DNA of 64,000 nucleotides from Edaphochlamys debaryana. Lineage: Eukaryota; Chlorophyta; Chlorophyceae; Chlamydomonadales. Of the stretch, positions 1-64,000 are shown one piece after another; position 1 is the stretch's first letter, and every line of letters starts with the position of its first letter. The notes beneath the pieces are model-generated. The model ran no database searches and was not told where the DNA came from. It was given only the letters and a program-made list of their open reading frames with translations. A program made the translations under genes and the position numbers. Location: NCBI GenBank assembly GCA_016858145.1, contig JAEHOE010000005.1:310001-374000 (forward strand), in the 5' to 3' direction.

Positions 1-375
1 GGGGGGGGAGGGGTGGCTTTCAGAATGACCTACTGCCACCTTGGCAAGCGTGCTGCGCCTTTCCCCCACCGCCCACCGCTCGTCCCCGCCCCTCTCTCAC
101 TGCTCCCCTCTGCCAACGCTTCCCCCCCTCCTCTTGCCTCCCCCCTAAACGCGCACTCCTGGCATATAGGCTGCAGCGAACAGCTGAACCCTTTGCTGCC
201 CTCTTCTGCGCATCGCACCCCCAGTCCCCCACCCCCACGTGCAGCAACTGCAGCTCAACAGGAGCTGTACCTTAACCAGCTGCCGCTTCTCCCTCCTCTC
301 CTTCTCCCCCTCTCTTCCCCCTCCCATCCCCTGCTCCTCTTCCCTTCTCCCCTGAACACCTCCCCTCCCCCCCAC

Positions 376-2437
376 CTGCAGCATGGGCGTGATCCCCGTG
401 CCGCCCGCCACCAGGCCAATGGCCTTCTTGCAGTTGGGCTCGTACGGGTACTAAGGGGCGGGCGGGGGGGCGGTTGGATATGGGATGGGCCGAGAGGCGG
501 CGCAGTGCATCCGGCCCCGCCGCAAACGATGCACGTTGCACGCTCTCGAACTGCTGTACGCACCCCTGCCACTCCAGACTGCGACCATTCCTCTTTCCCA
601 CCTCCACTCCATTCCCCCCATCCTTAGCCCCACCTTCTTCATGGGCCCCTTCATCTCCAGCGTGTCCCCAACCTGGGGGTGGGGGGAAGGGGAAACGAGA
701 AAAGAGGATTGGGAAAGCGGAGCTGAAGAGACAGTGACGGGTGACGGGGTTGCGGGGACCAGGGTGGGCAGGACATGCCCCTCGCCAGGCGTCAAGGGCC
801 CACAGGCAGCATCCCTGGGCGAGCATCCCAGTGCGCCTGCCTCTGGTCCCAAACCACTAACGGTCATAACCGTCATAACCGCTCATCAACCATCGAGACG
901 AGGTTGGGTCGGACACAACCCCATGAGGCGCACTGAGCAAAACACGAGCCCAGTGGACGTTGGTGGCAGGGCTGGACAAAGGCCGGGCCCAGGGCCCCCC
1001 AACCGCCAACCAACCTAACCGCCAATTGTGCCCGCCCTAACCACCAACCAACCTTGAGCTCGCCGAAGTGCTTGGACATGACGCCCTGAGGCGATATGCG
1101 GGGAACAGGGGCAAGAGCACGCACATGAGGCACTCACGAAGAAAACGTGTACGTACGAACACATGGCCGTACGTACGACGCCCGTACCTTGTCGTACACC
1201 TTGACAACCAGGTCCATGAAGCCCTTGGCGTCGGGCGGGGAGGTGGGCGTGTACGGCCGCACGATGGGCTTTGGCTTCTCATCCTCAGGCTTGGCCTTCA
1301 GCATGGCCCTGATGGGGGAGGAGGGGTTGGGAGAGGGCAGGGCAAGGGGGAGGGGGGCGGGTTACGGAGGCGAAGGCAGGAAAGGAGCTCGTGGAAAGGG
1401 GATGGCAACAGTGGATGGGTTGGTTGGGGTTCAGGGACCAATCCCTGTCCTCGAGCCGAGGAGCCAGGAGCCCTCCTTTTCTTCCCCCTGCCCCCCCAAG
1501 CAGGCACCCCGCCGCATTCCACCCCTCCACACACTCTTAGGGTTGCCACACACCTGGTCACCAGGCAGGAAGCGGTGAACATGCCGGACTCCTGACCGTC
1601 GGGCAGCTCGAACCTGGCAGGGGTGGGAGCGTGGGGCCGGGTGACAGGAAGCGAGGACGGAAGTCGAGGGAGGGGGTCAGCTGCAGGGGTCTTGCGGGGG
1701 GGCGTCGGGGTTGGGCTGGGCAGAAGCAGGCGGCAGGGCAGAGCGGCAGTCCAGCAGACTGCTGCCTGTGATACTCTACGGGGAAAAGAGGCGAAGCTGC
1801 GGTTGGGTATAGCTGTAGCCGGTGAGTTGTATCCCCTGCTGCTGCCCGCTGCACCTGAAGAGGAAGGTGTTGTGGGTGAGCGCCTTCTTCTCCGCGAGCT
1901 TGAAGGCGCGGAACTCGTTGGGGTCCAGGGCCGACTTGGAGGCGGGGGGCTTGGCGTCGGCATAGCTCTGTAGGTGAGGGCGGTGGCGAGGAGGTTGTGG
2001 AAGGAGGAGCGGGGGATGGAGGATGATGGCATGTCGGTGTGCACACACCCGCAGGCGAACCGCGCCATGCGTGTGGCCCCTGTCCCAGATTGCGCATGCG
2101 AAAGTCTGGGACGTTAGCGTCGGCACAGGCGCGAAGTAGGGCTGGGATCGCGGCACAGCCTTCGCCCTTGCGGGCGACCCAGAGTGCAATTAGCCAGCCG
2201 GCTGTAGTCCGCGCAGCTCCAATAGCATAGAGCGACCACGCCGGGGAGTGGAGACGGCTTGCCGAAGGTCTCGGAACATTATGCTTGCCCAGTTCGCGAC
2301 GAGCAGGCCACAGCCCGCCGACGCAATTCTCATGCGTAGTTCACCTTCTCAAAGTTCAGCGCCGCGAAGCCAGTCCCGCTAAGAGCGGCAGCGGCGAACA
2401 GGTATCCGCGCGAGGCGCGAGCAGCCGCGGGCAGCAT
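376..2437 (-). CDS. CBR: NADH-cytochrome b5 reductase, 3' end beyond the left edge
   Basis: This is a flavoprotein that passes electrons from NADH through FAD to cytochrome b5. Seven exons are visible on the minus strand: 2437-2345, 1967-1855, 1613-1554, 1308-1188, 1085-1053, 672-634 and 450-376. All join in phase with GT-AG introns; the following intron runs off the window, so the C-terminal NADH-binding half is missing. The start MLPAAARASRGYLF is followed by an alanine-rich hydrophobic stretch that would suit a membrane anchor or organelle signal. Exon 2 encodes ALDPNEFRAFKLAEKK, typical of the family. Exon 4 holds the FAD-binding motif RPYTPTS and exon 7 the NADH-binding motif GGTGITPMLQ. 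It is divergent from the SnRK2 gene, with about 990 bp between start codons. Family assignment is firm; the subcellular location is inferred only. Confidence 0.9.
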
Positions 2438-3427
2438 TGTGACTGAGGCGCGAGCTAGAAGTCAGAGGAGAATGAGGGGGACTGCGTAGTCGAGGGGGCA
2501 AGCGCTGGGGTGAAGGGGGGGGATGCAGGGATGGGCGGGATGGGCGGGATCCGGGCTGATCAGGGACAGTGCGTGTTCCGGGGAGCAAGGCAAGCAGTTG
2601 ACAGGGGCAGGGCATTTCTCGGGGGGATGGTGAGGGAACCTGCTGGCAGGCCCCCGCGGCACCTAGCGCGGAGAGGCACACGTGGGGCGTGCACTCGAGC
2701 AAGGATGTCCGGCGGTCATTCTCACCCCTGGTCACCCCTGGTTCTGACGGGGGTGCGGTAGGGTGTCCGTGTAACAGGGCCAACTGCGGTCTATGGCCTG
2801 GATAGCCAGGCGGGGACAAGCCCCAGGGTGGCGACCCCCTAGCAGTGGTTCAACGACCTACAGTTGGCTGTTGCTAGGGTGGTGCTGGTATGGGAGGGCC
2901 ATACCCGGTAGGTGGCGCTACACGCTTAACCTCTCTCAGCCTCGGCTCGGAGCTGGTTCCTATTGTAACATCGCATCCTGGTCACCCCTGGTTCTCACCG
3001 GCCACCGGGCCTTGCGGATGGAGTTCTTCTTCATTATTTGCATGCGGTGCTTGGTGAAGGGTGAGCAAGTGCGGGTGTCCACAGGGTGGCTCGTCGGGGG
3101 CTGGACACGCTGGGCGTGGGCAGCTGCGCGCGTGTGCCCGAGCCAAAGATGCATACCACCGTGCGTACCCGACGACCGCTATTGGCCCGCTGCCCTCATC
3201 AGCCATGATCTGCGTCATGTGCGACCACTTCCATGAGGGGGGGGGAATTTAGGCGTGGAAGTTGGGGCGCCCGCCCCCCGAGTCACGGGCATGAGCATTG
3301 GCTCCACCTACACACTGCACGGACCACAGCACCTCACTCTGCACTGCTTGTGTCTAGGCGGTACCCGTGCGCTACAGCGCCGAGCCGCTCGTTGCCTTGA
3401 CTGATTCTTCTTTAGCTCCTGACAAGC
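2438..3427. other. Divergent intergenic region between CBR and SnRK2
   Basis: This 990-bp gap must hold both promoters and 5' UTRs. No convincing TATA box was seen. A 19-bp exact direct repeat (CCTGGTCACCCCTGGTTCT) lies at 2727-2745 and 2977-2995. The second copy is the end of a 66-bp stretch at 2922-2987 that resembles 49401-49467, so part of this gap belongs to a dispersed repeat. Apparent open frames here (for example 2793-3236) look like chance GC-rich frames. Confidence 0.5.
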
Positions 3428-6400
3428 ATGGCTGCCTCTTCTGCTGAGCCAGACCCGCTTAAGGAGACGGGCAAGTATGAACGTGTCCAATCGCTAGGCA
3501 AAGGCGCGTTCGGCTTTGTGCAGCTCGGTCGGAATGTGCAGAGCGGGGAGCTGGCCGCTATCAAGTTTTTGAAGCGTGGGGACGTCAACAAGTACGTCGA
3601 GTCAGAAATCGTGAACCACAGGTGAGCTGGGCGGAGCGACGGGTGCTCGGTGCTCGGCACGGCCGAAGCTAGCGCCCAGCACCGCAACTCTGCCCCTGCA
3701 GCGTGCTCCGGCACCCGCACGTGATCCAGTTCAAGGAGGTCTTCCTCACGTCCGAGTACATTTGCATCGCCATGGAGTATGCGACGGGCGGGAGCCTGTT
3801 CCACTACGTGCAGAAGCAGACCAGGCTTAAAGAGGCCGTTGCACGCTGGTTCTTCCAGCAGCTCATCATCGGCGTGGACTACTGCCACAAGCGGGGCGTG
3901 GCGAACCGCGACATCAAGCTGGAGAACACTTTGCTGCAGAAAGTCAACGGCCTCCCGCTGCCCCTGCTAAAGATCTGCGACTTTGGATACAGCAAGGCGG
4001 ACTTCAAGTCCGCGGCGAAGAGCAAGGTGGGCCCCGCATGTCCACATGCACACATGTGGGGGCTGGCTGAGCTGGGGTTACGAGGCCTCTTTCGCGATGA
4101 TGCACGACGGATGAGGCTCCAGGGACGACAGGAGGGAGCAGCAGGTCTGAGAGAGCCGAGGTGCCACCGCTTCTGGGCCCTGGGGGACGTACCCACCTCC
4201 CGCCCCCTGCGTGGTGTTGACGCGCAGGTGGGCACGCTGACCTACATGGCCCCGGAGGTGCTGGTCAACCGGGACGGCAAGTACGACGGCAAGGTGAGGG
4301 ATTGAAAGCATGGGCCTATTATGCTTGTGTAATCATTTAAGCGGCCCCCCAGCACCAGAAAGGCCAGAAAGCCAGCCCGAAAGCCTAGCCACACACTGCC
4401 CCAGGTTCACCCACCGCGCTTCGGCTAGGCAGCGGGCCATCCTCAGACCGCCCGCCACCTAGCCTGGCCCGTCGCCCCAGCACCGGGCTCAGTGTCCGGG
4501 CCTGATCGCTCTAGTCAGACGGCACCCGCCTAGACCTGGGCCTAGGCACCCAGACCTAGACCTAGACCTAGGCCTAGGCACCCGCCCCGCCGGTCTCGTC
4601 GCTGCTGCCGCCTCCTGCCCCCGCCAACGCCGCCAACGCTCCGTTGCGCGCGCGGGCGGTGCGCGCCGCCGCCTTGCGCTTGGGCTTGGGCTTGAAGTTG
4701 AGCTGCGGCCCAGCCGCCGACGTGCAGCCGGGGCAGCCGGTCTCTGCGCCGCACGCCGCCCAGGCCTCCGGCAGCCCCGCCCGCGTCGCAGCAGGCCGCT
4801 GCGCGCACGGCCGCGGGCGTCATGGTGAAACGAACAACGGAGAGCCGGCCTGCGCCTCAGAAGGCGGCATCGACGGAAGGGGGGCAGGAGGGCGGCCTGC
4901 CCTCTAGGCAGACCAAGCGGCCCGGGCAGCGGGCAGTCCCCGTGGGCGATCCCTGTGGGCGATCCCTGTGGGCGATCCCTGTGGGCGATCCCCGTGGGCA
5001 CCTCCTGGCAGCGGGTCCAGCAGCAGCAGAAGCAGCAGTGGCACCGTCGCTTCAGCACTCTCATGGTCCCGTGCCCCGCCACCCCCCTCCCCCCGTGCCG
5101 CACCCCAGGTGGCGGACATCTGGAGCTGCGGCGTGATGCTGTACGTCATGTTCTACGGCCGGTACGAGCGTACGGCAGGCGGGGGAGGGCACGTGCAGGG
5201 TTGTGGATGGACGGGCGTGCTGGGGCACGGCGAGCACAGGCCGGAGGAGGGGCTGTCGCACGGAGGGGCCCCATAACCCTCTGGGGCCGGGCGGCACGCA
5301 CACGCCAGCCGTATGATGGAGTGCTAGGCGGCGGCGGCAGCCAGCGGGCGGCCGACGGAGCTCGGCTGCTTGTATTCGGGACTGGGTGGAGAGGCGGTGG
5401 CAGCGGCTGAGGAGGGCAGAGCTTTGCATAAGGTTGGGAGGCGAGAGCGGCTGCCCGGGCGACAGGAGCGCCTCCTTGTCGTGTGGAGCTGGGCTGTGCG
5501 GGGCCGGGGTGGAGGAGCCAGCGGCACCGGCTAAGGAGCACCAGCGGCGCCGTCCGTCCCAGCCGCCAGCTATGCGAGCTCAGAGCCCAGCTCCAGGCCG
5601 CCGCGGGCGGGGAGAGGCCCAGGGCACGCGGCACCCGACGGCCCCCGGCGGCGGGGCCAGGGCGGGAGTGGGTCCAGATGGCCCCGCTCGGCTGGCATCT
5701 GGGCAGCATGCGCCCGGTCAAGATCCAGATCCAGATCCACCGGCTCGGGCATCACGTCCGTTCGGTCATGTCCTCCCCGCCCTGTGGCGCCAGCCTCAAC
5801 CCCATGCCTTCTCATCACTAGCACCCAGCCCCCAGGGGTGCCAGCAACCCCCCCCCCCCACCCCCCAGGTATCCCTTCGAGACGCCCGCGGGTTCCGCCA
5901 TGCCCAAGGCCACCGAGATCCTGGCCATGCTGGACAACATGGTGGGGGCGGGGGGGTGAAGGGGAGGCAGCGTGTGTGTTTCGCCGACGCGTCACGTGGC
6001 GGCGCAGGAGGGCCCGGAAGGCATGCGGACGGCGGGGCGGGGCGGACCGTCAGCCCACGGGGGGATAGTCCACGGGGTGTTGACTTTGCGCTCCCTTCCC
6101 GGCCTTTTCTCCCCGCCCTCCCGACGCTCCGGCCCCCAGGTACGGCAGCGGTACGAGCTGTCTCCCCACGTGGAGATCTCGGAGCCGGGCAAGGATCTGC
6201 TGAGGCGCATGCTGCTGCCCGACCCCAAGGTGGGGACAGCGGGGTGGGAGGGGTGGAAGGGAGGGCAGGAGCAAGCCTGGGGTAGACGAGGGGCAAACGG
6301 GGCAAGCGCACTCATCAGCGGGGGCGGCAGGCTTCGCCCGCGGCCCCCAGACCCAGCTCACCTCACCTCACCCCCAAGTGCTCACCCCTCCATCACCCCC

Positions 6401-7013
6401 ACCCCTCCATCACCCCCACCCCTCCATCACCCCCACCCCTCCTCTGCCCCCCGCACGCAGGCCCGCATCACGCTGGAGGACGTGATGACTCACACCTGGT
6501 TCACCACCAACCTGCCGCCCGAGGTGGGGGCGCATAGGAGCGGGGGGTGGGAGCGGGAGAGGGGGAGGGAGCGGGAGGAGGGGAGGGAGGGACGGCGCCA
6601 GAGCCGGAGCCGGGAAGAGGCGGGGCCAGGGCGTGGCGAGGCCCAGCGGTGGAACTGAACACGTGCCCGAGCCGGTCAGCTCCAAGGCCGGCCCCACGCA
6701 AAACACACACGTTTGCCCCCTCTTCCCCCTCCCTCCCCCCTCTCCCGACCCCTCCCCCCAGGCCGCCTCCATGAACGAGTCCTACCTCAAGGCCGGCTTC
6801 CCCGCGGGCCACCAGTCGCCCGACGACATCAAGCGCATCATCGAGGAGGCCAAGGGCCGCGCGGCGCCGCGGCCCGCGGGCGCCGTCCCGGGCGCCGCCC
6901 CCGGCGCTGCCGGCGAGGAGAGCTACGATTCCCTCATGGACTCGGCCATCAATGAGGACCTGCGGGAGCACCGCAGCGCGGAGCTGCAGCAGTTCGTCAA
7001 GACGTACAGATAG
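3428..7013 (+). CDS. SNRK2: SnRK2-type serine/threonine protein kinase
   Basis: This is a stress and osmotic/ABA-type Ser/Thr kinase of the plant SnRK2 family. Eight exons join in phase: 3428-3621, 3702-4026, 4228-4293, 5109-5161, 5869-5941, 6140-6229, 6461-6523 and 6762-7013, giving 371 residues, a normal SnRK2 length. Visible motifs are the glycine loop GKGAFGFV, the lysine in AAIKFLKRG, KICDFGYSK (DFG), the activation segment ending TYMAPEVL, and ADIWSCGVMLYVM. The C-terminus is rich in Ala, Pro and Glu (EESYDSLMDSAINEDLREHR), as in SnRK2 regulatory tails, but no clear ABA box is seen. The catalytic HRD motif reads NRD (ANRDIKLEN). The intron at 4294-5108 contains a 13-bp tandem repeat. 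The family call is strong; the exact subclass is not resolved. Confidence 0.92.
4942..4999. repeat. 13-bp tandem repeat in SnRK2 intron 3
   Basis: The unit GTGGGCGATCCCT is repeated four times head to tail, followed by a partial fifth copy. It lies about 110 bp before the exon 4 acceptor. It is intronic and has no visible coding role. Confidence 0.85.
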
Positions 7014-9319
7014 ACGGATGTGGATGGGTTGGGATTGGGAGGGGAGGGCGGGGATGGGAAGGGGAGGAGGAGAGGGGAGGAGGGCAGGGGAGAGGTGGAG
7101 GGCGGAAAGGAAGGCGGGTGGGATGGGGGAGGATGGAGCAGGGAGGGTACGACGGGAGGGGGGAAGGGTTTGGTGTGGACTTGGCTGCCTGGGGTTGCTG
7201 GGGCAAGGACGGGAGGCAGCGTACGGTGGACGGGCCTCGCCTCGTGTGGCATTACTGACTCGCGACCAGGGCTTGGGGCAGGGCAGTTGGTACAGCGAGA
7301 GCAGGAAGGGATGCGGAGGCAGCTTGTTTTGTCAGGACGCTTCGCGCTGTAAGGAGGCGCGCGTATCGGACATGAGTTGACGGCTTGGGCCTTGGCCGTG
7401 GGTTGAAGGCGTGGGCTGAGCGCCGCTGCGGGGCTGGCGTTGCGGCCGGCGACAGCAGCTGTGGGTTCCACTGTCTGGCGCTTTGTTGCCCTGCGCAACC
7501 GGCCGTGATTTTAGGGGGGTCTGTGCTCGCAGGGGCCGTGCAGCGTAGTCAGGACGACGACGGCGGGGGATGCGGCTAAACGCAGCTAGGCTGTGTGCTT
7601 TGATCTTACTTAGGGGGAGGGGTCGGCTTACATATTGTGAAGGGTCAGATTGGTGAGCAGAGAGGGTGATACTGGTCATGCGGCCCAGGCTTCGCCGGCT
7701 CTGAGCGAGGGCAGGGGGGTTTCTGTGCTCGCAGGGGCCGTGCAGCGTAGTCCGGACGATGACGAAGGGGGATGCAGCTGAGCGCGCTGTCGCAACGCGA
7801 GAGAAGAAGGCACGGTGCCAGCAATGCGGATCGCCGAGGCAGGGTGTGGGGTGTAGTTGACAGGTGTTCTGATAACACGAACGCCCCCCCTTCCTAACGG
7901 CCATCAAGGCATGTTTCCAGGTGCCAGCAGCCGGCCTCAAACATCTACTCCAGCACGTACGCCGCCACAGCACCACCATAAGCCCAGTCAATCAGTAACG
8001 GCAAGGCATAGGGGCCCAGACAGACATAGAGGTCCATGAGCACTGGGGGCGAACTCGGACCCCCACACTTCAGAGTTCGAGCAGTATCACATTAAGCTTG
8101 TCTCAGTTCTAACCCTCGTATGTCCATGGTATCAGCATGCATACTCGTCAGCTGGGCCCCGGGAGCCACTCCAAATTACCCCCAAGGAACCCAAGTGTCA
8201 AGGGACAGTACGCGTAAGTGAGTTCGGGGACGGAGCTCACCCTCATGCCACGGTCAGCGCTGAGTCCTCTACACGCCACCTCTAAGCGCATGGAGAGCTA
8301 TCAGTGTGCCGGACTTCCTCAAAGGCCACCCCCTAGGTCGTTGCCCCCCCCCCGTTAGCGCGCTCCCTAGGAGATCCGATCCAGCAATACGCTAGGTGAA
8401 GTTCCTCTCCGACCATACATCACCGATGGGCACCGGGCTCTGGTGTGGTGCCGAGGCTGCTGCCCCGCGACTCCCCCCGGGGTCTCCACCTGACTCCTCG
8501 GCCTCACACCTTTTAGATGGCTTCGAGTCGGAAGCGTTGAGATCGCCGGGCGGGATTACAGTTCCAGGGCTAACCGGCAGAGACGGCCCGCGCCCGCCCG
8601 AGCCTCGGAGCGGTTGGTGGTTGGCGCTTGGCATTTGCGTGACGGCTAGCAGCAATAGGGTTTCATGACATCAATCGCCGCACCAGTTCCACGTGAGCGG
8701 GCTACCAGACGGGGAGCGGGGGAGGGGGGAGGGAGGGAAAGGACGGCCACGGGACACGACGTCAGGAAGGCATGTGTGGGTCACGGTACCCTCTATCAGC
8801 TAGCGTGCGCCCGCTCTGCCCCGGCCGTCACCCGTCAGGCCACCAGGTGGCGTTCAACACCTCGTCTACAGCAGGCGGTTCACTAGCTGTGTTAGTTGCG
8901 GCCTGCCCAGCTCAACTGTCACAAGGCCGACACTGGTGTGCACGAGGTGGAAGCCAAGGGGAGGGGCGCGCAATTTAGGTGGGGTTCGGCAGGAGGGCAG
9001 GCAGGGTGAGTGGGATTTCAGACCATGCGCGCCGCCCGGTTCCAAGCCCGGATTCCGGGGGGCCTGCCCCCACGGGCCCACGGGGCTCATCCCTTCGCCA
9101 GCCCTCCTGGTGCGTTGCCGCTCGCCCCGCCGTAACTCACATTAGGGGTTTTGGCTGCCAAGGTGTTGAGGGCGGCTTGGGACTTCGGCGTCAGGCCGCA
9201 GAGGGAGGGCCCAAAAGCGGCCTCGTAGCAGGAGGTCGCATTCACTACCTGGGGCGCGGCTGGAGAGGGATGGGGCGGGATCGGATGGGGTTTGCAACAA
9301 CGAGCAATGCAGCAGCGCT
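7014..9319. other. SnRK2 3' UTR and gene-free region
   Basis: The first 350 bp are probably the G-rich SnRK2 3' UTR. Beyond that no gene was recognised. A roughly 65-bp imperfect direct repeat lies at 7513-7580 and 7712-7783, sharing the core GTGCTCGCAGGGGCCGTGCA. Base composition from 7600 to 8900 is less GC-rich than the genes. This may be old repeat or transposon-derived DNA leading into the LINE fragment. Confidence 0.4.
7348..7352 (+). promoter_or_regulatory. Candidate TGTAA poly(A) signal of the SnRK2 gene
   Basis: TGTAA is the usual volvocine poly(A) motif. This copy lies about 335 bp after the SnRK2 stop codon and is the first one seen downstream. The cleavage site would be expected some 10-20 bp later. 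Confidence 0.5.
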
Positions 9320-11092
9320 GTGCACGAGGGCATCCTCGGGATGGGGCATGGAGGGTCGATGGGACAGGTGAGGCGGTTTGAGGACGCATGGCGCGGGGTA
9401 CCTGTGCTTCGCTCACCGTACCCCAGAGCACGGCAGGCAGGGACACGTGCTAGCTTCACGGGTGCCCTCAGCCCTAGCTCGCCTTGGCTGGCGTCAGGCC
9501 TTGAGCTATCTACCGTACCCACGCCACATCGCAAAGAGCCCCAAACCCCCGATAGAGGAGCACCTTGGATGGGTAGGCCCAGCTCAATCCTGTCTCATGC
9601 CACGCGTGCGCTAGCACAAAAAGGCGCTGGCCAGGCGCTCACGCCGCGGTCAGAAGAGCACGAACGCCTTGGCAAGAGGCGCGCTCTTGGCTCGGGGCAC
9701 CGCCCGCCGTGGACCGCGCCGCTCGTCTCCCTGCTCCGCTCAACCCACCCAGCAGCACACCCGCTCTGCCTCCTGACAATGCGGCGCCCGACCTCGTCGA
9801 TCGGTCTCCGCATCTTGGGGGCCACAGTCCAACGCGCAACCTCACCAGCACTGGTGCGCGTGGCAGGCGCGCTAGCGCTGCTGCCCCGGGCCCAAGTGAT
9901 TGCTCCCATGCCAGCCGGAGCCTGGGTCTACAATGCACCGCTTTGGGGCAACCCAGCCCTGCCCGCGGGGAACATCGACAACAACGCCCCAAGCTGGGGC
10001 CTCGAAGGCGAGTTCACAGATCTGTTCGCGGTTCCGGGACTGCGGACAGTAGGCACGGCAGTCCGCTGCCTAGATGAGCTTGAGCGCATCCGAGGGATGC
10101 ACGGGCTGGAGGGCAGCATAGGCCGGGCTCTCGCACGGGCGAGGGCCCAGATCAACAGGTCATATACCGAAAGGGTAGTACAGAGCATTTTGGGCACGCA
10201 GGTGGGAGCACTCCCGCAAGCACTCCGCAATGGACTAGACATGGGACAGCGCCTGGGCGCGCTTATTAGCCGGCTCCCGGCCGGGTGGGCCGAAGCAGCA
10301 CGGGGGGTGGACGATCAGGCGGCCGCCCCAGGGGAAGAAGAGGCTTGGGCGAACATTGCCAGGGGCATAGGCTGGGAGGACGTCAGCTTGGCAAAGATGA
10401 CAGTTAGCCTGGCCACGCACTTGCAATTGGGACCGGCTCGGGTTAAGCTAGCACGGAAGCATGCACTTTACATTCAGGAGGCGTACGGCACAGACACGGC
10501 ATCAGCAGAAGCAGTGGCAAGTCTGAAAGCGGTTTGGCCGAGGTTGTGGGGCATTAAGTGGGATCCGGGCAATAAAGAGCCCTTGTGGAGGCTGGCGATG
10601 GATGGCTTCCCGGGATTTGGCATGCACCGGAGCCAGTTAGGAACTGAGAACGTGGAGAGGTGTCCGTGTGGGCGGGCCATGGAGCAAGGCGATCGGCTCC
10701 ACCATTTCTGGTATTGTCCAGCCGCTGTGGCTGTTCGTATGCGCCTCAGTCATGGTATTGGCAGGGCGGTGAAACGACACGAGGTGTGGCTTGCTGTGCC
10801 CCCAGAGGGCACCGGGATTCATGCGCGAGTGTGGGACGTGGTGTGTCTGGCCGCGATATGCGCGATGGACCGGGCCAGAAGGTACAAGTATGCGCACAGG
10901 GACGCTCAGGACCACTCCTTGATGATGGCACAGGCTTTAGCAGTAGCACGAGGCGAGTTTGAGGGCCGTTTGCAGTGTTTTGCGGAGGTTGGGCTCACGC
11001 ACAGGGGCTGGGATGAGGTCCCAACCGACCACCCTTTCCTAGCGGCCAGGGCGGACGGATCAGTGCAGTATGCAGGCCCGGACGCCCCTTGA
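9320..11092 (+). mobile_element. 5'-truncated non-LTR retrotransposon (LINE) ORF2 C-terminal fragment
   Basis: A single open frame of 590 codons without introns stands out among the split genes. Its last part carries the zinc-binding domain found after the reverse transcriptase of plant and algal LINEs: WRLAMDGFPGFGMHRSQLG, then CPCGRAMEQGDRLHHFWYC, a C-x-C...H-x4-C arrangement. An Ala- and Arg-rich helical region (about 9770-10550) precedes it. No reverse transcriptase YxDD-type core or endonuclease is present upstream, so the copy is 5'-truncated, as is common for LINE insertions. The first 150 codons read like chance sequence, and the real element may begin near 9770. The frame is still open, which suggests a recent insertion. 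Confidence 0.75.
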
Positions 11093-11109
11093 TGGAGGCG
11101 GGGCACACC

Positions 11110-11300
11110 CTGCGGCGCATAACAAACGGGAGGGAGCCGCAGGGGGGGGGGGTTCGCCCGGCGGCGCATAACAAACGGGAGGGAGCCGCAGGGCAGGGGC
11201 GGGGACCGGGTGAGCTACACGTGGCGTTTGATGGGATGTGCACCTTGCGGAAAGGGGACATAGTCCTCTGCGGCGCATAACAAACGGGAGGGAGCCGCAG
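11110..11300 (+). repeat. Three hairpin-forming repeats in the LINE 3' tail
   Basis: Three near-identical units lie at 11110-11142, 11161-11191 and 11268-11300, starting 18 bp after the LINE stop codon. Units 1 and 3 begin CTGCGGC and end GCCGCAG, a perfect 7-bp inverted pair around a 19-base loop containing CATAACAAACGGGAGGGA. Unit 2 lacks the first two bases. Several LINE families use 3'-terminal stem-loops for template recognition by their reverse transcriptase, so a role in retrotransposition is a reasonable inference. Confidence 0.8.
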
Positions 11301-13019
11301 AGTGGGAGTGAATGTGGGGTCGGGAGAGCCAGGATCGAGAGGTGTACGGCCAACAGTGTGAGCACATGATGAACGGTGAACGGTTACTGGTAGGAGGCGC
11401 GGCCGAGGAGGGGCCATCGATACACGCTGAGCATGGTCATTGCGTGCCAAGGACAAAGGTGGGACCTGAGTGTGGTCAGTGCAAGTTATGACAGGGACTT
11501 GCGTTCTGGCTTGCAGGGGGCAAGCCCGTGAGGTGGGTCGCTTGGCCCCAGCGTTCAGCGCTGTGACCCCAGGGGGGTCCTTCATTGTAAACACCGAGGA
11601 CTGCCTCAGGCCCTTGCCTAGGTCAGGCTAACCCCTTATACCGCAGCTGGCTGTACCAAGGGCCTATGGACCTTGTTTCACGGCACCTCGAGACGGCTGA
11701 CGGTCTGCCGCTGCCAACCCGGAAAGGGTAACCGCCGTCCAAGGCAGTGCCCTAACGGCTGCGTGAGCCTTGCCGCTCTACCCCCCTTGGTCCTTGCTAA
11801 TGACCCCGCTTACTGCTGATAACCGTACATGTGCCGCTGCAGCGGTGTTGGTCACGGCGCCTTGGGCTGCGTGCCCACGCGTGCCGAAAGGCGCCCTCGC
11901 GGTGTCAGGGGGGAGGGGGAGGAGGGGGCGGGGGCGGCCGTCGCGGGGCGCGGTGCTAGCCACTGGCACGAACAGGCCGGCCTGTGACAAGCCACACACC
12001 ATGGAAGGAGAACTCCTTATGCGCATGCCCCAGCTACTTGGGGCTGTACTTCCATTCGCAACCCTTGTCGGAATTGTGCGCATGTTGCCGCATGTCGGCG
12101 TCTCGGTTCGGGAGGCTTGCGTGCTGCTGAGCATAACCTTTGCTCAGTGGTGTATCTGCTGCGACGTGTGATTGCTCGCTCATCTAGGGCTCGGCTGTGA
12201 CTGTCTTCCTGCGTGTTCGGCTGGATGCTGCTTGCGCCGATTGTTCGGCGCTCCCCTTGCCCCCATTCCGAAACCCACTCAAGGCTAGCAGTAACAACCG
12301 CGCCCAGATACCCAATTCGCCTCCCATAGAAACAGTAACTTACGTCCCGGACGTCTCGAAACAGATTGCCATACGCCCGCCGCGTGCACATTTTGGCCCA
12401 ACCTTACCGGCTTGAGCTGTGCTGCTGCGACTAGGAGTATCGACAGCGTTACAGGTAGGGTTAAGCTTTCGGGCTGCGACATCCAGCGCCCGCAGGAATA
12501 GCCTCACGCACCGCTCTAGGGAAGCAATGCTGTCATCAAGAACTGCCTAGTTCTGAGGGGTGCAAGCATCCCTGCGGCTGTGATCACCTCTGACGGCTGG
12601 TCCCGGCGCTCCATCCAGAATACGCGCTGAACGCCCAACTGGGCTGCTGAGAAATGGCGCTACGTGGGCACGCCCTCGGTCAGCAGCGACCTGCTATGAC
12701 GGGATCGGTCCCGCTACGCGCTGGGTGAGTTTGGGTTGAGCGCTGTTGCCTGCATGCGGCTTCGCATCGTCGCGTACCGCCCGCTGCACTGGCCCGCGGG
12801 CCCTTTCTGGTATTACCCGACGCACATAGAACTATCAGCGCGGTCTGTACTTCATTACAGCGTCGGTGGTCAACGCCAGGAACTGGCCCGCGTCCATACC
12901 CCCTTGCCCACGCCTCCGACACGCCGCACCGCCCGTGTCAGCCCGCCGTGCTGCCCCCACGTTTTCCCTCTCCCTCCAGCCCTGCCCGACGTGTTGCTAT
13001 CAACCGCGCGCGGCCACGG
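11301..13019. other. Gene-free region between the LINE tail and PAT
   Basis: No coding homology was recognised in this 1.7-kb stretch. The first few hundred bases may still be LINE 3' UTR. A pyrimidine-rich run ending CTCCCTCCAG at about 12960-12981 looks like a splice acceptor, so an upstream PAT exon carrying the start of a transit peptide could lie here. None could be identified with confidence. Confidence 0.35.
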
Positions 13020-21177
<8,158 letters not shown>

Positions 21178-22778
21178 CGGGACGGTGGGGCGTGGGGTTG
21201 TGGTGGAGGAGAGGAGGGGGATGAGGACGTGGAGGGTGTGGGGACGTGAGGTGGGGACTTGCGCTGGAGCGTGGGAGGCGGGTCGTGCCACGGGTCGTGC
21301 CACGTGGGGGGGGGGGTGCGGCAGCGGCAGCGTCATCGCCCATGTGCGGACAGGGGGCAGGAACGGAGGTGGGGCGCTCCGTCTGCGCAGGAGGAGGCAG
21401 AGACCTGTGGAGGAGGGGGACTGGGGAGATGCCGTGAGGTGTCCGGAGCGGGGCCCAGGAGGTAGTGGAGAGAGGTTGCAGGCTGATGTGGGGAGGTAGG
21501 GTGCATACGGTAGTGATGATAATGAAGAGTAAACAGGAAGGTTGCCTGCATCGTTGCGTCTGGCGGGGCGCCCAGGGCCCACTGCCCCACCAATACCATA
21601 AATCATACTTCTTCTTTTGCTTTTGCTTTTGTGCGGCCGCTATCCGGCCCGTGGAGATGGAGGTGGAGGCGGGGCATGTGGCGTGTCGTCCTGTGCGGTC
21701 CAGGCCGTCCAGCTGTGACCTGGCTGGGCAGCTGCATACGGGCTTTGGGGCGGGGCGCGCGACGGGAGGACTTGAGGTTTAGGGCTTGGGCGGAGAGCAC
21801 AGGTGGCTGCTCTATGCAGTATGCACACAGATGCGGCGCGGGCGCGCGTTGGCGCTTGGCGGGGTTCTTGAGCGCGGGCCAATAAGGCTAGGGCCGTGGA
21901 GCTTTTGGCATTTGGGGCGGAGGGGGGGGTGCGCGCATTCGCGGCCGCCCGCGGGGGTGCTTCTACCGCTAGTATTCTTTTGGATGCAGTTAACGGCACT
22001 CTTTGCCTGGTGTAACACTGGTAGTATAGCCGGACGCAGCCCTACATGTGTCTCCTTCCACCATGCGGAGGCGTGTCCACATCACCCTCCGACGTGTGCA
22101 TGCCTCCTTCCACCACGCTTGTGCGGCTCCCTCCCTCCATCCGGAGAGGCCTCCACACCACCCTCCGACGTGTGAATAAATACGTCATGGGTTGCACAGC
22201 ACGCCTGGCCCGCACGCCCTCGTCTCGACTGCTCCTGCTGCCCTCCTGCTCTGCCCTTCCCTACGCTGTCCTCCTCCTCCGGGCGCTGGTGGAGGGCGAA
22301 CCGGATCCCTCCCTTGGCCTACGACTGCCTACATTACCTAACGCGATAACCCCACGCCATAACCCCATACGGTGCACACCAACACCTCCGGGCTCGGGTC
22401 CTTCCAGCCATCCGCCCCCTTGTACGCGGGCCGCTCATGCCCATGCCTTCCACCGGGGTGCTCCACACAACGCCGCCCCAACCCCAACGCGACTTACGAG
22501 CACCGCTACCGCCCTTTCTACCTCGCCTGCTTGCAGCCTGCCGCACACAGTCCGTCACCGACCTCCTGGTACACCCCAGTACGCGCTCTGCTCTACAACA
22601 GTCACCAGCCAGCCCGTGCAGCCCGGTGCGCATTTTGCGCGCCGAGCAGCGCCACCGGGGATCGCAGACAGGGGCAGCGAGGGAGAGGGGCACTCCCAGT
22701 TGCCACAACGCCTGCCCATTGCCCACCCACCCTGCTCACCTCCGCGTGTGAGAGCCCTGCCCGTTCGACCCGCCCTGG
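21178..22778. other. Convergent gap between PAT and TLK
   Basis: The gap contains the two 3' UTRs. A locally repeated stretch at 22052-22175 has two versions of a CTCCTTCCACCA...CACCCTCCGACGTGTG unit. No gene was recognised. No TTACA (minus-strand TGTAA) was found near the TLK stop, so its poly(A) site is not assigned. Confidence 0.4.
22011..22015 (+). promoter_or_regulatory. Candidate TGTAA poly(A) signal of PAT
   Basis: This is the first TGTAA after the PAT stop codon that I found, 834 bp downstream. Such a 3' UTR length is within the volvocine range. Confidence 0.4.
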
Positions 22779-23546
22779 TCACCGCCGGCCCCCCATCAGC
22801 GACCCGATCCCCAGCCCCATCGACCCAGATCCGCCGCCAAAGCCCTGCACCGCCCCTGCGCCTGGCGCCGCCGCCGCCGCCGCCGCAACGGCGCCGTTGG
22901 CCGCTGCCGCTGCCGCCGCCGCCGCGGGCCCCCCCGTGAGGTAGGGGTCGGTGGCTGCCGCTTCCACATCGGGCCGTTGGTCCTGTGGGGAGGAGGCGGG
23001 GGGGGGGGTGAAAGCAAGGGTGCAATGCGGGCGGGGGGGTGGGCCCGGAGGGAAGGGCCGGGGGCCAGGGGCACGGAGTGGATGGGCGCTGCTACCTTGC
23101 AGGGGAGCTCATGAAGACCACCACTTCTTGGTATTCCTGCCCCATGCCCGCTATCCTTCCGGTGCTCCGTCCCGGGCATGTGACCCGCCTCCCGCCTGCC
23201 CCCAACTTAACGGATCCCCAGCCCACCCCCCACCCCCCAACCCCCGCACCCCACCTGGGACCAAGCCAGGCAGCGGCGGATGAAGTCCTTGGCCTCCGCG
23301 CTGACCTGCGGTTGGCCGTTGGCGGTTGGAGTCGGTTGCACGGTTATAACAGTTACCGGTAGGGCTCGGATCACGTGGCTGGCTCGCAGCCTTTGCGCCA
23401 TAGGCTCCTCAACCCACTCCCCGCATCAAACACCTTAACAACAATTGACAGGCATGTCGCGCCATACCCTCTACCCCACCTTCCCCTGCAGAGTGCGCCG
23501 ACCCCCCCCCCCGCCCCCCCCCCTCCACCCCACACCCCCGACCCCG

Positions 23547-23581
<35 letters not shown>

Positions 23582-26500
23582 GCCGGCCGCGTGGGGAACT
23601 CCACGCCCCGCTGCGTCGCCATGACTCGCTCTCGCAGCATCTGCTCCTGACTCATGCTCTCGCCGTACGGTTTCTTGCCGTACAGCATCGAGTAGAAGAT
23701 GACGCCCGCCGACCACACGTCCAGCTGCGCGGCGGGAAAGGGAAAGTGTGACGTGGCGGTGAGGGGACGAGCGCAGCTTTGGGGGAGGGCATACCGGTGC
23801 CGTACCGTACCGTACCGTACAGGTTGGAAGCATCTCAGGGCATACAAACAGGTCTGGAAACGCGGCCCAGCCCCCAACCCCCGCCCGCCCCCCTTCCATC
23901 CCATCCCCTCCTCCCACCCCAGCCCCCATGCCCCACCCCTTGCCCACCTTGTTTGAGATGCGCGGCGGCGTGGGCCCCCCGGTCTCAAAGGCCTCGGGGG
24001 GCAGGTACCAGTAGGTGCCCGCCCCCTGGCTGGTGAGCTCGATTCCGGCCAGGGTGCAGCCCTCGGACACGGTCTGCGTGTGGGGGGCGTGTGGGGAGGG
24101 TGGGTGGGTGGGTGGGTGGGTGTGGGGTGGGTGGGCGTGTGCCTGGGGTTTGGGGTCGGCGGTCGGCGAGCCCGATGCGCGACGATGGATGGGTGGGTGG
24201 GTGTGGGTGTGTGAAAGCGGGGGTGATTCCGCTGCACGGTTGGCCGCACAGGTCTCGGTCGCAGTACAGGGGGTGCGCTTAGGGGTGTGTGTGCATGGGG
24301 TGTGGGAAGACGGAGGATGGCAGTTGGGAGAGGTGATGGGATACGGGGGCGGGGACGAAGGGCGAGGGCACCCACTCACCAACCCAATCTCCCAGGGCAC
24401 GGGGGCATGCAGACCTTGCCAGCTCCCCTCCCCCAACACCACCAACCGCCAACCGCCCAACAGCCGCACCTTACTCAGCCCAAAGTCCGTGATCTTGGCC
24501 TGGCCCAGGGCGTCGAACAGTATGTTCGCGGGCTTGAGGTCGTAGTGGATGATGCGGCGGGAGGCCAGGTAGCGCAGGCCCGAGAAGATCTGGGGTGGGC
24601 GGGGGGGCGGGGGGGGGGGGGGGGGGGGGAGAGGTGGGGCAGTGGGGGGGGGGGGGGGGATGCGGAGCTGCAGGGGATGCTAGCACACTGGTGGATAGGT
24701 GCGGATAGGTGTGGATAGGTGCGGATAGGTGTGGATAGGTGCGGATAGGTGTGGATAGGTGCGGATAGGTGTGGATAGGTGCGGATAGGTGCGGATAGGT
24801 GTGGATAGGTGTGGATAGGTGTGGATAGGTGTGGATAGGTGTGGATAGGTGTGGATAGGTGTGGACGAGTGGCGGCAGGGCGCGGGGCCAGGTAGCGCAG
24901 GCCCGAGAAGGTGGGGGTGGGGGTGGGGGTGCTGGTGGAGGGAGAGGTGGGGCAGGGCCGTGTCCGGAAGAACACGTGGGGAAGCTCCTGAGCGGGTCGT
25001 CGGGCTGGAGTGTGTGTACGGGCAAGCAAGGACAGGTCGTACGGCGTCAAATGTACGTGGCCACGTGGGCAAGCAAGCGCGCAACGGCTTGCAACCAGGC
25101 TTGTTGACTGGGCAGTCAGGCCGCCCCTCCAGGTCCCAAGGGACCCAAGGGCCTGTGCCCCCCCCCAGCACACCAGGTCCCCCCCACCTGAGCCATGATG
25201 CTCCGAGCCTCCTTCTCGGGAAGCGTCTGGGGGGGAGGGGAAGGGGGAGCGGGGGCGGGGGAGGGGGCGGAGAGGAGCCGGTGATGCATGCGTCACGAGT
25301 GCCAGAGACGATACCCACCCAACCCACAACCCTCGCAGCCCCTTTCCTCGCGCTCGCAGCACCCAGCCTCTCCAACTGCCGCCGTCGCGCCTCCTCTCCT
25401 CAAGTCCCTCTCCTTCCCCCTCTCCTCAAGTCCCTCTCCTCCCCCCTCTCCTCAAGTCCCTCTCCTCCCCCCTCTCCTCCCCCCTCTCCTCCCCCCTCTC
25501 CTCCCCCCCTCTCCTCAAGTCCCTCTCCTCCCCCCCTCTCCTCCCCCCTCTCCTCCCCCCCTCTCCTCCCCCCCTCTCGCCCCCCTCTCCTCCCCCCTCT
25601 CCCCCCCCCTCTCCTCCCCCCTCTCCCCCCCCTCCTCTCCCCCCTCTCCCCCCCCCTCACCCGGTGCTCCCTCAGCAACCCGTCCAGGTCCCCCCCCTCG
25701 CACAGCTCCAGTACGGTGGCGAATGTGTCGGCGTCAATCTCCAGCACGTCCAGCAGGCCCACCACGGCGGGGTGGCGCAGGCTGCAGGGTGGGGGGGTGG
25801 GGGAGGGGGCGGAGGGGAAACGGCAGTGGTTTGGGTGCGTGTGGGTGTGCGTGTGGGGGAGGAGGGGAGTCCAGAAGGCCCACCACGGCGGGGTGGCGCA
25901 GGCTGCAATGAAGGGGTGGGAGGGGGGCCCAACGGAAGGGGTTTGGGTACGTGTTAGCTTATGTGTGTGTGGGGGGGTGACGGTGTGAAGGTGGAGGCAG
26001 GGGGCGAGCAAGATACTCGACCCACGTTACTCCCTCAAGTCACACGCTCCCACCACCCTGTTCAGCCGCCAGGCAAATCCGTGCAAGGATTCCCTGGACG
26101 CCACTGGTCTTAGTCGTGCCGTACCTGCGGTGGATGTCGTACTCCCGGATCGCGTGCCGTACGTAGCTCTCCTTCTTGCCCGCGCTCCAGCCGGGCGTGA
26201 GTGCGTGGATCTTGACGCACACGTACCGCGCGTCCTCCAGGTCGTACGCCTGCGGGCAGCACGTGAGCAACATCGTACGGCATGTACGGCATTTACCAAA
26301 CGGCATGATCCCTTGCTTATTTGTACCGCCCAGCAACCCTCTTCCCGTGCCATGCCCCCCCCCCAACGCCTCCCTCCATCCCCCTCCCCACCTTGAACAC
26401 CTCGCTGAAGCCCCCCTTGCCCAGCAGGTTCATCAGAGCGTAGCTATGTGTGTGTGGGGGGGAGGTGAGGCAAGAAGGGCCATGGGAGATGTAAGAAAAG

Positions 26501-29500
26501 GCGAGGAAAGGGCGAGGGCCCCCCCCAGGCGGTTCCTGCGGGGCAACGGCACCCCCCCGTCCCGTTCCCCGCAGTCCAACCCCAACCGCCCGCCTCTTGC
26601 CCCCCCCTCTCTTGCCCCCCCCCTCTCCCCTCCCCCCGTCCCGCGGTCCCGCCCCACCGCGGCTTGCCGTCCGGCCCCGGTGCACTCTGCAGCAGCGGCC
26701 AGCGCCCGAAGCGGGAGGTGTCCTCCTCACGGGCCAGCTTCACGGCCCGGACCTGACAGGGGGGGAAGGGGGGCTACGTTTGAGGGACGGATTGGGTCGG
26801 GCAGCGGGTTGGGTGTGCGGCCATGCAGCCAACCGCCAGCACGACCCCCGTCAGCACGCCGCCCGACGCCCCCCTCCCCCCCCACACACACGCCTGTCTG
26901 ATCACCACTGCTGCACTACTATATATCACGTGCCCGCCCTAAGCCTCCTCAACACACCTGTCTGTGCTTCTCCCTGTTGAGTCGCTCCTCCTCCTCCTTG
27001 GCCGCCTCCTCCTCGCGCTTCAGAACCGCCAGCCGGGTCTGTGTTTGGGGCAGGGGGAGGGGTCAGGGAGGGGTCAAAGGGGATGATTGTTTCGAGCGGG
27101 AACCGATGAGGCGGCGGCCGGCGAGCCCAATCGCGAAGGGGGAAGGGGGAAGGGGTCAAAGGGGAAGGAAGGGGGAAGGGGTCAAAGGGGAAGGAAGGGG
27201 GAGGTTGGGGCACGGGCACGGGTGGAGGGAGGGCGTGGAGGGCAGGGGCAGGAGCTGGTTGGCGCAGGACAGGTCGGTGGGCGGTCTGTGTTTCGGGGGC
27301 GTTCAGGAAGGAGTGTGTGTGGAACGAGCGGTAAGCAACAACTGCCTGCGCCCATCGGTTGCAGTTCCCAGCCCCCGGTACCCCCACTTCCAGTGCCCCC
27401 ACCGAGGCGGCCCTCGTGCACCTGATGCAGACAGCCTCCAACCGCCACCCCCAGCCAAGACCAGCCGCCGCCTTCCCAAACCCGTGGGCTCTCTCTCCTC
27501 TCCGCTCTCTCCACACCAGCACGCACCTTGAACACGTCATCCGCCGCCACGAACTCCAGGCCCGACATGTACGACTCGCCGCCGCCGCCGGATGAGTCAT
27601 CGCCAGCCGCCGCCGCGGCGGCGGCGGCGGCGGAGCGGGCGCCAGCGGGGGGCGGCGCGAGGCGTTTCCGGAGTGCCTGGGGTCAGACCGGGGGACCGTC
27701 GGTTGCATGGGAGCCGGGGCATGTGACGATCACGGGTACGGCAGATGCATGTGTGCCGTACAGTCGCCCCGACCGCCCCAGTGCTCCCCACCTTTTGTGC
27801 CGCCACCACGTCCTCCCGGGCCGCCGCCAGCGCCGCCCGCCGCGCCGCCAGTTGCTGCAGAGCCACGCCGTCCTCCCAGACCTGCGCAGACCGCGGTTGG
27901 TGGTTGGTCGTTGGTCGTTGGCCGTTGGTGGCGGCGCAAGCGCGCTCACAAGATGCATGCGCGTGCCAGGTACCGGTACCGGTATGGCCCGACCCTCGAC
28001 ACGCTTCTGGTCCTCAGATTCCCCACGGCCGCCGCCTCTCACGCCCCGCTTTCACTCCCCCCAAACCTCACCCCTGCCCCCACCTCACCCCCCCCCCCAA
28101 ACGCCCCCAACCACCCCACACACACACACACATCCCCCCCCCTCACTCACCTCTGCCACCTGCATGGGACCCGCCCGCACGTACCCCAGGCTGCCCAGCC
28201 GCGCGGCGTTGGCGGAGAGGGCAGCGCGGGCCGCCTCGCGCTCGAGGCGGGCAGCGGTCTGTGTGGCCAGAGAGGGGGTGGGGTGGGGGCGTTTGAAGCT
28301 GGGGTGGGGTGGGGTGGGTTGCGTTGAGGAGAGAGAGGGAGAGAGTTTCCACAAACCGTGGGGCGTGCCTTTGAGTACTAGGCGTAGCGCTTGTAAAGCG
28401 CTCTGGCGAATGCTGTCCATCTGCCGCCTCCCCTCCCTCCCCTTGCACCACAACGTACCCCTTCCCGCCTACCGCCTGGCGCCCGTCTCGCCCCGGCTGC
28501 CCAAGCCCCGCACCTGCCCGCCCCCGGGCACTCCTAAGCACACGCCGACCCTACGCATCCCAAGCACACGCACCTGCACCGCCCTCGCAAGCTCCGCACG
28601 GTACCTCGCCTCCCGCTCCCCCGCGGTCGCCAGCGCCGCACTCCAGCGGCCCTCGTCCGCCTGGGGGGATGGGTGGGTGAGGGTGGATGCTGATGTGACT
28701 GGTAGCACCCGACCACGCCGTCCAAGGGCAAATGGACGGGCCGCCCCTCGCCCCATGACTGACCGCACTCACCTGCAGCCTCTCGAGTGCGGAGGCCTCA
28801 GCGGCGCTGGCCCTCTGCAGCGCCACCTCCTGGGCCCTAAGGGCGGGTGGTGGAGGGGAGGCATGCGAGGGGAGGGAGGCAGGCAGAGTAGTGAGAACGA
28901 GGTGGCTTGCGGTCTGGCCTCTGCCCCACGCCTGAACACCTCAGCCTGATTTCCGCGACTGCACCAAACGCATACCAGCTTCACACTATGCCGCAACCGC
29001 TTTCTGTCATGCCCTACACGCCAGGTGCCCGCACCACGCAGATCACAAACAGCGCCACCTCCACGTTTCGCCCATACAGCCGTCTCTTCCCGCCCGCACC
29101 TGCACTGCTCCTGCAGAGCCGTCAGCTCCGCGGCCCGGGTCTGCGGTGGGACGCAAGGGGACAGGGGGCAAGGTTGGATCAGTGCTGACGAACAGCATTG
29201 CAGTCCCTTCCCACCAACGCCCCGGCTGTCCCCTTCCCGCTCCCCATCCCGCCTCTCCCCTCCCTCGGCACCGCCCCCGCCCTCCGCACCGCCCCCGCCC
29301 TCCACCCTCTCCGCCCCCGCCTCCCCCCCACGCCCCCCCCCACCTCCGCCTCCCGCTTGAGCCGCTCGATCTCCGCCCCCGCCGCCGCGTGCTGCGCCGC
29401 CATGGCCCCCTGCACCTGCATCACCTGGGCCTGGGGGGGAGGGGGAAGGGGGGAGGGGAAGAGGGGGAGGGGAGGGGGAGGGGCGGGAAGGGGGGAGGGG

Positions 29501-31165
29501 GAAGGGGGGAGGGGGAAGTCTGTCGGCGACAAACGCGATGAGGCAAGCCGAGAGACAGCAAAGATCTCACGCCCGTACATCGACAGAAAGCACCACGAGG
29601 CACCAGCCGTCAGCAAGGAGATACCGGCAAAAGCCCGCACCCTACCTGCAGCGCCGCCACCTGTGCCGCCGTCGCCGCTGCCGCCGCCGCGTCCTCCGCC
29701 GCCGCTGCCGACGGCGGCGCCTGCCGCGAGGGCAGCCCGTCCCTCGAGCTCTGGTCCAGGACCAGCGGCGCCGCCGACAGGCCGCCGCCGCCGCCAGCGG
29801 CGCCGCCACCGGCCATGACGGCGGGGAAGTAGCTGAGGATGCTGCGCTTCTGAGCCGACGGAGGCGCGCCGCGGCCGCCGCCGCCGCCGCCGCCGAGGCT
29901 GTTGCTGCGGGCGCCGGCGTTGCCGCTGTGGGCCCTGCTGCCCGCGCCGCCGCCCCCGCCGCCGCCGACTGCACCGCCAGCGGCGGCGGCGGTGGGTTCG
30001 TCGAAGAGATGGCGGGCCGCGGCGGCGACGGCGGCGGCGGTGGCAGCGCCACGGGGGCTGACGGCGCCGCCGCCGCTGCCACCGGGCGGAACGGATGGCT
30101 CTGTGGACACGGGGAACACAAAACGCATCTTGACGCCAGCTTAACCGTGAACGCACGTGCATCTGACAAAGCCAAACAGAACTTAGGCACCCGTGCCGCC
30201 ATCCACCCTGCTCCATCCCCCAGAACCCCCACGCCTCAGCCCCGCCAAGCACCGCGTGGGGGGTACGAGCTTAGACGAAACCGAGTCCACGTCACACACG
30301 GACCGCTCATCCCCCCCCTCCCCCCCTGCGCACCACGTGCCACCATGGGTGGCGTCCCCGCCGGTCCTGCCGCCGCCGCCGCTGCCCCCGCCGCCGCCGC
30401 CCCAGCGCCCTTGCCGGCGGCATTGCGGGGGTCCTGCTTGGGCGACTGCTGCTTCCGCTTCCGCGAACGACTCCCGCCGCCGCCGGCACCGCCACCGCCG
30501 CCGCCGCCGCCGCGGCCAGAGCCTGGGGCCCCCGGCGTCGGCGCCGCCGGCTGTTGCTGCTGCTGCTGCAGCGCCGCCGCAGCGGCAGCCCGAGCGACCG
30601 CCACGGCCTCCGCCGAGGCGAGGGCCTGAGCGCCTAGCGCCGCCGAGGCAGCTGTGGCGGGGGCGGGGCCGGGGGCCGCGTCAGGGGGCGCCGCTGCGGG
30701 CTCGTATGACCCCTGCCGGTCGAGGAACGCTAGCGGCCCCGCGCCTGGGATGGGGCTGGGCCCAGCGCCAGGGGTGATGTCAGCCAGAGGCGCTCTGGAA
30801 ACGGCCGCAGTCGCTGCGGCCATGGCTGCAGCGGTCGCTGCCGCGGCGGCTGCGGCTGCGGCGGTGGCCGGATGTGTGGGCGCGGAGGCATCGTCAGGCG
30901 AGTCGGCGGTTCGGCGACGCTTCGTGGCGGGGTCGCCAGCAGAGGCCATACCCGGCAAGGAGACCCGCTGCTCCTGCGCCTGCGGAAGCTGCGAGAGGCT
31001 GGGACCGCCAGTGAGCGTCGCGCCACTTCCCAAGGCAGCTGTCGAGGCCCATGCTGAGCCCGTGTTATCGCCGACAAGCCGACGCTCCAGTGCTTGGATT
31101 TTCGCGTCGTTGCTGTTGATGCTGGCCATGACCGGAAGGACCTCGCTGAACGGTAAGGAGGACAT
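22779..31165 (-). CDS. TLK: Tousled-like serine/threonine protein kinase
   Basis: TLKs are nuclear kinases that act on histone chaperone ASF1 during S phase and in chromatin assembly. Twenty in-phase exons on the minus strand give 1023 residues: 31165-30334, 30100-29646, 29430-29344, 29140-29100, 28836-28773, 28660-28574, 28258-28151, 27881-27792, 27676-27527, 27038-26958, 26752-26658, 26443-26392, 26249-26125, 25781-25661, 25226-25188, 24589-24470, 24073-23948, 23724-23581, 23305-23255 and 22982-22779. The N-terminal 430 residues are low-complexity Ala/Gly/Gln with a basic patch [11 protein letters not shown] and KRSILSYFP. Exons 3-10 encode the Glu/Ala/Arg-rich coiled coil. The kinase domain shows [29 protein letters not shown] (the HYD variant normal for TLKs), [23 protein letters not shown] and [15 protein letters not shown]. 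The exon 1 donor (30333) is the least certain junction. Confidence 0.9.
24601..24659. repeat. Guanine homopolymer tracts in a TLK intron
   Basis: Two long G runs separated by a short mixed stretch lie immediately upstream (in TLK sense) of the exon 16 acceptor, where they are C-rich on the transcript strand. Such runs are also likely places for sequencing length errors. Confidence 0.8.
24691..24860. repeat. 10-bp minisatellite in a TLK intron
   Basis: Seventeen tandem copies of GYGGATAGGT (T and C alternating at the second base, then mostly T) fill this stretch, ending in a degenerate copy. It lies in the intron between TLK exons 15 and 16. A truncated copy of the start of exon 16 lies just beyond it at 24888-24910. 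Confidence 0.95.
25388..25660. repeat. Polypyrimidine/polypurine tract in a TLK intron
   Basis: About 270 bp is almost purely C and T on the plus strand, built from variants of CTCTCCTCCCCC with interspersed CAAGTC units. On the TLK transcript it is a purine-rich tract directly after the exon 14 donor. It could adopt triplex structure; no coding content is seen. Confidence 0.85.
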
Positions 31166-32891
31166 CGCGTGGAATTCAAGCGTCGTGTGCCCGCGATGTC
31201 CTCCTGAGTCTCGCTACTGCTTCTAGAGTAGCTTTTGTGCGCTGCGTCAGATATTCGAGGCAATGGCGGAAGGCGAAACGCACGCGGACCTGCCGGGCGG
31301 GGCCGGAGATGTCTCGCGCGGGGAGCAAAAAGCTAGGCTATCCCGGCCGTTGTGTATGCCCCTATAGCCATGTGTGTGGATGCCTGTCTTGCTGGGCTTG
31401 AGGCCCGGCTTGGGGAGCGGGCAGCGCGCATCCGACAGCGTCCAACACGCCGCGTGCCCTTTGGCGGGAACGTGCTGACCCGGCGTCCCCGGCCCTTTCC
31501 CCACGTTTCCCCCGACCCCTTGCGTGACATTGCAGCTCCCTTGAAGATCTGGGAGCCGAGCAGCGATTGCTTATCGACACTTTGTCGTGCTATGAGCTGA
31601 GCAGGACTGAGCCCCTCGGCCCTCGCACCTCCCCCCTTCCCCTTGACCCTCGAAAATAAGCGAGCCTGGCCCAACCGGAAGCACTAGCGGACCCTGGAGG
31701 TGGCCGGCGTGGCCCCTCTCGAGTCTCTCCTTCCCCTTCCCGTTTCACACACGCCGTGTGCCACTGGGTGCCACCCTCCGTGGGCGTTAGTCGCGCCAAC
31801 TCGGGCGATGGCGGACCTCCCCCAGAGGTCTGCACCCTGATGGTAAGCCCAGGTAAGCCCAAGGTAAGCTTGGCTACGGTGTTGCTATCCGACCGGGCTA
31901 GGGGCGTGCTTTCGGGCTCTGTTGCGCGCTGGCACCCTAACACAAACTCGCCCGCCCTCCCTTTTCCATAACTTCGTGTGCGTGTCCACCCGCGAGATTC
32001 CGTGCCCCTTTGCCCTCGCGGGCCCTCCCTCTCCACAGGCGCCGGCGAACACTCGGTAAGCTCCCCACAGGTCTGCGTAGACTGCGTAACACGCCCTACG
32101 CCACAACCAAGCGCTTCGCTTCGTTGATGTCTTCTAACCCTCCGGGACCTGCCCTGACCCTGTCCGGTGAGACCCCTCAGCACTGAGGCAGGCGCGGTGC
32201 GGCGCAACAAGTGATTCATTGGTGCCACCAGCGGCCATTGTCTGGGAGGTTAAGCTGGGTCCGACCTCCACGGGCGGCTTCCCCTGGGGCCTTCCCCGTC
32301 GTCCCCGCAAACCTCCCCCTCGGGTACCTTCGCACAAGCCAGCCCTGTCGCTGCTTCCCTCTTCCCCTTCCTCTTTATGCAGCTGCTCGACGCGCGAGTG
32401 GGCCAAGAGCACCCGCGGCGACCCGCGATGCGAGCGTGGGGTCAAGCGCCCGAGTCGTCCACACCCGACGCTGTGCCAGCGCGGTCCTGAGGTCTTCGCC
32501 AGCTGTTGTCAGAGAGTTGCAAGGCGGGCACTATGAGTCTAATAGCGCATCCGAGTCCCCTGCCGACACGCCTACCCCCTGAGCGCTGCGCGCCTTGGCC
32601 TCAATTATGTGTGCGTAGTAGTGGGTCAGTCGGTTCAGGCGCGTCTCCACGCCAGCGAGCCCTTGGGCGCAAATCGCTAGCGTCGGCTTGCACCGACTGC
32701 GCGGACTTGTGCAAGCCTTATCTGTGACGTATGTGCTAGGCAACATAGCACTTTATAGACGATGGGGCGCGGGGAACGGGTGCGCATTCTTATCGTACGC
32801 CTTATCGGTGCATAGGGGCGGCCGGCTTGCATTTGCCCCGCGCTCTTTCCACACGACGCAGCTAGCGCAGACCACCACCCCACCAACAAAG
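31166..32891. other. Divergent promoter region of TLK and ATPG
   Basis: This 1.7-kb gap lies between the TLK start (minus) and the ATPG start (plus). A TATA-like TTTATAG at 32752-32758 lies about 135 bp before the ATPG start codon and could direct its transcription. The middle (31640-32600) contains open frames on both strands with no recognisable product. No RNA gene was recognised. Confidence 0.4.
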
Positions 32892-33524
32892 ATGGCCTCG
32901 CTGCTTGCTCGTCCCCAGGTGGCCGTCGCCCGCGCCGCTAAGCCGGTCGCGGCGCGCCCCCTGCGCCTCGTGGTCCGCGCCTCGGCTCAGAAGCCGCAGC
33001 AGCCCCTGGCCCAGCTGCTGGCCAAGCCGGCCCTGTCCGCCGTGGTCGCCAATGCCCTGCTGGCTCTGCCCGCTGCCGCTGACGCCGGCAAGATTTTCGA
33101 CTTCAACCTGACCCTGCCGGTCATGGCCACCGAGTTCCTTCTGCTGATGGTCTTCCTCGAGAAGACCTGGTTCACCCCGGTCGGCAAGGTCCTGGATGAG
33201 CGTGACAACCTGATCCGCTCCAAGCTGGGCTCCGTCAAGGACAACACCGGCGATGTGGACAAGATGGTCCAGGAGGCTGAGGGCATCCTCCGGGCCGCCC
33301 GCAGCGAGGTCAGCGCCTCGATTAACACGCAGAAGAGCGCCAAGCAGGCCGAGCTGGACAAGGCCTACAACACCGCCAAGGCTAAGATTACCTCGGAGGT
33401 GGACCTGGCGATCGCCGGCCTGGAGAAGGAGTCGTCGACCATGCTCAAGACCCTGGACGCTCAGGTCGACAAGATCAGCTCTGAGGTACTGAAGCGCGTG
33501 CTGCCCGAGGGCGTGAAGGTCTAA
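32892..33524 (+). CDS. ATPG: Chloroplast ATP synthase CF0 subunit b' (subunit II) precursor
   Basis: This is the nuclear-encoded b' subunit of the peripheral stalk of thylakoid ATP synthase. It is a single exon of 210 residues, unlike its intron-rich neighbours. The first 60 or so residues form a bipartite transit peptide: MASLLARPQVAVARAAKPVA, then an Ala-rich lumen-type segment ending ALPAAADA. Next comes AGKIFDFNLTLPVMATEFLL, the membrane segment, then the conserved FLEKTWFTPVGKVLDERDN. The rest is a charged coiled coil ending EVLKRVLPEGVKV. The start was chosen at 32892 because the transit peptide begins there; the open frame upstream has no such signal. The call is based on close agreement with the Chlamydomonas protein as recalled. 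Confidence 0.96.
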   Translation: MASLLARPQVAVARAAKPVAARPLRLVVRASAQKPQQPLAQLLAKPALSAVVANALLALPAAADAGKIFDFNLTLPVMATEFLLLMVFLEKTWFTPVGKVLDERDNLIRSKLGSVKDNTGDVDKMVQEAEGILRAARSEVSASINTQKSAKQAELDKAYNTAKAKITSEVDLAIAGLEKESSTMLKTLDAQVDKISSEVLKRVLPEGVKV

Positions 33525-34730
33525 GCGCCTCAGCAGGCGCTGGCGTTGAGGAGTCTGGGTCGCGATTCTCGTGGAGAATCGGCGACTTGCAGAGGAGCCA
33601 GCGAGCGCTCCCGTGGACGCGCAGCGCTTGCCCGGCGCTTGTTGTGTAGCAGCACAGGCGCGCTTTGGGCGGGAGTCGGAGCTGGCGGCGGAGCAGCGGC
33701 GATGGAGACCTGGCGATTCCTGAGCTGCTGGACGCGCGTGCCCTGTAGGGCGCAGCGCACGGAACTCGGGATGCTAGGTGGTGGGCAGGGATCCAGTTTT
33801 GCGGTTGGGAGGGGTCGGGGGGTTGGGGGCAGTTTTGCCACGGGTTGCCCCTAGCGCCGACCGGGGGGAACGGGCGGTCCCGAGCACCCAGCGCCCGGGT
33901 CGCCCGTTGTGAGCAGAGAGTCGAGAGGGGTGTGGACCAGCTGGCACCATGCGATGGTGCCGGGGTCTGGGTTGCAGAGAAGATTACCCAACATGACCAG
34001 AACTTTGGCCGGCAACGCACACGCATGTGGGGGCGGTTGTTACGGCGGGCTGGCGAACGATTGCTTCTTGGCTGAGGCGCATCGGCAGCCATTGTAAGGA
34101 GTCGGAAAAGGCTGTGGTGCTGTGTCCCGTGTTCCTGGCGGTCCTTGGGGCCGGCGTGTGGGTTCGCCTATCTTTGACTGGGTACTGGGGGGTTGATACC
34201 AGCAGGTCACACCTGGATTCGCCACAGCGTTTGCGGCTGGGGTGCGGCGTGCGTCAGCAGCAGAGTAATAAATTGTGCTCCCAGCCGGGTATATGTGTGT
34301 CTGACAGCCCTCGGGCAAGCTCAGCGCTGGCCAGCCCTCAGCCCTGGTGCAGCACTCCAGCTCTGAGCCAGTCCCCAACGAGGCCAGCGTTGACCGCCGC
34401 GCGCATGAATGGAGTCCAATGCCTCACAGCTTCAGGCCAGCTCTGGACGCAGGCCGCAGCAGCGTCAACCTCCGGGCGCCTGCTGGTCCCATCACCCCGT
34501 GTGCCCTGGCGTTGCCGCGCTGCATGGTCAACAACGGAAGGGCGCGGACGTCAACCAGCCTTGTCTGCCTGGCGCTTGCAACTCCTGCGCCTCACTCCCG
34601 GTGCACTTGCATGCTGCGCTTGCATGCGCTCCCTCCGCTGGCTCCTGCCTCAGCCAGCGGTCAGGGGCGCTCGACCACCCCATGCATCGCTACCGCTTTA
34701 GCTGCTCTCCACCCCCCTTGCTCCTGCGTC
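33525..34730. other. ATPG 3' UTR and gap before the glycosyltransferase-like gene
   Basis: The two genes converge here. The first 570 bp are probably the ATPG 3' UTR. The stretch from 34300 to 34730 is C-rich and has no recognisable gene. Confidence 0.4.
34093..34097 (+). promoter_or_regulatory. Candidate TGTAA poly(A) signal of ATPG
   Basis: This is the first TGTAA after the ATPG stop codon, about 570 bp downstream, a typical 3' UTR length for volvocine genes. Confidence 0.55.
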
Positions 34731-37700
34731 CTACCCGTGCCCCCTGCTCTTGCTACCGCCACTACTCCTTGTCCTTCTGCTACTGCCCTTTCCACTGCTG
34801 CTGCCCTTCCTCTTGACAGGGTGCCCGGGCGGCCCCGGCGGTGCGGGGGGCAGGGGCGGCATGGGCTGCCCCGCCACCTCCAGCGCCCCGCGCACCACCG
34901 CCGCCGCCCTCCGCCCCATCTCCTCCCGCAGCCGGCACACAGCGGCCCGCTTGGCCAGGACCGCCGCCTCATCCAGGGCCAGGACCTGGGGGAGCAGGCA
35001 CGGGTTCAAGAAGCGGGGTTGGGGGAAGAGGGAACGGCGAGGGGAAATCGAGATAGGAGACACACGTCCACTTGAGCAGCCCCTTCCCTTCCACCCCAAA
35101 GAGGGGGCGGAGACAGGAGATCGAGATAGGAGACACACGTCCACCTGAGCCCCTTCCATGCCACTCAATGGCCCTTCATGACATCATCCCCTTCCCCTCC
35201 AGCCTGCCCCCCTCCCCCCCAGTCCTCACCCGGACCATGACGTCCACCTCCGCCTCCCCCTCCCCCTGCAGGAACACGTGCTCCTCCCTGGGGGCGGGGT
35301 AATACGGAAGCAAGAGCGGGAACGTGTTGCCGGTTGAGGTCAGGCCAAGCACCAAGCAGCGCGCGAAGCCTGTGTGGTGTGCATGCGTGTGTGTGCCGCC
35401 GGAGCACGCCAACCCCAAGTCGCTGCAGCTGCTGCACTCCTCGCTGCTGGTCGCTGAACGCGTCGCATCACCAGCTGCGGGGCCAGATACGGATACGGAT
35501 ACGGATACCGTAGATGCACGTTTCATGGACCCCCGAGTCGCACCCGAGGAACGTGTAGACGTCCAGGATGGCCCGGCTGGCGATGATGGGCACGCAGGCG
35601 GTGAGGGAGGCCAGCATGGTGGAGGAGATGCGGGAGGTCAGGTACTGGGGGGGGGGAATGGGGGGGGGAGGGGGGGAGAGCGTGTGTGTATGGGCTGCAC
35701 GCAGGCGGTGAAGGAGGCCAGCATGGTGGAGGAGATGCGGGACGTGAGGTACTGGGGGGGGCATGGAGGGGGGAGGGGGGAGAGCGTGTGTGTATGGGCG
35801 GCACGCAGGCGGTGAGGGAGGCCAGCATGGTGGAGGAGATGCGGGAGGTCAGGTACTGGGGGGGGAATGGAGGGGGGAGGGGGGAAAGCGTGTGAAGGGC
35901 TGCTTGCATGAGCCGGGAAGCTTGTGTGTGTGGGCGCCACGCAGGCGGTGAGGGGGGTCAGGGACTGGAGGCGGGGGGCAGCAGGGGAGGGAGCAGGGGG
36001 AGGATGGGCTGAGCAGGGGGCAAGCAGGCGAGGGGGTGGGGTGGGGGGGAGCTGGGGCCGAGGGAGCGTGGGGAGCGGGCACTCAGGCGGGGTGAAGCTG
36101 TGAACGGCAGCCGCCCCAACAATACGGCAACGGCGCACATTGCCATCTGATAGCAACGCGTAGCATGCGACGCAAGCGCCCGCTCTGTGGGTGCCCGTGC
36201 CCCTCGCAGCCCCCCTCGCCCCGGCTTCCTCCGCCCCTCGCCCAGACCCAACCCCGTTGCCGTACCTGGTCCGTCCCGAATGCGGGCACCAGCGCCCAGC
36301 TGGTGTGGATGGTGAGCCAGAACTCCTGCAGGGAAGGCAGGGGCAGGGGGGGGAGGCCCGGCGGGTGGGAGGCCCGGGGAGGCCCGGCGGGTGTCTCTGG
36401 GAGACGGCTAGGTCTGCTCTACGCCAGCCGCCAGCCGGAAGCTCTGCACCCCGAACCCTGAACCCTGCCGTGTCCCCAGCGCCCCGCTGCCAGCCCCCCA
36501 CCCCTGGTGCTGGACAGGCGCCCACCGCCCGCCTTCCGTATATGCAGCCATCCCCATCCCTCGATCCCACCACCCCTGTTGCCCCCTCCCCACGCACCCC
36601 TCCAAGCCCCGTGCCCCCACCCCCAAGCTCCTGCCCCCTGCCCTCACTGCCCCACGCCCCACCCCACCCCTACCCCCAGCGCGCCCCCCAGCGCATGCAT
36701 GACTAAAGCAAGCGCACCGGGTACGGCAGTCCGCTGCGGAGGGTCACGCGGCGGCTGAGCTCTGGCGGCACGCCCAGGTTCCGCAGGTGCCCCCCCTTGC
36801 CCAGCACCGTGACGTTGACGGCGGCGGCGTCCGCCCGCGCCGCCAGCTGGGCCCACAGGCCCACGTAGTCCCGGATCAGGCCCGAGCCCGCGTGGCCCGA
36901 CCAGTACCGCAGCGTGCCCTTTGGGCACCCAAAACGGCGGGGGAGGGAGGCGGGTGGTTGGGGGGTCGGTTGTAGGGGCGGGTTGAAGGTGAATGGGGGG
37001 TGGGAGAGGGGGGGGGGCCGGAGTCGATGCAGGCGATTGCAGAGCAGGGATGCTTCGCCCTTTTGGCTCAGCCATAACAAGGCCCGTCGGCGGTAACAAG
37101 GGTCGCGCGGGTAGCGCCCAGCGCCAAGCCCGCCGCCTTTCCACGACTCCCCCCGACGGGCCGGGCCATACCCGTGCCCCCGCCCCCCCCCCGCCCCCCC
37201 CCGGCTCGCCTGCACCGTGAAGCCCCTCAGGCAGCGGGTGGAGGCGCAGGGGCGCTCGGGGGCGTAGGCCCCCGCCAGCAGCGCCCAGTCCAGGCGGTGG
37301 GCCCGGCCCACCTTGGCGCTGCGGGGCGGGGCCGTTGGGCGTTGGGGGTTGGGGGTTGGGGGTTGGGGGTTGGGGGTTGGGGGTTGGGGGTTGGGGGTTG
37401 GGGGTTGGGGGTTGGGGGTTGGGGGTTGGGGGTTGGGGGTTGGGGGTTGGGGGTTGGGCGTCGGGGGTTGGGCATTGGGGGTTGGGCGTCGGGGGTTGGG
37501 CATTGGGGGGCGACGGCGTGTGGGGAGAGGGTCGTGCCCACGCCTTACCCTACTGCAGCGCTTGCCTGGCACCCGTGTTCTTACGATCTTACCCCTGCTG
37601 CACGCCGTGCACGCCACAGCACTGCGGTATGCACACACCCGTGCGATCCCACCCTGTCAATCCCCCCCCCACACCCATGCCTCCACTCGGCCCCACCTGA

Positions 37701-39090
37701 CCGCCGCCGCCACGTGGGGCGCCAGCGCCAGCATGTGCACCGGCACGTGGGCCCCCGGGGCCTGGGCCTGGGCCTGGACCTGGACCTGGTCTGGGCCCGG
37801 CGGGTCCTGCAGGAACCAGGGCCTGGGCGGCAGTTGGTCGGCCCGGTGCAGCACCGCCACCACCAGTCCGGCAGACAGGGCCCGAGCAGAGTGCAGGCAG
37901 CCCTGCAGCCGTGCCGGGGAGGGAAAGATGGAACCTCAGCATGAGGCAAGGCCAAAGCAGAGAAGTGGCGGTTAGGCTTTGGCTGTCAGGAAGGCGTTGG
38001 AGTCCAGGCTCGCAGGCCCTGCAGCAAGTCCCCGCCTTCAGAACAGCGCCCTCCCCCTGTTGCGCCCTTCGATGGCGCAGGCCCCCACAGCCTTGTTGCC
38101 TTCCCAGGACCCGAGGGATTGAGTGCCAGAGTGCCTCACACGTGAAGCGCAGCCTCATCCAGGCTCATGCAAGTGCCTCACAGGTGGACTGCAGCAGCAG
38201 GTCCTCACGCTAGGTGGGCGGCCCCAACAGGTCCACGTGGGGAATCCACGCCCAGCCCCACCCAGGCCCCAGCCCCGTGCCACCCCAAGACGCCCCGGGG
38301 GACGGGTCCCCTCAGCATCACGTCCGACTTGCGAAACGCATGCACCCTCTTGTGCTCTGTATGGTACGACAGCCCGATCACCTGATGTCGCTCGTCCATC
38401 TCGGGGCTGACGCACACCAGCACGTCCACGGGGCCCCACGTGAGGTCGGCGGCCAGGGCGGGCCCACAGTCCTTGCCGCAGCCGGCCAGCGACACGCGGT
38501 GCCAGGCCCAGGCGGGCCCACCCACCCACCCCATCACATTGAGGAGGGGGTGCGGCTCTGTGTCGTGATCCCCCGCCGCCCACACCAGGTGCGGGGTGGG
38601 GTCGCCTAGAAAGCGGCGGGCGGTCTCCACGGCCCCTGCAAAGACCTTAGAGGGGGCGGGGTGCGGGCGTGGAGCGGTGGAAAGGGGAGGGTGTGGGTGT
38701 CAAGGTGGGCAAAGGGCTGACATGACAGGGGGGGAAGGGGGGGCAGGGGGGGATACGGACGCTGCGCAGTGCGCTCGGCGGTGAAAGGCTAGGGGCTGCT
38801 TGATTGGTCGGGAGCCTGCTGAAGGCACAGGCCAGGTTTCCCTCCAAGACGAAGCCCTGTCGCCAGGCCCCGCTCACCTCCCAATGGGAGGGCACGTCGT
38901 TATAGACCGTGACCCGCAGCGGCGCCGCGAGGGGCCCTGGCGCTGCGGCCTCGTCGGATCGGGCGCTGGCCCCCGCCACCAATCGCCCGCAAGGCGACAG
39001 CAGCGCCGCCAGAACAAGTGTCAACACGAGGGGCCCCGCTCGTGTCAGCCTCTGCGCATGGCCGCACGTGAGAGGTCTCCGCCTCAGCAT
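34731..39090 (-). CDS. Secreted or membrane protein, GT-B glycosyltransferase-like
   Basis: The model has nine minus-strand exons: 39090-38878, 38645-38262, 37902-37697, 37318-37216, 36918-36718, 36325-36266, 35644-35544, 35287-35230 and 34985-34731, about 526 residues. The N-terminus MLRRRPLTCGHAQRL is followed by the hydrophobic run VLTLVLAALL, a signal peptide or type II anchor. The C-terminal half (NVTVLGKGGHLRNLGVPPEL, EFWLTIHTSWALVPAFGTDQ, YLTSRISSTMLASLTACVPI) resembles the donor-binding half of GT-B transferases; the function is inferred from this pattern only. The exon 2 donor near 38261 is the weakest junction. Exon 4 may end at 37216 with a GT donor or at 37210 with a GC donor; both keep phase. 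The intron before exon 8 in gene order carries extra copies of the exon 7 start. Confidence 0.6.
35544..35966 (-). repeat. Exon 7 and three truncated tandem copies of its 5' part
   Basis: The full exon is 35644-35544. Truncated copies of its 5' half lie upstream in gene sense at 35697-35752, about 35802-35855 and, degenerate, 35938-35966. Copies are about 105 bp apart. Between them, read on the minus strand, stand CCCATACACACACGCTCTCC and a C-rich tract ending in AG. Each copy therefore has its own plausible splice acceptor. Confidence 0.85.
37341..37510. repeat. Heptamer (GTTGGGG)n array in an intron
   Basis: About 17 tandem copies of GTTGGGG fill 37341-37458, followed by degenerate units containing TTGGGCGTC and TTGGGCATT. 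It lies in intron 3 of the glycosyltransferase-like gene, where the transcript strand is C-rich. The run of G4 blocks could form quadruplexes on the opposite strand. Confidence 0.9.
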
Positions 39091-40980
39091 GTGAGGAGGG
39101 GGGACCGGCGGCGGCGAGAGACTGCGTACCAGTGCGTCCGGCCGGCAGGGGCCGGCGCCCTGGCCTCGCCCCGGGCTCCCTCCCTCTTTCACGACCCCCC
39201 TCCAGCGAGGGGCACAGACGGAGAGGTCCAGCTCCTGCCAAGCTGTTGTTCGCAGCGCCTGTTTCAAACCTCAAGTCGAAACCGTTGGCTGCAGGAGTTG
39301 GACGCCGGGGAAGAAGCAACCGGGCCCTCGGGAGCCGGTCGTCGGCAGGCAGGAGCGGGCAGGGTTGGCCGAGGAGCAGGCGCGACCAGGCACGCCGGCG
39401 CAGAGGCTCTATATGGGCTTTCGCCCGCAAGTTTGACCTCTAAGGATGAATAGATGGTCACCAGTCGTTCGCGCCTGTGCGCCTGTGCGTCTGAGCCGCA
39501 TGCAGCCCGCCGATTCAACGTCGCCAGTCAAATATGCTGTCGTGTGTCAACTTTCACATTGCTCAAAAAGCTGCATGTCAGAGGGAAGACCGCTGTGCGC
39601 CGTGGTTTAGGGACCGCGGGTGGGCCCACACTGTCGCGCTCGCTACGGGAGCGTGAACAATGAACGCGGAACGTACACGCATACGCCTCTGACTATTTAG
39701 AACATCCTCATAGACGCCGAGGGGTAACATACAGCTGTCGCGACCGTGTCACATGCACATCGCCCGCCCCGCCACACTTTGCCCGTCGCACCGCGCGTGG
39801 CAATCGTGAAGTCGTGGATGTTGCCACGAACATATAGACCTGTCCCCAGCCCCTCACGACCGCGCGGGATCGCTGCGGGCGCGGCAGGAGCTGCTTCCGC
39901 CACCTGCAGCGCCCCCCGCACCGCCCCCCGCCCCCCCCGCACCGCCCTCCGCCCCACTTTGCTTGAAGCGCTCCGCCCCATCTCCCCCCGCAGCCTGCAC
40001 ACAGCGGCCCGCTTGGCCAGGACCGCCGCCTCATGCAGGGCCAGGACCTGGGGGAGGCGGGAGGAAGTACGGGGCGGGGCCAATCAATCCAGTAGCTTTG
40101 GGCTGCCCGACCTAGGGCCCCGTCCCTCACGCCCGCTTGCCCGTGGCCCTGGCCGACTCCTCTTACTTCCCCTCCCTTCCCTGTCTCAGCCCAACTGCCC
40201 CCGACACCCCGACGCCCCCATTCAGCGACCTCGGCTTCGTTCCTGCGGCCCCGGCCTCCCCAGGCGCCCCCGGGCCGTTCATGGTGCCGAAGGGTGCCGA
40301 CTGCCCTTGCAACTCGGACATATACCGCTGTAGCGGCACCGGTACGACCGCCCCACACGTGGCACGTGGCCCAGAGCCGAATTGCCGTAGCCTCCTCGAT
40401 GCCGGCAGACCACAGCCGCTCTCTCCGCCCAGCTCGTTAACTCGGACGGGTGCACAGCCCCGCCTGCCTACTTGTGTTGCTCCCTCCCCAAACATGCAGT
40501 CAGATCCGATGTACGTGGGGCGGTGAGAACCGCCGGTAACCCAATCTCGTGCAACGGATAACAACCTCAGCGGGCGTCTCGGGCCATTCTTGCATGGTGC
40601 GATGAACAGCATCCCCCGCCCCGGCTGACCCATACCGCGGTGGCGGCGGTGGCTCCAGGAGAGAAGCAGCGGTGCCCGGTCCCGGCCTCGCCGGCATCAT
40701 GAGGCGCTGCGGGGCCAGGCCCAGGCCCTTGTCAGGCCCACGGCCAGGCCCAGGCGGCCACCGAGCGGGCCCCCCAGCAGTCTCAGGACCGCGTCGTCGT
40801 CTGGTGCTACCCTGGGGCATACGAAGGCTGGTTGCTGAGGCAGGGAGTGGGGCCAGCCAGTGCGTGCCATTATGCTGACCCTACGTTAGCAGGGAGTAAA
40901 GTGAGCCAGTGTCAGGAGCGCCAGTGTGTGCGTACTGGCACACACTGACCAACTCAAACGACGCCACCCGTGGGACAAGG
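39091..40980. other. Gene-poor gap upstream of the glycosyltransferase-like gene
   Basis: Apart from the stray exon copy at 39697-40047 no gene was recognised. A CAGGCCCAGG-type simple repeat lies at about 40690-40760, similar in kind to stretches at 18361-18450, 37750-37800 and 60785-60845. The promoter of the glycosyltransferase-like gene should lie just above 39090. Confidence 0.35.
39697..40047 (-). pseudogene. Isolated copy of the glycosyltransferase-like gene's last exon
   Basis: On the minus strand an acceptor-like CCCCCAG is followed by VLALHEAAVLAKRAAVCRLR, nearly identical to the last exon at 34985-34731 (VLALDEAAVLAKRAAVCRLR). After GEMGR the copy has an inserted Arg/Gly stretch (VGRRAVRGGRGAVRGAL) and then loses similarity. 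No other exon of the gene was found on its upstream side, so it appears to be a duplicated terminal exon rather than a working gene. The frame stays open to 39697. Confidence 0.55.
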
Positions 40981-41430
40981 GTGAGCCTGCGGCACGCCGG
41001 TCTGCAGCCGAGCGACAGCGCTCACCAAGGGCACTCAGGCCCGCGGGTGTGAAGCTTTCTGGGAGCTGTGGGGAGCTGTTAGGGCCGCGAAAGCAGGCCC
41101 TGGAAAAGGGGGAGGCACGGTCGCGGGCCCCAACTTGCGCGCTGCATGGCTCCAGGGGGGCGGCCGGCACGGCTCAAAGCCCGGCCGTGCCCACCCTCCT
41201 CGCGCATAGCAAACAGCTGCACACACCCAGCGCTATTCTCAGACAGCTTGGGTCTGCGCTCTTCGCTCCCCCACCGCGACTTTCCCGCGTGTTCCTCGCT
41301 TTGCCGGCCTGCGGCCCCAGGCCCAGTCGCATTGCAACTGCGCGGCTGTGATGTTCGCGCCTCAGTCAGCGACGGGCGGTGGCGCTGCGGGCCCGAGCCG
41401 CCGACCATCTTGGAAGGCGCCTCCCCCACG
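40981..41430. repeat. Left arm of a long inverted repeat
   Basis: The arm begins GTGAGCCTGCGGCACGCC and matches the reverse complement of about 42805-43246. In the best stretch, about 121 bp near 41040-41160, only one mismatch was counted. Similarity fades towards the inner end near 41430. It could be the terminal inverted repeat of a 2.3-kb DNA element or one half of an inverted duplication of the eIF4A upstream region. Confidence 0.85.
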
Positions 41431-42804
41431 CTGCAGGGCAGCTATGGCCCTCCACAGGGGGTCCCAACGAGCCCCCCCGGCACGTAGGAACCCAGGGTGC
41501 CCACCTCGCTGGTGTCTACACGCCACCGCTCGAGCGCCGTGTGCTGCTCCTCGGGTGCACAGTCTGAAGACCTACGCGCGAGGGCAAGAAGCAGGCAAGG
41601 CGGGCAGGGCAGGGTCAAACGCCGCTCCGGGTCCCATCAGTCGAACATGAGGTTCCGACGCCCGCCGCCCACGCCCATCTGTCGCACCACAGCCCGGGCA
41701 ACTTGCCTAGTGCTACCCACCCTGAGCCTTGCGCCCCTCCCACATGCCCGGCATCCCTTCACGCCAGGGCTCCAGCTGAGGGCCAGGCAGCACACCGCTT
41801 TGCGGCGGCCCCACCCCTGCCGCACAGGCGGAGCCGGACCACTCCTTGGTGTCCGCGCCGTGGGCACGTGCCCCGCGTGCGGCAGGTGCCGTACGCTTGC
41901 ACACTCCGAAGCCGCCAGCTCCCTGACTTCCGCACTCTCCCCGGAGAGGCGTGGGCCGGGTTGCCACCGTGGGTAGGCACCCCACCTCCGAGGCTCCAGG
42001 CCTGCGCCCCACATTGACCCGGGCTCCCGCACTCGCCGCAACGGCAGCACCAGTGCGAGCAGCGGCGGCATCCACCCGCGCCGAGGCGCCCCTCCGCCGC
42101 GCCACCGTGCGAGTGGGACCTGCTGCGCCCCGGTTGCCCTCCCACGCGGCATGCAGCGGCGGCGGCGCAGCAGCGGGCCCGCAGCCGCGCTGGGAAGAGG
42201 CGCCAGCGGGCCATTGCGGGGCAGGCGCTGGCAGAGCAGGCGCCTGGTGGTGTACGTGTATGGCCCAGGCGGCTGCCTCCACACAGCCTGGGCGTGCGCC
42301 TCAACCTCCTCTCCGATGGCTCACCCCCGGCCCTGGCATGGCCTAGCTACGTCCCTTCGGGGGCCGCTGGCTGGGACTGGGGGCAGGCCGGCAGGCGCAA
42401 GGGGGCGCTATGCCCGTTTGGTGGCCGCTGGCTTGGGCTGGGCGCAGGCTAGCAGGCGCCGGGGGGTTGGCCCGGCGGGACGATGCGACAGGAGGCAGGC
42501 GGCTGTGGCCGCCGCCGCGGCCGAAGCGGTGCTGGCTGCCGCGCCCCCGACGGCTGCTGGCTGCTGGCTGCCGCGCCAGCCGCCAGACGCGTAAGTGAGC
42601 GAGTACAGCCCCGTCCGGCTCAGGCTGCACTCGTTGCAAGCCAGGGCTCAACAGCGCCGCCGGCGATCGGCAAGATGTTGCGTCAGCCTGTCGCGCCGAT
42701 TCAGCTTCCGCTTTGAAAGCGGGCTCCGAGGTGGTTCTCCCCCGGACACAACAGTCCTGGTGACCAACAAAGTCCTCGCACTTTAAGCGACCGAGCCTTG
42801 CCGC
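41431..42804. other. Spacer between the inverted-repeat arms
   Basis: The 1.4-kb spacer has several open frames, one of them containing CPACGRCRTL (plus strand, about 41860-41890), which is too little to name a transposase or other product. A roughly 65-bp imperfect tandem repeat around GGCCGCTGGCT lies at 42358-42465. No gene is called. Confidence 0.4.
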
Positions 42805-43246
42805 GCTGAGAGGCCTTTCAGGATGGTCGGCGGCTCGGGCCCGCAGCGCGATCACCCGTCGCTGACTGAGGCGCGAAGATCACAGCTGTGCAGTTGCAAT
42901 GCGACTAGGCCTGGGGCCGCAGGACGTCAAAGCGAGGAACACGCGGTAAAGCCGCGGTGGGGGAGCGAAAAGCGTAGACCCAAGCTGTCTGAGTGTAGCG
43001 CTGGGTGTGTGCAGCTGTTTGCTATGCGCGAGGAGGGTGGGCACGGCCGGGCTTTGAGCCGGCCGCCCCCCTGGAGCCATGCAGCACGCAAGTTGGGGCC
43101 CGCGACCGTGCCTCCCCCTTTTCCAGGGCCTGCTTTCGCGGCCCTAACAGCTCCCCACAGCTCCCAGAAAGCTTCACACCCGCGGGCCTAAGTGCTCTCG
43201 GTGAGCGCTGCCGCTCGGCTGCAGACTGGCGCGCCGCAGGCTCACA
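42805..43246. repeat. Right arm of a long inverted repeat
   Basis: This is the partner of 40981-41430. It ends GCCGCAGGCTCAC, 38 bp before the eIF4A start codon, so the eIF4A core promoter and 5' UTR probably lie inside it. No target-site duplication was evident at the two outer ends. Confidence 0.85.
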
Positions 43247-43284
43247 CGTAGAATCGCTCCCCGCAGAACGACCAACCAGCAAAC

Positions 43285-46200
43285 ATGGCTGCCCCGCCGG
43301 CCGCTGACCAGCGGACTGGTTTCGATGACCGCGCCTTCGACACGAAGATGCAGGCCTTGTGAGTGGCGCCGCCCCAGCAGCGGCAATTCGGCCCAGGCGG
43401 CCGCTCCGCGCTCGCGCTGACCCCAAACATGTCCTGGGCCGCCTTGCAGCCTGGGTTCCAACACGGACCAGTTCTACACGGACTGGGAGGAGTCCTACGA
43501 GAGCTTCGACCAGATGAACCTGCACGAGAACCTGCTGCGCGGCATTTACGCCTACGGTGGGTTGCGAACAGGCTGGCGCATCTTTCTCTGCAGGTTTCCT
43601 CAGTTCAATTGGGGCGGGAGCGCTGGGCCGGCCTCGCCGAGCCTCGCCGCGGGCCTCTGGAGCAGGCGCAGGAGCCGGACCTTATACTGCTGTGGGGAGC
43701 ACTGGATGCTGCTCTAGCCCCGGACCTCAGCGGAGAGGGAGGACGAGGTCCAGACGCAACCGGTCGCTCGCGCGGTCGCATTGCCTCGTCGCTGGCGCTC
43801 AGGCAGCAGCCCGGCAGCGCTGGCGCTGGAAGGAGCTTTCTCGCAGAGCGCGAGGCGGCCTGGGAGGAGCGGCTCTGGGGTGCAGGCCGGACTTTGTCCA
43901 TGAGCATGCCATCGAGCTGTGGTGCCAGCCTTCCCGCCCGGCCCGCCCGTCAGCACTGACGCCCTGGCGCGGCACAGCCCCAGCGGAGCACGACACCAGC
44001 CTCTACTACTTGCACTGGGCCCTGGACCCTCGTGGCGGGAGGCGCCTTCCTGGGCCCTGACAGCTGACAGCTACACCGGCGCTGACGCCCACCGACTCGG
44101 CTCCCACCAAACGCCGCCACACACCCCTGACCCGAGCCCGTCTCCTTCCCGTCCCCGCCCCGCGCCCAGGTTTCGAGAAGCCCTCGGCCATCCAGCAGAA
44201 GGGTATCGTCCCGTACACCAAGGGCCTGGACGTGATCCAGCAGGCCCAGTCGGGCACCGGGAAGACGGCCACCTTCTGCGCCGGTATCCTGAACAACATC
44301 GACTACAGCTCGAGCGAGTGCCAGGCCCTGGTCCTGGCGCCCACCCGCGAGCTGGCGCAGCAGATCGAGAAGGTCATGCGCGCCCTGGGCGACTTCCTGC
44401 AGGTCAGCACAGCACGGACAGCACGGGCGCGGCGCGCTGCCGATCTGGGTCGGACTGGGGCTGGACGGCGGCGCGCAGCCGATCTGGGTCGGACGGGCAC
44501 GGGCACGGGCACGATGTGGGTCGGCTCGGCCTCGAGCCGGCCGGCGTGGGTCGCGTGCCGTGTGCCGTGTGATCTGGGTTGGCGCGGTCAGCGCAGCACA
44601 GCACGGTGTGTGTGGCTAGGGCCGTTGCCGTGGCTGGGGGGTTTGGCCGGCTGCGGCGTGGGAGCGGGCAGAGGTTGGACCTGGCCAGGCCTGATGCGCC
44701 CGCGGTGGTGGGCTGCCGGTGCTGAGGCACACCACGCGCTCGTGAGGGCTTCCTCTGCCGGCGAAACGCCTACAGCCTCGGAGACTGACCCGCATGGGAC
44801 CGCTGCTGTGTCCCGTTGCCCCGGGCAGGTCAAGTGCCACGCCTGCGTGGGCGGCACCAGCGTGCGCGAGGACGCCCGCATCCTGGGCGCCGGCGTGCAG
44901 GTGGGGGAGGGGAGGGAGGGGAAGGGGGAAGCTTGGGCGGGAGGAGGGAGGTGGGAAGCGGGGTTTCAGGCAGGGCGGGAGGGAAGGGGTGGCGTGGGGG
45001 CGGCGGTGGAGGGCCGGAGAGCCATATGTGGCCCCCCGGGGGCGGCCTGCGGGGAGGCCGACGTGGGGTCCGTGACTGAGGGAGGGCCCTCCACGGAAGG
45101 CCGGACGGCCGCGAGCGGCCCGCTGGACCATCTGGCGATCTGGCGATCTCCAGCTTCGTCCCGTGGAAGCCCGCCCGGAGCCCCGGACATAGCAGCTCTA
45201 GGCACCTCCTAGACGCGTGGCCGGTCCTGACGCGGCGCTTCTCTTGCGGCTCCGCCCGGCTCCGCCCCGCACGGCCTCGCAGGTGGTCGTGGGCACCCCC
45301 GGCCGCGTGTTCGACATGCTGCGCCGCCGCTACCTGCGCGCGGACAGCATCAAGATGTTCACGCTGGACGAGGCCGATGAGATGCTGTCTCGCGGCTTCA
45401 AGGACCAGATCTACGACATCTTCCAGCTGCTGCCCCCCAAGCTGCAGGTGGGGCGGGGCCGGGCTGGAGGAGGAGGAGGCAGGAGGGGGAGGGGCTGGAG
45501 GAGGCAGGAGTGGGAGTGGGAGGGGGTGCAGGAGGGCAGGGGCGGCTTTGGGGGTGGCGGGAGGTATGGGAGCGGGAGGTGTGTAGGTGCGCTGCCCCCT
45601 GCCCCCCTGGTCGCTTCTTGGATGTCCGCCTGGACATTGGAATCTGGATTCTCTGGAGCTTGCTCCATGGAGGCTGGAGCTGGAGCTGGAGCTGTATCTC
45701 AGCAGCAGCGGCCGGATGGAGGGAGGCGAAGCTCGGCGGCGAGCTGCTGCCGGGCGAGCACTGGCGGACCGGCGGGAGCTGCTCGGAGGCCCCTCCCTCG
45801 GCAGGCCCGGAGGGCGTGGAGCTGGCGGGGCCGCCCCGCAGCTGGGGGCCGCCGCTGGAGAGCCCAGCGCGCGGCCCGCAAGGGACCCGTTAGACCCACG
45901 CCCTTAGCCCCGTGGCCGGTGCCTGGAGGGCAATGAGGGCGCAGTGCTGAGTGCGGACCGCCCTGGCCCCTGCCCGGTGCGTCCGCAGGTGGGCGTGTTC
46001 TCCGCCACCCTGCCCCCTGAGGCGCTGGAGATCACCCGCAAGTTCATGAACAAGCCGGTGAGCGTAGGGGCCACGGCGGGATCACGGGGGGCGAGGGGTG
46101 GGGGTCTGGGGAGGGACTGCCGGGGCGACGGGTTCAGGGGCTGGCTCGGGCATGGTTGCGAGGGCCGAGCTGTGAGCGGGACGAACGGCGGTATCCGGGC

Positions 46201-48182
46201 AAACTTGCGGCGCGGTATCCGGGGTGGAGTGGGCATTTCTGAGGCAACAGAGGAGACAGTCCCGTCAGCGTGCCCGGCAGCGTGCCCGGCAGCCGTAGAC
46301 TGACTAGCTAGGCATGACTGACTGGAATCGGACAGCTCCGTCGGATGCTGCGGACAGGACGCTGTGGACTTGGATTTGGGAATTGGGATCGAACGGATGG
46401 CTCTGCAGCGGGGGGGCCTCGCCTTGGAAGCCTGCACCGCTTGTGCACCGGCGCGCTGAGACCGGGGGGACGCCCTGCCTTGGCCGGCCTGTGCAGGTGC
46501 GCATTCTGGTCAAGCGCGACGAGCTGACCCTGGAGGGCATCAAGCAGTTCTACGTCAACGTGGACAAGGAGGAGTGGAAGCTGGACACCCTGTGCGACCT
46601 GTACGAGACCCTGGCTATCACGCAGTCGGTCATCTTCGCCAACACCCGCCGCAAGGTGCGGCGGCGTGGGGCTGCGGAAAGCGGCCGGGGCCGGGGGCTG
46701 ACAGACTCTGGGGCATCGGTATCGGGGCCGGCGGCATCTGGGCCGGAGCGTCGCCTGAGGCTGTCTGTGGCTCTTTATGGGCGGCAGCCTTGGGCCCGAT
46801 GGCAGCAGGGTCAGGGGCACCCGTGGGGATGGGGCCGAGTCAGCACCATCGGGGCGGGGCGGGCCAGGGACGCTGGATTCCCCAGCTCTCTGCGCCCGGG
46901 GTCAAGGGCTCGCCGCTGTGTCGCTCCCCCCCTAGCCAAACCCATCACAGCTAGTACCTCCTCACCTACTTCCCACCCATGCACCCGGCCCCCAGGTGGA
47001 CTGGCTGACGGACAAGATGCGCGAGCGCGACCACACCGTGTCGGCCACGCACGGCGACATGGACCAGAACACCCGCGACGTGATCATGCGTGAGTTCCGC
47101 TCGGGCTCGTCGCGCGTGCTCATCACCACCGACCTGCTGGCGCGCGGCATCGACGTGCAGCAGGTGGGGGGGAGGGCGGGGAGGGAGGAGGGGGAAGGAG
47201 GAGGAGGGGGGGTCGGGCTGCGCTGGGCTGGCGGGGGGAGGCTGTGGGGGAGGGAGGGTTGTGGGAGGCTCAGGGTGGAGTGGGGGGTGAGAGTGAGAGG
47301 CGTCTGCGCGCTCGGGCCCGAGCTGCTCGCTGCGAAGGGTGTGGAGCTGGCGAGGAGGAGTGCCGACTGGGGACCGGCCGGCTTGAGCATGGAGCCTGCA
47401 AGCGGAGGACTGGGCGGGCGGATTCACAGCGCCTCTGGCAAAAGGCCAGGGCCCTGCCAGGCGCTGCCGCCGAGCCACGCAACCGGTCTGCCGTTCACCC
47501 TTCCCCATACTCAAGCCCTGGCCGCCGCCCCCATGCAAGCCAGCCCCTTGTTAGTTAGGTTCACCCCCTCCCCTTCCCCCCCCCTCGCCTCCCCCACCCC
47601 CCCCCACACACAGGTGTCGCTGGTGATCAACTACGACCTGCCCACCCAGCCGGAGAACTACCTGCACCGCATCGGCCGCTCGGGCCGCTTCGGCCGCAAG
47701 GGCGTGGCCATCAACTTCGTCTCCAAGGTGGGGGGGAGGCGGGGCAGTGGGGGGGCCTGGGCTCTGGGCCTGGGTGGGCTGGGGCAGGGGCGGGGGCAGG
47801 GTCGGGCGGGGGGAGCAGGGGCAGGGGCAGGCGCGGTGGGGGCCACTCCGGGCACCCCGCGCTCCTAGGGAGCCTAGCCACACCCTTGTGAGGCTGCTCA
47901 ACCAATCGCGCTTCCGTCCTCACGCCCTGGCCTGCCTGGACCTTTCTTCATCTTTTTTTACCCTCTTAGGACGACGAGCGCATGCTCCATGCCTGCATCC
48001 CCTCACTCTTTTCACGTCGTATCGTGCCTCACAGCTCTCAACCAACCGCTCACTCGCCCTGCCACCCTGCGCTCTTCCGCTGCTCCCAACTGCAGGACGA
48101 CGAGCGCATGCTCCAGGACATCCAGCGCTTCTACAACACCGTGATCGAGGAGCTGCCCTCGAACGTGGCCGACCTCATCTAA
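43285..48182 (+). CDS. EIF4A: Eukaryotic translation initiation factor 4A (DEAD-box RNA helicase)
   Basis: eIF4A unwinds mRNA 5' leaders as part of eIF4F in the cytosol. Ten in-phase exons give 415 residues, the usual length: 43285-43358, 43450-43556, 44170-44402, 44829-44900, 45283-45447, 45989-46057, 46497-46655, 46996-47163, 47614-47727 and 48096-48182. Motifs in order are the Q-motif region [18 protein letters not shown] (I), PTRELA (Ia), TPGR (Ib), DEAD (II), SAT (III), [10 protein letters not shown] (IV), [13 protein letters not shown] (V) and [13 protein letters not shown] (VI). The protein ends [10 protein letters not shown]. The N-terminus [15 protein letters not shown] is specific to this lineage. 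A truncated copy of the exon 10 start with its own acceptor lies in intron 9 at 47970-47989. Confidence 0.97.
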
Positions 48183-49759
48183 GCGGCCGCGGAGGCTGCG
48201 CGCCCGCGCCTGGGCCCGTGCGGGCGGGCGGGCGGGCGGGCGCCCCTGCGCGTGCCGGTGGGGACTGCAGCCGCCGCTGCGGAGCCCCGGAGGTCGCGCG
48301 GGAGGATGGGATGAGGAAGGAGGGAGCCGTCGCAGGACGGTCGGGCCTGGGGGCTTGGCGCGCTGCCGCCCCCCGCCCGTTGCGTGCTGCGATGCGCTGT
48401 GCTGTGCGCGGTTTGGCGGGCGTGCTGCGATCTCGCCGGAGTGAGCGGGGGAGAGAAGCTGAGTGAAGGTGCGGTGCGAGGGCGCGTGCTGTCGCCGCCA
48501 CAGACTGAGAGAGCGGCCGAGCAGGACTCATGATGCGGCAGGAGTTCGAGAAGGCCGGTTTGAAGAGAATACCACACAAGTCAATGACTTGCTGAGCCGA
48601 ATGACTCCGCCCCCGTGACCATGCAATATCGAGCCCACCCCAACAAGGCATCCGCTCTGCGCCTCGGCCCGTGCAGCGCCTCTCTCCCCTCGCCAGGAGT
48701 GCGGCATTACTTATGTCACATGCTCGTCCAACTCGGGGTCCATTGCAGCGGGTGTAGAACAAAACAACGAAGCGAAGCGCTTGGTAGGAGTGCAGCGGGG
48801 AAGGAGTGCTAGACTAGGGCTCTCCTCCAGCCCCAACGGCTCCAACCAACGGTGTTGCACGTGCACCTCACCAGACACCCGCTGGCTGCGGGCCAGCCGG
48901 GCGCACCACGCCGAGGCCCCTGTCCCCATGTCACAGTAATGCATGCTGCAGTAATGTGGGTAACTCTCCTACGACCCCATCAAATCTATTCGCCAGCAAG
49001 CAGCAACTCTTGGGTACTTCAAACCCTGACGTGGACAGCCTCCAGCTCCTTCCCCAAAGACACTTGCGTTTGGCCAAAGGCCAAAGCACACGGGAGCCAC
49101 CGAAGACTGCGCAAAGCGCCGCCGCTCTGGGGATAGGTACAGACCTACAGCCTCAACAAAGCCAACAGCCATGCTCGCCTCCTGCGCATCAAACCACACC
49201 GCGAGGCCAGCTATCCTGTCAGCCCCGCCTGTGCCACCTTCAGAGCTGGCCTACCGTATCCTGACGGCCCCGCCTGCGCGGGGCAGCTCCTGAGGTCCTG
49301 ACATCTAGGGAGTCAAGGCCTCCGCTACACAGGCCCAGGCCGCCGAGCCCAGCCTCCATCCTCCAGCTCCCGACCCTCCTCACCTCTGTCCACCCTACCC
49401 ACGCTGAACCTCTCGCAGCCTCGGCTCGGAGCTGGGTCCCGCTGTAAACATCGCATCCTGCCCACCCCAGACTCTCTGCCTCTTCGTCTCGGCCCGTCCG
49501 CCGTCAACGCCATCGTCCCGCGCCACCAACTGCACGCCCAGACCCACCCCTGCCACACGTCAAGGTAGCCAGACCCAGGCTGTTTAGACACAAAGCCGCC
49601 TCACATTGTCTGACGGCCCTGCACGGTTCCGAATTTCACTGTGCCTCCTGCTCTCCTTCCGGCTAGTCCTTCGCGCCTAGATCCCCAGGGTTGCCCGTCG
49701 CAAACCTGTTCCCCTGCAATAATACCCTTACTGCACAGCGCCATTACCCCTGCAGCTGG
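48183..49759. other. Convergent gap between eIF4A and the first F-box/LRR-like gene
   Basis: The gap holds both 3' UTRs. A stretch at 49401-49467 resembles 2922-2987 (dispersed repeat). The only TGTAA noticed (49443-49447) lies inside that repeat, 1.26 kb after the eIF4A stop, so I do not assign it. No gene was recognised. Confidence 0.4.
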
Positions 49760-52222
49760 TCAGAGGACACGCACGCCCATGAGCTGGGCCCGTGCCGCGA
49801 CCCACGTGTCAACGGTCCACATCAGCCGCTCCGCCCTGCCCCAGCGCAGCCCGCTGCCCTCCTCCACGCCGTCCCACACCGCCTGCAGCACCTGCGGGGC
49901 CGGGGGAGGCGGTCGGGAAGGAGCGGCGGAGGTCACGGGGGAGGAGAGTAGGCGTTGAGGCCCGCAACGCTGCAAGCAGGTCTAGCGGCACAGCCCTTGC
50001 TCCCGACGTCCCGAGCCCCTAAAGCACGGCTCTTCTCTCCAGACTGCAGGGGCCTCAAAACCCCACCCCACGCCACTCGCTGCCCGCACGACCTTAAGCG
50101 CCACAACCCAGTACTCCCAGTAGCCCCATATCAATAGGCCATCTTTCCAATTCCCCACCTGCGCCGCCGCCGCCTCCAGCAAGCCATGCACCTCGGGCGC
50201 CCCCGGCCACACGCCCGCCGCCAGCACGGTGGGGACCACGCGGGCGGCGCTGCCACACACGGCCGCGCGGGGGTCGCCCCGCCGCGCGGCGTGGACCATG
50301 GCCCACAGCGCCCCCAGGCTGCAGCTGAGCACGGCGCCGCCGGCCTCGGGCAGCGGCAGGGAGGCCGCGAAGCGCCCCTCCTCCAGCTCCACCTCGAGCT
50401 TGCGCAGCCACTGGGACAGGCGAAACGTGTAGCCGACCAGCGCCTCGGTCTGCTGCTCCCGCGACTGGCCCGCGCCCGCGGCCCGCCAGCCCTCCTCCCG
50501 GGCCATGGACATGAGGTCCGGCCCCCGCAGCAGCACCACCACGCGGTGCCCCTCCTCCTCGGCGCGCAGCGTGTGGGGCCAGCCCTCGGCAGCCCCCGCC
50601 GCCGCCAGCCGCCGCGTCGCCATGGCGAGGAGGTCGCCCGGGCCGCCGAGGGACGTGAAGCCGCTGCGGCCCAGAAGGGATGCGAAGCACGTGCGGCCAG
50701 ACGCCAGCGCCCCGCCGTGGGGCGGCGGCTCGGGAATTTCGCCCAGGCTTAGTGGGGGCACGCGGGGGGAGAGGTGCAGGTAGCGTGGCCAGCCCAGGAG
50801 CTGCACCAGCTGGGCTGTGTCCCAGGGGCCGGTCGCAGCGGCGAGGCTCGCAAGCCCCACCACGTCGCACCGCTGCACCAGGTCCCGCACCGCATGGGGC
50901 ATGTGGTCCCCCGTCTCCAGGCGGCAGCCCAGGTCGAGGCTCTGCAGGCGCGGGCCCATGGCGCGGCTGTCCATGAGCACCTTGCACAGCGTCCCCAGCT
51001 CCGCCAGCTCCAGCTCTGGCAGCGCGGCCGGGTCCGCAGCGGGGCCGGGTGCGGGCGCCGGCGGCAGCTCCACGGCGGTGAGCTTGCCGGCGGCGAAGCT
51101 GAAGGCCAGGCTGTGCCGGGTCGCGGGGGCGGCGCGGCCGCCTCCGGGCGGCGGCGGGGGCCGCAGGATGGCGCACAGGCGCAGCGCGAGGCGGGTGAGG
51201 TGGGGCGGCAGGCGGCCGCCCAGGATGCGGCCCAGGCGGGCCCGGTCGATGACCAGGGCGGCGCTGCTCGCGCGTGCCATGTCCGCCTCCGTGCCGTACA
51301 CCGTGAGCTCGCGAAGCGCCGTCAGGCGGCTGAGGGGCTGCAGGGAGGCGTCGTCGCCGAAGGGGGGGGCGCCGCTGCCCGGGCTCAGCCGGATGCTCAG
51401 GACTGTAACGCGGGGCGCTAGTGCCGTGAAGATGGGGCCGGGCTTGAGCCCCACCCTCATCTCCAGGTGCTCCAGGCCTTTGAGGTCGGTGAAGGCGCCA
51501 ATCACGAGAGCAGCAATTGCCTCGTCCGCGCAGGCGGGCTGTGGAGGGCAGGGGTGGTGGAGGATGTGGGTAGGAGGGTGAGGGCGGCAGCAAGGGGGTT
51601 CAGAGCCCAGTCAGGCCCGTGGGGGGCTATGGCGCGGTCCCAAGCAGCAAACATGGATCAAAGGCTCACCTCGGCGCACTGCAGCGACACGCGCTGTAGC
51701 GATGGCAGCGCACGCAGCATTGCGCCTACAGCTTGCGCCGGGAGCACCGTGTCCTCCGCTGCCACCTGGTCGGGGGAAAGGCGAGGGGTAAAAGGGGCGG
51801 GCATGTTGCAAATGGGGCACGCGTGCCGGAGAGTTCCGGAGGAAGGTGGGCCCAAACCTCGGGCTCACCAGGCGGAGCGACTTGAGATGCTTTCGCAAAT
51901 CATCCGAGCAAGCCGAAAGGAGCCCAACCAGAGCGTCGGCCAGGCTAGCCGCGGCTGGTGCGCTCACAGCGCCACTGACGTCCAGCGTCAAGTCGCAGAG
52001 CCGCGGCCACCGCTTGAGGGGGAAGCCAGCAAGTGGCACGGCGGCACCGCTTAAGCATAGCCGCAGCTGCGATACGTGCGCGTCCAGGCCCATCCTCAGC
52101 GCCTTGCACGCCGCCCGCGCGTTCCGAAAGTCGACTGAGCTGGCCTGCCTCAGTACACTGATTATGGTCTCCCATCCGTCGAGGGGCAACGCGCCGAGCA
52201 CGTCGCTGAGCGAAGAATTCAT
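49760..52222 (-). CDS. F-box/LRR-like protein, paralogue 1
   Basis: Four in-phase minus-strand exons (52222-51869, 51765-51670, 51538-50159 and 49891-49760) encode 653 residues. The N-terminus SDVLGALPLDGWETIISVLR with RAACKALRMGLDAHV resembles an F-box helix set. Leucine-rich segments follow (LRLCL, LCDLTLDV, LKSLRL, LQRVSLQCAE, LEHLEMRV), suggesting degenerate LRRs. The Ala/Pro-rich middle and C-terminal parts match nothing I recognise. If the F-box reading is right it would be a substrate adaptor of an SCF ubiquitin ligase, but that is inference. It lies head to head with a paralogue 280 bp away, and residues encoded by 50944-51400 are almost identical between the two. Confidence 0.75.
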
Positions 52223-52502
52223 GCTGGCGTTTCTAGGGCTTGAGCGAAGCGCTTGCGGGGTTGTGGAGCAAAGTCTTGGCTCCAGGCTTTAGGTTATCTA
52301 CAGTGCGGAGTGAGCAAGCGAGCGCGGTTGGGCGCATGGCCTCGAAGCGCAGCACGCAGCACAGCTGATGAGCTCTGCCGCTCAGCATCGAGGAAGCTCC
52401 GTGGCTGAATGCCCCCGCGACGCAACCGCTTCGCTTCCTACACAGCCCAACACCGCTTCGCCGGGGCCTTCAGGCTGTTGGAGGCCTTTGGCGCGCCAAG
52501 CA
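52223..52502. promoter_or_regulatory. Shared 280-bp bidirectional promoter region
   Basis: The two F-box/LRR-like paralogues start 280 bp apart on opposite strands, so their promoters must overlap or be shared. No TATA box was seen. The arrangement is what an inverted duplication of one gene would leave. Confidence 0.5.
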
Positions 52503-54765
52503 ATGCGAGCAACGCTGCTCAACGATGTCCTCTCCGCGCTGCCTCTGCAGGCCTATGACACTATTATCCATGCGCTGAGGCGGGATAGCCAGGTCGACCT
52601 GCGGCATGCCCGTCAATCCTGCGTCCAGCGCCTGTAGGACGCGTCTTGAGGCGCTGACCATCGACGCCAGCCAGTGCAGCGATGGGGACGAGCTGGCAGA
52701 GTACCTGGAGCTTCCTCTCGCAGGCTCCACAGTCGCGGAGCGCAAGCGCATCAAGTCCCTGACCATAGTCGCGGATGAGGACGATGGGGTCTCAGCCCGT
52801 GCGGTGGCCCTGCTCGTGCGGTCGCTCCCTTCGCTGCAGTCCCTGTCGCTGCGGTGCTCAGAGGTAGGCTGCAGCTTGCCCACGCGTCGCCCCTCGCGTG
52901 CAGATCGCGCTCAACGGCCTGCCCCTCTGCCCGCGTGTGACTGACTGACACACCCCGCCTGACCACCCTTTCTCCCCCCCTGTCCCCCACAGCCCAGCGG
53001 CATGCACCCCGCGAGCGCAGCGCAGCTGGTCAGCGCCGTGGAGGACCTGCTTAGCCTGCAGCAGCTCACCATGTCCGTGGGGCTCAAGCCCGGACCCGTC
53101 TTCACGGGCCTGGCCTCCCGCCTGACGCAGCTCAGCATCCGGCTGAGCCCGGGCAGCGGCGGCCCCCCCTTCGGCGACGACGCCTCCCTGCAGCCCCTCA
53201 GCCGCCTGACGGCGCTCCGCGAGCTCACGGTGTACGGCACGGAGGCGGACATGGCACGCGCGAGCAGCGCCGCCCTGGTCATCGACCGGGCCCGCCTGGG
53301 CCGCATCCTGGGCGGCCGCCTGCCGCCCCACCTCACCCGCCTCGCGCTGCGCCTGTGCGCCATCCTGCGGCCCCCGCCGCCGCCCGGAGGCGGCCGCGCC
53401 ACCCCCGCGGCCCGGCACAGCCTGGCCTTCAGCTTCGCCGCCGGCAAGCTCACCGCCGTGGAGCTGCCGCCGGCGCCCGCACCCGGCCCCGCTGCGGACC
53501 CGGCCGCGCTGCCAGAGCTGGAGCTGGCGGAGCTGGGGACGCTGTGCAAGGTGCTCATGGACAGCCGCGCCATGGGCCCGCGCCTGCCCCGCCTCTTCCT
53601 CGGGTGCGTCCTAAACGCCGCCGAGATCTCGCCCTTCAACCACCCCTGGAGCGATCACATGGAGGCCGCGGACGCCTTCCTGGGCCGCTGCGACTCCACG
53701 CACCTGCAGGCCCTCGACTTCGACTGCGGCGCCTGGAAAGTCCACGAACTGGTGAGCCTGCTCGGCACCTGGCCGCTGCAGCTGCGCCTCTCCCCCAGCC
53801 TTGCGCTGAGGCTGGGGCCGCAGCCGGACACCCCCGGCCCCGCCTGCAGCGCCCTGGCCGCGGCAACCCACCTGCCCAGCCCCATCGACCCACTGGACCT
53901 GCCCGGACTGGCACTTCGCCGCCTGGCCGCCGCCTGTGCCGCCTTCAACTGGGAGCGCAAGCTCGAGATCCACCGCGAGACGCGGCACCTGTTCCCGCCA
54001 GAGGTGCTGGAGCGCATGCCGGGTCCGTACGTGGTGCTGATGCTGCGCGGGCCGGGCCTGGAGGAGGTCTGTCGCGACCCAGATGAGGAGCTGCAGTCGT
54101 GGGTGCGCGACCTGATGTTCGAGGTGGAGGGCTCCTGCTTCGAGTCATACACCGCGCTGCCGCGCGCCGGTGCCGTGCTGCTGAGCTGCCGCGCGGATGT
54201 GCTGCGGAGAGTGCGGGAGGTGGCGCGGACGCAGCCCTACAGCGTGGCGGCAGGCGTGGTGGCGACGGTCGTGGGGGTGGGCGGCGATCGGTGGTGGCCG
54301 AACCGGGTCGGGGCGGCGCCCTCGATCAAGGCGCTGCTGGAGGAGGCGGTGGCACAGGTGGGAGCCGCGGGCGTGTTGGGGGCGTGGGCGGCGGCCGCCC
54401 CGTCATGGTCCGGGGAAAGTGTGTGGGCTGCTCGTGTACCGGTATGCCAGGGAAACCTCAGCTCGGCGGAGAGCCGGCCAGCCTTAGGGAGTGACCCCTT
54501 TGGTGCCGTTCCTGTGTTCTGACCGTCCTGCTACTCACCCACTTCCACTCCTTCCCTTCCACCTCCCCCGGCCCCGCAGGTGCTGCAGGCGGTGTGGGAC
54601 GGCGTGGAGGAGGGCAGCGGGCTGCGCTGGGGCAGGGCGGAGCGGCTGGCCTGGATCTGCAGCGCCTGGGAGGGCACACATGTGCTTTGGGACGAGAAGT
54701 CCGCCGAGGGGATCGTGGACCTGCTGGGGACGCTCGACGAGTGGTGCATGCAGTCCGCCGCCTAG
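52503..54765 (+). CDS. F-box/LRR-like protein, paralogue 2, N-terminal frame broken
   Basis: Exons C (52993-54357) and D (54580-54765) are intact and parallel those of the paralogue at 49760-52222. The upstream part ends at 52863. MRATLLNDVLSALP at 52503 is homologous to the other gene's start, but this frame meets a stop at 52635-52637. The homologous frame that continues (LEALTIDASQCSDGDELAEY) is shifted by one base and is open only from ATG 52606. So either the gene lost its F-box-like N-terminus by a small indel near 52610-52640, or translation starts at 52606. Exon D encodes VLQAVWDGVEEGSGLRWGRA and ends EWCMQSAA. Function is unknown beyond the paralogue's description. Confidence 0.65.
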
Positions 54766-55213
54766 GGGATCAGAAGCAAAGCGCAGTGCAGCTCAGTGCA
54801 CGAGGGTTGTGCAAACATGCAACAGCGTTGAAGGGGTAGGGGTAGGGTGTGTCGCATGTGAGGCACGGGTGTGAGGAACGAAACGTCAACGTTGTCTGAT
54901 TCTGTTTGCACTTGACTGAACATGGTTGTCAGGCCTAGTTGCCGGCACGGCTGGTTTGCGGGCAGGGCCAGGCCCCGGGGGTCCGCTGGGGGGGGGGGGG
55001 AAAGGCTGGTGCAGGGTTCGTGCCGGTGTGATCGGCATTGGCCGAGTGTCCGCAGGTTGGCGCGGCGGAGTGCATGCCCGGCGCCCTTATGAGTGAAGTA
55101 TCGCATAAGCATGCTACGATCGTGCTAGCTGCCGGGCCGCCCGCGGCGGCTACCAGCCCATCCCGTATGTGGGCGTGACATGATCGTGCTCCTTGACCGG
55201 GCCCTTACGGCCC

Positions 55214-55218
55214 TGTAA
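55214..55218 (+). promoter_or_regulatory. Candidate TGTAA poly(A) signal of paralogue 2
   Basis: TGTAA lies 449 bp after the stop codon at 54763-54765, a usual distance in volvocine algae. Confidence 0.5.
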
Positions 55219-55957
55219 CATGCCCTGCGAAGGCATGTGCCTGGGCTGGGCAGGGCCTGGCGAGGCGGAGCATAATCGTATGGGCGAGGCCCAGAGCTGT
55301 TAGTTTAGCTGACCCATGGCATGGTGTTGTACAGGAGTTTGGGGAGAGTGAGGCTGGAGGGTCTGGCTATAGGCTAGGAATGAGGAGTATCAGCCATGGC
55401 GCCCGAGCGGGCCGCCAGGCTGTGAAGACTTATCACCGATAGCTTTTGAAGTCGGGCTAGCGACTGTGTGCTAGGGTGGGGTGCATACGGCATCTAAGCT
55501 CAGCCGTCGGAGCTGTTGTTTGCTTAACTGCTTGAGTGGACGGGCAGCGGTTGGCAGACGCCCTGCGGGGCACTGCCCTCCCTGATCTCCCTTGCAAAGA
55601 CGCTCCACAGCGCTCCATAGCTGATCGGGGCAGCAAATACCAGGCGGCCCGTGGGGCTTCTGGGCACCGCTGCAAGGATATCAGGAGTGCGCAGTGGACA
55701 TGCAGCAGTGTAAGCTGTGGAAGCTGCAGCCAAGAATGACGGGGGGATGTCCTGGAGGCCGCCTAGCACTGGCTGATTAAGTTGACACCACGCGAGCTCC
55801 TCAGGGTGGAGCTGGGGGGGCTACAGGGACACAGCTAGCTATCACTCATGGCTGCTGGGGCTTCAAAGTCAGGGCTGCTTTGAGCTGGGCCTGGCTGGTC
55901 TGATGACACACCGGGCAGCACCATAGCGGGTCGGGGACGCCTTGCATTGACTTGAGC

Positions 55958-55962
55958 TTACA
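55958..55962 (-). promoter_or_regulatory. Candidate TGTAA poly(A) signal of pherophorin
   Basis: TTACA on the plus strand is TGTAA on the minus strand. It lies about 515 bp after the pherophorin stop codon. Confidence 0.45.
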
Positions 55963-56476
55963 ATGCCGTGGGGACGCCAGGCCCGCCTCAACCAAATGGG
56001 CTGATTGAGAACGGATGGCTCCAGGTCCCACGCACTGCAGGCATGCCTCAGGTGCCAAGGGTGCAAGCCTTCAGGCCTTGACAAGGCCAGTCTTCCTCAA
56101 CAGCACCAGGTCGCTTCCGAGCACATGCGGACCCCCAACTTGGGCCGCAGATCATCAAATTGAATTTCAACCAAACCTCGAGCTACACCTGAGCCCGTAC
56201 GTACTACACACGCCCCTGCGGATGGCACCGGGTTCTGTCGTACGGCAATACCGCATCACTGCCCACCAGTCAGTCAGTTCATACCCATATCTTCAAGTCA
56301 GCCCACCGCTACACTAGCGCAATACCCGCGTCCGAATGCCGAGTCACTCCTGCGACGAGACTCCTGCCGTGGTCAGCCTGCTGCCGAGAGCTTATTGCCC
56401 TGGCCACAACGGGGCCTCGTTGCAAATCCAGCCAGCCTCATGCGTTGCCCACACTTTTTCCGAGCGCTCTTGGGTT

Positions 56477-58023
56477 TTAGAGCGACACGGAGCTGAGCGG
56501 GCAGCAGTTGAGGGGGCCGGTGCCGGGCTTGTTGAACAGGCCGACGGTGCAGGTGCCGTCGTGGAACGCGCACAGCTTCTTCAGCGAGTTGCACTGGGGG
56601 CGCAGGTAGAGGCAGACCTCGGTGTCCTCCACGGCCGAGAGCGCCTTGTCGATGTTGGTCACCTTGATCGCTGGGAAGGGCGAGGTCTGGAAGAACGGGG
56701 GTTTGCGAACGCCATTGAGCTCCGTGTACGCCAGGGCGTCCTGGCACGTGCCGTCCACCTCAAATTCCATCTTGTACAGCTCAAACTGGCAGCACTTGGA
56801 CTTGGGCTGAGAGCACACGTCCTTGAGGCCGACGTTGAAGCAGATGCGGGTGAGGCCGTTGACGGTGGTGACGTTCTTGGAGGCGGTGGTGAAGAGGCGG
56901 GAGCCGGCGGCGTTGCGCTGGCACTGGCAGTGCGGGAAGTCGGAGCGGGGGGCGGGGGCGATGGGCGGCGGGGGGGAGGGCGGCGACGGCGAGGGCGGGG
57001 GCGGCGGCGGGGGAGGAGGAGGGGGCGAGGGGGAGGGGGGGGGGAGGGGGAGAGGGGGGGGAGGGAGACGGGGGAGGAGGGGGCGCCGAGCCGGTGATCC
57101 CCACGGGGCAGCAGTCGTTATCCTTGTTGAAGATGGCGTACTTGCACAGCCCAGACCCGGCGGTGCAGAGCTGGTTGAGGCGGGAGCAGGGGGCGGAGGC
57201 CGAGAGGAAGAGGCAGATCTGGGTGCCGTCGGCGCCCTCTGCCGTACGGCCGAGGCCGGTCACGCGCAGCACGTTAAGGTTGGTGTTGTACTCGTACGGC
57301 ACCTGCTTGCCGTCCACAGTCACCTTGCGCATGGAATCCTTGCAGCCGCCAACTGGGGGTTGGGGAGGAGGGGGGCGGATGCGGATTTCGTCAGCACGCA
57401 GCCTTGGGCAAACTCCTCTCCGGAGGCTCCGCAGCCAATTTCATAGCTGCTGCTTCCCGCCGCCGCTTGTTCCGAAGCACGGGTCCCGCCCCATGGCTGT
57501 CCGCCCATGTCCACCTCTTGGGCGCCCGCAGGAAGGCGCCCTCCGCCCCTCCGCCGCCGACCGGTACCCTTACCCTCTCCACCCTTGCCCCCCCCCCGTC
57601 CCCCCTCAGCCGCACCCCACCCCGCCGCCCCTTCTCACCGACGTCAAACTCGACCTTCTGCACCCCCTGCTTGCCGTCGCAGCACTTGGAGGTGGGGTCG
57701 CAGGTGCCAATGTCGTCGACGCGGAAGCAGTAGCGGCGCAGACCGGGCTCAGTGCCCGAGGTCGTGTCGTCCAGGGCGAGGCGGAAGGGGGACTTGCGGG
57801 CGGTGCGCTCGCAGTTGCATAGCGGCGGGAAGAGAAGCTTGGAGGTGGAGGAGGAGGTGGAGGAGGGTCCGCGCTTCTTTGCTTGGAGGAGGTGGCGGGA
57901 GCCGCGGAGACCGAAGAAGTCGGTCTCCTGAGCGGCTGAGGCGGGGCTGGCGCACAGCACGGCTGCGGCCAGCAGGGCGAGGGCGGCGCTCGCGAGGAGC
58001 GCCCGGGATGTCCGCATCATCAT
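56477..58023 (-). CDS. Pherophorin (extracellular matrix glycoprotein), frame break in the proline spacer
   Basis: Pherophorins are hydroxyproline-rich proteins of the volvocine cell wall. Exon 1 (58023-57639) begins MMMRTSRALLASAALALLAA, a signal peptide, and encodes the first globular domain with CNCERTARKSPFRLA, YCFRVDDIGTCDPTSKCCD and VQKVEFDV. Exon 2 (57352-56477) continues [20 protein letters not shown], a Pro/Ser rod, then the second domain (DFPHCQCQRN, RICFNVGLKDVC, KCCQFELYKMEFEVDG, CNSLKKLCAFHDGTCTVGLF, NCCPLSSVSL). The two halves are in different frames. The joined exons total 1261 nt, one too many, and the shift falls in a G10 run at 57035-57044 inside the rod. This is most simply a homopolymer length error or a recent one-base insertion. 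Without it the protein would be 419 residues. Confidence 0.88.
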
Positions 58024-60271
58024 CGTTGTCGTCGTCCGAAGTTTTGCTAGGGTAGCCACCAAAGTCAGCTAAGGGGCGCGCTGACTGTTGGAAGGCTCTA
58101 AGAAGAGCGCGAGCTTTCTGCGGAGGGTGCGGAGGGGAGGGGACTCAGTTAGGATGGCGCGACGGGAACACGAGCAGCCGTCGGGGCGTGCCTGCCGACA
58201 CCACCCGCGCCTTCCCAGCTTGCACCCTTTCTAGCCCCAGAATGTCATGATCCCAATTTTATAGCCCGGTAATGCCGTCCCTCGCGCTCGCAGCGTCGCT
58301 AACCGCACGCACCTGTCGGCTTGTGGGGCAAAGGCGGTTCGCGCAAAGCTCCTGTCGCGAGACAGGCTATTGCACTCTAAGAGCGACTCGGAACGTAGGG
58401 ACCTAGAGCAAAAGCTAACGCGTGCCAACGGGGTAGGCAGCGCGCGGTCGTCTACGATGTCACCGGCCTGACTTGTCCTCTAAGGGAAACAGCACCAAGG
58501 TGTGTGGTGCTGCTCAGGCGCGGGTCCGGTCTGCTAGGAACTGGTAAGCCGAGGCTCTGAGTCTGGTCGGAACGCGGAGCCACTATAAGGGTCCGCGATT
58601 GGGCCCGGCGGGCGGCAGTAGTGCGCACAGGCCCAGTTGCGCGAGCCGTCCGCCAGACCGCGTTGCTGCCTGAGGCAAACCATATTCCTCTAACATTTGA
58701 ATAACTCTGCAGTATCAACGCAACAGGGCTCGCGGCCAGTCAGCCTCAGACTCATCTTACCAACGCAATGCTCGTTGACAACCCTGCGCCGAAGCTAACC
58801 GCGCCGCATCCGTAGTGACAAAGACGCCTCTAGTATGACCAATGCACTACTACCATTGCTAGACCCGTATGGCCCCCTATGCCCCACGCCCGGCCATCCC
58901 GACGCGGGCACACGCACGGAGCGGGTTGAAGCGGCCTCCCCGCACGCATCCCGCCTGCGGAGCTCCAGGAGAGGAGAGCACTCTCAGTCACCACCGCTTT
59001 ATCACAACCACACACGGAACTGCAGTGAACTGCTGGTCGCGCCAACTGGATTCACGGGCCTTGGCCGATTCGTGCGAGGGATGGCCGCCGCACGGGGCCG
59101 CCGCCCCCCCCCCCAAGCCTTCAGCACGGCAAGCCTTCAGTAAAGACAGGGCCGCGCAGGTTACTCGATCCGCGCACTGCTGGTGGCCTTCGTCTTTCTG
59201 CCTCCTCTTTCTACCAAGGGGCCAGGGCCGCGGGTGTCCGAGGGCACGGACGAGAGGCTCCGGGACATCCGAACTCCAGGAGGGAGGAGCTCCCTGGGAA
59301 GGCTGGGATGGGTGGGACATGGGCTGGGGCACACGCATGATGGCTTGGCACTGCCTCTTGTCCATCGGATACCCTGTCAGGTCTCAACACAGGGTGGCGG
59401 CGCGGGTTGACGGCGCAGCATGGCGCCTCCCGGCGCAGCTCGCTCAGGCTAGCTGTTGCCCGCAGGCGGATGCCTCAATTGAGCTTACAAGCCAGGGATA
59501 AGGGCAGTCAAGTCGCCTCGGAGGAAGCAGGGGTGCAGGGGACCCCGCTGAGCGCGCTGAGAGGCGCTGCGCATGTGCGGGTTGGCGGGGAAATTGTGAG
59601 GGTGTTGCGCGGGCTGCCGCGGGCCTTCCCAGTTGAACCCAGCCTAGATGGGCTCGAATGATCACTATATGATTCGTCATGCGCGTGTGGTGTCGGCGCT
59701 GCTTGAACCGCGCGCGCGAGGGGTAGGCTTGCATTCCCGGCGACGCGCGCGAACCGTCGCTGCAAGTGCACCGCCGCTCGGCGTCCACCTCCTTGCCCAA
59801 CGGTCCACTTGCCTTGCATAGAGTCAAACCCGCGCACTGCATACTGCTGCCTAGGCCTGGCAGGTCAGGGAATTGTCCATCATCAGGGCTTTCGGGGGCC
59901 ACCGGCAAGCCCGGCGACTGTCTTAGCAGCCAAGTAAAGCCTGTTAGCGCTTGGCAACATCATCACAATCAGCTAGCGTGCTACCGGTGGGGCAGGGCGG
60001 TGGTTTGAGGGTTGCACCAACAATCTCACCGCCCGCGCGCTGCGGCACAGTGCTTCAAGCCCGTCCAGCCGGGCCACCTAGCCCTGCTACACAGAGACTC
60101 GTGCTCACCGGTGTGCTTCCCGGGCCTAGTCAGTCGAGCCCACTTGGACACAACTCACACCGCGCAGGCGAGCCAGCCCGCCCCCCGTCACTTGGCCCTT
60201 GGTGCCCACACACCGACGCGGACCCAGCTGAGCTCCCCGCCTTTCCTGAACTCCTGGTTAGGTCCCAAGGC
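58024..60271. other. Divergent gap between pherophorin and the M48 peptidase gene
   Basis: The pherophorin promoter and the upstream region of the peptidase gene lie here. Open frames between 58835 and 60270 have no recognisable product. An ORF extends in frame upstream of the peptidase start to 59951, so a longer N-terminus is formally possible. Confidence 0.35.
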
Positions 60272-63200
60272 ATGGCGGGCAGCGCCCCGCCCGCGCTCCA
60301 GCCCCTGGCCCGACTCGCCACGGCCGCCTGCCGGCTGGGCTCCGCTGGCTGCGGCGGCCTCCATGCAACAGCCCCACACCTCCCGCTGGGCCTGGGCCCA
60401 TCCGCTCCGTCCCTCCTCCTTGGCGACCTCCGACTCTCGCACGCGCCCTCCCTCCCAACCCGCCTGGGCGCCCTCTGGCGCCAGTTCTCCTCCATCCGCA
60501 GCCTCCATCCGCAGCCCGGCCGCCTACCGGCCTCCGGTGTAAGCTCCTCCACCGCCTCCGCATCCTCCTCCTCCTACTCATCATTCTCAGTGGCCGCTTC
60601 CACAGCAGCGGCACCAGCAGGCGGCTGGGCGGCGGCAGCAGCGGCCGGTCCGCTGTGGCGTAGCGGTGCGGTGCGGCGGCTGACGGCGCCGGCGGCCCCC
60701 GCGCCACCGTGGGTGGACCCGCCGATCCCGCCCCCGCCCTCGGCCTTTCAGCGCTTCGTCAGCGGCACCGTGGGCCTGTGAGCGGGGCCTGGGATGGGCC
60801 AGGGCCTGGGCCTGGTCCTGGGCCTGGGCCTGCGGTGGGCCTGGCTGGGCGGGTTGTGCAGGGAACCCCGTTGGGCGGAGGGCACGCCTGGTGAGCCCGC
60901 AACGGGACCCAGCCGGCCATTGCACGAGCGAAGCGGTCGCGTGTGGGGCCCCGGGTTGCGTCGTTTTCCGCCATCCCCAGCAGAATGACAAGGGCAGAGC
61001 TGCAGCTGTTGCCAATTGATCGCTCTCAGCGAGCACCCGCCAACTTAGTGGCAATGGCCTGGCCGTTCCCGCAGGCGGGGGGCCGAAGCAGAGCTAGGGA
61101 CCCACCTCAACCCCAGCCGTGCAGGTCACTTTGCGGCACAGGCGCGCGCGCCTGCCAAGCACCCCGCGACTGATGCCTGACGGGTACTGCCCCTGCGCCC
61201 CTTGCCTTCCGCCCCCTTGACCCTGGTAACCGCGCAGCTTCCGTGGCATCATGTACTCATCGCTGCTGCTCTACTTTCTGTACCGCTCCTATGAGGAGGT
61301 GCGGTGTGCGGTGTGTGCTGGGTCGTACCGTACCCGCGCGTGGAGACGGGACTGACCCTAGCCAGTAGCAGTAGTAGTGTTGGATAGGACCGTATTCCCC
61401 GAGCGTAGGGATATTAATGAGTAGGAATAAAGAGGGCGGGGGCGGCAGCCAATGCGGGAGCCCCCCTGCTGAGGTCTACCGTAATAAGGGGGAAAGGCCG
61501 CGGTCAATGAGGGAGACTCACCAACTGCACTGCTGCACGTGCTGGGCCCTGCTCACCCGGCTCCCCGCTCCTCCTCCTCCTCCTCCTCCTCCTCCTCCTC
61601 CTCCTCCTCCTCCTCCTGCCCCCCCCCCCAGGTCCCCGTGTCCGGCCGCATGCACGCCGCAGCCTTCGTGCCCTCCCCCCTGCTGGCCATCAAGCGGGAG
61701 GTCAACACGTACGAATTCCACAAGGTTGGGGCCTTGGGCTTAGGGAGCGGACAGCAGGGGAGGCGGGTGGCCAGGCCGGCATAGGAGTGCTCTGACGGTG
61801 GAGGTTTGGGCCTGACTCCCGCCCACCCCCCACCCGTACTGGCGTACCGCACTCCGCCCGCAGCTACGGCAGGAGGCGGCCAAGCAGGGCCGCGTGCTGC
61901 CGCCCACGCATCCCTACGTGCAGGTGGGTGCAGCTAGGCACAGTATGAGGGCAAACCTAAACAAGTCAATATGCCAGAGCCCAGGCGTGCACGGGTATGC
62001 GCTGCTCTTGGTTGCTTGCAGACGAGGGCAGCGTAGCTGGGACAAGAAACACCTAGAGGATTCAGCGCCTGGGCGACCGCATCGCGGTGGCCGCCGCCAG
62101 CCCACGCGTCACGAAACACACACGCCCTCCCCCCCCCCGCTCTCCCCCCGGCCCCCCCCCCCAGAGGGTGCAGCGCCTGGGCGACCGCATCGCAGTGGCC
62201 GCCGCCAGCCTGCCCGTGGGCCCCTCGGGGGAGCCCCCGGCGCACATGCGGGGCCTGCACTGGGAGTACCTGGTCCTGAAGGACGGGGCGGCCAGCGGAA
62301 TTCCAACCGCCGCCACGCGCTTCGATGGGAAGGTGGGAGCGGGGGGGGGGCGGTTGGCGGTTGGTGGTTGGCGTTAGGGGCCCCACGGTCGCCACGAGGT
62401 TCTAAGGGAAGGAGGGGTTTGGCGGCGGGGATGGGGAGGGAACGGGAGGCAGGGAGGTGGGGCTGCGGGGTGGTGGGTATGGGAAAGCACGGGATCAGAG
62501 GACGGCAGTAGAGTGGAGTGGAGACGAAAGGGAAACGTAAGGACCGGCGTCGGGCTAAGCACGACAATGGTAGGAGGTGTGTATGGAGGCAGGGAGCGGA
62601 GCAGTGGTACGGAGCCGAAGGGAGACATGAATTGGGAAGGGGCCAAGCGATGTGGGCGGAGACTGGGCTTTGTGCTGGGCTCAGATTCACTAGCCCCTCA
62701 CGGTGTGGATTCCGTCATGCCGTACGGCACAGGTGATAGTTTCGGCCGAGTACATCAAGCAGCTGGATCTGCTGTACGGCCCCCGTACGGCAGATGAGGT
62801 TTTGGCGCACACCATCGCCCACGAGGCGGGGCACATGGTGGCAAAGCACGAGGTGAGGGGATCAAGCAGGCGGCATGGGACGGATATGGGAGGGGGGGGC
62901 AGAGGGGGCGCCGGGGCAGAGCTGACAGCCCAGTTAACCTTGGGCAGAGGCCCTAACGCCCGTGTGCCCTCGCTCCCCACCACCACACCCAACCGCTCCT
63001 CCTCCTCCCCCCCCAGTGGGATATCGCCGCCTCCAAGCTCTTCCGCTCCGATGAGGAGACCGCTCGCATGCAGCGGAGGTAGGGTGCGGCGCGGGGTTAA
63101 GAAAGCAAGGGGTGTTGCGTGAGAAAGTAGACACGGCACGGGGCTGGGAGGCCAACGCCTTGGCCCGTTTACTCCGTCCTCGGCCCATCTCGTCCCAACG

Positions 63201-63938
63201 GCCAACCGCCAACCGCCAACGGCCGCAGGCTGGAGTACGAGGCGGACGCGATCGGTCTGGCCATTGCGACGCGCGCCTGCTTCAACCCCTCGCGGGCGAT
63301 CGCTTACCTGGAGTTCTGCGCCTGGATGGACAGCTGGATGCCCAAGAAGAAGCGGTACGGCCAGATCGATGCCGATCCGTTCGAGGTGAGTACGGCAATC
63401 TATTCGCATCAGTGGGTACGGCAGTACGGCAGTGGTCGTGGGAGTGGTGAAGATTAGCCCTGTCAGTCTCCTCACGCCCGCCCTCAAGCCGCCCTCCACC
63501 CTCCCGAAACCCATGTACGTGCCCCTTGTACGACAGCCCGTGTACGGCACCCACCCGCCCAACGCCAAGCGCGTGGCCCGGCTGCGGTCGCTCATGGATT
63601 CGTCGTACCGCACCTCCCACCGCCTGGGTGCGTGAGCGGTGGCTTGGGGACTCGGGGACCAGGGAGGAGGAGGGGATCGGGGGTAGGGTGCGCGGGCAAA
63701 TGCTCAAGCTGAACCCTGGCGCAACGCGTCGCGCTGAGTGCCTGCTGCCTCCCTGAAACACAGCCCTCAGCTGCTCAGAGCTTGGCTTCCCTGCCCGCAC
63801 TCTTGCGCCCAATCCCATCCCCCAGGCTGCGAGATCCGCGAGTCGGCGTTCGAGCGCTGCGGCCGGTGGCTGTCGGCGGAGGCGGCGCGAATGAGGCGCA
63901 AGAAGGCGGCGCCGCCGGCCTTCGATGACACCGACTGA
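60272..63938 (+). CDS. OMA1-like M48 zinc metallopeptidase
   Basis: This is a membrane-associated zinc peptidase of family M48, closest to mitochondrial OMA1, which cleaves inner-membrane proteins under stress. Ten in-phase exons give 476 residues: 60272-60777, 61238-61298, 61632-61724, 61864-61923, 62165-62332, 62733-62852, 63017-63078, 63229-63385, 63537-63627 and 63826-63938. The N-terminus (MAGSAPPALQPLARLATAAC) and the following Ser/Ala-rich 150 residues suit a transit peptide. Exon 2 encodes the hydrophobic MYSSLLLYFLYRSY, a possible membrane segment. OMA1-type features are THPYVQRVQRLGDRIA, HWEYLVLKDG, the catalytic HEAGH in exon 6, the third zinc ligand in YEADAIGL and THPPNAKRVARLR. 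A truncated exon 5 copy lies at 62056-62100. The 3' UTR runs past the window edge. Mitochondrial location is inferred. Confidence 0.88.
61568..61617. repeat. (CTC)n microsatellite forming the acceptor pyrimidine tract of exon 3
   Basis: About 16 copies of CTC run directly into a C-run and the CAG acceptor of exon 3 of the M48 peptidase gene. The microsatellite thus serves as the pyrimidine tract, and length changes could affect splicing. Confidence 0.9.
62056..62100 (+). repeat. Truncated copy of M48 peptidase exon 5 start
   Basis: After a CCTAG acceptor this 45-bp stretch encodes RIQRLGDRIAVAAAS, against RVQRLGDRIAVAAAS at the true exon 5 (62165). It is followed at once by CACGCGTCACGAAACACACA and a C-rich tract ending in the real acceptor. 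Confidence 0.85.
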
Positions 63939-64000
63939 GGGGCGGTTGGGGCGGTTGGAGCGGTTGGGTGGTTGAGGCCGCACGCGATCTAATCAGCATG

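What the first reader, a model, noticed from the sequence alone, without database searches (positions are those of the whole stretch)
5942..62164. A recurrent AAACACACACG motif beside C-tracts marks intron ends in unrelated genes, in both orientations
Seen: near acceptors, the pattern CGTGCCRAAACACACACGCC followed by a C/T tract and AG occurs in the SnRK2 intron at 6524-6761 (about 6696), PAT introns at 14222, 14339, 16908, 18563, 18824 and 19587, and the M48 peptidase intron (about 62105). A relative, CCCATACACACACGC, occurs near 16127 and on the minus strand in the glycosyltransferase-like gene (35680, 35785). The reverse complement, GCGTGTGTGTTTCGCC-like, occurs just after donors at 5968 (SnRK2) and 20375 (PAT). 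Known: introners are transposable elements that create introns and may carry terminal inverted repeats. Inference: these introns may be members of one introner-like family, since the reverse complement of one intron's 3' end resembles another's 5' end.
Basis: partly seen in the sequence, partly recalled or inferred. Interest (0 to 1): 0.8.

Follow-up and report, generated by a model that had tools for sequence, protein, structure and literature searches.

The report
Splice-border duplicating insert in alga introns
In a green alga, the same short DNA motif sits at the ends of many unrelated introns, often beside a second copy of the neighbouring exon edge, so it seems to arrive with a duplication of roughly 110 bases that renews the splice site; why this happens is unknown.

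Summary
The motif is real: 14 window sites against 0.39 expected, and 894 genome copies of its 12-base core against 27 in the reversed control. The genome is Edaphochlamys debaryana. Geometry is fixed: motif, C-tract, splice border, exon. It holds at acceptors (99 places, control 0) and, as reverse complement, at donors (87, control 0). All 49 motif-bearing direct repeats have periods of 80-140 bp, median 113. In 22 of 40 events the outermost copy has no motif before it, so insert and duplication came together; 14 of 40 fit plain duplication of a border that already had it. One unit is exonised in an annotated phosphate acetyltransferase isoform. The introner idea is only partly right: bodies are not shared, inverted-repeat pairing is not the rule. 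I favour a short templated insert copied during repair at C/G-tract borders; a mobile element with long target duplications is the main rival. Architecture is shown; mechanism is inferred.

The parts
   Evidence: no exon-edge copy (score 10)
6701..6711 (+). motif core about 50 nt before an acceptor, SnRK2-like gene
   Evidence: no exon-edge copy (score 10)
14134..14436 (+). array of 2.6 units of 117 bp in phosphate acetyltransferase: exon-edge copies 14159-14202 and 14276-14319, coding edge 14393-14436, motifs 14220-14237 and 14337-14354; no motif before the first copy
   Evidence: one unit is retained in isoform P0001
14788..14946 (+). donor-side duplication (period 113): exon end from 14788 to 14826 plus donor is copied at 14901-14939 plus donor; degenerate motif 14859-14882 on the minus strand lies between
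16101..16211 (+). acceptor-side duplication (period 85): copy 16101-16126, motif variant ending 16149, C-tract with CTGACATCCCCCTCCGCC, acceptor, coding edge from 16186
16908..16959 (+). motif, C-tract and acceptor in phosphate acetyltransferase; no copy detected
18561..18611 (+). motif, C-tract and acceptor in phosphate acetyltransferase; no copy detected
18823..18861 (+). motif, C-tract and acceptor in phosphate acetyltransferase; no copy detected
19586..19642 (+). motif (1 mismatch), C-tract and acceptor in phosphate acetyltransferase; no copy detected
20335..20396 (-). donor GTGGGG of phosphate acetyltransferase with the reverse-complement motif core at 20380-20390; no copy detected
62057..62210 (+).
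25755..25907 (-). possible weak member: direct repeat of period 121 with a two-mismatch motif in a C-rich spacer

Best explanation
Shown: the motif CACGCGTGCCRAAACACACACG, after a variable lead of 0-31 nt, marks the junction of a tandem duplication of the exon-intron border with a unit of about 111 bp. The order is exon-edge copy, lead, motif, C-tract, splice border, coding exon. In 22 of 40 events no motif stands before the outermost copy, so insert and duplication came together. In 14 of 40 a motif does stand there, so those can be plain duplication of a border that already had it; 4 are unclear. The coding sequence can stay intact because the coding exon keeps a splice border at its edge while the older border and its exon edge stay in the intron. 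The C-tract side faces the exon, so the same insert serves acceptors on one strand and donors on the other. Repeated rounds make arrays, one of at least 47 units. Inferred: the insert is copied during repair or replication at the C/G-tract that flanks exons here. The growing G-rich strand would pair with the C-tract of an existing motif copy, copy the motif, and return to its own locus about 40 nt inside the exon, which duplicates the border.
For: Flanking copies at 75 of 135 sites (score 16 or more) against 1.7% of 644 mismatched pairs. Splice-like C-tract sites in the same loci: 12 of 25 with the motif have a copy, 8 of 106 without (Fisher p = 8.6e-6). Geometry: 136 of 161 core sites have the C-tract 3' of the motif, none has it only 5'. 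Motif-bearing direct repeats (at most 1 mismatch): 49 of 49 have a period of 80-140 bp although 30-1000 bp was searched. 40 event clusters: unit mean 111 bp, sd 11.7, exon copy mean 42 nt, sd 12.5. Outermost copy without a motif before it: 22 of 40, and 12 of the 22 clusters whose outermost copies are at least 95% identical. Repeats without the motif but with a tract share the period (14 of 24 between 100 and 130 bp), which points to a common duplication process. Inverted copies at both ends of one exon share extra lead sequence in C240 and C29, which suggests local copying.
Against: No enzyme, intermediate or empty site in a relative was seen. 14 of 40 outermost copies do have a motif before them. 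The matched control rests mainly on donor-type sites (10 of 14 against 5 of 48); acceptor-type sites give 2 of 11 against 3 of 58, and in the window alone 0 of 2 against 0 of 9. Likeness of nearby variants is raised only below 400 bp (13 pairs, p = 0.014, one of five distances tried) and not at 700-10,000 bp. In some events the old border has no C-tract (C5:372107, C132:200409, C67:29911), so the tract did not always come from the target. Nothing explains why one 20-nt sequence dominates or why the unit is near 111 bp.
Confidence: 0.43

Rival explanations
1. A very short non-autonomous mobile element, for example a target-primed retroposon with a C-rich 3' end, that inserts beside exon borders and makes unusually long target-site duplications (exon part 13-68 nt). 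Selection keeps insertions whose duplication spans the splice site.
For: The same sequence stands in hundreds of places. Direct repeats lie on both sides of the insert. The lead 5' of the motif varies, as in truncated elements. In C5:372107 the insert seems to have brought its own C-tract.
Against: No longer parent copy was seen in the 313 kb read: exon-edge copies further upstream did not exceed the null outside arrays, and printed upstream matches are motif units or one gene pair. Repeats of the same period without the motif exist. Target duplications given for some characterised introners are 3-9 bp (PMC9860276, passages). 116 of 136 sites have a splice-like border within 110 nt, where random insertion should leave many copies deep in introns.
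Confidence: 0.33
2. Introner: each motif-bearing intron is a whole element with terminal inverted repeats that created the intron.
For: Donor and acceptor forms are reverse complements. Four adjacent pairs lie, by orientation, at both ends of one intron.
Against: Bodies are not shared in the matches printed, and eight pairs lie at both ends of an exon. The array intron of phosphate acetyltransferase has an ordinary older border.
Confidence: 0.06
3. Conserved splicing signal: selection, not copying, keeps the motif beside the C-tract.
For: The distance from motif to border is mostly 30-45 nt, median near 38.
Against: It also occurs antisense at donors. In 12 of 22 clusters with outermost copies at least 95% identical the motif is at the junction while the older border has none, too fast for selection on point mutations.
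Confidence: 0.06
4. Ordinary minisatellite growth near intron ends, with the motif carried along.
For: Tandem repeats are known to gather near intron-exon junctions in Chlamydomonas reinhardtii and Volvox carteri (PMC3887541, abstract and passages). Arrays are present. 14 of 40 outermost copies already have a motif before them.
Against: The same motif is at junctions in unrelated genes; 31 of 40 clusters hold a single detected duplication; 22 of 40 outermost copies have no motif before them.
Confidence: 0.09

Closest known systems
Introners (introner-like elements)
   Same: Repeated sequence at splice borders of unrelated genes, often recent.
   Different: Here one border at a time is renewed, bodies are not shared in the matches seen, inverted-repeat pairing is not the rule, and the copied exon edge is 13-68 nt instead of a 3-9 bp target duplication.
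Tandem genomic duplication across an intron-exon border (potato RdRp case, PMC4974935, abstract and outline seen)
   Same: The duplicated segment crosses the border and reuses its splicing signals.
   Different: Here the duplication recurs in many genes, has a unit near 111 bp, and carries the same motif at the junction.
Tandem repeats near intron-exon junctions in volvocine algae (PMC3887541, abstract and passages seen)
   Same: Location and repeat character.
   Different: The text seen describes unit classes and densities, not a shared motif or exon-edge copies.
Short retroposons with target-site duplications (recalled class)
   Same: Short dispersed insert between direct repeats, ragged 5' side.
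   Different: No parent element or enzyme found in what was read; the repeats are long and tied to splice borders.

Membership tests
Introner | whole introns with similar sequence at many loci | tested here: not met
   24 contig pairs match upstream of the motif; the 15 longest (all that were printed) are motif units or the C32/C89 gene pair
Introner | creates introns at new positions | tested here: inconclusive
   searches show a pre-existing intron in one gene; C132:200409 could be a renewed or a new intron; no DNA of relatives was available
Introner | terminal inverted repeats (in the DNA-type families) | tested here: not met
   4 adjacent pairs at both ends of an intron, 8 at both ends of an exon, by orientation only
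Introner | short target-site duplication of 3-9 bp where present | tested here: not met
   exon part of the copy 13-68 nt, mean 42, in 40 clusters
Non-autonomous retroposon | flanking direct repeats with a ragged 5' side | tested here: met
   direct repeats with a lead of 0-31 nt; the other models expect this as well
Non-autonomous retroposon | longer parent or autonomous partner sharing the 3' end | tested here: inconclusive
   none seen in the 313 kb read; the rest of the genome was searched by short pattern only
Non-autonomous retroposon | RNA intermediate | not testable with these tools
   no transcript data
Tandem duplication of a splice border | direct tandem copy spanning the border | tested here: met
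Known RNA family | match to an Rfam model at gathering score | tested here: not met
   0 matches, window only

The most novel reading that the evidence does not exclude
A sequence that spreads without any enzyme of its own by using the host's repair at the C/G-tracts that flank exons. Each event copies the motif to a new splice border and duplicates that border, so the sequence multiplies as a passenger of splice-site renewal and seeds new satellite arrays inside genes.
Probability: 0.3. Interest if true: 0.86.

Novelty: new variant of a known kind. Interest (0 to 1): 0.68.

Why it matters
It would be a genome-wide source of duplicated splice borders that can leave the protein intact, lengthen introns, and supply alternative splice sites and new exon segments. 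One annotated isoform of phosphate acetyltransferase already contains a full 39-residue unit. In 9 of 40 clusters the aligned copies are identical, which suggests recent activity, so the mechanism could be tested in strains.

Tried and rejected
Whole-intron families and inverted-repeat pairs: not supported. Far copies of the exon edge that would reveal a long insert: none above the null outside arrays. Local spread of variants: not supported beyond 400 bp; that test leans against it, because most loci were fetched by the consensus. A constant total length through trade-off of parts (p = 0.0002) is confounded, since alignment end points shift length between parts; I do not use it. Origin of the C-tract: mean likeness of old and new upstream sequence 15.0 against 11.1 permuted (29 events), but that set still held some array members and single events differ, so both sources seem to occur. 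Foreign collections: viral contigs 0 hits; prokaryote genomes 3 hits in bacteria, taken as chance and not read. Rfam: 0 matches in the window. The opposite-geometry genome pattern did not complete; the count in 313 kb stands in for it.

Limits. All loci other than the window were fetched because they match the motif, so the share of motif-bearing repeats in them is not a genome rate; the window was handed over because of the motif. One search left out 8 sites with 2-3 mismatches, of which 1 has a copy. One search keeps the shortest period where repeats overlap; of its 9 repeats with two mismatches, 8 lie at 80-130 bp and 1 at 200-260 bp. Splice-type labels are automatic and some are wrong.

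Mended on checking: one search was added. I took the array at C2:3100915 off the list of clean first copies, because a degenerate motif may precede it, and corrected its size to at least 47 units. For this reason the best explanation went from 0.45 to 0.43 and the minisatellite rival from 0.07 to 0.09.

Papers: search listings; passages of PMC8226300 and PMC9860276; outline with abstract of PMC4974935 and PMC11782384; abstract and passages of PMC3887541. None of what I saw describes this motif; most subscription journals are not held.
Full report
What was checked. The window lies in a 141.9-Mb assembly. The phosphate acetyltransferase gene of the window is HYH03_002105 of Edaphochlamys debaryana, on a contig of the same length as the window's, and the assembly figures fit PMC8226300 (passages). 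Genome-wide the longer motif has 76 exact places and 0 in the reversed control, the 16-mer with one mismatch 262 against 6, and the 12-mer core 894 against 27, arrays included.

Geometry. The logo of the 92 sites with a C-tract, out of 131 non-redundant core sites, reads roughly CACGCGTGCCRAAACACACACGCYYYnCCCCC; conservation fades about nine bases before the core. Variants exist (GTCGGCR, CCCATACACACACG, TGACACG, CCGCCCA). In 136 of 161 core sites the C-tract lies 3' of the motif; 22 have no tract on either side, 3 have a G-tract 5', and none has a C-tract only on the 5' side. After the tract comes an acceptor (99 places against 0) or the reverse complement of a donor (87 against 0). A second piece, CTGACANCCCCCTCCGCC, seen in some of these tracts, is enriched by itself (61 against 1).

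The duplication. At 75 of 135 sites (66 at the stricter cut) the sequence just 5' of the motif repeats the exon edge beyond the splice border, against 1.7% (0.5%) of 644 mismatched pairs. Array members are counted in these figures. Against splice-like C-tract sites in the same loci the figures are 12 of 25 with the motif and 8 of 106 without; the gain comes mainly from donor-type sites (10 of 14 against 5 of 48), less from acceptor-type sites (2 of 11 against 3 of 58). In 40 clusters the lead between copy and motif is 0-31 nt, the exon part of the copy averages 42 nt (13-68), the unit 111 bp, and unit lengths show no preference for multiples of three (12, 15, 13). Two identities in that call (0.31, 0.63) are understated because gaps were ignored. 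Among direct repeats searched between 30 and 1000 bp, all 49 with the motif have a period of 80-140 bp with median 113; of 24 without the motif but with a C/G tract, 14 lie between 100 and 130. Several motif-poor repeats carry degenerate motifs; others, such as C13:1007840 and C4:1298507, show only the tract. In the window itself 6 of 12 direct repeats hold the motif with at most two mismatches.

Order of events. In 22 of 40 clusters no motif (3 or more mismatches) stands within 110 nt before the outermost copy, for example at window 14134-14436 and at C127:296901; there motif and duplication came together. In 14 of 40 a motif with at most one mismatch does stand there and in 4 one with two mismatches; those may be later duplications of a border that already carried the motif. 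Whether the C-tract came with the insert or from the target differs: C65:245280 and C55:405634 share tract landmarks on both sides, while in the M48-like gene (62057-62210) the exon copies are 94% identical but the old acceptor has no tract.

Effect on the gene. Joining 21 exons through the borders next to the coding exon gives one open frame that matches the deposited isoform P0002 at 100% over its whole length. The second deposited isoform P0001 is longer by exactly 39 residues, the translation of one 117-bp unit with the motif read as CQNTH. The four orthologs aligned (Gonium pectorale, C. incerta, V. africanus, C. reinhardtii) lack it. The annotation in PMC8226300 used RNA-seq and BRAKER (passages); I take the isoform to be a prediction from it, not a measured protein. 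In C132:200409, a gene whose translation resembles 6-phosphofructo-2-kinase (my recalled reading, not searched), the intron holds degenerate copies of both neighbouring exon edges.

Age. Of the 40 clusters, 19 have aligned copies at least 95% identical, 9 of them fully identical, some of these inside arrays; 60 of 135 sites have no copy at the score used. This fits long-running and recent activity. The paralogous stretches on C32 and C89 share one insert at the same place, so that insert predates their duplication.

Mechanism. The facts call for copying of an existing sequence into a border that is being duplicated. I prefer templated insertion during repair or duplication at C/G tracts because motif-free duplications of the same size exist, because no longer element was seen in what was read, and because two pairs of inverted copies at both ends of one exon share extra lead sequence. 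A mobile element with long target duplications remains close behind. The size near 111 bp and the success of one 20-nt sequence are unexplained.

Novelty. Tandem repeats near intron ends in volvocine algae are known (PMC3887541), and so are introners (PMC9860276) and border-crossing duplications (PMC4974935). The combination of a shared inserted motif, fixed geometry, characteristic size and use at both donors and acceptors was not seen in the listings or in the passages read.

Noticed in passing
window 17384-17443: A different dispersed repeat of about 47-60 bp inside a phosphate acetyltransferase intron; 88-98% identical stretches in C4, C127 and C164 loci.
   Followed up: no
window 17034-17201 and 47968-48115: Direct repeats of periods 136 and 126 without the motif; the first copies an exon edge of phosphate acetyltransferase.
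   Followed up: partly
G000 C67:370098-371265 (L051) and C67:167725-168093 (L050): Tandem arrays with periods 112 and 119 bp, without the motif.
   Followed up: no
G000 C2:3100915-3105906: Array of at least 47 motif-bearing units spaced 104-117 bp (the list was cut there); only its first end was read.
   Followed up: partly
G000 C32:39318-42333 and C89:342566-345581: Segmental duplication, 2607 of 2719 aligned bases identical; a G-tract duplication of about 77-85 bp is in the C89 copy only.
   Followed up: partly
L040, C13:1001373-1001553: Spacer of a direct repeat that looks like a U6 snRNA piece (recalled likeness, not searched).
   Followed up: no
intronic exon-edge copies at C65:240966 and C59:56392: The older copy lacks bases next to its splice border, as if the competing site had been removed (read).
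   Followed up: no
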